Positions 1 through 52,019 of a DNA stretch of 52,019 nt are shown piece after piece. This DNA is from Eubacteriales bacterium (GTDB taxonomy: Bacteria; Bacillota; Clostridia; Lachnospirales; Lachnospiraceae), in NCBI GenBank assembly GCA_030536995.1, contig JAUNOY010000020.1:1-52019 (forward strand). The letters are read 5' to 3'. The notes beneath the pieces are model-generated. The model was not told the origin of the DNA. It ran no database searches and saw only the letters and a program-made list of their open reading frames with translations. Both the position numbers and the translations under genes were made by a program. The first letter of the stretch is position 1. Each line of letters begins with the position of its first letter.

Positions 1-19
1 TTCATTTTGAACGAAAAGT

Positions 20-53
20 CCTCTTTTTCCGTAGAGGCTGTTATTTCACAGCC
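20..53 (-). terminator. Possible terminator hairpins downstream of the spoIIID remnant
   Basis: Two adjacent inverted repeats are visible: GGCTGT/ACAGCC (36-53) and CCTCT/AGAGG (20-37). They share bases, so only one can form at a time. On the minus strand a short TTTT follows the second. They lie downstream of the truncated spoIIID. The rest of the first 200 bases shows no gene. Confidence 0.35.
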
Positions 54-206
54 CCCTTTATACTTTATCATAGAATACTTTTTACTTTTATATTTCCTCA
101 TGGTCACGATGCTTTTTTCGCTTAAATCGTACCTTTTGAACACGTGTTGTTACATATAAAAGTCTTAACCCCACTAAACACTCTTACCTCACCTCATAAA
201 CAACCT

Positions 207-350
207 TCACAAAAACGCCTTTTTTGTTACATCTATATGTACCGTAGACTTGCTAATCCCAAACTTCCCCGCCGTCTGCCGCACGGTTGATTTGGTTTCA
301 ATGATATAATTGGCGATTTCCACTGCACGTTCTTCTATGTAATCTTTCAA
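207..350 (-). pseudogene. spoIIID: Truncated SpoIIID-type sporulation transcription factor (TTG start)
   Basis: The 47 residues beginning KDYIEERAVEIANY and ending in a helix-turn-helix with SKSTVH match the N-terminal half of SpoIIID, the mother-cell sporulation regulator. Family members are usually about 85-95 residues and continue KDVTERLPQINP after the HTH; here the reading becomes HIDVTKKAFL and stops. The start is set by a GGAGG (358-362 on the complementary strand) seven bases before a TTG codon. No frameshift restores the lost C-terminal basic region, so the 3' half appears deleted or replaced. It sits next to an IS66 remnant, which may explain the damage. A short functional HTH protein cannot be excluded, but a remnant is more likely; a full copy may exist elsewhere. 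Confidence 0.75.
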
Positions 351-414
351 GGATAAGCCTCCGAAGACGCTGTTTTTACAATGTATGCAAAAACCAAGAG
401 CTATATGAACTAAG

Positions 415-1053
415 ATGCTGCTTCGATTACAGAATATTCCCCAAAATCCAACACTCCTCCAAGTGTACAGGATATGGGCGATTGAAAAATCGATCCATCG
501 ATTACAAGCGTATGGTACTCTCCACCTGGAAGATGTGATCAGATCAAAGTATTCTTCCTTCGATGCTATCAAAAAGGCTCGTCTTGAAAAAGAAAAGCCG
601 ATAGTAGAAGGCTTTTTGTCGTGGCTTGATCAGCAAAGCCCTATCCGTGGAAGCAGAATGGATAAAGCTGTCACCTACATTCAGAATCGCCGCTCCTATC
701 TGTCCACTTATCTGGAAGACGGCCGCTGCAGTTTTTCTAATAATCTCAGCGAAAATGCGAGCCGCCCGTTTACAGTAGGCCGTAAAAACTGGCTGTTCTG
801 CGATACACCAAACGGAGCCCAGGCCAGCGCTATCGTGTACACAATGGTAGAAACGGCAAAAGCCAATGGAGTAAACGTCTATCACTATCTTACTTATCTG
901 CTGGAAAAACTGCCTGATGACAGGATGAGTGATGATGAATTAGAACTTCTGGCGCCATGGAATGAAACTGTCAAAGCTGAGATCGAACGTCGTGCAAACG
1001 AATCAAATCAATCATATGCGAATTGTCAAGGTGCTCCGGCTACTGAAAAGTAG
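415..1053 (+). pseudogene. IS66-family transposase, C-terminal remnant
   Basis: The last ~150 residues carry the IS66 DDE transposase signature: DKAVTYIQNRRSYL, then SNNLSENASRPF with the catalytic Glu region, VGRKNWLFCDTPNGA, and the IS66 C-terminal segment YHYLTYLLEKLP followed by LLAPWN. The first ~50 residues do not look like IS66 sequence, and the full protein is usually above 450 residues. The 5' end, including the first catalytic residues and the accessory ORFs of the element, is therefore missing. It cannot transpose by itself. Confidence 0.85.
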
Positions 1054-1093
1054 TCGGGGATTTTTCTATCATACCTAAAAATTAAGCGCTTAC
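415..1093 (+). mobile_element. 3' remnant of an IS66-family insertion sequence with its right end
   Basis: Downstream of the transposase remnant the sequence ends in AAGCGCTTAC (1084-1093). Its complement begins GTAAGCGC, the start typical of IS66-family terminal inverted repeats. The left end was not found; the element is 5'-truncated close to the spoIIID remnant. IS66 elements normally duplicate 8 bp, so TATTGACT (1094-1101) would be the right-hand target copy if the end call is right. Confidence 0.65.
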
Positions 1094-1142
1094 TATTGAC
1101 TAATGATAGAATAAACTGATTGTTAGCCATGCAACCTTAAAT

Positions 1143-1364
1143 CTATTTCAATAATTTATATGTTTCATTTGGTACACCAATCGGAAACACCATCTCTTTT
1201 GCATGAGCACGCATTGTTTCCTCTTCTTTGCGAGTTTTCCACATAAAAATAGATGTAATAGTCTTAATTCCATATATTTTTATTCCTACAATTCCCGATT
1301 TCTCATGTTCTCCATTATAAATGATTCCAAACTCTTTTTGAAGTTTTTTAACACTGACCCTCAC
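1143..1364 (-). CDS. Unrecognised small ORF, possibly a gene remnant
   Basis: A 73-codon GTG-initiated reading frame lying 12 bases past the stop of the EAL fragment and ending next to the IS66 terminus. It is Lys/Glu rich with no signal peptide, membrane segment or motif that I recognise, and no convincing ribosome site precedes the GTG. It may be the tail of the EAL protein after a further lesion, or chance. No function is proposed. Confidence 0.2.
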   Translation of the reverse strand: MRVSVKKLQKEFGIIYNGEHEKSGIVGIKIYGIKTITSIFMWKTRKEEETMRAHAKEMVFPIGVPNETYKLLK

Positions 1365-1376
1365 TTATAACAATCC

Positions 1377-2188
1377 TCAAAAACTTTGAGCATCCAAAGA
1401 TAACATATTCTCTTTACCATTTAATCTCTCTAATATCTCTGCAGCTTCATCACCGATATTTCCAAATGCGCGCTCTGGTTTTCCGAGGAAAAATCCCTGG
1501 CCGTAATGCACTCCCAAGCTGTGCAGACATTCCAGCTCCTGTGCTGTTTCTATCCCTTCTGCGATCAGAATCGCCTCTGTTGCATTACAGTAATCTAGCA
1601 GGAGTTTCATCATGATTTCTTTTTTTTATACTTGTGGATATCCCTTACTAATTCTATATCCGCCTTCAGATAATCAGGCGTGGTATTTACCACACGGTTT
1701 AGTCCTGAATGTCCAGCTCCCACATCATCCAATGCTATCTCATATCCCTGATCTGCATAATGTTTCATGATCTGCTGCAATATCTGGTAGTTTTCTATGT
1801 CTGATCTCTCTATTATTTCGAATACAATATCAGAAGCAGGAACCCCTGCCTTCATAGCCTTACGATTTGTAAATCCCTGTATAAACGCTTTATCCTGAAT
1901 GATATTGCCATCAACATTAAGAAATAATTTTACTTTCTCCGGTTTTTCAACTGCAGCCTTTAAGGCTTTGTTTCTGCATAGTTTCTCTAATTTCCATACG
2001 CATCCCAACTGTTCAGCGATCACAAACAAATCTGAAATCGTAAGTGTCATACTGCTCCTGTCTATACGGCTGAGTGCCTCATAGCCGGACACCCTGCCGG
2101 TCTGTAAATTAACGATTGGCTGAAACACCGGATATATGGCTTTTCTCTCTAATATCTTATAGAATTCATCTGCTTTGTTTACTTTCAT
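1377..2188 (-). pseudogene. EAL-domain c-di-GMP phosphodiesterase split by a frameshift
   Basis: EAL domains hydrolyse cyclic di-GMP. The first part (1610-2188) has FQPIVNL, the YEALSR signature, the metal-binding IIERSD segment, DDVGAGHSG and the catalytic-lysine segment YLKADIELVRDIH, then reads into a run of lysines and stops. The second part (1377-1613) continues in another frame with the AEGIE glutamate motif and GQGFFLGKP. The break falls at eight T/A base pairs (1620-1627), so one indel separates the two halves. The rejoined protein would be a stand-alone EAL of about 265 residues. It is the third gene of the phosphatase/YibE-F operon, 25 bases behind yibE/F, with an AGGAGG ribosome site. 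As read it lacks the conserved Glu and Gln of the active site; slippage or a sequencing error could restore it. Confidence 0.8.
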
Positions 2189-2213
2189 CGTTTTATGATC
2201 CCTCCTGCGAGAA

Positions 2214-3341
2214 TCACTTTTTCAATACTTTTCCTGAAATAAAGAAGGCTCCTGCCAGTGAGGTAAAGGGAACTGTAAGGATTACTCCCATACTTGCGGA
2301 AATCCCCTGCATCAGTTCGATTCCAATAGAATACATATTGATGATCTGATGATAGGAATAATTATAAGCAAAAATAAATACCAGTGTGTTGAGAGAGCCA
2401 CCTGCAAAAGCAAGGATCAGCGTATTTGACATAGTTCCCATCATATCTTTTCCAACATTCATGCCGCTTTTAAACAAGTCCCACATTCCAAGATCCGGGC
2501 GTCTGCTGTATATTTCCTGTAAAGTAGAGGCAATAGACATTCCTACATCCATTACTGCTCCCAGTGATGCGATCAGGATCCCTGCAAACAGAAGTTCATT
2601 TATTTTTATAGCTGTTTTCTCTTCCAGGTAAATCAGCTCTTCAATATCACTTACATTATAACCTGTGATCCGAGTTACTTTTCCAAATATTCCTGCAAAT
2701 ATAACAGCCATTACAACACCGGTTACAGTTCCGGAAATTGCAGTTAATGATTTAACAGAAATTCCGGAAATCAGATAAATTGTTACTACAGTGGTTATAA
2801 CGGCAACAACTACCGCTGAAAAGATTGGCGAAACACCTCTGTATATCATCGGAAGAAACAGAAACAGCACACATACAATGGTAAAGCCCAGCCCCATTAC
2901 AGATGCCGCACCTTTTTTTCCACCGATCAGGATAATTGCCAGAAGAAACACTGCAATCATAAAATATAAGGAAAATTCACGGTCAGCACTATATACAGAT
3001 GCAATGACTTCACCCTGTGATTCACTGACCAGTGCAATGACTTTCATACCCTTTTTACAGGTTGCACCAAACAGATAGCTGGAAGAACTGATTGCTTCCA
3101 CTTTTTCGTTCTTAAATTTGCCGGAACAGAGTCGCAGCCTGACTGTCTGATTACCTACTCTGTTTCCGTTTTCTGTAAGGTTATCTGAAATAACCTCTGT
3201 TACTACTGCTTTCTCAAAGGTTCTGCCCTCTGTAGAAAGAAGTTCTGTTTTTTCGATCTTATTATATTGCATCAGAAAAATGAGGAAAAGGATGCCTGCG
3301 ATCACCAGGCACCCTCTCCGAAGGAAATTTTTGTTTAACAT
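2214..3341 (-). CDS. YibE/F family multi-pass membrane protein
   Basis: Residues 1-25 form a membrane anchor. A soluble, probably extracytoplasmic domain of about 100 residues follows, then about seven hydrophobic segments, as in the YibE/F family, whose biochemical role is unknown. Family hallmarks are GAVMDVGMSIAST and SGMNVGKDMMGTM followed by LILAFAGG. Its ATG overlaps the TAA stop of the upstream metallophosphoesterase (TAATG), so translation is probably coupled. The same arrangement occurs at the other end of the window with an alkaline phosphatase and a paralogous YibE/F, which suggests a job tied to extracellular phosphate release, for example transport of a product or ion. That job is inference only. 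Confidence 0.85.
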   Translation of the reverse strand: MLNKNFLRRGCLVIAGILFLIFLMQYNKIEKTELLSTEGRTFEKAVVTEVISDNLTENGNRVGNQTVRLRLCSGKFKNEKVEAISSSSYLFGATCKKGMKVIALVSESQGEVIASVYSADREFSLYFMIAVFLLAIILIGGKKGAASVMGLGFTIVCVLFLFLPMIYRGVSPIFSAVVVAVITTVVTIYLISGISVKSLTAISGTVTGVVMAVIFAGIFGKVTRITGYNVSDIEELIYLEEKTAIKINELLFAGILIASLGAVMDVGMSIASTLQEIYSRRPDLGMWDLFKSGMNVGKDMMGTMSNTLILAFAGGSLNTLVFIFAYNYSYHQIINMYSIGIELMQGISASMGVILTVPFTSLAGAFFISGKVLKK

Positions 3342-5914
3342 TATTTTGCTTTCACCTTAATTGTTTTGCTTGCTGCACCATACACGTTCTTGTCTGAAAC
3401 TTTGGTAAATGCTTTTACTCTTACATAGTAAGTTTTTCCTTTGGACAGATTTTTAAGAGTATATGTAGTTTTTGCTGTACGGTAAGTAGTTACCTTTTTG
3501 AATGAAGAATCTGTGGAAACCTGAATTGCATAGCCGGAAACTTTTCCACCTGCTTTTCCGATCGTAACAGTGGCTGTTCCGGATTTTCCGGCTTTCACAG
3601 TTTTTAACACTGCTTTCTTTGGCACAATCTTAAATGTTACTGTCTGTGTTCCTGTATACTTTCCGATTCCATTGATGGTTGCTTTTGCCAGACCTGTATT
3701 TTTGTTATCTGTATAGGTAACTGTGTAGTCTTTTCCTGCCTTTAAGGTCTTTCCATTCAGAGTTACTTTAAGAGCCGGCTGGATCTGTTTTCCTGTATAA
3801 ATCTGATTCTTCACTTTCCCTACAGATGCTGATTTAATATCTTCTGTCACACCTTTTTTAATCGTAAAGGTTTCATCAATTTTCTGGTCATTATCTGTAC
3901 GATAAGTATTGATCGTAAATGTATTATCTGTTACATCAATAACAGAATAAGTCGGAACATCTTCCTGCCATCTGTTTGCAATATAGCTCTGCATTCTTGG
4001 TACAAGATCATAATACTTGCTTCCTGATGAAGAGTTTGCTGTCATATAGAGAATACCATCCGGATTTACAACTGTCTCACCCTTTTCTGTATCCTCTATC
4101 GCATCCTTATCCATGACTGCATTCAGATAATTCAGATAAGCCACATCAGCCGGTTCCTTGGAATCTGCGGAAATATTTGCCGGTGCTTCATATCTTGTAG
4201 CCGGATTTTCTCCTGCATCCATATCCTTGTCCAGCTCTGCATCAAACTCATCATCCGTATATTCTACAGTTTTATGTCCACCCTCAAGAATATGGGTACG
4301 GGAATATGCATGATCGTGTCCTGTAAGAACAACATCTACATCATTTGCTTCAAAATAGGGTACCAGTGTATATCTGAGGTTTGTAATCTCCGGTTCATTG
4401 GAATGCTCTGCAGAACCATAAATATCCTGATGTAAAGTTACGACTCTCCAGGTACAGTTTGGATTTGCAGCAATCGCCTGTTCCATAAACTGTTTATGTT
4501 CAGCAGCATTGGTATCCTGTGTATTGAGCATCATAAACAGAGTGTTTCCATATGTAAAATAATAATCTCCACCAACAACTCCGTTAGAACCCAGGTCGCT
4601 GCTGTTTGGTGTATTAAAATGATATGTGTAGTTCGCATTGTCTGCATCATGGTTACCAACTGTAGTTGCAACAGGAAGGGATTTCAGCACATCCGGGCTT
4701 AAATATCCGGTATACTCAATCTCACTGGTCATTTCACTTTTTCCCGGAGATTTCTTCTTTGTTGTCTGGATCTGGTCACCTGCTGATACTACGAAGCTTG
4801 CATTTCCGCCTGTTTTATCCATAGCTTCATTTAATGTGGTGTTCCAGTTAAAGGAATCATTTCTGACCGCATCGGACTGTGCCTGATAAAATTCTGCTGT
4901 ATCAGAGCCTTTCAGTTCATTGGAAGATCCGATCTGCGGATCACCTACGAAAATAAAGCTGTAATTATTTGTTGATTTTGTAGCATATTCTGCAGGTTCT
5001 GTGTAGGTTCCATCCTCTTTTTCATAGCTGTAATAGTACACAGTATTGGCACTCAGACCTGTTGCTGTCACTTTATTGGAAACATATGCCTCATTGGTCT
5101 TTGTATTTGTCGTTGCATCTGTCTGCTCTGCAACATACACTTTGGCATTTTTCATATTTCTGCCTTCACCGATGATCAGTTTCGGTGCAGTTGTATCAGC
5201 CTGTGCTCCAAGAATATTTGCTACCATTGCGGCAATTGCACGACTTTCATCGCTTTCTGTATCAAAATCAGGAAGATCCTTATCTGCGTTTGCTTCTGCC
5301 GCGAATTCCTCTTCGTCATTCTCAGAAGCACTAAATGCTGCTGCGTTTTCTCCTTCTTCCGCATTAAATGCTGCTGTGTTTTCTCCTTCTTCCGCATTAA
5401 ATGCTGCTGTGCTTTCTTCTGTTGCTGTATCCACTTCAGTTATTGCAGTTTCCTCTGCTATATTTACTTCTGTTGCTGCATTTGATTCTGTCTCTTCAGC
5501 CTGTGCTGCTTCCACTGTTTCACCTGCTGCTGAAGTATCGGCTTCTGTTCCTGCAAAGACAGATTCACTGCTGTCACTGAAAGCATCACCTGACTGAGCG
5601 GAGAACTCCTGTGCAGCCTGTTCTTCTTTCTTTTCTGCTGTGTCAGAGTTGTCTTTTTTAGAATACCATGCGAAATTTAACTGGCTAAAGTCAGAGCCCG
5701 GAGTAAGTGAAATCTGAGTCCAATCATTCTTAACAGCTTCCCATTCTGCCTTCCAGGATTCCCAGTTCTGGGAAATTCCCATTCCGCCTGCAAGAGAAGC
5801 AGCATCTGTTTTTCCGTCCGGTGCTGCACTTGCAAATGCCGGAGTAACCGCTCCTGCTGTCAGTGAGACTGATAAAATACCTGCCATAAAACTTTTTCGC
5901 CACAAGTTGTTCAT
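3341..5914 (-). CDS. Secreted purple-acid-phosphatase-like metallophosphoesterase
   Basis: The 857-residue protein starts with a Sec signal peptide (cleavage near AFASA, residue 30), then an acidic Ala/Glu-rich linker with 11-residue repeats, a fibronectin-like N-terminal domain (about 240-315) and a calcineurin-like phosphoesterase domain (about 320-640). Metal-ligand motifs are in order: GDPQIG, AGDQIQ, GNHDADN, LHQD and GHDHAYSRT. The Tyr of the purple acid phosphatase GDxxY motif is absent (GDQIQT), so it is PAP-like rather than strictly purple. The C-terminus has a YTGKQIQP bacterial Ig-like module and a fibronectin type III domain (YYVRVKAFTK). No sortase motif or terminal anchor is seen, so it is probably released or wall-associated through the C-terminal modules. 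First gene of an operon with yibE/F and the EAL gene. Substrate unknown; phosphate scavenging from organic phosphoesters is likely. Confidence 0.88.
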   Translation of the reverse strand: MNNLWRKSFMAGILSVSLTAGAVTPAFASAAPDGKTDAASLAGGMGISQNWESWKAEWEAVKNDWTQISLTPGSDFSQLNFAWYSKKDNSDTAEKKEEQAAQEFSAQSGDAFSDSSESVFAGTEADTSAAGETVEAAQAEETESNAATEVNIAEETAITEVDTATEESTAAFNAEEGENTAAFNAEEGENAAAFSASENDEEEFAAEANADKDLPDFDTESDESRAIAAMVANILGAQADTTAPKLIIGEGRNMKNAKVYVAEQTDATTNTKTNEAYVSNKVTATGLSANTVYYYSYEKEDGTYTEPAEYATKSTNNYSFIFVGDPQIGSSNELKGSDTAEFYQAQSDAVRNDSFNWNTTLNEAMDKTGGNASFVVSAGDQIQTTKKKSPGKSEMTSEIEYTGYLSPDVLKSLPVATTVGNHDADNANYTYHFNTPNSSDLGSNGVVGGDYYFTYGNTLFMMLNTQDTNAAEHKQFMEQAIAANPNCTWRVVTLHQDIYGSAEHSNEPEITNLRYTLVPYFEANDVDVVLTGHDHAYSRTHILEGGHKTVEYTDDEFDAELDKDMDAGENPATRYEAPANISADSKEPADVAYLNYLNAVMDKDAIEDTEKGETVVNPDGILYMTANSSSGSKYYDLVPRMQSYIANRWQEDVPTYSVIDVTDNTFTINTYRTDNDQKIDETFTIKKGVTEDIKSASVGKVKNQIYTGKQIQPALKVTLNGKTLKAGKDYTVTYTDNKNTGLAKATINGIGKYTGTQTVTFKIVPKKAVLKTVKAGKSGTATVTIGKAGGKVSGYAIQVSTDSSFKKVTTYRTAKTTYTLKNLSKGKTYYVRVKAFTKVSDKNVYGAASKTIKVKAK
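5312..5410 (-). repeat. Three 33-bp tandem repeats in the metallophosphoesterase linker
   Basis: A 33-bp unit is repeated about three times, two units nearly identical, encoding AAFNAEEGEN-type 11-residue repeats and a diverged AAFSASENDEE unit. The reading frame is kept. It makes a flexible acidic spacer between the signal peptide and the catalytic part, and copy number could vary between strains. Confidence 0.75.
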
Positions 5915-5985
5915 TTTTTCATAATCCTCCTGAGAAATGAATGTTTCATCACACGATCACAGATCGGGTGTTCATTACATTGGAG

Positions 5986-6044
5986 AGTATAGAAACATTG
6001 AGAAAAAAGTTCAATAGACTTTACTGAGGTTTAACTATATTTAA
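5986..6044 (-). promoter_or_regulatory. Promoter of the phosphatase operon with phased TTAA-type half-sites
   Basis: On the minus strand a -35 TTGAAC (6009-6014) and a -10 TATACT (5986-5991) are separated by 17 bases. Four similar hexamers, TTAAAT, TTAAAC, GTAAAG and TTGAAC, begin exactly every 10 bases (6039, 6029, 6019, 6009), the last overlapping the -35. This layout resembles the tandem half-sites bound by PhoB/PhoP-type response regulators under phosphate starvation. The regulator is inferred. Confidence 0.6.
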
Positions 6045-6075
6045 CATAGGTCTTACACTACTGTTCGCTCCGTTC

Positions 6076-6468
6076 TCAGTAACAGCTGACACCAAAGTAC
6101 ATCCTGCAGGAAATTCGGCTCAAAGTGCTTTCCTCGGACAGGTTCTGACACATTCCATACACAAAATACATTCTGTTCCGTTTTCTGGAGTTATCGGTCA
6201 TATCAACATTCATCGGACAAACTTTTTTACATTTTCCACATGAAATACACTTCTCTTTGTCACACTTAATTCTGGCTGCCGAGAAATAGCTCATAGGTTT
6301 CAGAAAAACTGTGACCGGACAAATATACTTACAAAACGCTCTGTTATCTTTGAATCGGAATGCCAGAATAATCCCCACAATATAATACAATTTATAGGCG
6401 TTTGCGAAACGCCACAACACCGCATAAATACGGCATTTTTTGTTACCTAAAAACAAATAACTCCTCAC
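6076..6468 (-). pseudogene. Truncated and frameshifted 4Fe-4S membrane protein (NapH-like)
   Basis: The fragment has FCKYICPVTVFLKP, then an intact ferredoxin-type cluster motif CDKEKCISCGKCKKVCP. In the current frame the second cluster is lost, but the alternative frame reads ECILCMECVRTCPRKAL and stops near 6120, as the family does, so an indel lies around the RKRN codons. The usual N-terminal transmembrane half (family about 250-300 residues) is missing on the side facing the insertion sequence. Such proteins pass electrons to membrane redox enzymes; this copy is inactive. No partner redox gene is nearby. Confidence 0.8.
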
Positions 6469-6538
6469 TGGACATGGTATAATAGAGTTGACTAAAAACT
6501 ATAAACCTACATCCAAGAAAGGAGTTATTCTGATACTT

Positions 6539-8011
6539 ATGATACCATATAAACAGCTTTCTTTGGCAGATATTTTTTCAGATTGCCATGAAAAATTTGA
6601 AAATGACAAACCTGCTTTTCTTTCTCTATTAGAAACACATATCGATATTGATGAGTTAATTCCGATTTCTTTTAGAAATCATTTCTATGCATCGACAGGC
6701 AGAACCCGTAAATACCCTTTGCAAGCTTTTATGTGGGCTTTGATTATTCAGCGTATTTTTTCTATCCCTACGGATCAGCTTCTCCTGACTTTTCTCGCTT
6801 ACTCAAAATCACTTCGGGAATTCTGCGGTTTTATTAAAGTCCCTGACGCTTCCAAAATCACCCGATTCAAACAGGATTTTTTAGATGACCTCCAGCTTGT
6901 TTTCGATAACCTTGTTGATGTTACCGAGCCTATCTGTCAGGCGATTGACTCTGCAAAAGCGGATATGACCATCTTTGATTCTTCCGGCATCGAAGCATTT
7001 GTTACCGAAAATAATCCCAAGTATGCTAACAGGATCATCAAACAGCTTAAGGCATATGCGAAAGCTCAGGGCTTTGATAAATCCTATGATCCTTATAAAG
7101 CTGCCTATGGTTCCATGCCTTCTCATGCTTCTGCTAATCCTGAGATTAAGCAGCTTTATATCAATGGGCATTTTTGCTATGTCTTCAAGTTCGGTATTGT
7201 CACCAACGGACTGGGCATCATCCGCCACATATCTTTTTATAACAAAAACTTTATGGCTTCACATCCTGATATCGTTGTCGAAAAGAAATCCGATTCCCTT
7301 GACGAAGATAAATGTGTTCATGATTCAAAGCTTTTAATCCCGACACTGAAGGACTTCTTTTCCAAGCATCCTTTGATTAATCCAAAAACCTTCCTAGGTG
7401 ATGCTGCTTTCGATACCGCACAGCTCTATAAGAGCCTTCTTACCGGTGACACTTTTGGTAATGACAAACATTTCTCGAAAGCTTATATTCCGCTGAATGC
7501 AAGATCCGGACTTGAAAATCTGGATTATTTCATCAATGAAGATGGTATTCCGTGTTGTCCCCATGATCCTTCTTTACAAATGAAGTACGAAGGCACTTGC
7601 AAACTTCGCAGTGGAGTAACAAGATATAAATTTGTCTGTCCAAAAATGAAATGGATTTATGATAAATCAACTCAAAAAGCCCATCGTCATTGTTTCTGTG
7701 ACAACCCTTGTACCTCTTCTAAATGTGGGCGGATGGTTTACATCTACCCAGAAAAGGATCTTCGTGCTTATCCCGGAACGATCCGCGGCACCGAAGAATG
7801 GGATGATACCTATAAAATCAGAACTGTTGTCGAAAGGGATATCAACCACATCAAAGACAATCTCTGTCTTGCAGGACGCCGAACCCAAAATGAGAAGACT
7901 CTGCATGCTGATCTGATTCTTGCCGGTATCACCCAACTTATTACTGTTGTTCTCGCAGATAAGATCAATCACCACGAATATATTCGAAGCTTAAAGCCTC
8001 TCATAGCATAG
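6539..8011 (+). CDS. DDE transposase of an insertion sequence (IS1182/IS5-like)
   Basis: The 490-residue protein has an N-terminal DUF772-like region (residues ~30-110, ISFRNHFYASTGRTRKYPLQ) and a split DDE nuclease core: MTIFDSSGIEAF for the first Asp, FLGDAAFDTAQLY for the second, and TVVERDINHIKDNL for the Glu. A cysteine-rich insert (CCPHDP, HCFCDNPCTSSKC) lies between the last two. The frame can be read from a TTG at 6488, but the ATG at 6539 follows an AAGGAG site and gives the usual family length, so it is preferred. All catalytic positions are present, so the element may be active. A TATAAT (6475-6480) lies upstream. I could not define terminal inverted repeats or a target duplication. 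It lies between two decayed, unrelated genes. Confidence 0.85.
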   Translation: MIPYKQLSLADIFSDCHEKFENDKPAFLSLLETHIDIDELIPISFRNHFYASTGRTRKYPLQAFMWALIIQRIFSIPTDQLLLTFLAYSKSLREFCGFIKVPDASKITRFKQDFLDDLQLVFDNLVDVTEPICQAIDSAKADMTIFDSSGIEAFVTENNPKYANRIIKQLKAYAKAQGFDKSYDPYKAAYGSMPSHASANPEIKQLYINGHFCYVFKFGIVTNGLGIIRHISFYNKNFMASHPDIVVEKKSDSLDEDKCVHDSKLLIPTLKDFFSKHPLINPKTFLGDAAFDTAQLYKSLLTGDTFGNDKHFSKAYIPLNARSGLENLDYFINEDGIPCCPHDPSLQMKYEGTCKLRSGVTRYKFVCPKMKWIYDKSTQKAHRHCFCDNPCTSSKCGRMVYIYPEKDLRAYPGTIRGTEEWDDTYKIRTVVERDINHIKDNLCLAGRRTQNEKTLHADLILAGITQLITVVLADKINHHEYIRSLKPLIA

Positions 8012-8037
8012 GACTTACCAACTTAATAAGACCTATG
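8007..8037 (+). terminator. Hairpin just after the transposase gene
   Basis: CATAGG-a-CTTA pairs with TAAG-a-CCTATG around a nine-base loop. It overlaps the transposase stop codon. No long T-run follows, so it may be a weak terminator or a subterminal structure of the element. Confidence 0.4.
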
Positions 8038-8124
8038 GCTTATTTAAGTGTGCCTAAAATATTTCGTCATTTAACGTTTCTGCATTTATCATCTCCATTT
8101 ATTGTGGATAACTGCTATCATATT

Positions 8125-9296
8125 TCAAATTTGAGTTTCGCAATTACCTATTTTCACTCCTGTAATACCAAGTGCGATCTCCAACAACTCCGCAGCCACC
8201 TGATTGTTTTTAATACGCATCAAATTATCCCACGCATCTTCTTTCCCCAGTAGATTCATACCGCCCATACCAGTTCATCATCAATAACTGCAAATCGTTC
8301 TTCCACTTCTTCTTTTACCAATACTAACAATCTGTCAATTTTCTCCTGTCGGATATTTGGATTGGAAGTCACGATTGATTTTTCTGCCTCCACCAAATCC
8401 TGCCCAAATTTTTCCGTATAATTGCCAGAGTCAAATATTGCATGAACAACTTGTTTATCTTGCGAGTCTCCTGTCCAGATAGAGAAGCCTGTTTTCTTAT
8501 AGGTTTGAAGTCTCTTTCCATACGTTTTATTAAACATTCTCATATGTGCATCAATATAATCGTACACATAAACCGCTTCTTTCCCCTCGTAATCACGATT
8601 CAGTCTTCCTATATACTGTTCCATACAACCTCCAAAGTATACCAGTACTGCAAGCCTCAGTACATCCAATCTCGGAAAATCAAATCCTTCTCCTATCTTT
8701 TGTCCAGTTGCAATCAATATAAAACTTTTCGTATGCGAAACCTGTTTTAATCGTATCCGTATTTCAGCATTTTCCTTATCCGAATTATTTCCATCCTACT
8801 ATCCACAATATCGATCACTCTCGTATATCTCGGAACAAAATAATGGCCTATTCCCTGCTCTTCGGCTCTTTCCAATGCAGTAAACCTGTGTCTTAATGGC
8901 CCCAACATCATATAGATAATTTTATCCATATAATCGCCACGTTTGGGTGTGGCAGAAACTTCATAGCTGCTTTGGGCAAAGTCTATCATTCCATCTGTTT
9001 TCACATTGTGGAAAATAACCGCCATTCTTACCACATCTGGCATAAACATCCTCTCTTTCCCCAAACATAGAAAAAAAGCGTATCGCCATCTTCTCTGTAA
9101 TAAACGTAGGATGAACAATACGCGCTCCTTGGTCAAGATCATACTCTTCTGCATTTTCTATCGTCTCTTCAAAAGGATTAATCTCGTCATATGGAATATT
9201 TTCTTTTTTCAATTTGTCTTTTAGTATCCTGTCTTCATGTTCAAGTAATCGAACAATCTTCCTCAAAGATTCCGCATCATATGCCTCTATATTCAT
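8125..9296 (-). pseudogene. Decayed TOTE-type primase-helicase (AEP primase, SF2 helicase, PLD-like tail)
   Basis: Pieces of one large protein lie in order but in different frames. The N-terminus has a coiled start, then FITEKMAIRFFSMFGERED and GGYFPQCENRWNDRLCPK, the beginning of the archaeo-eukaryotic primase domain of TOTE conflict systems. It joins out of frame to SATPKRGDYMDK, helicase motif III, at about 8970-8975, so most of the primase and helicase motifs I-II are deleted. A second deletion joins RVIDIVDS to NSDKENAEIR near 8780, followed by IATGQKIGEGFDFPRLD and YIGRLNRDYEGK (helicase motifs V-VI). A 4-base loss near 8260 throws MNLLGKEDAWDNLM (8125-8259), the PLD-like tail, out of frame. 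The intact protein would be around 900 residues. It was the fourth gene of the operon starting at 10906 and retains a GGGGACGG ribosome site. TOTE systems are predicted anti-mobile-element defences. Confidence 0.8.
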
Positions 9297-9334
9297 AACC
9301 GTCCCCTATATTACTAACAAATAAGAACTCTTTG

Positions 9335-9763
9335 TCACATATACGGCTCTATCGTAAATAGCGTCTGCTCTCCGACCTTTTTACTTACCAATTCAAATAA
9401 ATTTTCTTTCGTTGCGAACAGATTCTTAGGATTTCTCCCGATAATTAGATACTGATTTCTATCATCTAGCGAAATATGTTTCCTTGTATCGTCATTTAAT
9501 AAAATATCTGCATTATCAATGACAACCAGTTTCCCCTCTGTTTGGCTGATTATTTCTTTTATATCTTTCTGATAATCATAATTATCCAAACACAAAATCC
9601 TGGGATTAACTGCCATACATTCTCTGATAAATGAAAATGTTGCTGTCTTTCCTGTTCCTGAATCCCCCATTAAGATTGTTATATTATTGGTAAATGTAAA
9701 GTCCACCACAAACGAAGTATGCACTGTTGAAAGATGTTCCATTACAATCGGTTTACTCTTCAT
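9335..9763 (-). CDS. Small P-loop ATPase of a TOPRIM/DUF4869-like cassette
   Basis: This 142-residue protein starts with a beta-rich segment, then the Walker A motif GDSGTGKT (about 33-40) and a Walker B strand KLVVIDNADIL (about 79-89). A sensor-like strand NQYLIIGRNP follows. It is far smaller than AAA+ or ABC ATPases and carries no extra DNA-binding domain. No ABC signature LSGGQ is present. Its ATG lies inside the end of the upstream DUF4869-like gene with an 11-base overlap, so the two are translationally coupled. The third gene of the cassette; the decayed TOTE primase-helicase follows 38 bases downstream. Role unknown; an NTPase motor or switch for the TOPRIM-like partner is plausible. 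Confidence 0.75.
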   Translation of the reverse strand: MKSKPIVMEHLSTVHTSFVVDFTFTNNITILMGDSGTGKTATFSFIRECMAVNPRILCLDNYDYQKDIKEIISQTEGKLVVIDNADILLNDDTRKHISLDDRNQYLIIGRNPKNLFATKENLFELVSKKVGEQTLFTIEPYM

Positions 9764-10196
9764 TTTCCCACCACTCCTTTAGTTCTTCGTAATCCTCGAT
9801 CACCTTACATTCTCTACTAGTCTGAGCCTTCACACGTTCCATGTTAAAAGGAATCATTGCATAATCACTATATACATATCCCTCTTCGAAACCATATAAT
9901 ATTTCCAAAGCATTATTTCCACATTCTTTTAAGCAAAATACTTTATCTGGAAAATATAATACATTCAATACCGTTTTACAACCTGTAGAAAGCTGGTCTG
10001 TATTCAATGTAATATCTTCAAAGCGTGATCGGATTTTATATTTACTAAGAAGTTCCGAACCATCTATCATTTGAATATATTTTGCTGCCCTATCATCCAG
10101 TCTCGTTGCCGTATTTTGATTAAAAAATATATCATTCAATTCTATATATTCTTTATTCAGAGGTATGTCCTTCTTGTTTTTAAAAATCGTTATCAT
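9753..10196 (-). CDS. DUF4869-like protein
   Basis: The 147-residue soluble protein has an acidic N-terminal half, a central IDGSELL and LSTGCKTVLNVLYFPDKVF followed by ECGNNALEILYGFEEG, and a C-terminal acidic helix. The middle pattern (LS-G-KT, DK-F, CG-N) resembles what I recall of DUF4869 proteins from clostridia, which have no known function; this assignment is from memory and should be tested. It overlaps the gene above by ATGA and the gene below by 11 bases, so all three products are probably made in fixed ratio and may form a complex. No catalytic motif is evident. Confidence 0.6.
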   Translation of the reverse strand: MITIFKNKKDIPLNKEYIELNDIFFNQNTATRLDDRAAKYIQMIDGSELLSKYKIRSRFEDITLNTDQLSTGCKTVLNVLYFPDKVFCLKECGNNALEILYGFEEGYVYSDYAMIPFNMERVKAQTSRECKVIEDYEELKEWWENEE

Positions 10197-10906
10197 GCCA
10201 CTATCTCCAATCCAACTTTAGAAAACTGTAGTTTTAATGAACTTCCTGCATAAATCCGTTTCATTTTATCAAACACAGACAGTCTATTATTATCTAATCC
10301 GCAGATGTCGTCTTCCTGTCTCTCTCTCCATTCACAACAAGACTTTATCCAACATTCTCCAATCACACCTTTTGACACTTCAAATCCGGTATTTCTTGTC
10401 AGATCATATAGTAGTCTTGCAGATAATTGTTCAATATTATGCTCATCAATGCGTTTATCATATTCTACGATTTCGCGAATTCCTTTATAGTTAAAATCAT
10501 CATCCTGCAAGGCTTCTACCAGCTTATGTCTTGCCTCAATCATCCCGGCTCTTTTTTTCAAAAAATCATCTTCCGAAGCATAAATCCATTCGATTAATTC
10601 TTTAAATTCTAAGAGAATGTACTCAAAGCAAATGATATCTAACAGACAAACATTCTTCTTTTCATTTACGTATTTCTTCAAACGTTTCTGTTCCATTACA
10701 ACCTGTAGATTGTCAAAAGAATTATCAAAAACAATGATATATTTATTTTCTTCGTCTTGTAACGTCTTTACCGCTTTCACTAACTCACTATTATTCTTTT
10801 TACTTTCAACTATTACATCCGGACAAAGTCGTTTCATGAGATTTTCCCAAAATATATAACTTGCCTTTCCTTTTCTGTCTTCTATCCATAAAAAAGTTGT
10901 TGCCAC
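10193..10906 (-). CDS. TOPRIM-like (DUF4435-type) protein, first gene of the cassette
   Basis: The 237-residue protein opens with TFLWIEDRKGKASYIFWENL and later has KYIIVFDNSFDN. A glutamate after a hydrophobic strand, then an Asp-rich strand end (D-x4-D spacing rather than classic DxD), is what TOPRIM-like folds of the OLD/DUF4435 group show. The C-terminal half is helical and unrecognised, with a Cys-rich WIKSCCEW segment. The start is a GTG preceded by AGGTGG. No signal peptide or membrane segment. Its stop overlaps the next ATG by four bases. TOPRIM nucleases linked to small ATPases are common in phage defence, so a nucleic-acid-targeting role is reasonable, but the fold itself is inferred by eye. 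Confidence 0.55.
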   Translation of the reverse strand: MATTFLWIEDRKGKASYIFWENLMKRLCPDVIVESKKNNSELVKAVKTLQDEENKYIIVFDNSFDNLQVVMEQKRLKKYVNEKKNVCLLDIICFEYILLEFKELIEWIYASEDDFLKKRAGMIEARHKLVEALQDDDFNYKGIREIVEYDKRIDEHNIEQLSARLLYDLTRNTGFEVSKGVIGECWIKSCCEWRERQEDDICGLDNNRLSVFDKMKRIYAGSSLKLQFSKVGLEIVA

Positions 10907-11114
10907 GATTCTTCCACCTGCTTTCTTTGTTCTATTTTAACCGATTTTCTTCCATAACACAATAAAATCACCCAAAAGAAAAAGACCGCATTTCTGCGCC
11001 CTTTCCCACTTTTGCTTTATGATTTGTTTTTTTGCAATTTCCTGATATAATAAGCGCAGGCTATATATCTGATATAAAACAGAGTAAAGATTACAGAAAT
11101 GAGGTTTTACAGAA

Positions 11115-11645
11115 ATGATTGAATATAGAAAATTACAGGAAAACGAGATTAACAGAGAATTATTTTCACACTTTATACGACACCAGACTGTTGTAAAATG
11201 CTGGAGACGGCAGGGCAACAAATGGGTAATCAAAGACGATCCCTTCACAGATGACTGGAGTGAAGAGGATTATAAAGTCCTGATTCAGTGTCTCAAAAAC
11301 ACTGTCAAAACAGACGGTTTTGTTTACGCAGCCTTTTACGACGGAGTTTTAAAAGGCTTCGTATCTGTTGAATCCGGGTTATTTGGCGAGGAGCAAAAAT
11401 ATCTGGACCTTTCCAGCATTCATGTTTCCGAGGATATGAGGCACAGCGGAATCGGCAAAACACTGTTTCTTGCAGCAAAAGAATGGGCCAAAAAACACGG
11501 CGCAGAAAAATTATACATCTCTGCCCATTCCGCAGTCGAAAGTCAGGCTTTTTACCGCAAAATGGGATGTGTGGAAGCAGAGGTCTGCAATCAGGCTCAT
11601 GTAGAGGCGGAACCCTATGACTGCCAGTTGGAATGCCGCCTGTAA
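11115..11645 (+). CDS. GNAT family N-acetyltransferase
   Basis: The 176-residue protein has the GNAT core: GFVYAAFYDGVLKGFVSVES (beta strands 2-4), then LSSIHVSEDMRHSGIGKTLF, in which RHSGIGK is the acetyl-CoA pyrophosphate-binding loop, and a C-terminal AFYRKMGC. It transfers an acetyl group from acetyl-CoA to an unknown amine substrate. A TATAAT (11046-11051) lies about 65 bases upstream with a poor -35. The ATG at 11115 follows GAGG-type ribosome-site sequence at 11101-11104. Probably monocistronic, although a second GNAT remnant follows within 60 bases. Confidence 0.85.
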   Translation: MIEYRKLQENEINRELFSHFIRHQTVVKCWRRQGNKWVIKDDPFTDDWSEEDYKVLIQCLKNTVKTDGFVYAAFYDGVLKGFVSVESGLFGEEQKYLDLSSIHVSEDMRHSGIGKTLFLAAKEWAKKHGAEKLYISAHSAVESQAFYRKMGCVEAEVCNQAHVEAEPYDCQLECRL

Positions 11646-11703
11646 AAAAGTCTGACCATAAATCATCTAAGTGTATGTTGCAGAAATATAAGGAGACTTT
11701 TTC

Positions 11704-11772
11704 ATGTTAGAAATCAGATATATGCAAAACAGTGATAAAGAATTCTGGTACAGCCTATGGAGCTTTTTTTAA
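11704..11772 (+). pseudogene. N-terminal stub of a second GNAT acetyltransferase
   Basis: A clear AAGGAG site precedes an ATG that opens a 22-codon frame, MLEIRYMQNSDKEFWYSL followed by WSFF and a stop. The opening resembles the first strand and helix of small GNAT proteins. Nothing further of the domain is present before the terminator at 11821, so this looks like a gene cut off by deletion. Confidence 0.5.
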
Positions 11773-11820
11773 TCAAACAAATCTAGTACAACGAATATGA
11801 TGCGGAAACCCCAATAAAAA

Positions 11821-11854
11821 AACGCCAAATTCCTCAATACAGGAATTCAGCGTT
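11821..11854. terminator. Bidirectional terminator between the acetyltransferases and kdgK
   Basis: AACGC-c-AAATTCCT pairs with AGGAATT-ca-GCGTT, flanked by A-run and T-run on the two sides, so it can stop transcripts from both directions. It directly follows the stop of the minus-strand kinase gene. Confidence 0.85.
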
Positions 11855-11864
11855 TTTTCATTTT

Positions 11865-12962
11865 TTATCGTTTTACACGCGCTCCGGCTCCGCTCATAAT
11901 AGCTTCCACTTCTTTTTTGCTTGCCATAGTTGTGTCCCCAGGTGTTGTCATTGCAAGAGCTCCGTGAGCTGCTCCGTAATTTACGGCAATTTCTGCATTT
12001 CCGGTTGTCATAAATCCGTAAATAAGTCCGGATGCAAAGGAATCTCCTCCGCCTACGCGGTCCATAATCTCAAGACCTTTATATTCGTTGGAGTGATAAA
12101 TTTCTCCGTCTGCCCAGCAGATAGCGCTCCAGTCATTTACAGTTGCTGTTTTTACCTCACGAAGAGTTGTTGCCACTGCCTTAAAGTTCGGATAAACCTC
12201 TGCTGCGTGATTAATCATCTTCTTGTAGCCGTCCAGATTCAGTTCTTTTAAGTTTTCATCGTTTCCTTCAATCTCGAAACCGAGACAGGCTGTGAAATCT
12301 TCTTCATTACCGATCATAACGTCTACATATTTCGCAATCTCCTTATTAACCTCCTGAGCCTTTTCCAGTCCTCCGATCGCACTCCACATGGAAGGACGGT
12401 AATTCAGGTCGTAGGAAACTACAGTTCCATATTTCTTGGCAGTCTTAATCGCCTCCAGAACAGTTTCGCAGGACTGTTCGGATAAAGCCGCATAGATACC
12501 GCCTGTATGAAGCCAGCGCACTCCAAGCTCTCCAAAAATATACTCGAAATCAAAGTCTTCCGGTGTTGCTTTGGAAATCGCTGTATTTGCACGGTCAGAG
12601 CAACCAATCGCGCCGCGGATTCCGAAGCCTCTTTCTGTAAAGTTAATTCCATTTCTGCAAACTCTGCCGATGCCGTCTGTTTTCATCCACTTGATGAGGG
12701 AAGTGTCCACTCCGCCCTGCAGGATGAAATCCTCCATAAGCATACCAACCTCATTGTCTGCAAAAGCTGTGATCACGGCTGTTTTGAGTCCAAAGCAGCG
12801 TCTTAAACCACGAACTACATTGTATTCTCCGCCGCCTTCCCATGCACGGAAACTGCGCGCCGTACGGATTCTTCCTTCGCCCGGATCCAGTCTTAACATA
12901 ACCTCTCCAAGGGAAACAGCGTCAAAAGTACATTCTTCTTTCGGTCTTAAATTCAGATTCAT
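11865..12962 (-). CDS. kdgK: 2-keto-3-deoxygluconate kinase (PfkB family)
   Basis: Phosphorylates 2-keto-3-deoxygluconate (KDG) to KDPG with ATP. The 365-residue sequence has the ribokinase-fold N-terminal EVMLRLDPGEG and GGGEYNVVRGLRR, and the C-terminal anion-hole and catalytic-base motif DRVGGGDSFASGLIYGF (Asp about residue 305), as in KdgK. Last gene of the gluconate operon, 18 bases after the aldolase, followed by a terminator. It is intact, while a paralogous kinase two genes upstream in the same operon is broken, so this copy probably carries the pathway. Sugar-acid kinases of this family are hard to tell apart; the context with aldolase and dehydratase makes KDG the best guess. Confidence 0.87.
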   Translation of the reverse strand: MNLNLRPKEECTFDAVSLGEVMLRLDPGEGRIRTARSFRAWEGGGEYNVVRGLRRCFGLKTAVITAFADNEVGMLMEDFILQGGVDTSLIKWMKTDGIGRVCRNGINFTERGFGIRGAIGCSDRANTAISKATPEDFDFEYIFGELGVRWLHTGGIYAALSEQSCETVLEAIKTAKKYGTVVSYDLNYRPSMWSAIGGLEKAQEVNKEIAKYVDVMIGNEEDFTACLGFEIEGNDENLKELNLDGYKKMINHAAEVYPNFKAVATTLREVKTATVNDWSAICWADGEIYHSNEYKGLEIMDRVGGGDSFASGLIYGFMTTGNAEIAVNYGAAHGALAMTTPGDTTMASKKEVEAIMSGAGARVKR

Positions 12963-12980
12963 TGTTTTTCCTCCCTGCTA

Positions 12981-13619
12981 TTATCCGCGGACAGATGCAG
13001 CCAGCTCTACAGCTTCTTTTGTCATCTCTGCGATTTTGTCAAACTCTTTGTTTTTAATTAAATCACCTTTTACCATCCAGCTTCCGCCGCAGCAGATAAT
13101 CTTATCGAATCCAAGATAGTCTTTCAGGTTCTTTGTACTGATTCCTCCGGTCGGCATAAATTTCAGCATGGTATACGGAGCTGCCATTGCTTTGATCATC
13201 GGAAGTCCTCCAGCCTGCTCTGCCGGGAAAAATTTAACGGTTCTGAGACCCCTTTTGACAGCCTGCGCCACTTCAGACGGGGTGATACAGCCCGGAAGAA
13301 CCGAAATCTCTTTTTTAAGACAGTAATCTACAATTTCCGCATCAAATCCCGGACTTACGATAAATTTCGCTCCTGCTGCCACTGCACGGTCAACCTGCTC
13401 TGTCGTAAGAACGGTTCCCGCGCCTACAAGCATTTCCGGATATTTTTCACACATCAGACGAATAGATTCCTCTGCCGCATCTGTACGGAATGTAACTTCT
13501 GCGCATGGAAGTCCGCCTTTTACAAGAGCCTCTGCAAGAGGAACTGCATCTTTCGCGTCCTCTAATACAACAACGGGAACTACTGCAAAATCATAAAACT
13601 GTTCTTCAAATGTTTTCAT
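12981..13619 (-). CDS. eda: KDPG/KHG aldolase
   Basis: Cleaves 2-keto-3-deoxy-6-phosphogluconate to pyruvate and glyceraldehyde-3-phosphate. The 212-residue length is typical. Motifs: LPCAEVTFRTDAAEESI near residue 35-50 (Glu general base), VGAGTVLTTEQVDRAV, IVSPGFDAEIV, LPGCITPSEV, and KFFPAEQAGGL with the Schiff-base Lys at about 130, then FMPTGGIS. Lies between the broken and intact KDG kinases in the operon; an AAGGAA ribosome site precedes the ATG. Confidence 0.93.
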   Translation of the reverse strand: MKTFEEQFYDFAVVPVVVLEDAKDAVPLAEALVKGGLPCAEVTFRTDAAEESIRLMCEKYPEMLVGAGTVLTTEQVDRAVAAGAKFIVSPGFDAEIVDYCLKKEISVLPGCITPSEVAQAVKRGLRTVKFFPAEQAGGLPMIKAMAAPYTMLKFMPTGGISTKNLKDYLGFDKIICCGGSWMVKGDLIKNKEFDKIAEMTKEAVELAASVRG

Positions 13620-13642
13620 TGTCTTTCATTCCTTTCTTGAAT

Positions 13643-14387
13643 CTATCTTTTTATATCGTAATTCATATCCATCAGATTTCGAATGGTTTCTGCATCATCG
13701 GTGATATTCCCGTCTCCATGAATGGTATGCTTGATCGCGCTGCTTGCCACTGCGAAATTCAGCATATCCGAAGGCGCATACTCTTTCATCATCGCATAAA
13801 TCAGACCGCTGGCAAAAGCATCGCCTCCGCCCACCCTGTCGAGAATATGGAAGGTAAAAAGCCTGCTTTCAAAGGTACGTCCCTCATACCACATATAAGC
13901 TTTCAGACTGTTTTCACTGCCGCTGTGAGTATAGCGCACATGGCGGGCTATACATTTCAGATTGGGATATCTTTTCACAAATTCCCGAAATACCATATCC
14001 TGCTGTCCGTAATCCGGCTGCAAAGGAATGTCGTCCTTTATATCCCCTTTGGAATGGTCTTTTTCATCCTTCCAGAGAGTGCGTCGGGGTTTCCTTTGGT
14101 GTACTCAGGATAACAGGAGCACAATGTACGTCATTGCTTCTCAGCATACGAACAGCACTTTTTCCCAGACTGTTATCAGGTACAACAGTGAAAAAGGTGC
14201 TGTCAATGCCAAGATTTGCAAGTGCCAGCGCTATGTTTGCCTCACTTCCGCCGTAGCTTGCTTCAAAGGATGACGCCATACGGATTTTTTCGTAATTAGG
14301 AGGAGTTAAACGGAGCATAATCTCTCCGATGGTAATGAATTTGTGTGTATAGAGCTCAAAGTTAGTTCCGTTTATCTTTGTTTCCAT
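13643..14387 (-). pseudogene. Second KDG kinase (PfkB family), broken by internal deletion and frameshift
   Basis: The N-terminal part (14064-14387) has FITIGEIMLRLTPPN and the substrate-loop YGGSEANIALALANLG; the C-terminal part (13643-14023, continuing upstream in that frame as WKDEKDHSKGDIKDD) has ARHVRYTHSGSENSLKAY and the catalytic DRVGGGDAFASGLIY. About 100 residues between them are absent compared with a complete kinase of about 340, and the two parts are in different frames, the switch lying near 14060-14090. Active-site pieces remain at both ends but no protein spans them. It sits between the dehydratase and eda, the usual place of kdgK, so it may be the original kinase superseded by the downstream copy. 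Confidence 0.85.
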
Positions 14388-14407
14388 ATGAGCCTCCTCT
14401 GACGAAA

Positions 14408-16153
14408 TCAGTATTCCAGATATGCACCCTTCATCGGGCTTGCTGCATACTGGCTGAACAGGCGAAGAACGCCGTTTTTGTATTTCGGTTCACGCGGTTT
14501 CCAGTTTTTTCGGCGCTCTTTCAAAATCGCATCGATTTCTTCCATGGATTTGCGTTCTCCGTGAATACCGATAATATTTAACTTTCTGGCAGGTACGTCA
14601 ATCTCAATCAGGTCGCCTTCCTCCACCAGAGCGATAGGGCCGCCATCTACTGCCTCCGGACTGCAGTGTCCGATTACCGGACCTGTAGATGCACCGGAGA
14701 AACGGCCGTCTGTAATAAGGGCAATGCTTCTTCCAAGTTCTTTGTCACTGCTGATCGCCTCAGATGTATAGAACATTTCCGGCATTCCGCTTCCTTTCGG
14801 ACCTTCATAACGGATAAATACAGCATCGCCTTTTTTTACTTTATGTTTCAGAACTGCATCCAGACATTCTTCCTCACTGTCAAAAGGTCTGGCGTTGAGC
14901 ACTGCCTGGAACATCTCCTTCGGACATGCAGTGTGCTTGATCACTGCTCCTTCCGGCGCAAGATTTCCTCTTAAAATAGCAATGCTTCCATCTGTTCCGA
15001 TTGCGTTGTCATAAGAACGGATAATGTCTTCTTTTTTAAGATTCACGTTATAGCGGGCATTGAAGTCTTCCAGCCATTTTCCGCATCTTTCGTAGAATCC
15101 GTTTCTCTTTAATTCATCAAGGTTTTCTCCAAGAGTCTTTCCGGTAACTGTCATCACATCCAGATGGAGATGCTCTCGAATCTCTTCCATAATCGCAGGA
15201 ACACCGCCTGCGTAGTAGAAGCATTCCGCAGGCCATCTTCCTGCCGGACGCACATCAAGAAGATAACGGGCATTTCTGTGAAGTCTGTCAAAGGTGTCTC
15301 CTGTAATCTCAATGCCGAATTCGTGAGCAATCGCCGGAATATGGAGCAGGCAGTTGGTGCTTCCGGAAACTGCCGCATGAACGAGGATTGCATTTTCGAA
15401 GCTCTTCTCTGTGACAATCTCACTTGGGTGCATTCCCGGCATGGATGCAAGCTTCACTGCCAGCGCTCCGGCTTCTCTGGCATAGGTAAGAAGATCTGGG
15501 CTTGTGGCAGGCATCAGGGCGCTTCCCGGAAGGGCAAGTCCCAGAGCCTCTGCCATAATCTGCATAGTGGAGGCTGTTCCGATGAAAGAGCAGGCGCCGC
15601 AACTTGGGCAGGCATTGCATTTCGCCCAATTCAGCTTTTCCTCGTCAATTTCACCGCGCTGATACTTGGCGCTGTACATTCCCAACTGCTCCAGAGTGAG
15701 CATTTCCGGGCCTGCATTCATGGTTCCGCCCGGTACTACAACTGCCGGAATGTCTACTCTTGCAAGTCCCATCAGGTTTGCCGGCATTCCCTTGTCACAG
15801 CTTGCCAGATAAACTCCGGTGTCAAAAGGTGTGGCATTTGCATGTATTTCAATCATATTTGCAATCATTTCGCGGCTTACCAGACTGTAGTTGATTCCGT
15901 CTGTTCCCTGACTTTCGCCGTCACAGATATCTGTACAGTAGTAGCGGGCGCCGTGTCCTCCGGCCTCTTCAATTCCTTTTCTTACTTCCTCAACAAGAAT
16001 ATCAAGGTGTCCGCTTCCGGGATGGCTGTCACCAAAGGTACTCTCAATCATAACCTGTACCTTGGACAAATCTTCCGGCTTCCATCCTGTACCGATTCTC
16101 AGCGGATCCAGTTCTGGGGCAAGTCTTCGCATTTCCTGACTCTTTAATTCCAT
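14408..16153 (-). CDS. Sugar-acid dehydratase of the IlvD/Edd family (probable gluconate dehydratase)
   Basis: Removes water from an aldonic acid, most likely D-gluconate, to give 2-keto-3-deoxygluconate. The 581 residues carry the family's iron-sulfur and metal motifs: YYCTDICDGESQGTDG, LASCDKGMPANL, NACPSCGACSFIGTASTM and, near the C-terminus, ITDGRFSGASTGPVIGHCSPEA. True DHAD (ilvD) lies with branched-chain genes, and 6-phosphogluconate dehydratase (edd) would not need the KDG kinase downstream, so the permease-dehydratase-kinase-aldolase set points to the semi-phosphorylative Entner-Doudoroff route. Substrate could also be galactonate or another aldonate. Cytoplasmic. Follows gntP by 75 bases. 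Confidence 0.82.
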   Translation of the reverse strand: MELKSQEMRRLAPELDPLRIGTGWKPEDLSKVQVMIESTFGDSHPGSGHLDILVEEVRKGIEEAGGHGARYYCTDICDGESQGTDGINYSLVSREMIANMIEIHANATPFDTGVYLASCDKGMPANLMGLARVDIPAVVVPGGTMNAGPEMLTLEQLGMYSAKYQRGEIDEEKLNWAKCNACPSCGACSFIGTASTMQIMAEALGLALPGSALMPATSPDLLTYAREAGALAVKLASMPGMHPSEIVTEKSFENAILVHAAVSGSTNCLLHIPAIAHEFGIEITGDTFDRLHRNARYLLDVRPAGRWPAECFYYAGGVPAIMEEIREHLHLDVMTVTGKTLGENLDELKRNGFYERCGKWLEDFNARYNVNLKKEDIIRSYDNAIGTDGSIAILRGNLAPEGAVIKHTACPKEMFQAVLNARPFDSEEECLDAVLKHKVKKGDAVFIRYEGPKGSGMPEMFYTSEAISSDKELGRSIALITDGRFSGASTGPVIGHCSPEAVDGGPIALVEEGDLIEIDVPARKLNIIGIHGERKSMEEIDAILKERRKNWKPREPKYKNGVLRLFSQYAASPMKGAYLEY

Positions 16154-16228
16154 AGAAATTCTCCTCTCCGCCGTCCCTGTTCAAACACGCTCCAGGACGG
16201 TTCCATTATGCTTCTGTCGCAAATTTTG

Positions 16229-17587
16229 TTATGCGAAAAATGAAATAATAAGTGCTACGATAAATCCGGTTCCTCCAACCAGGGTCTCCATGATTGTCCA
16301 TGTTTTTAAGGTTGTTTTTTCATCCATTCCAACAAGTGATTTTACAAGCCAGAAACCGGAATCATTAAAGTGGGAGCATACAGTTGCGCCGCCTGCAACT
16401 GCTGCTGTCACACATGCAAGGTACAGTGGGGAAAGCTCTGCAATACCAGGCAGCGCTGCCACGATACCGGCCGCCATTGTCATAGCAACTGTAGCAGAAC
16501 CTACACAGATTCTTACAAGCGCAGCAACCACGAAAGCTACCACAACGATTGGCAGGCTCGCGGAGGCAACCGCGTTTCCGATCACTTCTCCAAGTCCGGA
16601 ATACTGCAGTACATAACGCAGTACGCCGCCGCAGGCTGTTACAAGAAGAATCAGACCTGTAGGCTCCAGAGATTTTGTCATAATCTTTTCAAGTTCTTTC
16701 ATAGAGTAGCCATGCTTCACACCAAGAATCAGCATTGCTGCGATTGTGGCAATAAGAAGGGCTACAAAAGGCTCTCCGAAGAAAGCAAAAATCGGAGCAA
16801 CTCCGCTTAATGCAGGTACCACGCCTGAAATGGAATCCAGAATGATAAGTACCAGCGGAATCATAATAATTCCAACGATTGTCCAGAAGTTCGGAAGTTT
16901 TGATTCGTCAATGTCTTCCTGCTCTGCTACGTGTTCCGGAACAGGAACCATAAATTTATTTCCACAGATGGAGCCCCATACAGGCCCGGCTACGATCATG
17001 GCAAAGATTCCGCAGAAAATACCTACCAGAATAACCCAGCCAAGTTCTACGTTCAGCATAGTTGCTACAAGGACGGGTCCCGGTGTCGGCGGGATGAACG
17101 CGTGTCCTACTGCAAGTCCTGCAAGTAATGGAATTGCATAGAATAAAGATGAGCGTTTTGTTCTTTTGGCAAGGGAAAATGCCAGCGGGATTAAGATAAT
17201 CAGACCTGCGTCAAAAAATACCGGCATTGCAATAACAAGTCCTGTGATTCCAAGCGCCCAGGCTGCTTTTTTATCTCCGAAACGTCTGACCATTGTCACA
17301 GCCAGAGTCTGGGCGCCGCCCGATGCTTCCAGTATGGCTCCGAACATGGAACCAAGTCCTACGAGAAGCGCGATGCCTTTCAGGGTGTTTCCTATACCAT
17401 CATTTACAGCAGTTACAATGTCGTTAAATGGCATACCTGCAATCAGTCCGATTGCGATAGCTCCCACAAGAATAGCTACCATAGCCTGTACTTTGAATTT
17501 AATAATCAAAACAAGCAGAATCGCAAGTCCGATTATTGCAGCCAGAATCAGGCGGGTAGGATCCAGGGTTGCTGTTTCGTTACTCAT
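16229..17587 (-). CDS. gntP: GntP family gluconate/aldonate permease
   Basis: A 452-residue, 12-14 segment membrane protein with GntP-family stretches: KGIALLVGLGSMFGAILEASGGA, the conserved FFDAGLIILIPLAFSLAK, AFIPPTPGPVLVA and CSHFNDSGFWLVK near the C-terminus. Members import gluconate or related sugar acids by proton symport. First gene of the operon, preceded by AGGAGG and a consensus promoter at 17686-17714. Confidence 0.92.
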   Translation of the reverse strand: MSNETATLDPTRLILAAIIGLAILLVLIIKFKVQAMVAILVGAIAIGLIAGMPFNDIVTAVNDGIGNTLKGIALLVGLGSMFGAILEASGGAQTLAVTMVRRFGDKKAAWALGITGLVIAMPVFFDAGLIILIPLAFSLAKRTKRSSLFYAIPLLAGLAVGHAFIPPTPGPVLVATMLNVELGWVILVGIFCGIFAMIVAGPVWGSICGNKFMVPVPEHVAEQEDIDESKLPNFWTIVGIIMIPLVLIILDSISGVVPALSGVAPIFAFFGEPFVALLIATIAAMLILGVKHGYSMKELEKIMTKSLEPTGLILLVTACGGVLRYVLQYSGLGEVIGNAVASASLPIVVVAFVVAALVRICVGSATVAMTMAAGIVAALPGIAELSPLYLACVTAAVAGGATVCSHFNDSGFWLVKSLVGMDEKTTLKTWTIMETLVGGTGFIVALIISFFA

Positions 17588-17653
17588 AAAAAAACTCCTC
17601 CTACATATCTCTCAGAATGCTGCATCTGCATTCTTTTTTCTTATTTCCTTCCA

Positions 17654-17730
17654 TAACATCTGACGTCTTTTGTTATTATGTCTAAATTATATATGCCCCA
17701 TATTTCGCATTCAATACATATGACGTATCT
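17654..17730 (-). promoter_or_regulatory. Promoter and candidate regulator operators of the gluconate operon
   Basis: On the minus strand -35 TTGAAT (17709-17714) and -10 TATAAT (17686-17691) are spaced by 17. Two copies of CAT(C/A)TGACGT occur at 17657-17666 and 17717-17726, exactly 60 bases apart. One lies just upstream of the -35, within ATACATATGACGTAT, an imperfect palindrome; the other lies about 20 bases inside the leader. This bracket suits repression by the adjacent GntR/FadR-type regulator. The operator assignment is inference. Confidence 0.6.
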
Positions 17731-17750
17731 ATTTTTCTTTCTATCTTTTA

Positions 17751-17797
17751 CACAAAAAAGGCACATTTATCCTATTGGACAAACATGCCTTTTTGTG
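17751..17797. terminator. Terminator between fadR-type regulator and gntP operon
   Basis: CACAAAAAAGGCA pairs with TGCCTTTTTGTG around a partly paired loop (ATCC/GGAC), giving A- and T-runs on both strands. It lies downstream of the regulator gene on the minus strand, separating it from the gntP promoter. Confidence 0.8.
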
Positions 17798-17846
17798 CAA
17801 AACATCTATTATTATTTAAAATTCGTCTGTATTACCGCCAAAATCA

Positions 17847-18548
17847 TCAGACGTTTTCATCTATAAGCTTCATAATTGTCTGGCGGTTATATGTCAGGTG
17901 CATAATCATTGCACATTTCGCTCCCACAGAGTCTCTCCGCATAATCGCTTTCGTAATTGCCCGATGTGTCTCAAGGGTTTCGTCCTTTAACAGCCTGTGA
18001 GTAATATTGGCAAAGGTCAGAACTGCCTTATTGATAATCGGTATCAGGATTTCCACAACCTGATTTTTGCTGCACTGTGCAATACAGGTATGAAATTCGA
18101 TGTCTTTGCTGATATGATTTTTTCCGCTCATATACAGCTCCTCTGTCTGGTCACAGAGCTTTTTCAGACGGAGCAGATCTTCTTTTGTCGCATTTTTGCA
18201 GGCTGCCGCTGCAATCTCCGGTTCAATCATAAGACGTACCTCGAAAAGATCAAGGGCAAGCTGATATTTGTTTTCTATTTTTCCAAGCCCAAGAGGGTCT
18301 ATGTCCAGAGGATTTGTATTTATCACATAAGTTCCGGAACCGCGGCGCACCTCCAGGATTCCTCTGGATACCAGACCTTTTACCGCCTCCCGAATGGTAC
18401 TCCTACCTACGCCAAACTTCTCCGCAAGCTCAAACTCATTGGGTATCTTCTCCCCCGGTTCCACGGGCTGTTCCAGAATATATTTCATCAGCTCATCTTC
18501 TGTTTTTGCCCCAAGGGATTTCCTTTCTGATTTTTCAATGTATTTCAT
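17847..18548 (-). CDS. GntR family regulator, FadR subfamily
   Basis: The 233-residue protein has an N-terminal winged helix (residues ~10-75; PNEFELAEKFGVGRSTIREAVKGLVSRGILEVRRGSGTYV) and an all-helical FCD ligand domain with the usual metal-binding His pattern (EFHTCIAQ, and TLETHRAITKAI near the C-terminus). FadR-subfamily proteins commonly sense sugar acids. Lies just upstream of the gluconate operon in the same direction but separated by a terminator, and is the obvious candidate repressor. The ATG follows GGGAG. Confidence 0.9.
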   Translation of the reverse strand: MKYIEKSERKSLGAKTEDELMKYILEQPVEPGEKIPNEFELAEKFGVGRSTIREAVKGLVSRGILEVRRGSGTYVINTNPLDIDPLGLGKIENKYQLALDLFEVRLMIEPEIAAAACKNATKEDLLRLKKLCDQTEELYMSGKNHISKDIEFHTCIAQCSKNQVVEILIPIINKAVLTFANITHRLLKDETLETHRAITKAIMRRDSVGAKCAMIMHLTYNRQTIMKLIDENV

Positions 18549-18616
18549 TTTTGTTCACACTCCCATTTATCGGTGATTCTTTCACTTTACCCGCCAATTC
18601 TTTTACTTTAAGACTT

Positions 18617-18645
18617 ATTCTAGCGAATTTTACCCTGTCATGCAA
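18617..18645 (-). promoter_or_regulatory. Promoter of the FadR-type regulator gene
   Basis: Minus-strand TTGCAT (18640-18645) and TAGAAT (18617-18622) with 17 bases between, about 70 bases before the ATG. Confidence 0.5.
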
Positions 18646-18720
18646 GAACAATCCTTTTTACCATTTATTACTTTTCACTCCATTCACAGCAGCGAGTCAA
18701 AATTATATACTGCTTCGCCC

Positions 18721-18750
18721 TTGACATTACATATTATGTAATGTTATAAT
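18721..18750 (+). promoter_or_regulatory. Promoter with embedded palindromic operator
   Basis: TTGACA (18721-18726) and TATAAT (18745-18750), 18 bases apart, both perfect consensus. The spacer is filled by CATTACATATTATGTAATG (18725-18743), a perfect palindrome with 8-base arms. A further half-copy CATGTAATG follows at 18752-18760. Binding there would block RNA polymerase, so autoregulation by the ArsR-like product immediately downstream is likely. Confidence 0.8.
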
Positions 18751-18789
18751 TCATGTAATGATTTTAATATAAATGGGGAGGAATTTTGC

Positions 18790-19359
18790 ATGAAAAAAAT
18801 AATTGTTTTATCTACCAAAAAAGAACTGGAAATTTATATGAGTCCCTGTCGTCAGGAAATCCTTCGTGAGCTTCGGCTGGCAGGCGAACCGGTAACGCCA
18901 AAGTTTCTCGCAGACAGACTGAAAATCTCTCCGTCTTCCATTCAGTTTCATTTAAAGAAACTGGAAACACTGGGAATTGTAAGTCTTCACCATACGGAAC
19001 TGATTCGCGGGATTACCGCAAAATTTTATGTTCCTGCTGACGTTGATATCAGTATCGGATGCCATCTGGATGATTTTCGCCATGAACGGGAAATCGTACT
19101 GGAAAATATGGTTCATAATGTTTTTCAGGGATACTGCAAAGCCTTTTATGACTGCCCGAAAGATGCTATTGAAGACCCTTTTTCCAATATTCCCGCAGAC
19201 ATCTTTACAGGTATCGCGTTTCTAACAGAAAACGAAATAACACAGCTTCGGAAAATCATCTTTGATTTTCTGGAATCTCACTCTCAAAAACGCCCTGACA
19301 CCTATCCATGGGAATACAGTTTACTTGCTTATAAAGTGAAGGAGGATGCCAATGAATAA
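18790..19359 (+). CDS. ArsR-like winged-helix transcriptional regulator
   Basis: The 189-residue protein has an N-terminal winged helix (residues ~12-75; SPCRQEILRELRL, TPKFLADRLKISPSSIQFHLKKLETLGIV) and a C-terminal helical region of unknown ligand specificity. No ArsR-type metal-binding Cys motif is seen, so it probably senses an organic molecule or protein state. It is co-transcribed with, and overlaps by eight bases, an MFS transporter gene, the usual pairing of an efflux pump with its local repressor. GGGGAGGA precedes the ATG. Confidence 0.82.
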   Translation: MKKIIVLSTKKELEIYMSPCRQEILRELRLAGEPVTPKFLADRLKISPSSIQFHLKKLETLGIVSLHHTELIRGITAKFYVPADVDISIGCHLDDFRHEREIVLENMVHNVFQGYCKAFYDCPKDAIEDPFSNIPADIFTGIAFLTENEITQLRKIIFDFLESHSQKRPDTYPWEYSLLAYKVKEDANE

Positions 19360-20575
19360 TATTTTTCGAACAATCTTTCTGCTGAAAAGCCTTTCTACAG
19401 GACTGATGCTTCCGATAATGAGCCTTATGATTATTTCCAGAGGTGCTGGAACAGAGCTTCTTCCATTGGTCATAGGAGTTTACTCTCTGACTGTGATTCT
19501 CTTTGAATTTCCCAGCGGCGTTTTCAGCGATATATTTGGACGCAAAAAAACATTTCTTATTTCCTGTTCTCTGATGCTTCTTTCTTTATTTCTTCTTATC
19601 GTGGAAACATCCAATGTTTCTATTCTGTTTTTGGCATTTGCTATTCAGGGAACAGGAAGAGCCTTTTCCTCCGGCAGTCTGGATGCTCTTGTGTTGGAAA
19701 AAAGTCTTCTTTCAGGAGGGGACGCTTCCACAGCCAAAACAAGCGGTGAACTGGGCTTTATTGAAAGCTTGGGAATTGCTGTCGGAAGTATTTTTGCAGG
19801 ATTTCTTGGAAATATCGGCACTACCTGTTCTGCCAATCTTTTTGTGATGGCGCTGTTGTATCTGCTTATCACTCTTCTTACAGTTGTCGGGGTAAAAGAT
19901 ACCCATATTGATTCTTCCGGAGAACCTTTTCTCCTTTTTTCAGAAATAAAAAAATTCCGGAGACAGATGGCAGGAAGTCTTCGCTTTTCCGTGCAATCTG
20001 CTCCGGTTCGTATTTTACTTATTCAGGTTTTCTTTACAGGAACTGTCCTGTTCTCTCTGGAAACTTACTGGCAGCCGGGACTTTTGCGCCTTATGGCTGA
20101 CAGGAAACTTTGGATATTCGGCATCGTTTCCTTTTTGGGTTTTTGTTTTACTGCTCTTGCCAGTTATCTTACGCCGAAGCTTCTGCTACATATATCCCCG
20201 AACAGAAAGCGCCCCTGGTGGAATTTTTTGTTTGTCATCCGACTACTTTTTGCTGCAGGCACTTTTCTTCTTGGGAGTATCCTGCATCCTTCCTTTTTCG
20301 TGCTGGCTTATTTACTTATCTATTTTTTCCATGGGGGAGGAAGCACAGTCGAGAACACGCTCCTGTCCCAAAATACCCCAAGAGAAATGCTCGCCGGTAT
20401 TATGTCCCTGTTCTCTTTGATATTCCAGTTAGGAGTTCTTGCAGCTTCTGCTTTTACAGGCGCGTTTCTTTCCAATGCTGACCTTCCGATTATCTGGCTT
20501 CTTTTAAGCGGTCTGGCTATTTTTTGCTATATCGCCCTATTTCTCAAAGCCCGATTTATTCACTCTCTCGATTAA
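19352..20575 (+). CDS. Major facilitator superfamily transporter
   Basis: Twelve hydrophobic segments over about 407 residues, with the MFS motif A variant GVFSDIFGRKKTF after helix 2. Of two in-frame ATGs (19346, 19352), the second is six bases beyond AAGGAGG while the first abuts it, so 19352 is chosen. It lies in the regulator gene's operon, suggesting drug or metabolite efflux induced by the regulator's ligand. The 3' end overlaps the convergent pyridoxamine kinase gene by 39 bases. Confidence 0.85.
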   Translation: MNNIFRTIFLLKSLSTGLMLPIMSLMIISRGAGTELLPLVIGVYSLTVILFEFPSGVFSDIFGRKKTFLISCSLMLLSLFLLIVETSNVSILFLAFAIQGTGRAFSSGSLDALVLEKSLLSGGDASTAKTSGELGFIESLGIAVGSIFAGFLGNIGTTCSANLFVMALLYLLITLLTVVGVKDTHIDSSGEPFLLFSEIKKFRRQMAGSLRFSVQSAPVRILLIQVFFTGTVLFSLETYWQPGLLRLMADRKLWIFGIVSFLGFCFTALASYLTPKLLLHISPNRKRPWWNFLFVIRLLFAAGTFLLGSILHPSFFVLAYLLIYFFHGGGSTVENTLLSQNTPREMLAGIMSLFSLIFQLGVLAASAFTGAFLSNADLPIIWLLLSGLAIFCYIALFLKARFIHSLD

Positions 20576-21385
20576 ATACGGAAGCACCGGCTCGAATTTG
20601 ACGCCGTACCAGTGATTTTCCTCCTCTGCGGTGGCTTTCATGCAGGCAAGGACAAAATCTGCAGCAATCTGCGCAGCCTCAAAAGCTGTTTTGCCGCGCA
20701 TCAGAGCCCCTGTAAAGGACGATGCAAAAATATCTCCTGTACCATGACAGCCTTTCGGGAGTTTTTCATGCTCATAATAATGATACTCTCCGTTTTCGAA
20801 AACTACAACGCCGGTATAGCCTTCTCTGTAGGAAATTCCGGTAAGAATCACATTCTTTGCCCCAAGCTCCGTCAGCACTTTCAGAGCTGTGTCAATGTAT
20901 GACCTGTCATACTCTGTCTGATAAGGAAGACCTGTGAGCAGACTTGTTTCTGTCATATTCGGAAGGAGATAGTCTGCTCTTGCGCAAAGTGTTTTCATAG
21001 ATTCTACGAAAGCCTCATCAAAGCCAACATAAAGCCTGCCGTTGTCCGCCATTGCAGGGTCGATTATTGCAGGCGCGCCTTCTTTTTTTACTGTATCGAG
21101 AAGACCGCAGACATATTCTATCTGCTTTTCACTTCCCAGATATCCTGTGTAAACTGCGTCGAAGGAAAGCCCTTCCTTCTGCCAGTGCCTGTTGATTTTC
21201 GGCATATCTTCCGTCAGATCGCGGAACGTATAATCGCTGAAACCTCCTGTATGGGTGGAAAGTACCGCAGACGGCAGTACGCAGGTTTCCACTCCGCAGG
21301 CTGAAATTACCGGAAGAGCAACTGTCAGGGAGCACTGTCCCAGACAGGAAATATCCTGTACTGTTAAAATTCTTGGATATGACAT
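20537..21385 (-). CDS. pdxY: Pyridoxamine/pyridoxal kinase
   Basis: Phosphorylates B6 vitamers with ATP in the salvage of pyridoxal phosphate. Ribokinase fold of about 282 residues: RILTVQDISCLGQCSLTVAL at the N-terminus, STHTGGFSDYTF, YTGYLGSEKQ, IIDPAMADNG, LPNMTETSLLTG and the catalytic CHGTGDIFASSFTGAL (Asp of GTGD). The ATG at 21385 lies eight bases after GAGAGG and gives the family start; an upstream GTG is less likely. Single gene with its own promoter, converging on the MFS gene. Confidence 0.9.
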   Translation of the reverse strand: MSYPRILTVQDISCLGQCSLTVALPVISACGVETCVLPSAVLSTHTGGFSDYTFRDLTEDMPKINRHWQKEGLSFDAVYTGYLGSEKQIEYVCGLLDTVKKEGAPAIIDPAMADNGRLYVGFDEAFVESMKTLCARADYLLPNMTETSLLTGLPYQTEYDRSYIDTALKVLTELGAKNVILTGISYREGYTGVVVFENGEYHYYEHEKLPKGCHGTGDIFASSFTGALMRGKTAFEAAQIAADFVLACMKATAEEENHWYGVKFEPVLPYLIERVNKSGFEK

Positions 21386-21427
21386 ACACAACACCTCTCT
21401 ACTACAAGTCGTTTTTCAATGTAATTT

Positions 21428-21454
21428 AGTATATCATAGCTTTGTCATTGTCAA
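21428..21454 (-). promoter_or_regulatory. Possible promoter of the pyridoxamine kinase gene
   Basis: Minus-strand TTGACA (21449-21454) and TATACT (21428-21433); the spacer is only 15 bases, so one element may be misplaced by a base or two. Confidence 0.4.
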
Positions 21455-21516
21455 AATATCCAGAATTTATTATATTTTAGAGGTCAGTTTTTATGCGGAG
21501 TCCGTCTCATTTTCAA

Positions 21517-22776
21517 TTATTTCTCTTCCTGATATTCCCGGAAATCCACTGTCTTTCCGGTCACACGGGATTCTTCTGCCGCCAGAGCTATGAGGTGGCT
21601 TGCCACAGAAATTTCAGCGCTGGATTTTCCGCAGGATGCATCGCCTGATACAAGCTTCACAAAATCACGCATCATATTTGTATCGCTTCCGCTGTGTCCC
21701 TTCGGGGAAGTATTCAACTGAATCGTCTCTTTTTCTCCGGTGACAAAATTGTCAATTTCAATGACACCGTCTTCCATATTTCCCTTCAACTGTCCCTTTG
21801 TTCCCATAATATTAATGATACGGGAGCAATGAGTGGAAAATGCGCTCATGGTCATATTCACAGTAACCTGATTTTCAAATTCCAGATTCACAACCTGATG
21901 ATCCACAACCGTATTATCACAATGGAACACACATCTTCCGTAAGGTCCTTCTTTCAATGCCTGAAGAACTGTCTCTGTATCTGTATCAGAAGAAACTGCA
22001 TAAATCAGACCGTCTTCCTCTGCCTTGGGATGCTCGAAATAGAACTTCGGAGCATAAAAAGCACAGTCTGCTCTGTGAGGACATCCATCCAGACAACGCT
22101 TAGGCGCTCCCTCAGGTGCGTTTTCCTCGCGGAAAAAGGTTCTCTCTCCAAAAGAACTCACCTTCGTACAAGGGCTGTCCACCAGCCACAGAAGAATATC
22201 CATATCATGGCAGCATTTCTGAAGAATCATAGGGCTTGTCTCCTCTGCCCTGCGCCAGTTTCCTCTGACAAAGCTGTGCGCGTGATGCCAGAAGCCTACC
22301 TCTTCAATATGCTGAATGCTCATAAGTCTTCCGATTTTTTCCTGAGAAATACACTCCTTGATTTTGGAGAAAAATGCAGAATAACGAAGCACATGACAAA
22401 TCATAAGAATGCGTCCGTATTTTTTTGCCATTTTTCCCATTTCAATAATTTCTTTTTTATCCGGAGACATAGGCTTTTCGCAGAGTACATGGTACCCTTT
22501 TTCCAGAGCCTTTACAACCGGCTCATAGTGCATAGTATCCTGAGTGCATACCATCGCGCAGTCTGCAAGTTTTTCTCCGGAAAGAAGCTCTTCATATCCG
22601 CTGAACTGAAATTCTTCAGGGATGTGAAACTTCTCTGCATATTCTTTTCTTCTCTTTTCATTCGGCTCTGCCACTGCAACGATACGCAGTTCATCCGGAT
22701 GTTCCTTCGCATAAGCTGAATATACGTGACCGCCGCGAAGTCCCGCGCCGATTAAAACCGCCGTAACCTGTCCCAT
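21517..22776 (-). CDS. Gfo/Idh/MocA family oxidoreductase
   Basis: The 419-residue NAD(P)-dependent enzyme has the Rossmann start AVLIGAGLRGGHVYSAY, the family EKP motif in HVLCEKPMSPDKKE, and a second domain with HIEEVGFWHHAHSFVRGNWRR. A cysteine cluster RCLDGCPHRADCAFY (residues ~225-240) is notable and recurs in one subfamily of these enzymes; it may bind a metal. Gfo/Idh enzymes oxidise or epimerise sugars and some cleave glycosides through a keto intermediate. It starts four bases after the fucosidase stop, so both likely act on the same imported glycan. Exact substrate unknown. Confidence 0.85.
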   Translation of the reverse strand: MGQVTAVLIGAGLRGGHVYSAYAKEHPDELRIVAVAEPNEKRRKEYAEKFHIPEEFQFSGYEELLSGEKLADCAMVCTQDTMHYEPVVKALEKGYHVLCEKPMSPDKKEIIEMGKMAKKYGRILMICHVLRYSAFFSKIKECISQEKIGRLMSIQHIEEVGFWHHAHSFVRGNWRRAEETSPMILQKCCHDMDILLWLVDSPCTKVSSFGERTFFREENAPEGAPKRCLDGCPHRADCAFYAPKFYFEHPKAEEDGLIYAVSSDTDTETVLQALKEGPYGRCVFHCDNTVVDHQVVNLEFENQVTVNMTMSAFSTHCSRIINIMGTKGQLKGNMEDGVIEIDNFVTGEKETIQLNTSPKGHSGSDTNMMRDFVKLVSGDASCGKSSAEISVASHLIALAAEESRVTGKTVDFREYQEEK

Positions 22777-22780
22777 AGAC

Positions 22781-24091
22781 TTACTCCTCTTTCAGAATAA
22801 TTTTTAAAACCGTATCTCTTTTGTCCGGAAGCTCATAGGTAAATACCGGATTATCTCCAAAAGAAACAAATGCCACATCAGAGAAAAGTACCGTATTCCA
22901 TGCCTCTCCACGGTTCATTTCTGTACCATCGGCCACATAATAAACCTTATCCAGCTTATCCGGTCCGATGCCATAGAGAGGAAGCGCTCCAAGAGGCGTC
23001 TCGTAAACATGAGCATAAATCACATTCCCCTTCTGTGTATAACGTCCCCATTCCGGTTTTGGAAGCTCACAGATTCCACAGCCGTAAACACTTTCCTGAT
23101 TCTTCTTCATCCACTGACCAATTTCCCTGAGAATTTTTACACTTTCCTTCGGAATATTTCCTTTCGCATCAGGTCCAACGTTGAGAATCATATTTCCGCC
23201 CTTACTTGTACACTCTACCAGCTTGCGGATGAGCATTTCCGGAGACTTATACTGATGGTCGAAATTGCAGTATCCCCAGTGATTGTTCATAGTCGCGCAA
23301 AGTTCCCACGGAATCATTTCACCAAGTTCATCTCTTACCCCTTCCGGTGGAATAATCTGCTCCGGGCTTGCGAAATCGCCGCTGTAAATCAAAGGATTTG
23401 CAGTTGCAATACTTCCGTGGTCTTCCCCTGAGCCTTCCAGACGGTTGTCGATAATGACATCCGGCTGATATTTACGAACCATCTTAATCAGCTCTGTTGC
23501 TTTCCATTTTTCTCCGCACATATCGTCATAAGAGAAATCAAACCACAGAATATCAATTTTTCCGTAATTTGTCACAAGTTCTTTCACCTGTCCATGCATA
23601 TATTCCAGATATCTGTCAAAGTCAATTTTTTCATCCTTATAAGCTTCGTTGTTTCTCATCGGATGCTGGCGGTCGCCGTATTTCGGGAAGTCCGGATGAC
23701 TCCAGTCAATAATGGAGAAATAAAGCCCTACACGGATACCCTCTTCACGGCAGGCGTCCACGAATTCACGTACCAGATCTCTTCCTGCTTTCGTATTTGT
23801 TGCTTTGTACTCTGTCAGTGCAGAATCAAACAGGCAGAATCCGTCGTGGTGCTTTGCTGTGAGAACTGCGTACTGCATTCCTGCTTCTTTTGCCAGGCGA
23901 ACCCATTCGCGGGGATTGTAATCCACCGGATCAAACAGGTCAAAATACTGCTTATATTCAGAAACACTCATTTCCGCTTCGGACATCATCCACTCTCCCT
24001 TTGCAGGGATAGAGTAAAGTCCCCAGTGAATAAACATTCCGAATCTTGCTTCCATAAACCATTTCGTTCTCTCTCTGATTTCCTGATTCAT
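22781..24091 (-). CDS. Cytoplasmic alpha-L-fucosidase, GH29
   Basis: Removes alpha-linked L-fucose from oligosaccharides. The ~436-residue protein has the GH29 pattern: FMEARFGMFIHWGLYSIPA, LTAKHHDGFCLFDS, YFSIIDWSHPDFP and KIDILWFDFSYDDM, whose Asp in WFDF corresponds to the family nucleophile, then GGNMILNVGPDAKG. No signal peptide is present, so it acts inside the cell on imported sugar. The ATG at 24091 follows AGGAGG; a longer frame to 24112 starts inside the permease stop and lacks a proper site. Operon: binding protein, two permeases, fucosidase, oxidoreductase. Confidence 0.9.
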   Translation of the reverse strand: MNQEIRERTKWFMEARFGMFIHWGLYSIPAKGEWMMSEAEMSVSEYKQYFDLFDPVDYNPREWVRLAKEAGMQYAVLTAKHHDGFCLFDSALTEYKATNTKAGRDLVREFVDACREEGIRVGLYFSIIDWSHPDFPKYGDRQHPMRNNEAYKDEKIDFDRYLEYMHGQVKELVTNYGKIDILWFDFSYDDMCGEKWKATELIKMVRKYQPDVIIDNRLEGSGEDHGSIATANPLIYSGDFASPEQIIPPEGVRDELGEMIPWELCATMNNHWGYCNFDHQYKSPEMLIRKLVECTSKGGNMILNVGPDAKGNIPKESVKILREIGQWMKKNQESVYGCGICELPKPEWGRYTQKGNVIYAHVYETPLGALPLYGIGPDKLDKVYYVADGTEMNRGEAWNTVLFSDVAFVSFGDNPVFTYELPDKRDTVLKIILKEE

Positions 24092-24111
24092 AATCTTTTT
24101 CCTCCTGATCA

Positions 24112-24963
24112 TTAACCTTTTACAGCGCCGCCGGACAAAGCTTCAACAAAGAATTTACTGAATACACAGTACAGAATAATCGGCGGCAGAATAATAACCA
24201 CCATAGCAGAAAACAAACCGTTATAATTGGTTCTGAATGAGGTGGTAAATGTGGATAAAAGCGCTGGAACTGTCAGTTTTTCCCTGTCAACAATAACAAG
24301 GGATGCCCAATAATACTCATTCCAGTTGTTAAGAAACGCAAGCACAGCCGCTGTCATGATTCCCGGTCTCGCAATCGGGAAAATAACCTTCCACCAGGTC
24401 ATTGCATAGCCACAGCCGTCGATACGCGCAGCCTCCTCCAGTTCATGTGGAATATTGGCATAATAGTTCTTTATAACAAAGAAACTTAGTGCGATACCGC
24501 TGCAGGCGTAAATAAAGATCAGCGCGCCTCTTGTGTTGTAAATATGAAGCTTATTTACCAGATTATACACCGGATAAGTCAGTGCTGTCGCCGGAATAAA
24601 CATAGTAGAATAAAGAATCATATTAATAAAACCTTTTCCCTTAAATTCCATACGTGCCACTACATAGGCAGACATGGAAATCATCAGAATACTGATCGCC
24701 ACGGAAATCCCCGCAATGATCATACTGTTTGCAAAATATCTTACCACATGAAGGTCTGTAAAGGTAGATATATATCCATCAATACAGATAGATTCCGGAA
24801 GCTGAAATCCCGGACGGGCAAGAGGATCTTTTTTCAGACTGGACAATACCAGCCAAACCACGGGCATCAGAGATACAAACAGTGCCCATGCAAGGCAAAT
24901 ATAAGTTACCGCTTTTGTTACTCCATTCATGGACTGTACTGCGGAAGTATGTTTCTTTTTCAT
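24112..24963 (-). CDS. Carbohydrate ABC transporter permease, MalG type
   Basis: Six membrane segments over 283 residues and the cytoplasmic EAA loop EEAARIDGCGYAMTWWKVIFPIARPG, which docks the ATPase. CUT1 family, with the preceding permease as partner; their genes overlap by four bases. No ATPase gene is present in the operon, so a shared MsmX-like ATPase encoded elsewhere is expected. Predicted to import fucosylated oligosaccharides from its linkage to GH29. Confidence 0.92.
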   Translation of the reverse strand: MKKKHTSAVQSMNGVTKAVTYICLAWALFVSLMPVVWLVLSSLKKDPLARPGFQLPESICIDGYISTFTDLHVVRYFANSMIIAGISVAISILMISMSAYVVARMEFKGKGFINMILYSTMFIPATALTYPVYNLVNKLHIYNTRGALIFIYACSGIALSFFVIKNYYANIPHELEEAARIDGCGYAMTWWKVIFPIARPGIMTAAVLAFLNNWNEYYWASLVIVDREKLTVPALLSTFTTSFRTNYNGLFSAMVVIILPPIILYCVFSKFFVEALSGGAVKG

Positions 24964-25886
24964 TTTGCCGCACCTCTCTTTCTGCTGCCGCGGAACAGAT
25001 AATTATATAAAACATTTACAAGGACAATAATAATCATACCTGCCAGAATCTGAATCACAGCCACTGCATTTGCACGTCCGAACTGAGTTCTGGAGCTTGT
25101 AATAGCCAGTTCACGGATTACATAACTGATACTGTATGTTCCGGCTGCACCTTTTGTGAGGAAGTATACCTCATTGTAAAGCAGGAAGCCTGATGTAGCT
25201 GACAGAATAGATACCATACGAAGAGTTTCTTTGATCATAGGAAGCGTAATATACCAGTCCTGACGAAGACCGCTTGCTCCGTCCAACATTGCAGCTTCCT
25301 TTACATCCTCCGGAATCGCCATGATATTTCCGAGAATCATTAAGGTTGTCGTGCCGGTAAAGAAGATATAGGCACAGGTCATTGCAATAAATGCCGGTCC
25401 TTTTAACAGGAGAATGTTCTCTTTAAATCCCGGCTGAAACAGCTTTATAATCGGGTTTACAATACCGTAAAGCGGGCTGTATAACTGCAGAAAAATCATA
25501 CCCATAGCCGCAGTGGAAATCATATTCGGCATAATGTAGGCATTGCGGACAAACTTGATTCCCCTGACCTTTCTTGACAGAGCCAGAGCGATCAGAGTCG
25601 CAATCGGAATCTGGACAAACACGCCCAAAAGCGCCCATATCGAAGAATTTCTCAGTGCCTCCCAGAAATACGGGTACATTTTAAAAATATAATTGTAATT
25701 GTTCCACATATCTTTAAATCCGAAGAACTCAGGACTTGTAATGTTTGTATAATCCCATTTGCAGAAAGAAGTAAACAAAACTGTCAGAATGGGATAAAGA
25801 TAAAACACTGCAAACGCAATCAGCGTAGGCGCAAGAAAAGCAAGGATAAACCCTTTGCGTTTCCATGACTTTTGTTTTGTCATCAT
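24960..25886 (-). CDS. Carbohydrate ABC transporter permease, MalF type
   Basis: The 308-residue protein has a basic N-terminus (KQKSWKRKG), six hydrophobic segments and the EAA loop VKEAAMLDGASGLRQDWYITLPMIKETL. It pairs with the MalG-type permease just downstream. GGAGG nine bases before the first of two adjacent ATGs sets the start. Confidence 0.92.
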   Translation of the reverse strand: MMTKQKSWKRKGFILAFLAPTLIAFAVFYLYPILTVLFTSFCKWDYTNITSPEFFGFKDMWNNYNYIFKMYPYFWEALRNSSIWALLGVFVQIPIATLIALALSRKVRGIKFVRNAYIMPNMISTAAMGMIFLQLYSPLYGIVNPIIKLFQPGFKENILLLKGPAFIAMTCAYIFFTGTTTLMILGNIMAIPEDVKEAAMLDGASGLRQDWYITLPMIKETLRMVSILSATSGFLLYNEVYFLTKGAAGTYSISYVIRELAITSSRTQFGRANAVAVIQILAGMIIIVLVNVLYNYLFRGSRKRGAAK

Positions 25887-25934
25887 CTATTTTTTCCTCC
25901 TCACTAGAAACCTTTATCCGAAATTTGGCTAAAA

Positions 25935-25965
25935 AAGGGGAAGAGAAGTTTCCTTCCCTCCCCTT
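25935..25965 (-). terminator. Intercistronic hairpin after the binding-protein gene
   Basis: On the minus strand AAGGGGA-g-GGAAG pairs with CTTC-tc-TTCCCCTT and is followed by TTTT. It sits between the solute-binding gene and the permeases. Partial termination or 3'-end protection here would give the usual excess of binding protein over permease. Confidence 0.75.
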
Positions 25966-25981
25966 ACATTTCACAGATTCA

Positions 25982-27262
25982 TTATCCAACTAATGCGATA
26001 AGTTCCTGTTTCAGCTGCTCAAGACGAGCGTCAATATCAGCTCCCTCAACTGCTGATTCCATCAGCGCATTGATGATTGCGCTTCCTACATCAGAGCCCC
26101 ACGCATGTCTCATATCGCTTGTAATTGTCTCTGCTGCATTTGCTGCGGAGCAGGCTGCTGCAAGCTTCATTGTGATAGGATCTTTGCTCTCTTCTGCAAG
26201 TGCATTTAAGTCTACAGTTGTGTTACATGGGTTAGCCTGTACGCCTGTAAAGATTTTTGCCTGTACTTCAGGACTTACCATGTATTTTATAAACTCAAGA
26301 GCAAGTGCCTGTTTTTCTTCGCTCATGTTTGCAGATACGGAAAGTCCGGCACCTGCTGTGATAATAGAAACATTTCCCGGAAAAACTGCCGGTTCAACTT
26401 TATCAGCAAGCTCTTCGCCGATACCGCTGGCATTCCATACACCGTTAAATAAAACTGCAGCCATTCCGTTTTTGTTGAAATCATCCATAAGATTTCCAAC
26501 ATCTTCTGTAGTATGGTCTGAACCGTTTGCCTGATCTAAAGTTGCAGCTGTCTTGAATGCTTCTGCAAATAAATCAGAATTAATGGTATCCGGTGTCAGT
26601 TCGCTTTCAATCATTGCGCGTCCTTCTTCTGTAGAACCGAGAATCGCGTTCATAATAAAGCTGGAACCCTGTCCTGCTGCATATCCGTATGTTCCGTCAT
26701 CCAGTGCGCGAACCTTTTCCATTGCTGCTCCGAAAGCATCCCAGTCTGCAAATGCTTCTTCCGGTTTCACGCCTGCTTTTTCCAGAACCTCTGCATTGTA
26801 CCAAAGACCGCGGCTCTCTAACTGATCGTGTACTGTGTAGATATGTCCGTCAACATCGTTCTGTGTGTAGTTCAGTCCAACTGCGTCCTGAAGATTGTTC
26901 TCATCAATAAATGGTTTCAAATCAAGAACAAGTCCCTGGCTGATCGCTGCCAGTGAAAGTGCTGTACCACAGTCTACAACATCTGGGAAGTTACCGCCAG
27001 CAACCTCTGCACTGATGATTTCATCTCTGTTTTCTACTGCAATCGGCTCAAATTTGATATCTCCGTCTGCATGCTGTGCTGCAAATTCGTCATAAATATC
27101 TCTCATGACTTTAGCTGCCGGCCATTCGCTTTCATCGTGATAGTAGCCATGATAAAATTCAAGTGTGTTGTCATCTCCGGCAAATGCGGTAGCTGTAGTT
27201 CCCGCCATTGTGCCTGCTGCAACCGCTGCTGATAATAAGATACTGATTGCTCTTTTTTTCAT
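25982..27262 (-). CDS. Extracellular sugar-binding protein of the fucosidase-linked ABC importer
   Basis: Type-1 carbohydrate-binding protein of about 426 residues. Signal peptide MKKRAISILLSAAVAAGTMA with cleavage near TAFAGDD; there is no lipobox cysteine, which is unusual for a Gram-positive ABC importer. Binding-fold features: LEFYHGYYHDE at the start, FPDVVDCGTALSLA, KNGMAAVLFNGVWNASG and FIKYMVSPEVQAKIF. The start is the ATG behind GGGAGG rather than the longer frame to 27289. It lies upstream of the two permeases in the same operon. Confidence 0.9.
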   Translation of the reverse strand: MKKRAISILLSAAVAAGTMAGTTATAFAGDDNTLEFYHGYYHDESEWPAAKVMRDIYDEFAAQHADGDIKFEPIAVENRDEIISAEVAGGNFPDVVDCGTALSLAAISQGLVLDLKPFIDENNLQDAVGLNYTQNDVDGHIYTVHDQLESRGLWYNAEVLEKAGVKPEEAFADWDAFGAAMEKVRALDDGTYGYAAGQGSSFIMNAILGSTEEGRAMIESELTPDTINSDLFAEAFKTAATLDQANGSDHTTEDVGNLMDDFNKNGMAAVLFNGVWNASGIGEELADKVEPAVFPGNVSIITAGAGLSVSANMSEEKQALALEFIKYMVSPEVQAKIFTGVQANPCNTTVDLNALAEESKDPITMKLAAACSAANAAETITSDMRHAWGSDVGSAIINALMESAVEGADIDARLEQLKQELIALVG

Positions 27263-27431
27263 TTTCTTTTCCTCCCGATTTTTTCGCATCTCTGTTTGGT
27301 AACCTTATAGTACTAAATCAGGGGATTTATTTGAATGAAAAATCTTTACAAAAAATCTGGATTATTTTTACTTTTCAGTAAATCCATGTAATTATTTTAC
27401 CTTTTTCCTGACCGGAAAGAAAACTCCCATT

Positions 27432-28712
27432 CTATTTTTCACGCGCCTCTGACAGCTCCCGAAGAAAGGCAGTTTCCTCCTTCTTTCCAAGAAGTACCTC
27501 TTGAATACTTTCCGTAAAAATTTCCTGAATATGAACCGGCCACAGATTATCCGGAACCTCAATGCGGCAATCCGCCTCCTTCACCACCTCCACCGCGTGG
27601 TAAAAACGGGGCATTTCCTCTGCATAGTCTCCCAGATCTATTTCCGGATTCGCAGGCATCTGCTCCGTTTCCCTTAGAATTCTTTCCTGCACCGGCTTAC
27701 TCAGCATATATTTTACAAAATCAATTGCAGCCTCTCTCTTCTTTTCATCTTCTGTATTTCCCAGCACATATCCAAGACAGGCGGATTCACAGGAAAGAGT
27801 TATTCCTTTTTTGAAGGGCAAAAGAGCATATCCTGCATCAATTTTTTCTGAAATCATAGGAGCAGCCCAACTTCCGTTGATATACATAGCCGATTTTCCT
27901 TTATTAAAACTGCTTGTATCATCCCGATAACTATAATCGTTTTCCGCTATAGTAAAGGAATACAAATCCTTCAGCAGCATCAGAGGCTGATCCAGTTTTT
28001 TCAAGCTGGGAAGAATACTGTCACTCCTGTTTTGCATGATTTCCTGTGTGTTTTCCTGCCCGGAAGCAAGCATGTGTCCCATCAGATAAAGGTATGCTTC
28101 AGAAGGCATCTGCAGGCATTTCACTCTCTTTCCTTCTCTGTCTGACCATCTTTTGATTTTCCGGCAGACATCGAGAAATTCCTCCCAGGTTTCCGGAATT
28201 CTCCTTATTCCCACCTGATCAAAAATTTCTTTGTTGTACCAGTATCCGCCGCTTAAATGAAGAACATCTGATATTGTATAAATCTCGCCTTTTTCTGTCG
28301 TCCAGTAATTCAGATTTACAGGCGCAAGACTCTTCTTTAATTCCGGATCCTTCTCTATATATGGCATTAGATTCAGGGCAAGATTTTTTTCCACCATAAA
28401 GTCATAAACCATCCCATTTCTTGTACCTCCCAGAAAAACCAAGTCCGGAATATCTCCTACCATCAGCATATCCTCTACTTTTCTCAGAAGTTCACTACCG
28501 GAAGGCATGGAAACCAGATTTAGCTTCACGTTCGGATTTTCTTTTTCGTAATCCATATAAATATTTCGCATCGCCACATGATCGTCTTCCGTACTCCCCC
28601 AGCCATGCATCAGGGTAAGCTCTACAGGCTCTTCGTTCTGTTTTGTACAGCCCGATATCCCAAGAAGGAGAAACAGAGACAGCCCTGCCAGAGCCGCTTT
28701 TTTAAGCTTCAT
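27432..28712 (-). CDS. Lipoprotein solute-binding protein inside the YesMN operon
   Basis: About 426 residues with a type II signal peptide ending in the lipobox LLGISGC. Binding-protein features: LTLMHGWGSTEDDH, IPDLVFLGGTRNGM, FNKGKSAMYINGSWAAPM and FVKYMLSKPVQERIL; it visibly resembles the non-lipidated binding protein encoded next. Its ATG overlaps the yesN stop by 11 bases, so it is made with the two-component system rather than with the permeases. This suggests it presents the sugar to the sensor kinase, or is an alternative receptor for the importer. The longer upstream frame belongs to shadow sequence in yesN. Confidence 0.88.
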   Translation of the reverse strand: MKLKKAALAGLSLFLLLGISGCTKQNEEPVELTLMHGWGSTEDDHVAMRNIYMDYEKENPNVKLNLVSMPSGSELLRKVEDMLMVGDIPDLVFLGGTRNGMVYDFMVEKNLALNLMPYIEKDPELKKSLAPVNLNYWTTEKGEIYTISDVLHLSGGYWYNKEIFDQVGIRRIPETWEEFLDVCRKIKRWSDREGKRVKCLQMPSEAYLYLMGHMLASGQENTQEIMQNRSDSILPSLKKLDQPLMLLKDLYSFTIAENDYSYRDDTSSFNKGKSAMYINGSWAAPMISEKIDAGYALLPFKKGITLSCESACLGYVLGNTEDEKKREAAIDFVKYMLSKPVQERILRETEQMPANPEIDLGDYAEEMPRFYHAVEVVKEADCRIEVPDNLWPVHIQEIFTESIQEVLLGKKEETAFLRELSEAREK

Positions 28713-29463
28713 CCTCATCCCTTCTTCCATTTTTGTATTCTGTAGGAGAAATACCTGTATATTTCTTAAATACTCTGGAAAAATATCCCGTATCCTCAAA
28801 CCCTACAGCCTGAGAAATCTTATAAATCTTCCAGTCCGTATCCGTCATATATTCTTTCGCTTTTTCAATCCGTTTTTCCAGCACTGCATCAAAAAGGTTG
28901 TTTCCGCTTTTCTGCTTAAACAGGCGGCTTAAATAACTGCTGTTTGCATGAAGTGCCTCTGCAATATCATTCAAAGCAATTTTGCTGCTGTAATTTTCTT
29001 CTATATAAGAAAGCATTTTTTCATAAAGGCTTTCCGTCTCCTTTTTCTGCGGCTCTGCCTGTAGTTCATGCTCCAGTTCTTTTTTCTGTTTCTCCAGTTT
29101 CTGCGTTACTTTTGCCACTGCCGGAGGAAGTTCTTCCAGAACAGAAAGCTTCAAAACATAATCAGCCGCATCATAGCGAATTGCGGTTCTGGCATATTCA
29201 AAATCATTGTATGCGCTTAAAATAATTACCTGGATTTCCGGATATTTTTCATAAATAAATTTACACACCTCAAGACCGTCCGCTTCCGGCATCCGAATAT
29301 CCGTGATTACAATGTCCGGATGATTTTCTTCTATGTACTCCATCAGTGCCCTTCCATTGTTAAGCACTGCATCCAATGAACAGTCCATTTTTTCCCAGTT
29401 CATTAACTTTTGTAAGGCTGTGCGAAGATATGCCTCGTCATCTGCCGCCGCTACTTTCCACAT
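28702..29463 (-). CDS. yesN: YesN-type response regulator (receiver plus AraC HTH)
   Basis: The ~253-residue protein has a receiver domain (VAAADDEAYL acidic pair, phospho-acceptor Asp in DIVITDIRMPEADG, Lys in DYVLKLSVLEEL) and a C-terminal AraC double HTH (NDIAEALHANSSYLSRLFKQ and YKISQAVGFEDTGYFSRVFKKYTGISP). Start set at 29463 by AGGAGG; it overlaps the kinase gene by 26 bases. Expected to activate the adjacent ABC/fucosidase genes when the sugar is sensed. Confidence 0.92.
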   Translation of the reverse strand: MWKVAAADDEAYLRTALQKLMNWEKMDCSLDAVLNNGRALMEYIEENHPDIVITDIRMPEADGLEVCKFIYEKYPEIQVIILSAYNDFEYARTAIRYDAADYVLKLSVLEELPPAVAKVTQKLEKQKKELEHELQAEPQKKETESLYEKMLSYIEENYSSKIALNDIAEALHANSSYLSRLFKQKSGNNLFDAVLEKRIEKAKEYMTDTDWKIYKISQAVGFEDTGYFSRVFKKYTGISPTEYKNGRRDEDEA

Positions 29464-31282
29464 ATTTTGTTCCTCCTCTTTTTTCTGCGGGCAAAATAAT
29501 CTCCACCTTTGTTCCCACATTCTTTTCTCCATATATGTTCAGGCTGTAATTTTCGCCATACAAAATCTGCAGAAGGCGTCTGGTGTTCTCCATTCCTGTA
29601 TGTGTATGGCTGATTTTATCCTGAATTTCTGTCAGCCTGCCGCCTTCTCCTGTTTTTTCTCCCTGTACAGAGCACTCCCGCTCCACTCTGTCCTCCGTTT
29701 TCTTGTCTTCCACGTAGCCGACTCCATCATCGCAGACCGTAATGTGGAGTTCTTCTTCCTGCAGGAACAACTCCACCTCAACTTTTCCATCTCCGCTTTT
29801 TGGTTCTATTCCATGGGAAACTGCATTCTCTACAATAGACTCTATAAGAAGCCGTGGAATCAGAAAATCTCCCATTTTATCCTCACAATGAATTTCGTAA
29901 ACAAGCTTATCATCAAATCTGCTCTTTTGAAGATAAAGATAAAAATTTACCAGCTCCATTTCCTCAGAAACCGGTATTTTCACTTCCTTTTGCCTGAAAA
30001 TTTTTCCCTGAACCAGTCTGGAAAAAGCCTGAAGTCCCTGATACAGTTCCTCATTTCCGGCAAGCTTCGCCTTAATACTGAACATGGCAAGAATATTAAA
30101 CTGAAAATGTGGGTTAATCTGCGCCTGAAGATATTTCATCTGAGCCTGCGTTGCAAGAAGCTGTTTCTCATAAACCTGCTCCACCAGATATTTAATCCTG
30201 TCTGCCATCTCGTTAAATACAATACTGATATCCGCGATTTCCTGAATGGCAGAATCCTCCATACGCACATCAAAATTTTTCTGCCCAAAATCTCTCAGCA
30301 CCTCACCCATCTTTTTCAGCGGTCTGGAGAACCGATAGCTGACGCCAAGGTTGAGAAATGCAAGAAACAATAATGTCAGAAAAATGATTCCCACAAATGT
30401 CAGGAAGGTGGGTTTGAGAATACGGTAAATATTATTCATTCCCACTGCCACAACTGCCGACATTCCAAATCCTGCCGTCTCACTCCTGTAAAGGCTTCTT
30501 ACGCCGCCTGCAATCCTCTCTCCGGAAGTATTCCGTCCGGCTGCAATCCACTGTTTTATCTCATCTCTTCTCTTTATTTCTCCCTTTTTCTTCAGTTCCC
30601 CGCCGGATGCAAGGACTGCATTCCTGCTGGAAAGTACCATCCAGCTTCCATTATCAAAGCCCTCTATTTCCTGAAACAGAACATCCATAGCTTTTTCATC
30701 AATTCCTGCCACACAGGTTCCTGTTTCCTGCATTTCTTCATCGTAAATTCGAAAACAGAGTACAATTTCCCCATTTTCTCTGGTGACCTGATAGAGCTCT
30801 TCCCCTTCTCTGAACTTCTGCTGCAGACTCTGATAGGAAAGCTCTTTCAGCCGCGCTGCGGAAGCTGTCATGGGATAATAGTGGCTTTTTACATGTTCCC
30901 CTTTTCTGTTAAACAGACAGACGCTCACTACAAAGGGCTTTTGCTTTGCCGCCATATTTCTTTCAGAAAAAAGCTCCATGCTATAAGAGAGCTGTTTCTC
31001 CATCTCCTCTCTGTCTGACCAGTTCTGGGTAAAAAACTTTTTCAGAACTGCATTGTGCCTGATCGCTACGCCGCCGTCCTGTATAAACTGTATTTTTTCC
31101 CTGTACTCCTGCTGGGTATTTTTCAGCGTATTTTCCATATCTTCCCTGATATCACCATGAAAGAAAATAAAAAAAAGCGCCAGCATCACAGCCCCGAATA
31201 ACACCAGAGCGCTGACAGAAGTAAACATCGTCATAATTGTAAATTCTCTGTTTAAAGATTTCTTCTTATTCTTCCTTCGCAT
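29438..31282 (-). CDS. yesM: YesM-type sensor histidine kinase
   Basis: The 614-residue kinase has a membrane helix near residues 15-40, a ~250-residue extracytoplasmic dCache-like sensor region, a second helix near 290-312, a HAMP segment, then the His_kinase motif with the phosphorylatable His in QINPHFQFN (about 390) and ATPase boxes IVENAVSHGIEPK and VCDDGVGYVED. The usual Leu after FQ(F)N is also changed (NPHFLYNTL in most; NPHFQFNIL here). Its ATG follows GGAGG. First gene of the operon and preceded by a good promoter. Confidence 0.92.
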   Translation of the reverse strand: MRRKNKKKSLNREFTIMTMFTSVSALVLFGAVMLALFFIFFHGDIREDMENTLKNTQQEYREKIQFIQDGGVAIRHNAVLKKFFTQNWSDREEMEKQLSYSMELFSERNMAAKQKPFVVSVCLFNRKGEHVKSHYYPMTASAARLKELSYQSLQQKFREGEELYQVTRENGEIVLCFRIYDEEMQETGTCVAGIDEKAMDVLFQEIEGFDNGSWMVLSSRNAVLASGGELKKKGEIKRRDEIKQWIAAGRNTSGERIAGGVRSLYRSETAGFGMSAVVAVGMNNIYRILKPTFLTFVGIIFLTLLFLAFLNLGVSYRFSRPLKKMGEVLRDFGQKNFDVRMEDSAIQEIADISIVFNEMADRIKYLVEQVYEKQLLATQAQMKYLQAQINPHFQFNILAMFSIKAKLAGNEELYQGLQAFSRLVQGKIFRQKEVKIPVSEEMELVNFYLYLQKSRFDDKLVYEIHCEDKMGDFLIPRLLIESIVENAVSHGIEPKSGDGKVEVELFLQEEELHITVCDDGVGYVEDKKTEDRVERECSVQGEKTGEGGRLTEIQDKISHTHTGMENTRRLLQILYGENYSLNIYGEKNVGTKVEIILPAEKRGGTKYVESSGGR

Positions 31283-31336
31283 AACACCTCCAAGGTAATC
31301 TCTCTTATCATGTATATTTCATACAATATGTGTTTC

Positions 31337-31365
31337 ATTATATATTATCTTATTGGCAGAATCAA
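31337..31365 (-). promoter_or_regulatory. Promoter of the yesMN operon
   Basis: Minus-strand TTGATT (31360-31365) and TATAAT (31337-31342) with a 17-base spacer, about 50 bases before yesM. Confidence 0.7.
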
Positions 31366-31422
31366 CAATAACAAAGGGGTTCCTTTGCAGGATCCGGTAG
31401 TTCGTAGTGTAAAGCGCAAAAA

Positions 31423-31450
31423 ACCCCAGAGAAGGTCAATCTCTGGAGTT
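31423..31450 (-). terminator. Terminator of the metNIQ operon
   Basis: On the minus strand CTCCAGAGA pairs with TCTCTGGGG across a short loop and is followed by TTTTTT. It lies about 50 bases past the metQ stop. Confidence 0.85.
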
Positions 31451-31499
31451 CTTATTTGTTGCGGCAAGTTATACTATTTTTTACAATCTGATACTATTA

Positions 31500-32366
31500 T
31501 TACTCTTCTGTCTCTGCAGTTTCCTCTGTTTCACCAGCATCTTCCGCTTCCTCTTCTACTTCAAAAGGAATTACTGCGCCATCGTAAGTATTGTTGATAT
31601 ATTCTTTGATTTCGTCAGATTTCAGCACTTCTACAAGAGCCTGAATTTTTTCGCTGTTTTCATTTCCTTCTTTTACTGCAATTACATTTACGTAATTTTT
31701 AGCAGCCTCAGAATCTGCTTCTTCAATGGCAAGTGCATCTTTTGCTACAGAAAGTCCTGCCTGAAGAGCATAGTTTCCATTGAGAACCACAAAGGATGTT
31801 TCCTCTGCAACACGTGCTACCTGCGCAGCTTCCAACTCTATAATCTCAATGTTGTGAGGATTTTCTTCAATGTCATTGATAGTTGCATTAAGTCCTGCAT
31901 CCTCTTTCAGAGTAATGATTCCATTGTCCTGAAGGAGAAGAAGCGCTCTTGCCTCATTTGTTGTATCATTTGGAACAGCAATAGTATCTCCATCCTCTAA
32001 TTTATCAAGGCTGTCTTTTGTTCCCGGATAAATTCCAAATGGTTCATAGTGAATGTCACCTGCATCAAAAAGCTTCGTACCTTTTTCTTCGTTAAACTGA
32101 TTCATATATGTAATATGCTGGAAATAGTTTGCGTCTATTTCTTCGCTATCTACAACCTCATTCGGAAGTACATAGTCGTCAAAAACCTCTATTTCCAGTT
32201 CATAACCTTTTTCCTCAAGGAGAGGTTTTGCCTGCTCAAGAATTTCTGCGTGAGGTGTTGCAGATGCTCCTACTGTGATAGTCTTATCGTCTTCTGCAAA
32301 TACATTTACGCTTAATGCGCTTACTGCCAATACTCCTGTTAATGCTGCTGCCACTAATTTTTTCAT
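31500..32366 (-). CDS. metQ: Methionine ABC transporter binding protein (NlpA/MetQ family)
   Basis: The ~288-residue protein has a signal peptide (MKKLVAAALTGVLAVSALS, cleavage near NVFAEDD) without a lipobox cysteine, whereas MetQ proteins are normally lipoproteins. Family features: TITVGASATPHAEILEQAKP, DANYFQHITYMNQFNEEKG, YPGTKDSLDKLEDGDTIAVPND and NGNYALQAG. The C-terminus carries an unusual acidic Glu/Thr tail (EEEAEDAGETEETAETEE). Start at 32366 gives the signal peptide and lies 10 bases from an AGGA site. Last gene of the metNIQ operon. Confidence 0.9.
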   Translation of the reverse strand: MKKLVAAALTGVLAVSALSVNVFAEDDKTITVGASATPHAEILEQAKPLLEEKGYELEIEVFDDYVLPNEVVDSEEIDANYFQHITYMNQFNEEKGTKLFDAGDIHYEPFGIYPGTKDSLDKLEDGDTIAVPNDTTNEARALLLLQDNGIITLKEDAGLNATINDIEENPHNIEIIELEAAQVARVAEETSFVVLNGNYALQAGLSVAKDALAIEEADSEAAKNYVNVIAVKEGNENSEKIQALVEVLKSDEIKEYINNTYDGAVIPFEVEEEAEDAGETEETAETEE

Positions 32367-32437
32367 GTCAATATCCTCCAAAGTTGTTTTATATTTTTTA
32401 TTATCGCCGCCTGTTCTTCCAGACGGAATTTTACATC

Positions 32438-33097
32438 TTATTTTCTCTTATCCAGTTTATTTGCCACTACTGTTCCCACTACCTGGAACAACTGCATCAG
32501 AAGGATAAGAAGGATTACCGTTACAATCATAATATCTGCCTGCCATCTGTGATAACCATAACGGATGGCAATATCGCCAAGACCGCCTGCCCCGACACAG
32601 CCTGCCATCGCAGAATATCCAAGAATCGTTCCCACTGCAATCGTCGCTCCGTTAATTAAAGAAGTACGGGCTTCTACAAGCAAAACCTTTGTAATGATTC
32701 TGAAATCACTTGCTCCCATAGAACGGGCTGCTTCAATAACACCTTTATCAACTTCTTTTAAAGAAGACTCTACCATTCTGGCAATAAAAGGAATCGCTGC
32801 CAAAGTCAGCGGAACGATAGCGGCAGTAGGGCCATAACTCTTTCCCACCACCAGTCTCGTGAATGGAATAATCAGGATTAAAAGAATCAGGAATGGAATG
32901 CTTCGCACAATATTCGCTATCACATCCAGTACCTTGTAAACAGGTGCATTTGGTCTTAACCCGTCCTTATCTGTCACCGCCAGACACACTCCCATCGGAA
33001 CTCCAAAAAGGTATCCAATAAGGCTGGAACCCAATGTCATATAAAGAGATTCACCAATTCCGGTGATAATCATTTTAATTACTGTTTCACTCCACAT
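32438..33097 (-). CDS. metI: Methionine ABC transporter permease
   Basis: The 219-residue protein has five membrane segments and the binding-protein-dependent transport loop EAARSMGASDFRIITKVLLVEA, as in MetI. SIPFLILLILIIPFTR and GCVGAGGLGDIAIRYGYHR are typical. It overlaps the metN stop by 11 bases. Confidence 0.93.
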   Translation of the reverse strand: MWSETVIKMIITGIGESLYMTLGSSLIGYLFGVPMGVCLAVTDKDGLRPNAPVYKVLDVIANIVRSIPFLILLILIIPFTRLVVGKSYGPTAAIVPLTLAAIPFIARMVESSLKEVDKGVIEAARSMGASDFRIITKVLLVEARTSLINGATIAVGTILGYSAMAGCVGAGGLGDIAIRYGYHRWQADIMIVTVILLILLMQLFQVVGTVVANKLDKRK

Positions 33098-34121
33098 ATT
33101 CAGATGCCTCCCCTATTGCTAATCCTCTTTCCTTCAAAAATGCTTTCATTGCCTCTACATTTGTACTGCCCTTGGCAAATTCAAGAATCATTTCACCTTT
33201 CGCCACACCGCCCACATTCTTCGTGTCTGCCTTTAAGATGTTTACCGGCTCATGAAAGGTAAGAATCAGATTTGCAATAACCGGCTCGAAAGCCGAGTTC
33301 TCTGAAAATACGATTCGGATAATCTCTCCGCTTCGAATCCTGTCCTGCGTGTTGGATTTCTTCTTTTCCACATCAGAACCTGTATCCTTTCGGATTAAGT
33401 CTTTAGCTACCGCAGATTTCGGATTGGAAAAAATTTCTGATACCAGTCCCTGTTCCTCTACTACGCCTTCTTTCATAATTGCCACATGCGTACAGATTTC
33501 ACGGACAACTGACATCTGGTGAGTGATAATCACAATGGTGATACCAAATCTTTTATTAATATCCTGCAAAAGCTCCAATATGGAAGCTGTGGTCTGCGGG
33601 TCAAGGGCGCTTGTTGCCTCATCACAAAGAAGAATCTTCGGGTCTGAAGCAAGAGCTCTTGCAATTGCCACTCTTTGTTTCTGTCCGCCGGATAACTGTG
33701 CCGGATAACTGTTCTGCTTGTCTCCCAGTCCTACGATTTCCAGAAGCTCTGCTGCCCTTTTATGTGCTTCTGCCTTTTTCTTTCCCTGAATATACAGAGG
33801 GAAGCAAACATTCTCCAAAACCGATTTCTGCATCAGCAGGTTGAAATGCTGAAAAATCATTCCAATATCTTCTCTCTGGCTGCGCAGCTCCTTCTTTGTC
33901 AAATCTCCAAGAGCTTTCCCATCAATCAGGACTTTTCCTTCACTGGGTTCCTCCAGGAAATTCATACAGCGTACCAGAGTACTTTTACCTGCACCGGACA
34001 TACCTATGATTCCGTAAATATCTCCGGACTCAATGGATAAGTTTACATGATTAAGTGCCTGAACCGTTCCATCCTTCGTCTGGAAGGTCTTGCACACATT
34101 TTCAATTACAATACCAGACAT
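33087..34121 (-). CDS. metN: Methionine ABC transporter ATPase with NIL domain
   Basis: The 344-residue ATPase has Walker A GMSGAGKST, Q-loop MIFQHFNLL, signature LSGGQKQR, Walker B ILLCDEATSALD and switch IITHQ. Residues ~265-344 form the C-terminal NIL (ACT-like) domain, which in MetN binds methionine and inhibits transport from inside. ATG at 34121 follows AAAGGTG; the longer upstream frame has no site. First gene of the operon. Confidence 0.95.
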   Translation of the reverse strand: MSGIVIENVCKTFQTKDGTVQALNHVNLSIESGDIYGIIGMSGAGKSTLVRCMNFLEEPSEGKVLIDGKALGDLTKKELRSQREDIGMIFQHFNLLMQKSVLENVCFPLYIQGKKKAEAHKRAAELLEIVGLGDKQNSYPAQLSGGQKQRVAIARALASDPKILLCDEATSALDPQTTASILELLQDINKRFGITIVIITHQMSVVREICTHVAIMKEGVVEEQGLVSEIFSNPKSAVAKDLIRKDTGSDVEKKKSNTQDRIRSGEIIRIVFSENSAFEPVIANLILTFHEPVNILKADTKNVGGVAKGEMILEFAKGSTNVEAMKAFLKERGLAIGEASEYVE

Positions 34122-34154
34122 GTCTTCACCTTTCTCTTTTTCGTCAATGACAAT

Positions 34155-34224
34155 ACTATACCATGTTTTTTCCAAAAGTGTTAATCCATAAAACATAGGG
34201 CTGGTTATAGTCTGAGTCTATAAC
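34155..34224 (-). promoter_or_regulatory. metNIQ promoter with LysR-type activator site
   Basis: Minus-strand -35 TTAACA (34179-34184) and -10 TATAGT (34155-34160), 18 apart. A perfect palindrome GTTATAG-N7-CTATAAC (34204-34224) is centred about 66 bases before the expected start site, the position where LysR regulators activate. The inner TATAG-N7-CTATA has the form of the MetR/MtaR methionine box of streptococci (TATAGTTtnaaACTATA). No SAM riboswitch or T-box is seen. Confidence 0.65.
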
Positions 34225-34268
34225 AGTTTCAGTATATCATATAATTAACTATATAGTAAATTTCACAC

Positions 34269-35627
34269 TTATATTGTCTTCATCCTCAACCTCACGGCAA
34301 ACTCCCTGTTTTCCTCTGTCACTTCCACAGTCCCATTCATAAAACCCATGATTTTTCTGACGCTTTTCAGTCCGATCCGGTTGCTTTCTAAGGGATTTTG
34401 TTCTGCTTTTATCCTGTTTTTTATAAGAATGCAAAACTCCGGTTCCGATGTAACTTCTATGTATACCGGTACTTTCTTGTCTGCGTATTTAATGATATTG
34501 GAAAACAGATTGTTGAATACCCTCTTTAACATAGCGGTATCCGCCAGCACTGTTTCTTCTTTCTCCGGCAGCTCATTCACCAGTTCTGTCTGAAATCCTG
34601 CCAGCTCCAGAAATTCCATATGCTCCTTAAGTTCTTTAAGAATCATACTCTGCATAACTCTTTCCAGCTCCGGATAATCCTTTTCAAGTTTCACTTCGTC
34701 ATAGACAAGAGCATATTCAAACATCCGGTTTGTCATCTCCTGAATATCCTCTGTTTTTCGGATACAACGCCTGACATATTCCTCCTGCTGCTCCTGATTT
34801 CGTCCAAGCTGCACAATTTCCAGATACCCCTTTAAGATTGTAAGGGGCGTACGAAGGTCATGGGAAAGCGCGGCAATCAGCTCCTGATTTGACTTATGAA
34901 GTTCCTGCTCATCGACAAGCTTCTCATTCAAAGTGATACGCAGACTGTCCAGTTCCTTTGCAAGAACGCCAAGTTCATCCTGCCCTTCCTCCTTCACAGG
35001 TGTGTCAAGATTTCCTGATGCCATCTCAAGAATCTCGCCTTTGAGTCTTTCTACCACACGCATCTTTGCTGTGACAAAATATAAAATCACTGTCAGAAAC
35101 CAGAGGATACACACAGTCAGACAGAAAATCAGATAAGGAATAAGAAAAAACATGCTGTGATAAAGATATATCATAACGGACGCATATCCGTTTTTGAATT
35201 CCAGATTAACGGTATGAAATCGCTCAGCAATACCATCCGTCCATTCATAACTCATATTAAAAAAAAAGTTATCTCTGTTTTCTATAAAAGCGGAAGGAGC
35301 TCTGCCTGCCCGATACATCCCATCCTCAATCCCGTAAATATAGATTGCCGTATATTTGTCTGCAAGGTCAAAAAATGGCTGTATTTTCTCTACAGCCTCC
35401 GCATCGTCCTCTGATTCCGGCACCTCATATTTCTGTGCCTCTTCACCCAGTCTGGAAAAAATATCCTTCTCCGGTTCCGGCAAAAACGAAACTTCAATGG
35501 GACAATTTTCTATCAGCCAATACCAGAACGGCCACTTCTGTGTCCAAAGCCCTCGAAAAAGTAAAAGGCTTGTCACACCCGTTACCACAATCAGTAAAAT
35601 CAGCTTCGTTCGGATCTTTTTAATCAC
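34269..35627 (-). CDS. Sensor histidine kinase (HAMP, HisKA, HATPase)
   Basis: The 452-residue kinase has a helix at 8-26, an extracytoplasmic region of about 130 residues, a second helix near 160-185, a HAMP segment, the HisKA box AALSHDLRTPLTILKGYLE (His about 258) and ATPase N-box VFNNLFSNIIKYA. The G1 box is poorly conserved (ILIKNRIKAEQN replaces DNG), though IGLKSVRKIMGFMNGTVEV remains. Resembles VanS-like kinases of clostridia. Overlaps the response regulator stop by eight bases. Its partner has lost part of its structure (next entry). Confidence 0.87.
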   Translation of the reverse strand: MIKKIRTKLILLIVVTGVTSLLLFRGLWTQKWPFWYWLIENCPIEVSFLPEPEKDIFSRLGEEAQKYEVPESEDDAEAVEKIQPFFDLADKYTAIYIYGIEDGMYRAGRAPSAFIENRDNFFFNMSYEWTDGIAERFHTVNLEFKNGYASVMIYLYHSMFFLIPYLIFCLTVCILWFLTVILYFVTAKMRVVERLKGEILEMASGNLDTPVKEEGQDELGVLAKELDSLRITLNEKLVDEQELHKSNQELIAALSHDLRTPLTILKGYLEIVQLGRNQEQQEEYVRRCIRKTEDIQEMTNRMFEYALVYDEVKLEKDYPELERVMQSMILKELKEHMEFLELAGFQTELVNELPEKEETVLADTAMLKRVFNNLFSNIIKYADKKVPVYIEVTSEPEFCILIKNRIKAEQNPLESNRIGLKSVRKIMGFMNGTVEVTEENREFAVRLRMKTI

Positions 35628-36087
35628 AGTGATACCCCTTTCCCCAGGAAGTTTTAATCAGTACCGGATTCTTCGGGTCTTCCTCAATCTTCTGGCGCAG
35701 ATTCCGGATATGTACCATAACTGTATTATTTGCCCCATAATAGTAAGGCTCCTTCCATATTGTCTCATATAATCTGGATGCGGAAAAAATCTGCCTCCTG
35801 TGTGTCACCAGAAGCTTATCGCTGTCTGTTGTGCGGGCGCTCAGAAACAGAATCGGCGCATTACTTCTGTCCCGAATCTTTATACATGTTTCATATCCAT
35901 TCATTCCGGGCATCATAATATCAAGGATAATAAGGTCAAAACGATACTCCTCCAGAAGTCTCAAAGCTTCTGTTCCATCTGCTGCCTCCTTTACCAGATA
36001 TCCTTCTCCTGACAAAAGTACGTTTATAATCTCTCGAATTTCCGGATTGTCGTCAACAATCAAAATGCAGGGATTTCTGTCTGTCAT
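35620..36087 (-). CDS. OmpR-type response regulator with in-frame internal deletion
   Basis: The receiver starts normally (ILIVDDNPEIRE, phospho-Asp in LIILDIMMPGMNG, LFLSARTTDSDKLL) and the protein ends in a correct winged-helix C-terminus (SRLYETIWKEPYYYGANNTVMVHIRNLRQKI, then SWGKGYHCD). Between SDKLL and VTHRRQIFSA about 70 residues are missing compared with VanR-like regulators of about 225-230: receiver beta5-alpha5 with the conserved Lys, the linker and the first strands of the wing. The frame is kept. The protein is 155 residues and likely cannot dimerise or fold normally. Whether it is dead, or a deliberate dominant form, cannot be told from sequence. Confidence 0.8.
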   Translation of the reverse strand: MTDRNPCILIVDDNPEIREIINVLLSGEGYLVKEAADGTEALRLLEEYRFDLIILDIMMPGMNGYETCIKIRDRSNAPILFLSARTTDSDKLLVTHRRQIFSASRLYETIWKEPYYYGANNTVMVHIRNLRQKIEEDPKNPVLIKTSWGKGYHCD

Positions 36088-36164
36088 TATCTTTTCTCCT
36101 TCTCAATACATAGCTGCCTTATAGTTGTTTTATTATAACTCATTTTTTCAAAAACTTTATTTTC

Positions 36165-36219
36165 TTTAAGAAAACTTAAGAATTTCTTTCGAGATTTTCT
36201 AAGAAGACTGCGTTATAAT
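36165..36219 (+). promoter_or_regulatory. Direct-repeat regulator site and -10 upstream of the YfhO-type gene
   Basis: TTAAGA occurs twice, 10 bases apart (36166-36171 and 36176-36181), as tandem half-sites of OmpR-type regulators do. A TATAAT (36214-36219) lies downstream with no good -35 at the right distance, so activation by a bound regulator is plausible. The adjacent damaged response regulator is the natural candidate. Confidence 0.5.
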
Positions 36220-36253
36220 ACAGTATATTTTTTTTAAAAAGGAGGTTGTTTCC

Positions 36254-38677
36254 TTGAAATCAAATAAAAAATTCATTCCATATATCATACTTTTCGGGGT
36301 TACCCTGTTCTTCTGCTGGCTCTTTGCCGGACGTCTCGGTATGTTCGGTTCTGAGGTTGACTGGCTAAGTCAGCACAGTGTTATTCCTGATTATTTTCGA
36401 CAGCAGTTCTACCAGACAGGAGAGCTTTTTCCTGAATTTGCTCCGTCTTTAGGTGGCGGACAGAACATCTATAACTTTGCCTATTACGGGCTTTTCAGCC
36501 CTCTTATACTGCCCTCTTATCTGCTTCCTTTTGTAAAAATGAGCACCTATCTGATGGCAGTCAGCTTCCTTACACTTTCTGCTTCTGTCCTGCTTTTTTA
36601 TTATTGGACAGGAAGACATGGCTTTTCCCAAAGTACCTGTTTTGCCACAGCTCTTCTCTTCCTTCTGGCGGGTCCTATGATTTTTCAGTCCTACCGTCAG
36701 ATTATGTTTGTGAACTATATGCCCTTCCTTCTTCTGGCGCTTATAGGGGTCGATATCTTTTGGGAAAAGAAGCGTTTTATGCTTATGACAACCGGAATTT
36801 TCCTTATGATTATGACCAGTTTTTATTACAGTATCTGTGGAATGCTGGTGGTTTTTATATATGGAATTGCGAAATTTCCGTTAAAACAGCATCGAAAAAT
36901 ACACACGTTTTTTCAGTTTATCCTACCGTTTTTTACTGCTGTTTTTACCTCTGCTTTCCTCCTGATTCCTACTGCCTGCGCCCTTCTTGTGCGAAGCGGT
37001 AAATCCCCAAAAACACAGTTAAAAACTCTGTTTATACCCGATTTTTCCCTGGAATATTTCACCTACACAGGATATGGAATCGGACTTTCCACAGGTATTC
37101 TCGCAGTGCTGATACTTGGTATATTTCTTTTTAAATACAGCGAAAAACTCATGTGTATTTTATGTATTATTGTATTAACCCTTCCTGTATTTTCGTGGAT
37201 ATTAAACGGTGGACTTTATATCAGAGACAAGGCTTTTATTCCTTTTGTTCCTTTGCTTTGCTACCTTACAGCCTCATTTTTACAAAGAATACAAACCCTG
37301 TTTTCAAGAAAATATCTTCCTGTTATTCTTTTAACACCCTTTTTGATTTATCTTGTATGTGCAGGACTTTATATCAATCAGGAGCTTGGTTCAAATGCAA
37401 ATAAAGAACTCTGTGAATCTCTTTGGGATTCTTCATGGAAATCTGAAATAGATGCTGCTCTTGCCCAGGAAAAAGGGCTTTACAGAATGGAACAGGACGG
37501 CTCTCTTAAAGAAGATAACTCTAATATGAACCGTATCTGGAATCCAGCCCAGTGGACAACCACTTTGTACTCCTCTGCCTATAATCAGGATTATCAGACC
37601 TTCCTTACCCGCACTTTCAAGACAGAGCTTCCTTACAACAATGCCATCTCCCACTCCACTTCCGGCAACCCTCTGTTTCGCAAGTTTATGGGAGTCAAAC
37701 GCCTGATAAATAAGGATGAAAAGGGAAACATCAGCACTCAGCTCGCTGAATATGCAGCTCCGGTTCTCTATGCAACAGATAGGTTAATTTCCTCCGAAGA
37801 GTACCAAAAGCTGTCTTTCCCATATAATCAGACTGCTCTTATGAAATATGCTGTGGCAGACGATACCACAAAGAAAAGTACTGACAAAAAGGCAAAAATA
37901 ATGGACAGTGCTGTCCCCGTGAAACTCACATTTCCACAAGACAGTTCTATCCATAAAGAAGGAGACAACTATCATATTAAAACGCCAAAACCGATAGATA
38001 CTGTTCTCCATACAGAACTGAAATCCGACACCCAAAAACAGCTTTTTTTCCTGCAATTTGAAGTAAAAAACGCAAAACCCAACCACAGCGTTACCATAAA
38101 GCTTAATGGTACCCGCAATAAATTAAGCGCAGCCTATCACATTTATCACAACGATAATACTATATTCACTTTCGTCACGGAACTGGAAGCCGGACAAGAG
38201 AAAATCCCTGTCACCTTCAGCGATGGCGATTACACTCTGACCGGTATAAAGAGTTATACGGGAGCTCTGTCTCTTCTTACCGACACTTCTCTTTATCAGT
38301 CAGAGTTCATTCCCGACAGGACTCATACAAAGGGAAATCATATTTCCGGAAAGATTTCTTTCTCCCAAAATGGTTATGTAATTACCTCCATTCCTTTTGA
38401 CAAAGGTTTTGAAGTCAGTATCGACGGTTGCGCTGTTATACCCGAAAAAGTCAATACTGCCTTCCTTGGCTTTCCTCTTTCCAAAGGAAATCACCATCTG
38501 GAAATCACCTACCATGCTCCCGGAGCAAAAGTAGGTAAAATCCTGTCTCTATTGGGGCTTTTCCTCTGGGGATTTTCCTGGTTTATCAGTCAGTATGTTT
38601 ATCAAAAATCCCGCTGCGAGCATCTGTCAGGACATCAGCCGCTCGTACATCTCCCCAAGGGCTCTCTTGTCCATTAG
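36254..38677 (+). CDS. YfhO family multi-pass membrane protein (probable glycosyltransferase)
   Basis: The 807-residue protein begins with about eleven hydrophobic segments (GT-C type architecture, with an acidic GSEVDW pair in the first loop), followed by a large extracytoplasmic domain (about 400-775) and a final membrane segment near 765-785. YfhO proteins glycosylate lipoteichoic acid or other wall polymers with sugars from undecaprenyl phosphate donors. The start is TTG at 36254, eight bases after GGAGG. The 3' end overlaps the convergent dehydrogenase gene by 51 bases. Divergent from the two-component genes, with a candidate regulator site between. Confidence 0.85.
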   Translation: MKSNKKFIPYIILFGVTLFFCWLFAGRLGMFGSEVDWLSQHSVIPDYFRQQFYQTGELFPEFAPSLGGGQNIYNFAYYGLFSPLILPSYLLPFVKMSTYLMAVSFLTLSASVLLFYYWTGRHGFSQSTCFATALLFLLAGPMIFQSYRQIMFVNYMPFLLLALIGVDIFWEKKRFMLMTTGIFLMIMTSFYYSICGMLVVFIYGIAKFPLKQHRKIHTFFQFILPFFTAVFTSAFLLIPTACALLVRSGKSPKTQLKTLFIPDFSLEYFTYTGYGIGLSTGILAVLILGIFLFKYSEKLMCILCIIVLTLPVFSWILNGGLYIRDKAFIPFVPLLCYLTASFLQRIQTLFSRKYLPVILLTPFLIYLVCAGLYINQELGSNANKELCESLWDSSWKSEIDAALAQEKGLYRMEQDGSLKEDNSNMNRIWNPAQWTTTLYSSAYNQDYQTFLTRTFKTELPYNNAISHSTSGNPLFRKFMGVKRLINKDEKGNISTQLAEYAAPVLYATDRLISSEEYQKLSFPYNQTALMKYAVADDTTKKSTDKKAKIMDSAVPVKLTFPQDSSIHKEGDNYHIKTPKPIDTVLHTELKSDTQKQLFFLQFEVKNAKPNHSVTIKLNGTRNKLSAAYHIYHNDNTIFTFVTELEAGQEKIPVTFSDGDYTLTGIKSYTGALSLLTDTSLYQSEFIPDRTHTKGNHISGKISFSQNGYVITSIPFDKGFEVSIDGCAVIPEKVNTAFLGFPLSKGNHHLEITYHAPGAKVGKILSLLGLFLWGFSWFISQYVYQKSRCEHLSGHQPLVHLPKGSLVH

Positions 38678-39826
38678 TTTTGGAACCGGATAAAGCGGAT
38701 TTGCTTCTTTGTCTGCCCGCGCTGCCATTTCAGGAATATCCTCTCTGCGGATTTCCGGTATTTTATCCGGAATTCCCATAAGAGTATTCATCCTGCGTAT
38801 CCATAAAATAAAGGCGGCGCTGGCGCTTCCGTCACTGGCTTTTTTGTCTGCAATTCCGGAAAGACGCGCCAGACGCGCCAGCTTTTCACTGCATTCTGTT
38901 CCATATTCTTCCAGAAAATAAGGAAGAATAATCGCGTTGGCAAGACCGTGGGCAATACCATACCGGCCGCCGAGAGAATGGGCGACTGCATGGACATATC
39001 CTACATAAGAACGGGTAAAAGCGACGCCTGCGCAGTAGGAAGCGCGGAGCATATTTCTGCGGGCTTCCTTATCCTCGCCCTTTTCATAAGCGCGATATAA
39101 ATTCTTTACAATGAGACAGACAGCCTCCTCCGCCATATCTCTGGTAAGCTTTGTAGTACTTCGCCCAATGTAGGCTTCTACCGCATGAGTAAGGGCATCC
39201 ATACCTGTAGTAGCTGTCAGCATTTTCGGAAGCCCCATTGTGAGCTGCGGAACAAGAATTGCATAGTCCGGAATCAGCACAAAATCATTAATGGGATATT
39301 TATAATGGGTTTCGCTGTCTGTAATCACCGCAGCAAGAGTCGTTTCACTGCCGGATCCTGCAGTTGTGGGAATCGCAATACTGAGAGGTGTCGGACAGAC
39401 AATTTTAAGAAGCCCTTTCATTTTTTTTACAGGCAAATGAGGGCGCGCTATTCTTGCTCCTACAATCTTTGCACAGTCCATTACAGACCCTCCTCCTATG
39501 GACAGAATTGCCTGTGCATCAATTTCATGATAAATTTTCACAGCTTCTTCGATATTATCTATAGTTGGATTTGGCACGGTTTTGTCATAAACCTCATAGC
39601 GGATTTCCGCTTCTGCAAGCTTTTTTTCCAGCTTCTGAATCAACGGATGGCTGTGTACTGTCCGACCGGAAACAATCAGAAGAGATTTTACGCCTCTTTT
39701 CTTTAAAAGAGGAACAACAGAGCCCATTCCTTTCAAAATTTTAGGCTCTGTATAGGGCAGAACCGGAATCGCCATGTGAAAAACTTCCTGATAAATACGA
39801 CAATATACTTTTTTCAGATTATTCAT
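38627..39826 (-). CDS. Iron-containing alcohol dehydrogenase
   Basis: The 399-residue group III dehydrogenase has the NAD-binding GGGSVMDCAKI, IPTTAGSGSETT, and metal ligands in MDALTHAVEAYIG and HAVAHSLGGRYGIAHGLANAI. These enzymes interconvert aldehydes and alcohols; fermentative redox balancing is the usual role, and the substrate cannot be read from sequence. GGGGAG precedes the ATG. A TATAAT lies about 30 bases upstream of the ribosome site. Single gene. Confidence 0.9.
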   Translation of the reverse strand: MNNLKKVYCRIYQEVFHMAIPVLPYTEPKILKGMGSVVPLLKKRGVKSLLIVSGRTVHSHPLIQKLEKKLAEAEIRYEVYDKTVPNPTIDNIEEAVKIYHEIDAQAILSIGGGSVMDCAKIVGARIARPHLPVKKMKGLLKIVCPTPLSIAIPTTAGSGSETTLAAVITDSETHYKYPINDFVLIPDYAILVPQLTMGLPKMLTATTGMDALTHAVEAYIGRSTTKLTRDMAEEAVCLIVKNLYRAYEKGEDKEARRNMLRASYCAGVAFTRSYVGYVHAVAHSLGGRYGIAHGLANAIILPYFLEEYGTECSEKLARLARLSGIADKKASDGSASAAFILWIRRMNTLMGIPDKIPEIRREDIPEMAARADKEANPLYPVPKLMDKRALGEMYERLMS

Positions 39827-39951
39827 AAACTCACTCCCCGTTTTTTATCAGTTAATACAGCTATTATATCCTTATTTTTTGTATTTTTCTATAGTATCCT
39901 CATAAATCAAAAACAAAAAGAATTCTCCTTTTGCTGCCTGCTTTTCCCTCC

Positions 39952-39980
39952 TTGACTCCCCTGATACCCCTTGCTATACT
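39952..39980 (+). promoter_or_regulatory. Promoter of the asparaginase gene
   Basis: TTGACT (39952-39957) and TATACT (39975-39980) with 17 bases between. Confidence 0.75.
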
Positions 39981-40018
39981 GAAATTATTCACATAATATT
40001 TACCGAAAGGATTTTCCC

Positions 40019-41020
40019 ATGAAAAAAATATTACTTATCGCAACAGGAGGTACAATTGCTTCCAAATATACAGAAAGCGGACTGTCTCCTCAGCTCACTG
40101 CGGATGAGCTGCTCTCGTATATTCCGGATGCCAAAGAATTCTGTACTATTGATACGGTACAGCCCTTTTCCCTGGACAGCACCTGTGTCAGCGCCCGTCA
40201 CTGGACAGAGCTTGCGCAGCTAATTGAAAAAAAATACGAATTTTATGATGGCTTCGTCATCTGTCACGGAACCGACACTATGGCATATACTGCAGCTGCC
40301 CTTTCCTATTTAATCCAAAATAACCGTCGTCCCATTGTCATCACCGGTGCTCAGAAACCAATTGACCTGCCGATCACTGATGCAAGAGCCAATCTTCTGG
40401 ACAGTTTACGCTTCGCATCCCACGAGCGCGCTCACGGAATTTCTATTGTATTTGGCGGAAAGGTTATTGCAGGCACACGGGCCAAAAAAGAATTTTCCAA
40501 AAGCTACAATGCTTTTTCCAGCATTAATTATCCGGATATCGCCTCCATACATGACGACAGAATCATCTTTTACATAGATGATAAAGACCACTCCACCAAG
40601 CCGCTGAAATTCTATCATAACATGAACGAACGGATCTTTCTTCTAAAACTCATTCCGGGTATTGATGGAAACGTCCTTGATGTTCTTGCAGATTCCTACG
40701 ACGGACTGATCATTGAATCTTTCGGTGTTGGTGGTCTTCCCAACTACGGGGATAACAGCTTCCTCGATGCTCTCCATGAATGGGTTTCCGCAGGGAAACT
40801 TGTATGTATGGCAACACAGGTCACACATGAAGGCAGCGACATGAGTGTTTATCAGGTTGGAAAGGTGATTAAAGACAGCTTCCCCATTCTCGAGTCCTAT
40901 GATATGACTCTGGAAGCCTCCGTTACAAAAATGATGTGGGTACTCGGTCAGACCGACAATACAGAACAGCGTAAAGAGCTTTTCTACACAACAATCAACC
41001 ATGATCTGCTTTTTGTTTAA
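40019..41020 (+). CDS. ansA: L-asparaginase, type I (cytoplasmic)
   Basis: Hydrolyses L-asparagine to aspartate and ammonia. The 333-residue protein has both active-site threonine motifs, IATGGTIASK (Thr at about 12) and HGTDTMAY (Thr-Asp near residue 89), plus TGAQKP and the GVGGLPN of the C-terminal domain. No signal peptide, consistent with the cytoplasmic type. Monocistronic, between its own promoter and a strong terminator. Confidence 0.93.
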   Translation: MKKILLIATGGTIASKYTESGLSPQLTADELLSYIPDAKEFCTIDTVQPFSLDSTCVSARHWTELAQLIEKKYEFYDGFVICHGTDTMAYTAAALSYLIQNNRRPIVITGAQKPIDLPITDARANLLDSLRFASHERAHGISIVFGGKVIAGTRAKKEFSKSYNAFSSINYPDIASIHDDRIIFYIDDKDHSTKPLKFYHNMNERIFLLKLIPGIDGNVLDVLADSYDGLIIESFGVGGLPNYGDNSFLDALHEWVSAGKLVCMATQVTHEGSDMSVYQVGKVIKDSFPILESYDMTLEASVTKMMWVLGQTDNTEQRKELFYTTINHDLLFV

Positions 41021-41032
41021 TATACAGAAAAA

Positions 41033-41060
41033 TCAGGAGGAGCACGTTTGCTCCTCCTGA
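41033..41060. terminator. Bidirectional terminator between ansA and the LysR gene
   Basis: TCAGGAGGAGCA pairs perfectly with TGCTCCTCCTGA around a four-base loop, with A-rich and T-rich flanks. Confidence 0.9.
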
Positions 41061-41064
41061 ACTT

Positions 41065-41976
41065 TTATCTCAGTGCTTTATTTTTATATTTGGAAATCTC
41101 TTCGAGGTATTTTTTCCCCAGAGGGCTGATTGTAACTCCCTTTCTCACAAGGTAACCAATCGTCATAATCTCATCTGATTTCAGTTTCACAGCACAATAG
41201 TCTGAGCCGTTAAGTTTCTCACAGATAATTCCCGAACACAGGGTATATCCATTCAGCCCCACCATCAGATTAAGAAGAGTCGCCCTGTCATCCGCCTTAA
41301 TAAGACGTTTATATTCATATGTACTGAGAACCTCCTCCGCAAAATAAAACGAACTGTATTCTCCCTGTTCAAAAGAGAGACAAGGATATTCTTTCAACTC
41401 CTCAAGATCAATTTCTTCACGGGCGGCAAGCGGATGTCCTTTCCACATATAAACATAAATGCTGCAGTCAAGAATCTCATGAAATTCAAGGTTTGATTCT
41501 CGGATCAGTTTGGTAAGAACCTTTCTGTTAAAATCGTTCAGATAAAGAATGCCAATCTCACTTTTGAAGTTCTTCACATCCTGAATAACCGTATATGTTC
41601 TTGTTTCATGAACCGCGAATTCATACTCATCCATTCCAAACTGTTTCACCATCTCTACAAAAGCATCTACGGCAAACGTATAATGCTGGGTGGAAACGCT
41701 GAATTTCTTTTTCATTTGTTTCTTTTCGATATATTTTGACTCAATCAACTCATACTGATCTACCATCTGACGCGCATATCCAAGAAATTCCTCTCCCTCA
41801 GGGGTAAGAGATATCCCTCTGTTACTTCGGCGAAAAAGCTCAATTCCAATCTCCTCCTCCAGCTCTTTAACTGCAAAAGACAGACTGGGCTGGGATATAA
41901 AAAGCATACGCGCTGCTTCATTCATAGATTTCGCGCCGGCAATGGTAACGACATACTTTAACTGGGTAAGAGTCAT
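41065..41976 (-). CDS. LysR family transcriptional regulator
   Basis: The 303-residue protein has the N-terminal winged helix MNEAARMLFISQPSLSFAVKELEEEIGIELFRRSNRGISLTPEG written here in pieces: AARMLFISQPSLSFAVKELE is the recognition part. The effector domain contains STQHYTFAVDAF and is of the type found in clostridial LysR proteins near amino-acid genes. Its ATG overlaps the esterase stop (ATGA), so it is co-transcribed with it. Candidate targets are its own divergent promoter region and, less securely, the metN promoter palindrome. Confidence 0.9.
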   Translation of the reverse strand: MTLTQLKYVVTIAGAKSMNEAARMLFISQPSLSFAVKELEEEIGIELFRRSNRGISLTPEGEEFLGYARQMVDQYELIESKYIEKKQMKKKFSVSTQHYTFAVDAFVEMVKQFGMDEYEFAVHETRTYTVIQDVKNFKSEIGILYLNDFNRKVLTKLIRESNLEFHEILDCSIYVYMWKGHPLAAREEIDLEELKEYPCLSFEQGEYSSFYFAEEVLSTYEYKRLIKADDRATLLNLMVGLNGYTLCSGIICEKLNGSDYCAVKLKSDEIMTIGYLVRKGVTISPLGKKYLEEISKYKNKALR

Positions 41977-42611
41977 AATTTACGAATCACCTCTGCAAGC
42001 GCATCTGCCAGACGTCTGTGGGATTCTCTGGTAAGATGCATATAGTCTGTAGGAATCACTCCAATTCCCGGAATTTTGCCCGCATCAAGAAACATGCATC
42101 CCTGCTCTCTGGCAATACGTTCAAACTGTTTTCCCAGATCAAGAGACTTCTCGACACATCCCGGTCCCATCTCTCCTCCTACATCAGAGGTGAGACATCC
42201 CTGTTCGATAGGAACCGGACTTACCAGAATAATCTGCGGAGTCCCTCTCCATGCACCCACCGTATGCTTTGCCTTTTCTGTCAGCCTTGCAAGTCCCTGC
42301 GCTATATTTCTGGAGGTTGCGGAAAAACGTGCCTTCGTATCATTTGTCCCAAGCATAATAATCAGAATATCAACCGGTTCATGACTCATAAGACAACTGT
42401 GAATTGCTTCAAGACCGCTCAATCCTTCAAAGAGCGGGTCGTTAAATACGGTCGTTCTTCCTGAAAGACCTTCCTCAATCACATCATATTCGTCTCCTAG
42501 TTTCCTCCCCAGAATTCTTGTCCATCTCTCAGAAATATCAAAACGTCCTCCATTTTCTGCATTGTATCCATGTGTATTGGAATCACCAAAACAAACGACT
42601 GTTTTTACCAT
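41973..42611 (-). CDS. SGNH/GDSL hydrolase, probable carbohydrate acetylesterase
   Basis: The ~212-residue cytoplasmic hydrolase has block I VCFGDSNTHG (nucleophile Ser), the GTND motif of block III and the catalytic DYMHLTRESH (Asp and His) of block V. Start at 42611 follows GGAGATGG; a longer frame lacks a site. It is divergent from a sugar ABC operon resembling sialic acid uptake, so removal of O-acetyl groups from an imported sugar such as sialate is a reasonable role. Other ester substrates cannot be excluded. Confidence 0.85.
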   Translation of the reverse strand: MVKTVVCFGDSNTHGYNAENGGRFDISERWTRILGRKLGDEYDVIEEGLSGRTTVFNDPLFEGLSGLEAIHSCLMSHEPVDILIIMLGTNDTKARFSATSRNIAQGLARLTEKAKHTVGAWRGTPQIILVSPVPIEQGCLTSDVGGEMGPGCVEKSLDLGKQFERIAREQGCMFLDAGKIPGIGVIPTDYMHLTRESHRRLADALAEVIRKL

Positions 42612-42718
42612 AATACATCCATCTCCTTTATACTCGTCCACTAATTGCACAACTGAATCTTATTTTTTTTCAAAAAAGCGAAAATAATTTCATTTTTTTT
42701 TACGATTCGCCTTTTTTC

Positions 42719-42766
42719 ATTATGCACTATTATCATTTTCCTTGTCAATAATATCATAAGTATTAT
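42719..42766 (-). promoter_or_regulatory. Promoter of the esterase-LysR operon with LysR-like palindrome
   Basis: Minus-strand TTGACA (42743-42748) and CATAAT (42719-42724), 18 apart. Touching the -35 on its upstream side is ATAATA-N7-TATTAT (42748-42766), perfect 6-base arms. The geometry (arms around a 7-base centre) equals the metN palindrome, and it lies in the divergent region next to the lysR operon. Autoregulation is inferred. Confidence 0.45.
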
Positions 42767-42809
42767 ATAAGTACAACAAAAAGAAAAAAAATTTCTTTTA
42801 AAAAAGGTA

Positions 42810-42865
42810 TTGAAATATTTTTTCAGAAGTGCTATAGTGTGCTCATAAGGGAGTTGAAAAAACTC
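42810..42865 (+). promoter_or_regulatory. Promoter of the amino-sugar ABC operon with downstream inverted repeat
   Basis: TTGAAA (42810-42815) and TATAGT (42833-42838) with 17 bases between. Just past the start site GAGTT-N5-AACTC (42851-42865) forms an inverted repeat positioned like a repressor operator; the RpiR-type regulator at the end of the operon is the candidate ligand. Confidence 0.6.
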
Positions 42866-42902
42866 AGAACGAAAAGCAAGTTTAAAAGGAGGATTTTTTA
42901 AG

Positions 42903-44201
42903 ATGAAAAAAAGCAAAGTTTTATCCACAATTCTTGCAGGCGCTATGATCGGTTCCATGCTTGTTCCTGCAGCATCTGTTTCCGCAGCTGAAACAACAGA
43001 AATTACATGGTGGGCATTTCCTACTTTCGCACAGGACAGTGTAGACGCTGAGCCAGGCGCTTATGAAAAAACCATCATTGAAGCATTCGAAGCAGCTAAC
43101 CCGGACATTAAAGTAAATCTTGAAACCATCGACTTTACTTCCGGTCCTGAGAAAATCACAGCAGCTATCGAAGGCGGTACAATCTGTGACGTATTATTCG
43201 ATGCCCCTGGACGTATCATTTCCTATGGTAAAAACGGTAAACTTGCTGACTTAAGCGACATGTTTACAGATGAATTTGTAAAAGACGTAAACAACGATAT
43301 GCTTCTTCAGTCCTGTAAAGCAGGCGATACAGCTTATATGTACCCATTAAGCTCCGCTCCTTTCTACATGGCATTTAATAAAGAAATGGTTGAAGACGCA
43401 GGTGTTGCAGACCTCATTAAAGATGGTTGGACAACAGACGACTTCACAACAGTAGCAAAAGCGCTTCAGGAAAAAGGCTATATGCCGGGTTCCGTATTCT
43501 GCTCCGGTCAGGGCGGTGACCAGGGAACACGTGCATTTGTTGCAAACCTTTTTGATAGCTCTATCACAGACGACGCTGTAACAGAATACACAATCAACGA
43601 TGAAGGCGGTGTTAAAGCTCTTGATTACATCAAAACAGCAGTTGACGAAGGCTACTTGTTAAATGGTTCTGCATACGCAGGCGGCGATGATATTAAGAAC
43701 TTCGCTACAAAACAGACTGCTTTCACATTACTTTGGGGACCTGGCACACAGAACTCCAACCAGACACTGTTAGATGATAATAAAATTGAAACAATTGAAG
43801 TTCCAATGCCATCTGCAGACGGTGTTCCGGAACTTGAATACCTTGTAAACGGATTCTGTATCTTCGACAACGGCGATGATGCTAAAATCGAAGCTTCCAA
43901 GAAATTCCTTCAGTTCCTTTGCGACGACGCTGAATGGGGACCAAAGAACGTAGTTCGTACAGGCTGCTTCCCAGTCCGCACATCCTTCGGTGATCTCTAT
44001 GAAGGCGATGAAAGAATGAACACAATCGCATCCTGGACAAAATATTATTCTCCATACTACAACACCATCGACGGTTTTGCAGAAATGAGAACATACTGGT
44101 TCCCGATGCTTCAGGCAGTTATGAATGGCGACAAAGATGCACAGACAGCAGCAGACGAGTTTGTTGAGTCCTCCAACGCATCTATCAAAAATGCACAGTA
44201 A
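42903..44201 (+). CDS. Extracellular sugar-binding protein of a sialate/amino-sugar-type ABC importer
   Basis: The 432-residue protein has a signal peptide ([20 protein letters not shown], cleavage near SVSAAET) with no lipobox cysteine, then [41 protein letters not shown] and [15 protein letters not shown]. This resembles the group-1 sugar-binding proteins of Lachnospiraceae sialic acid loci as I remember them, an assignment supported by the YhcH and ROK genes downstream. AGGAGG precedes the ATG. First gene of a six-gene operon. Confidence 0.85.
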
Positions 44202-44233
44202 GAAACTGTTTCTGATTATTCAGTAAGTGTCAC

Positions 44234-44262
44234 AGAGCCTTGCGGGACATCTGCAAGGCTCT
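44234..44262 (+). terminator. Intercistronic hairpin after the binding-protein gene
   Basis: AGAGCCTTGC pairs perfectly with GCAAGGCTCT around nine bases. No T-run follows, so it more likely protects the upstream 3' end than terminates fully. The fucosidase-linked ABC operon has a hairpin in the same position. Confidence 0.7.
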
Positions 44263-44287
44263 CACTATTTGGGATTGGAGAGATAAA

Positions 44288-45181
44288 ATGAAAGCATCAA
44301 ACAAAATAAGAATGAGGGAAACGATCGTATCCTATCTTTTCCTCGCTCCGGCATTGTTTTTCTTCATTGTATTTGTATTATTCCCCATGGGGCTCGGTAT
44401 TTTTACCAGCTTATTCAAATATACAATGAAAGAATTCACCTTCATCGGACTCAATAACTACATTACCATGTTTAAGGATCCTGTATTCCAGAAGTCTTTT
44501 ATCAATACACTAATCCTGGTTGTAGGTTCCGTTCCGATTGTTGTTATCTTCGCTCTGTTCGTATCTTCTCAGACATACGAAAGAAGCGCATTTACACGTT
44601 CCTTCTTCCGCTGCGTATTCTTCCTTCCGGTTGTAACCGGTACAGTAGCCGTAACGGTTGTATGGAAATGGATTTATGACCCATTAAGCGGTATTTTAAA
44701 CTTCGTACTTAAAAACGGCGGTATTATTGACAGAAATATCATGTGGTTAGGTGATAAGAAATATGCTCTTCTGGCGATTCTTATTATCCTCCTTACCACT
44801 TCTGTAGGTCAGCCTATTATCCTCTATATTGCCGCAATGGGTAATATTGACAAATCACTGGTTGAGGCAGCCCGTGTAGACGGTGCTACAGAATTTCAGG
44901 TATTCTGGAAGATTAAATGGCCAAGCCTTTTACCAACCACACTTTATATCGTAGTTATTACAACTATCAACTCCTTCCAGTGTTTCGCGCTGATCCAGCT
45001 CCTAACCTCGGGCGGACCAAACTACTCGACCACTACCATTATGTATTATCTGTATGAAAAAGCCTTCAAGCTTTCTGATTATGGATATGCAAATGCAATG
45101 GGTGTATTCCTGGCAGTTGTAATCGGACTTATCAGCTTCGCTCAGTTCAAGTTCCTTGGCGGCGATGACGTAGAATATTAA
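44288..45181 (+). CDS. Carbohydrate ABC transporter permease, MalF type
   Basis: About 297 residues, six membrane segments, and the EAA loop VEAARVDGATEFQVFWKIKWPSL. The ATG at 44288 follows GGAGAGA; the frame upstream to 44240 lies in the hairpin region. Partner of the next permease; no ATPase gene in the operon. Confidence 0.92.
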   Translation: MKASNKIRMRETIVSYLFLAPALFFFIVFVLFPMGLGIFTSLFKYTMKEFTFIGLNNYITMFKDPVFQKSFINTLILVVGSVPIVVIFALFVSSQTYERSAFTRSFFRCVFFLPVVTGTVAVTVVWKWIYDPLSGILNFVLKNGGIIDRNIMWLGDKKYALLAILIILLTTSVGQPIILYIAAMGNIDKSLVEAARVDGATEFQVFWKIKWPSLLPTTLYIVVITTINSFQCFALIQLLTSGGPNYSTTTIMYYLYEKAFKLSDYGYANAMGVFLAVVIGLISFAQFKFLGGDDVEY

Positions 45182-45201
45182 TGAAGGGAGAATAGATTGA
45201 T

Positions 45202-46029
45202 ATGGGTAAGAAAAAAGTAACACCTTTTGTAGCTGTGTCCTTCGTGATTCTCACTCTTCTGACAATATTATTTGTCTTTCCGTTTTACTGGATCATCACG
45301 GGCGCATTTAAGTCCTTAAGCGCAGCTGTTGCCGTACCTCCACAGTGGTTTCCGGCAGAACCGACTTTAGAAAACTTTGTCACCTTATTTAAAAATCCTG
45401 CTGCAAGATGGATGTTCAACAGTATCTTTATCGCAGGTGTAACTATGCTGGCAGTATGTGTAACAGCTTCTCTGGCAGGTTATGTACTCGCTAAAAAACG
45501 CTTTTACGGTCAGAAAATCCTGTTCAGCATTTTTATCTTTGCTATGGCACTTCCAAAACAGGTTATCACCGTACCTCTTGTAAATATGATCAGTAAGCTT
45601 GGTATCCACAATACTCTTGCTGCTGTTATTCTTCCACTGATTGGATGGCCTTTCGGTATTTTCCTGATGAAGCAGTTCAGTGAGAATATTCCCGGTGAGC
45701 TTCTCGAATCTGCAAAAATTGATGGATGTAATGAATGGAAAACTTTCTGGTCTATCGCATTCCCAATTGTAAAACCAGGTTTTGCAGCTCTTGCAATCTT
45801 TACCTTCATCAACACATGGAATGACTACTTTATGCAGCTGGTTATGCTTGCCTCCCGAGAAAACCTCACCATTTCCCTTGGTGTCGCAACTCTTCAGGCC
45901 GAGTTTTCTACCAACTACGGTCTGATTATGGCAGGTGCTTTCCTTGCTGCTATTCCGATCGTAACTGTATTCCTTGCATTCCAGAAATCGTTCACCCAGG
46001 GTATTACAATGGGTGCTGTTAAAGGCTGA
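45202..46029 (+). CDS. Carbohydrate ABC transporter permease, MalG type
   Basis: The 275-residue protein has six membrane segments and the EAA-type loop LESAKIDGCNEWKTFWSIAFPIVKPG. TNYGLIMAGAFLAAIPI and a final QGITMGAVKG are typical of the family. AGGGAG precedes the ATG. Predicted to work with the preceding permease and a shared ATPase encoded elsewhere. Confidence 0.92.
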   Translation: MGKKKVTPFVAVSFVILTLLTILFVFPFYWIITGAFKSLSAAVAVPPQWFPAEPTLENFVTLFKNPAARWMFNSIFIAGVTMLAVCVTASLAGYVLAKKRFYGQKILFSIFIFAMALPKQVITVPLVNMISKLGIHNTLAAVILPLIGWPFGIFLMKQFSENIPGELLESAKIDGCNEWKTFWSIAFPIVKPGFAALAIFTFINTWNDYFMQLVMLASRENLTISLGVATLQAEFSTNYGLIMAGAFLAAIPIVTVFLAFQKSFTQGITMGAVKG

Positions 46030-46037
46030 TGCAACCC

Positions 46038-46063
46038 AAAGGCTGCCCTGCAGGGCAGCCTTT
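46038..46063 (+). terminator. Strong hairpin terminator or attenuator after the permeases
   Basis: AAAGGCTGCCC-TGCA-GGGCAGCCTTT, a perfect 11-base stem followed by T-rich sequence. The next gene starts 36 bases later without an obvious promoter, so read-through at reduced level is likely. Confidence 0.85.
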
Positions 46064-46098
46064 TGTTATCTTATGTATAATTAAGGAGGAATTCTCGT

Positions 46099-46545
46099 AT
46101 GATTTATGATATGCTTACAAATGTAGAAAAATACCGCGGAATTTCAAAAAATCTCGATACAGCCATAGATTTTCTTGTAAAGACAGACCTTTCTGCTCTG
46201 CCTCTTGGCCGGACAGAAATCGATGGCGACAATGTTTTTGCCAATGTAATGGAAGCTCAGGCAAAGCCTGTAGAAGAGCTTAACTTTGAAATTCATAAAA
46301 AATATATGGACATTCAGATTGATATTGAAGGAACAGAGGTTATCTGCATCGGGCTGGGCGAAGCCAAAGAGCTTACTCCATTTTCCGGCGATTTCGGAAC
46401 TGTCACTGTCGAAAACAGTTCTACCTGTATTATGGGACCGGGACGCTTCATTGTCTGCATGACCGAAGAACCCCATCTTCCAAGCGCCGCTGCATCAGAA
46501 GACCTTCACCTGAAAAAATGTGTAATTAAAGTCGCTGCTTACTGA
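46099..46545 (+). CDS. YhcH/YjgK/YiaL family protein (NanQ-like sugar anomerase)
   Basis: The 148-residue cupin-like protein has the family motifs FEIHKKYMDIQIDIEGTE, with metal-binding His, and TEEPHLPS near the C-terminus. Members next to sialic acid genes speed opening or mutarotation of the sugar ring (NanQ). Its place between sugar permeases and a ROK kinase fits the first cytoplasmic step on an imported acidic or amino sugar. GGAGG precedes the ATG. Confidence 0.88.
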   Translation: MIYDMLTNVEKYRGISKNLDTAIDFLVKTDLSALPLGRTEIDGDNVFANVMEAQAKPVEELNFEIHKKYMDIQIDIEGTEVICIGLGEAKELTPFSGDFGTVTVENSSTCIMGPGRFIVCMTEEPHLPSAAASEDLHLKKCVIKVAAY

Positions 46546-46558
46546 CAGGAGGAAATTT

Positions 46559-47437
46559 ATGAATATCGCAGTTTTAGACATTGGAGGAACCTCCATTAAA
46601 TCCGGAATCTACAGAAACGGAAAATTAGAAGAAAAAAAAGAAACGCCTACCGAAGCACAACTGGGAGGCGCTCATGTGATGAAAAATGCAATTGAAATTC
46701 TGAAATCCTATAAAGATTTTGACAGAATCGGAATCAGTACTGCCGGGCAGGTGGATTCCGAAAAAGGAATAATCCGCTATGCAAATTCCAATATCCCCGG
46801 TTATACAGGCACTGACATCCGTGGAATCCTTACCAGCGAATTCGGCGTCCCTGTTGCCGTAGAAAATGATGTCAATGCAGCGGCTCTCGGTGAAGCCGGA
46901 TTTGGAGCAGGGCGAGAATACAATGACTTTCTCTGCCTTACCTACGGTACAGGCGTAGGCGGCGCTATTGTTATAGATAAAAAAATATACACCGGTTCCT
47001 GTTTTTCTGCCGGTGAATTCGGCGCTGTTCTGGTTCATCCGGAAGACAGAAACTTCGAAGAGGATGAATTCAGCGGCTGCTATGAGCGCTATGCATCCAC
47101 CACCGCTCTCGTGAGATGTGTGCAGAAAGTCTTTCCTGAGCTTGACAACGGAAGAGCAATTTTTGCCCGAATCGACGAACCCGAAATTCAGGAGCTGGTA
47201 AACGAATGGATTGACGAAATCGTATACGGACTTACGTCCCTGATTCACATTTTTAACCCCTCCTGTATCGTCCTTGGCGGCGGTGTAATGAAACAACCCT
47301 ATATAGCTACAAATCTTGAAAGCAAATTATATCATAACATAATGCCCAGTTTCCGTAATGTTCGCATTAAAACCGCAGAACTTGGAAATGACGCCGGTAT
47401 GTTAGGCGCCGTTCGGATAGCGGAAGCTCTCCCCTGA
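46559..47437 (+). CDS. ROK family sugar kinase (possible N-acetylmannosamine kinase)
   Basis: The 292-residue kinase has the ATP-binding DIGGTSIKSGIY, the catalytic region VAVENDVNAAALGEAGFGAG and TYGTGVGGAIVID. The canonical ROK zinc motif CxCGxxGCxE is incomplete; only SGCYE remains, and the usual His-x-Gly-His is reduced to LVHPED. Zinc-less ROK kinases include several ManNAc kinases, so NanK is a fair guess, with glucose or other hexoses as alternatives. Separated from the YhcH-family gene by 13 bases and preceded by AGGAGG. Confidence 0.85.
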   Translation: MNIAVLDIGGTSIKSGIYRNGKLEEKKETPTEAQLGGAHVMKNAIEILKSYKDFDRIGISTAGQVDSEKGIIRYANSNIPGYTGTDIRGILTSEFGVPVAVENDVNAAALGEAGFGAGREYNDFLCLTYGTGVGGAIVIDKKIYTGSCFSAGEFGAVLVHPEDRNFEEDEFSGCYERYASTTALVRCVQKVFPELDNGRAIFARIDEPEIQELVNEWIDEIVYGLTSLIHIFNPSCIVLGGGVMKQPYIATNLESKLYHNIMPSFRNVRIKTAELGNDAGMLGAVRIAEALP

Positions 47438-47474
47438 CAAAAAGGAGTAAAACTCCAGGAAAAGAGGAATTTCT

Positions 47475-48338
47475 ATGTCCAGTGAAAATTTAGTTTCAAA
47501 AATACAGTCTGCATACCCGGGATTTACACGCACAGAAAAAAAGGTTGCCGACTATGTATTAAAAAATCAAAAAAAAGTTCTGTATATGTCTATCACAGAC
47601 CTTGCAGATGCCTGCCAGGTGGGTGATACCAGTGTTTACAGATTTTGCAGAACCCTGAATCTTCAGGGATATCAGGAATTTAAGCTAAAATTGTCTCTCG
47701 GTCAGAGAAGCACCACAACTCAGATTGGTGTGATTTCACCGACAAGCAATGCTGCGATCGATGATTCTCTTCGCGGAACTGCCGACAGAGTTCTTCAGAT
47801 TCATACAAGCGCTCTGCGTGAAACCTATTCTCTTCTTGACCAGGATCGATTTGTAGAATTCCTCAGATTAATCGAGGATTCAAGAAGAGTATATTTCTTC
47901 GGTATCGGAGACAGCCTTCTGTCTGCACAGGAAGCATGTAATAAATTTATGCGTATCGCCCCAAAAGTTTACTGTCTGTCAGACCCTCATATGCAGTCTA
48001 TGGCAGCCGCTACTATGACAGAAGAAGATTTTCTGGTAATTGTATCCTATTCCGGTTCTACGAAGGATAATATCCATGTTGCAAAAATAGCGAAAAAAGC
48101 CGGTGCCAAACTGGGATGCATCACCCGTTTCGCAAAATCGCCTCTTGCATCCTACTGTGATGCCATTCTTCTGTGCGGTTCAGATGAGGGGCCTCTGGAC
48201 GGCGGTTCTATCGGTGTGAAGGTCAGCCAGCTTTTCCTGATTGACCTTCTCTACCAGGAATACTATAACCGAAATTACGATGTCTCCATAGAAAATAACC
48301 AGAAAGCCTCCAATGCAGTTTTAGACAAGCTTTTTTAA
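47475..48338 (+). CDS. RpiR/MurR family regulator with SIS domain
   Basis: The 287-residue protein has an N-terminal HTH_6 domain (TRTEKKVADYVLKN, ADACQVGDTSVYRFCRTL) and a C-terminal SIS sugar-phosphate-binding domain (about 125-250; YFFGIGDSLLSAQEACNKF and VSYSGSTKDNIHVA). Such regulators answer to phosphorylated sugars, here likely the product of the ROK kinase. Last gene of the operon; the stop overlaps the convergent YibE/F gene by four bases. Confidence 0.92.
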   Translation: MSSENLVSKIQSAYPGFTRTEKKVADYVLKNQKKVLYMSITDLADACQVGDTSVYRFCRTLNLQGYQEFKLKLSLGQRSTTTQIGVISPTSNAAIDDSLRGTADRVLQIHTSALRETYSLLDQDRFVEFLRLIEDSRRVYFFGIGDSLLSAQEACNKFMRIAPKVYCLSDPHMQSMAAATMTEEDFLVIVSYSGSTKDNIHVAKIAKKAGAKLGCITRFAKSPLASYCDAILLCGSDEGPLDGGSIGVKVSQLFLIDLLYQEYYNRNYDVSIENNQKASNAVLDKLF

Positions 48339-49459
48339 CCCTTGGCCTTGCGGGTTAAGAGCCATGCACTTGTTAGCGCGGTGAAAGGAGCTACCGTTAC
48401 CAGACCAAAACTTCCCACAATTGTATCAAGGATTTCCGCAGAGACATATTTGTAATTGAGAATATTGTCTATTGGCGTTCCCTGTGCCATGAAGGTCATT
48501 AAAAGGGCAATATAGCCGCCGGAGTAAGCAAGGAGAAGGGTAGTTGTCATAGTTCCCATAGCAGCCCGTCCGACATTCATTCCTGAACGGGCTGCTTCTT
48601 TCCATCCAATATCCGGTTTTTTCTGAATCACTTCATTGACTGCAGAGGTAATATCTACCGCAAGATCCATCATTGCACCGGAAGCACCGATAAAAATTCC
48701 ACTCATAAATATCTGGGTCAGATTCAAATTTTGATAACCGGAATATAAAAGACTTTCCGAATAAGGCATCACTGCACCGTGAATTTTGAACAAATCTGTA
48801 AAAATACATCCCATTATGCAAGTTACAAAAACTCCAAGAAGCGCCCCGCTGCTGGCTGCCAGAGTCTTTTTATCAAATCCATATACAAGAAATATAATCA
48901 TAACTGTGAGAAAAACCGTAATCAGAATCCCACACCAGATTGGATTAATTCCCCGAAGATAGGCAGGTACCATGATTTTCCATATTGCCAATACGGTAAT
49001 CGCAAAAGAATACACTGCCCGAAGACCTGTTTTTCCCGCAAAAAAAACAAGAAGCACTACGAACATGACTGCAAGAACGATTTCTTTATCCAAACGGTAA
49101 TGGTCTGTCATTGTCACAGATAAAATATCTTTCTCTTTATAACTTATTACAACCTGTGCAATATCTCCTTCTGAAAAAATCTTATCTGACTCCAGAGAGC
49201 CGCTCAGCATATTTACAGCCTTTACTTCCTGTCCCTTAAACTTTCCTCCAAGAATCTTTACTTTACAATATTGTTCTCCGGAACGAATCAGACCATTATT
49301 TGTCACAGTACTCTCATCTGTAGAAATTACCTCTGCTCTCACCCTGTCTGTTCCCTTATAAATAACAGCATCCTCATAGCCTGTAGGAAAGACTATGAGG
49401 ATGAGGATTATCAGGAGTGCAAGGATGGATACACTGTTTTTCCTGATTTTTTGTATCAT
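48335..49459 (-). CDS. YibE/F family multi-pass membrane protein (second copy)
   Basis: The 374-residue paralog of the protein at 2214-3341: an N-terminal anchor, a soluble domain of about 100 residues, then about seven membrane segments. Shared motifs are GASGAMMDLAVDITSA and SGMNVGRAAMGTM followed by TLLLAYSGG. The ATG overlaps the alkaline phosphatase stop (ATGA), so the two proteins are probably made together. Function of the family is unknown; the repeated coupling to unrelated secreted phosphatases suggests a role in handling what they release or need. Confidence 0.87.
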   Translation of the reverse strand: MIQKIRKNSVSILALLIILILIVFPTGYEDAVIYKGTDRVRAEVISTDESTVTNNGLIRSGEQYCKVKILGGKFKGQEVKAVNMLSGSLESDKIFSEGDIAQVVISYKEKDILSVTMTDHYRLDKEIVLAVMFVVLLVFFAGKTGLRAVYSFAITVLAIWKIMVPAYLRGINPIWCGILITVFLTVMIIFLVYGFDKKTLAASSGALLGVFVTCIMGCIFTDLFKIHGAVMPYSESLLYSGYQNLNLTQIFMSGIFIGASGAMMDLAVDITSAVNEVIQKKPDIGWKEAARSGMNVGRAAMGTMTTTLLLAYSGGYIALLMTFMAQGTPIDNILNYKYVSAEILDTIVGSFGLVTVAPFTALTSAWLLTRKAKG

Positions 49460-51054
49460 TTTTCAGTTACTCCTGTGAGTGCCGCTACCTTATGGAAGAT
49501 ATCTGTGTTATCGTAGTATCCGCCAAACTGTTCCTGACCTACACCCATTGCAAATACTTCCACCGGAAGACCTGTATGTGCATAAGAACCGAAATTGATA
49601 CCGGATTTATTATTCAGAATATGTGTAATTGTTACTGTAAGAGGTTCATAACTTCCATAAAGAACATACTCTTCCTGACTAAATTCTTCTTCCTCGCCTG
49701 TGCGGCTCATTGTTTCCTCATAGGCAGCTTTTAACTTATCATACTCATACTCTGTAAGAACAAGAGACCCTTTATCCTCTGACTCCGGATGCACATCCTT
49801 ACTGTCTGCCTGATTTGTTTTTTCTTCCTCTGATACAGGAGCCTGCAGCCCGAAAAGCTCTGTCACATCCGCCATAACTGTATCAAAATCTGTTTTATTC
49901 TCTTTATATCCTGCAACGTAATCAGAATCAAATTTCGCATATGAAATCTTCTGATTTGAGATGTTGGAAAGGAACGTATCATAATCTGTTCCTGCAAATC
50001 CAATAGTCAATCCACCGGTCTCATGGTCTCCCGTTACAAGTATCAGGGTTTCATCCGGATGTTCATTATAGAATTCCACTGCTTTTCCAACAGCATCATC
50101 CATAGCTACCGTATCTGTGATTGTTGCTGCTGCATCGTTTGCATGACAGGCCCAGTCAATCTTTCCGCCTTCACACATCATAAAGAAACCATTCTCATTA
50201 TCAAGAACTTCGATTCCTTTTTCCACATAATCTGCAAGACCCCATTCTCCTTCTTCCAGATCCATATCGTAGCTCATTGCATCGTCATCTGCAAGTGTCT
50301 CATCGATTACAATTGCTTTTCCATCTTCTGCTGTTAAAGCTTCTGCCTCTGCCTGGGTTTTGATTACCTTATAACCAGCCTCCTGGGCAAGCTCATAGAG
50401 ATCTTTTTTATCTCCCTCTGCGCCTGTTGTCTTCTTAAGTCCGCCGCCTGCAAAATAATCAAACTCACTTGCAATCATCTCTTCGCCGATTTCATAGTAA
50501 TTATTTCTGGATGCCTGATGCGCATAAAATGCTGCCGGTGTTGCATGATTTAAGTTTACGGAAGAAAGAATACCCACTTTATATCCAAGCTGTTTTTTCA
50601 GCTTCTCTGCGATAGTTTCATATGGTGTTTCCATCTTTTCATCCATATTGATTGTACCGCTGTAGGTCTTATGTCCTGTAGAAATAGATGTTGCTGTTGA
50701 CGCAGAATCCGGACAGAAAGATGTACTGTCATATGTCTGCGCAGAACCTGCAACTGGGAACTTCATCATATTTAATTTATTTTCGCTGGTAAGAATTTCG
50801 TCTCCGTCATCCTCCATTGCATTCAAATAATAATTGGTTGCCTGTACCTGAGGATAGCTCATTCCATCTCCGATAAAAAGAAAGATATATTTCGGAATAC
50901 CTGTTTCTGCAGTTTCTCCTGATGCCGCTGTATCTTCCGCTGCTTTCTCTGTTTCGGTTGCTGTATCTGTCGCTGCCATTGTTATCTGTGGCATCGCTGT
51001 AGTGGAAAGGATCGCTGTTGCCAATAAAAATGCGCTGATTTTTTTTGCTTTCAT
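49456..51054 (-). CDS. phoA: Secreted alkaline phosphatase
   Basis: Hydrolyses phosphomonoesters outside the cell, with two zinc and one magnesium. The ~532-residue protein has a Sec signal peptide (MKAKKISAFLLATAILSTTA, cleavage near TMAATD), a Thr/Glu/Ala-rich linker, and all PhoA-family motifs: IFLFIGDGMSYPQ, nucleophile Ser in CPDSASTATSIS, STGHKTYSG, MCEGGKIDWACHAND, LVTGDHETGG and SYAHTGLPVEVFA. An acidic insert lies around 435-490. Start at 51054 gives the signal peptide and follows AAGGAG; the longer frame does not. No lipobox or sortase signal. Operon with yibE/F. Confidence 0.93.
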   Translation of the reverse strand: MKAKKISAFLLATAILSTTAMPQITMAATDTATETEKAAEDTAASGETAETGIPKYIFLFIGDGMSYPQVQATNYYLNAMEDDGDEILTSENKLNMMKFPVAGSAQTYDSTSFCPDSASTATSISTGHKTYSGTINMDEKMETPYETIAEKLKKQLGYKVGILSSVNLNHATPAAFYAHQASRNNYYEIGEEMIASEFDYFAGGGLKKTTGAEGDKKDLYELAQEAGYKVIKTQAEAEALTAEDGKAIVIDETLADDDAMSYDMDLEEGEWGLADYVEKGIEVLDNENGFFMMCEGGKIDWACHANDAAATITDTVAMDDAVGKAVEFYNEHPDETLILVTGDHETGGLTIGFAGTDYDTFLSNISNQKISYAKFDSDYVAGYKENKTDFDTVMADVTELFGLQAPVSEEEKTNQADSKDVHPESEDKGSLVLTEYEYDKLKAAYEETMSRTGEEEEFSQEEYVLYGSYEPLTVTITHILNNKSGINFGSYAHTGLPVEVFAMGVGQEQFGGYYDNTDIFHKVAALTGVTEK

Positions 51055-51141
51055 AATAACCTTTTCTCCTTCTGTTTTTCTGTTTTCAAGTCTCTTGTTT
51101 TTTAATATCAAAAATTGAATTGTGTCTTACTGACAAGAAAG

Positions 51142-51218
51142 ATTATAACAACGTAATGTGAAAACTGCATCCTTATTCCGGTTAAATACAGATTAAACTT
51201 TTTCACTTAATTGTTAAG
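51142..51218 (-). promoter_or_regulatory. Promoter of the alkaline phosphatase operon with TTAA-type half-sites
   Basis: On the minus strand -10 TATAAT (51142-51147) has no consensus -35 at 17 bases. Upstream are TTTAAC (51181-51186), TTTAAT (51192-51197), GTGAAA (51201-51206) and CTTAAC (51213-51218), spaced 9 to 12 bases, close to one helical turn. An activator of the PhoB/PhoP type is the likely reader. The array resembles the one before the other phosphatase operon. Confidence 0.6.
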
Positions 51219-51293
51219 CCGGGAAAAATGCTATATGAAATGTTAATTTGCCCTAAAACAGTGGAAAAAATGAGAACCGATTTTCACCGATTC

Positions 51294-51857
51294 TCAGTAA
51301 ATAGCCATATCTCTATTACAAATGGTTGCCCTGCTTTTCAAACCTGCCAAAATTTTTTCACATAATCCCAAGCATTTTCCTTTAAGATTTCCATCTGCCC
51401 AACCTTCATCTACCAATTTTTCCAATGCTCTGCACATATTTTGCATTCCTCCCTTTCTATCCAACGCCTGCTGAATTAACTTGTCAGACTCTGTAATTGC
51501 GCCAATAACCATTCCCAATTCTGAGGATATTTCACGTTCACTGTAAATTTCCTGTATATGCTTATAATTCTCTTTGAAAATATCACGGGTTATTTCAAAT
51601 ACTGTATTCACATCATCCGTATGAAATTTATATCCTTCGCTTTCTCTTACCTGTATCAGGTTCATTTTATAATCACTAACTATACCTCTAAGCTGCTCTG
51701 GTATTTTCAGCATGTCTGTTAAACAACCTGGACCATCCCAGGGATCTTCTCCATAGTATACACAGATTGTTACCACTGGATGCAGTCTGTCCTCTTTTTC
51801 ATTCCCGAGAGAAATTCATCTGCATTTTCCCATTCTTTCCTGCTACACAATATACGT
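51294..51857 (-). pseudogene. Rpn-type PD-(D/E)XK nuclease/transposase, truncated and frameshifted
   Basis: The 160-residue main frame contains VTICVYYGEDPWDGPGCLTDML and IVSDYKMNLIQVRE, typical of the C-terminal two thirds of Rpn recombination-promoting nuclease family proteins. In another frame just upstream EWENADEFLSGMK precedes it and, after one inserted base at an A-run near 51806, would read on as KEDRLHPVVTIC. The N-terminal catalytic Asp/Glu strands are absent. It is a remnant lying next to the rRNA operon end. Confidence 0.75.
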
Positions 51858-51886
51858 TACAAAGTTTGTTTTTTTACACAACAAAA

Positions 51887-51910
51887 AACAGCAGTCTTTC
51901 GACTACTGTT
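51887..51910 (-). terminator. Terminator of the rRNA operon
   Basis: On the minus strand AACAGTAGTC-GAAA-GACTGCTGTT, a stem with one G-T wobble and a GAAA tetraloop, followed by TTTT. It lies about 70 bases past the 23S 3' end. Confidence 0.85.
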
Positions 51911-51978
51911 CATCAGGTTTATACCTTTAAAACTACATACATGCAACATCCTTGAGAATTCTTTTAACCTTGCTTCTT

Positions 51979-52019
51979 GGTCAAGCCCTCGACCTATTAG
52001 TAACAGTCAGCTCCATACA
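51979..52019 (-). rRNA. rrl: 23S rRNA, 3' end (partial)
   Basis: The complement of the last bases reads GTATGGAGCTGACTGTTACT, then AATAGGTCGAGGGCTTGACC, the conserved 3' terminus of clostridial 23S rRNA (helix closing the 5' end). The gene continues beyond the window. No 5S gene fits in the 70 bases before the terminator. Confidence 0.9.

Follow-up and report, generated by a model that had tools for sequence, protein, structure and literature searches.

Pairing of secreted-type phosphatases with YibE/F membrane proteins points to a probable metal-handling role for the family

Introduction

Why should two phosphatases of different folds each be followed, with overlapping codons, by a gene of one and the same uncharacterised membrane family? 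The question is raised by a contig of a Lachnospiraceae genome (GCA_030536995.1, JAUNOY010000020.1), analysed here as one whole stretch of 52,019 nucleotides and referred to as the window. From the letters of the window, an earlier note had argued that the independent pairing of YibE/F with two phosphatase folds means a shared function, and had suggested export of a metal cofactor, import of released phosphate or alcohol, or folding of the enzyme. How Gram-positive bacteria provide their secreted enzymes with metal is largely open, TerC proteins being the main answer that we know of. The YibE/F family, PF07907, is entered as TC 9.B.141, and the passages available from that source state no function for it (PMC3924187). 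Likewise, none of the literature passages on yibE that were read proposes a metal role for the family.

Results

Two phosphatase genes of the window are each coupled to a YibE/F gene

The features of the two loci are as follows.

2214..3341, minus strand: YibE/F membrane protein paired with the metallophosphoesterase (375 aa; PF07907, E 1.4e-82)
3339..3341, minus strand: start codon of this YibE/F gene, its A being the final base of the metallophosphoesterase stop (TAATG)
3341..5914, minus strand: PAP-like metallophosphoesterase (MPE) of calcineurin-like fold with an fn3 domain, probably secreted (PF00149, E 8e-13)
6030..6057, plus strand: Pho-box-like repeats of 11 bp preceding the MPE operon (score 14.2; z 2.5 relative to shuffled sequence)
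48335..49459, minus strand: YibE/F membrane protein paired with the alkaline phosphatase (374 aa; PF07907, E 4.7e-83)
49456..49459, minus strand: ATGA overlap of the YibE/F start and the alkaline phosphatase stop
49456..51054, minus strand: alkaline phosphatase (AP), probably secreted (PF00245, E 1.2e-62)
51212..51239, minus strand: Pho-box-like repeats, weaker than the former, preceding the AP operon (score 14.8; z 2.2 relative to shuffled sequence)

Coordinates and Pfam searches confirmed the observation of the earlier note: one YibE/F gene comes directly after MPE and another after AP, with the TAATG and ATGA overlaps. The MPE is an 857 aa protein whose gene ends in TAA and has one base in common with the YibE/F gene at 2214-3341. 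It gives two further matches, to PF00041 (E 1.1e-6) and PF16656 (E 7e-4), and is called PAP-like with PF00149 above its cut-off and PF16656, the PAP N-domain, at 20.5 bits against a curated cut-off of 30. The AP gene runs from an ATG at 51054 to a stop at 49456, the listed reading frame being extendable to a TTG at 51111, and its product matches PF00245 over nearly the whole domain (212.7 bits, positions 2-420 of 423). By eye, both N termini are signal-peptide-like and both enzymes appear to keep their metal-ligand motifs. The two YibE/F proteins score 277.3 and 278.9 bits against PF07907 (curated cut-off 27.2), which is their sole match at E 0.01, with neither TerC (PF03741) nor an SLC30-type family among the hits. 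The window is one whole contig of an assembly of 2.83 Mb in 40 contigs (completeness 92%), and it contains both PF07907 genes of that assembly; no TerC was found in this genome. Outside it, a YibE/F protein of Blautia wexlerae (L201) is 97% identical to the one encoded at 2214-3341 and has an MPE directly upstream, again with a one-base overlap. We give about even odds to the reading in which each pair is a small, presumably co-transcribed operon whose products are a secreted phosphatase that depends on metal and a membrane protein devoted to handling metal.

Phosphatases of several folds recur beside YibE/F

Matches to PF07907 above the cut-off came from 35 of the 61 near genomes (the host included), 85 of 293 genomes of the class and 62 of 199 of the phylum. 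Searches by genome covered 80 of 82 genomes (G182 and G282 left out); the class counts comprise hits above the cut-off only and leave out G182, made of fragments, as well as fragments of G125, G143 and G090. Genes were called with a greedy longest-ORF script (60-aa minimum) and partners were searched with profiles built from the window enzymes and neighbour genes. A total of 113 class loci were taken regardless of their neighbours, and the YibE/F gene was found by its own profile in 112 (it was missed in L173, which is absent from the counts). Of the 220 immediate neighbours, 29 encoded AP, MPE, 5'-nucleotidase (5NT) or CehA/PHP enzymes, compared with 1 of the 1088 remaining genes (Fisher 1.8e-22, phylogeny ignored), which rules out chance adjacency. 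The lone distant partner is the AP of L170, put at position -2 by the gene caller, and 29 of 112 loci is a lower bound, the MPEs of L118 and L160 having been mis-stranded. The expectation that secreted-type phosphatases of several folds are enriched beside YibE/F is thus borne out, and with it the argument for a shared function holds.

The adjacent partners in the class were MPE (14), AP (8), CehA/PHP (4) and 5NT (3). A Pfam tally of neighbours of at least 90 aa gave Metallophos in 10, Alk_phosphatase in 8 and 5_nucleotid_C in 3 of 67 same-strand upstream proteins (at most 350 bp away), with Metallophos also in 4 of 28 opposite-strand proteins and 4 of 70 same-strand downstream ones. Within the genus, a partner neighbour was present in 17 of the 21 sampled loci, the remaining four (L191-L194) being tandem yibE-yibF pairs. 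The 80 named loci, which were the top-scoring 80 among 584 matches to a profile led by the MPE-paired protein and so are biased to that clade, yielded 62 adjacent partners (MPE 47, CehA 12, 5NT 3), the 5NT ones including Treponema and Propionigenium. A separate phylum set of 40 loci, two of every three in listed order, had AP beside YibE/F in 7. Pairs therefore recur in the genus, class, phylum and named samples, and a strain-specific pairing is ruled out. Additional pairs were found by other means (L118, L160, L170, the fragment locus L301, L244 and L246), and in L159 the order is reversed, with YibE/F first and a one-base overlap with an MPE.

By script, 56 of the 112 class loci had neither a phosphoesterase nor a metal-gene partner, including L118 and L160, which do have an MPE. 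In some class loci ComEC, spore photoproduct lyase, SpoIIP or S41-peptidase genes adjoin YibE/F. Plasmid-borne YibE/F genes occur in 26 records; among seven examined, one adjoins an annotated MPE and one a copper-binding protein, three have neither and two are unannotated.

Tight spacing and clade structure of the pairs

Among 17 pairs from the genus, 16 had a gap of at most 25 bp, as had 27 of 50 same-strand pairs from named close relatives, which include several genera such as Megasphaera, and 2 of 21 pairs sampled across the class; the genes actually overlapped or abutted (gap of 0 or less) in 2 of 17, 8 of 50 and 0 of 21, respectively. Tight spacing is recurrent in several genera and rare class-wide; close coupling is accordingly no peculiarity of the strain.

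In a FastTree phylogeny of 139 YibE/F proteins (local support values), the 17 AP-paired ones form one side of a single branch. A second supported group of 33 contains most MPE- and CehA-paired proteins together with two that are 5NT-paired, while a third holds four more 5NT-paired ones; the CehA-paired protein of L143 lies elsewhere. The independence claimed by the earlier note therefore stands at the level of clades, with AP joined once, MPE, CehA and some 5NT together, and a further 5NT clade; it does not extend to the overlaps, since most class-wide pairs are non-overlapping. On the enzyme side, we compared 32 APs (19 paired and 13 full-length unpaired, multi-domain APs left out): YibE/F was adjacent in 19 of 22 members of one subfamily, the window AP among them, and in 0 of 10 of the other. 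A crude motif read-out, in which many rows were misread, revealed no difference in metal site between YibE/F-paired and free APs.

A conserved set of acids in the predicted membrane bundle

The YibE/F protein encoded at 2214-3341, whose numbering is used throughout, was modelled with AlphaFold2 from an alignment of 126 of the 139 YibE/F proteins, the other 13 having been dropped as divergent or redundant, and the model is confident (pLDDT 91.6, pTM 0.85). It shows a helix (4-27), five strands (40-119) and then, short helices not being listed, helices 122-167, 172-192, 196-223, 247-280, 286-315 and 337-374. The order of these segments and their hydropathy would place the five-strand domain outside the cell. 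Against solved structures the sequence returned one chain alone, at E 0.71; for two large partner proteins no homologue of solved structure was found at E 0.01.

Exactly four acids occupy positions 265, 269, 276, 299, 304, 306 and 342 in 164 of 177 sequences, these seven positions having been picked post hoc from an alignment already viewed. The commonest set is D265, E276, D299 and E342. In AP-paired sequences D269 is present in 23 of 23 and alanine replaces the acid at 299 in 19 of 23, and the AP-paired protein of the window (48335-49459) is a D269/A299/T306 variant; seven MPE-paired sequences combine D304 with A342. According to the helix limits of the model, 269 and 299 are about equally far from the turn of the hairpin formed by helices 247-280 and 286-315. 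The acids have apparently been relocated in about two events, one of them in the AP-paired clade, and we propose that the four-acid pattern is what would be expected of a cation site with retuned geometry. Unlike many zinc sites, the YibE/F alignment has no conserved His or Cys, which in our view favours Mn- or Fe-like coordination over classical zinc.

YibE/F genes without a phosphatase often lie among metal genes

We next counted genes for Fur, DtxR, ZIP, TerC, ZnuA/B, FeoA/B, MntP and P-type ATPases, with family calls beyond the seeds made by phmmer similarity at 1e-7 and ten seed or neighbour genes checked with Pfam. Such genes were present near YibE/F in 26 of 112 class, 20 of 40 phylum and 5 of 80 named loci, and in 0 of 17 control loci free of YibE/F, over stretches per side of about 6.5 kb (class and phylum), 8 kb (named) and about 5 kb (most controls). 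Fisher tests, on loci that are non-independent, gave p 4e-5 for 26/82 class against 5/80 named loci and p 8e-8 for 20/40 phylum against 5/80. None of the 26 class loci is among the 30 with a phosphoesterase hit, and two of the 20 phylum loci (L331, L343) also carry AP. Metal and phosphoesterase neighbours are thus nearly mutually exclusive, so that one function behind both is something we infer.

Compared with genome-wide expectation, Fur lay within 10 kb of YibE/F in 10 cases versus 1.8 expected (p 2e-5), or in 5 with related clades collapsed (p 0.04), ZIP within 1.5 kb in 3 versus 0.2, and TerC near it in 2, both from one genus, versus 0.013; these expectations rest on counts transcribed by hand and, for ZIP genes, on an approximate total of 130. 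Fur, DtxR, ZIP and TerC together made up 11 of 220 adjacent and 9 of 1088 distant class genes. For the wider set, the class loci showed no significant excess at the two positions closest to YibE/F (23/415 versus 20/635 farther away, p 0.08), but the phylum loci did show such a concentration (30/143 versus 8/273); the named loci had 1/284 versus 4/469.

Partner-less YibE/F genes lie in loci with ZIP, TerC, ArsP-type permease, DtxR and Fur genes, with ZnuA at L125, and L108, L110 and L338 have a TerC gene next to YibE/F or close by. In the phylum, YibE/F comes immediately after Fur, with close spacing, in L315, L320, L321, L322, L324 and L328, with MntP one or two genes beyond Fur in L315, L320, L321 and L324. 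ABC ATPase, ABC-3 permease and ZnuA genes give the order znuC-znuB-znuA-yibE/F in L332, a P-type ATPase gene is directly upstream in L344, and FeoA, FeoB and DtxR genes surround YibE/F in loci such as L333 and L336.

The ZnuABC, ZIP and Feo neighbours are importers, so export by YibE/F is a direction that the neighbourhoods do not fix. The importers ZnuABC, ZIP and FeoAB near YibE/F would also suit a metal importer or homeostasis protein that recaptures metal or balances its loss, with no enzyme loading; we consider this unlikely, given that the exporter families MntP and TerC are neighbours too and that one enzyme beside one YibE/F suggests a client.

Phosphate-type regulation of the enzyme genes

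Upstream regions were scored with a B. subtilis-type consensus of TTAACA-like repeats at an 11-bp period. Keeping related genes separate rather than collapsing them, the mean z was 1.85 upstream of AP (17 genes) and 1.88 upstream of MPE (45 genes), versus 0.31 in 300 control regions; no such repeats were found upstream of the CehA (9) and 5NT (6) genes. Judging from these motifs, phosphate starvation is probably the condition under which the AP and MPE pairs are expressed, which suits enzymes of these kinds; the expression of YibE/F would follow that of its enzyme.

The repeats also speak for another reading, in which the cargo of YibE/F is phosphate, a metal-phosphate complex or some other product of the enzyme and the pair is a phosphate-scavenging unit. 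Most partners release phosphate, and in 7 of 40 phylum loci a Na/Pi-cotransporter gene (one of them Pfam-checked as PF02690 plus PhoU) lies two to three genes upstream of YibE/F, beyond Fur. Against this stand the CehA and 5NT genes that lack the repeats and the ZIP, ZnuABC, Feo, TerC and MntP neighbours, which it leaves unexplained; moreover, known phosphate uptake families already fill the uptake role. We regard this reading as unlikely, though as a live rival.

Least probable of the rivals, though still a live one, is a role for YibE/F in secreting, folding or anchoring exoenzymes whose need for metal would be incidental: the modelled five-strand domain next to the membrane, pairing with very large wall- or repeat-domain proteins, a signal peptidase gene before one YibE/F (L146), and SpoIIP (3) and S41-peptidase (3) among 70 same-strand downstream neighbours would suit it, but the recurrent upstream partners are metalloenzymes and the metal-gene loci of the class sample have no phosphoesterase client.

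Discussion

The common trait of AP, MPE, 5NT and CehA/PHP enzymes is an active site with metal ions, here expected to be extracellular. A YibE/F protein that handles metal and loads exoenzymes joins these metal-dependent partners to the many other loci that concern metal transport and metalloregulation. That the family has a metal-related role is likely in our estimation, while the narrower claim that YibE/F loads its paired exoenzyme with metal has about an even chance of being right. We infer that YibE/F transports metal, that the direction is export and that the paired phosphatase is the client. Among the three functions offered by the earlier note, metal supply is the best supported, since many other YibE/F genes lie in metal-transport or metalloregulator loci; import of phosphate or alcohol is possible, and folding by itself leaves the metal loci unexplained.

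YibE/F would be a divalent-metal transporter composed of an N-terminal helix, the five-strand domain and a membrane bundle with four conserved carboxylates. During secretion of the phosphatase it would carry the catalytic metal, which may be Zn, Mn or Fe, out of the cytosol; at the outer face the exoenzyme would then fold around this metal, and joint encoding would keep transporter and client together. More tentatively, and with our doubts outweighing our confidence, PF07907 might be an unrecognised divalent-metal transporter family with an intramembrane carboxylate site, several branches having been recruited as dedicated metal loaders for secreted metallohydrolases that represent three folds or more (AP, calcineurin-like and PHP), and the site might have been retuned for AP by the move of a carboxylate across a helix hairpin.

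Two known systems offer comparisons. The TerC proteins MeeF and MeeY of B. subtilis (PF03741) support metalation of membrane and secreted enzymes, LtaS included (PMC10550928). YibE/F would resemble TerC in exoenzyme metalation, and TerC genes lie near some YibE/F genes; it differs in having no sequence match to TerC, in its five-strand domain and in often adjoining one likely client. The idea that YibE/F replaces TerC is not supported: TerC is rare, above its cut-off in 22 of 293 class genomes, yet 14 of these 22 also have YibE/F above the cut-off. Laboratory strains of B. subtilis, among 14 control genomes, had a TerC match and none to PF07907, and laboratory strains of Lactococcus lactis and Corynebacterium glutamicum matched PF07907 in a control search. 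In vertebrates, ZnT5-ZnT6 and ZnT7 supply zinc in the early secretory pathway and activate zinc enzymes, with the alkaline phosphatase TNAP as the reporter (PMC3799634). YibE/F would be similar in the proposed metal loading of secreted enzymes, including alkaline phosphatase, whereas the ZnT proteins belong to a eukaryotic family, SLC30.

Two reports touch on the family directly. In Staphylococcus aureus, two YibE/F-like genes are needed in blood, their mutants being depleted like those of mntABC and znuBC (PMC13227979), an observation that fits a metal role and falls short of proof. In Limosilactobacillus reuteri, YibE/F and a metallophosphoesterase appear in one list of up-regulated genes, which does not state whether they are adjacent (PMC10459645).

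Altogether, the pairing is real, conserved and informative about an uncharacterised family, and the metal reading of it is the best supported, phosphate transport, help with folding and metal import being less likely rivals that stay in contention. If the metal reading is true, the pairs of YibE/F and client would be simple test systems for metal loading at the membrane, a function would be suggested for YibE/F in many Firmicutes and beyond, and bacteria would have a counterpart to the zinc loading of alkaline phosphatase in animal cells.

An EAL-domain gene and the upstream flank of the MPE operon

Both ends of the operon formed by the PAP-like metallophosphoesterase (MPE) gene and the first YibE/F gene of the window are flanked by further genes:

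1610–2188, EAL-domain gene, immediately downstream of the first YibE/F gene
6076–8011, short 4Fe-4S ferredoxin-type gene and DUF772/DDE transposase, just upstream of the MPE operon

The product of the EAL-domain gene is 192 aa long in the window, whereas at the same place in two YibE/F loci of other genomes (L174 and L201, the latter from Blautia wexlerae) it reaches about 270 aa, and further on in the window comes a second piece belonging to the same similarity cluster. Because the gene is shorter than its counterparts and is followed by this second piece, it looks disrupted in the window strain.

Neighbours of YibE/F in other genomes

On a Lachnospira eligens megaplasmid (L281), the MPE and YibE/F genes share 13 bp, and genes for a sensor kinase and a response regulator come after them; in L240 a kinase/regulator pair is on the opposite side. 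Elsewhere, YibE/F is adjoined by very large CehA/McbA-type metallohydrolase-domain proteins (L100, L113, L126 and the named CehA loci), or, on a Pseudarthrobacter conjugative plasmid (L287), by genes for a copper-binding protein of the four-helix-bundle type and for cytochrome oxidase assembly. In L080 and L087, whose genomes are related, a DUF6382-FHA protein precedes YibE/F. Finally, the gene order Na/Pi-cotransporter, Fur-family regulator, YibE/F recurs in the phylum sample (L315, L320, L321, L322, L324, L328 and L330), with MntP close by in several of these loci, an arrangement that may point to a candidate link between phosphate and manganese.
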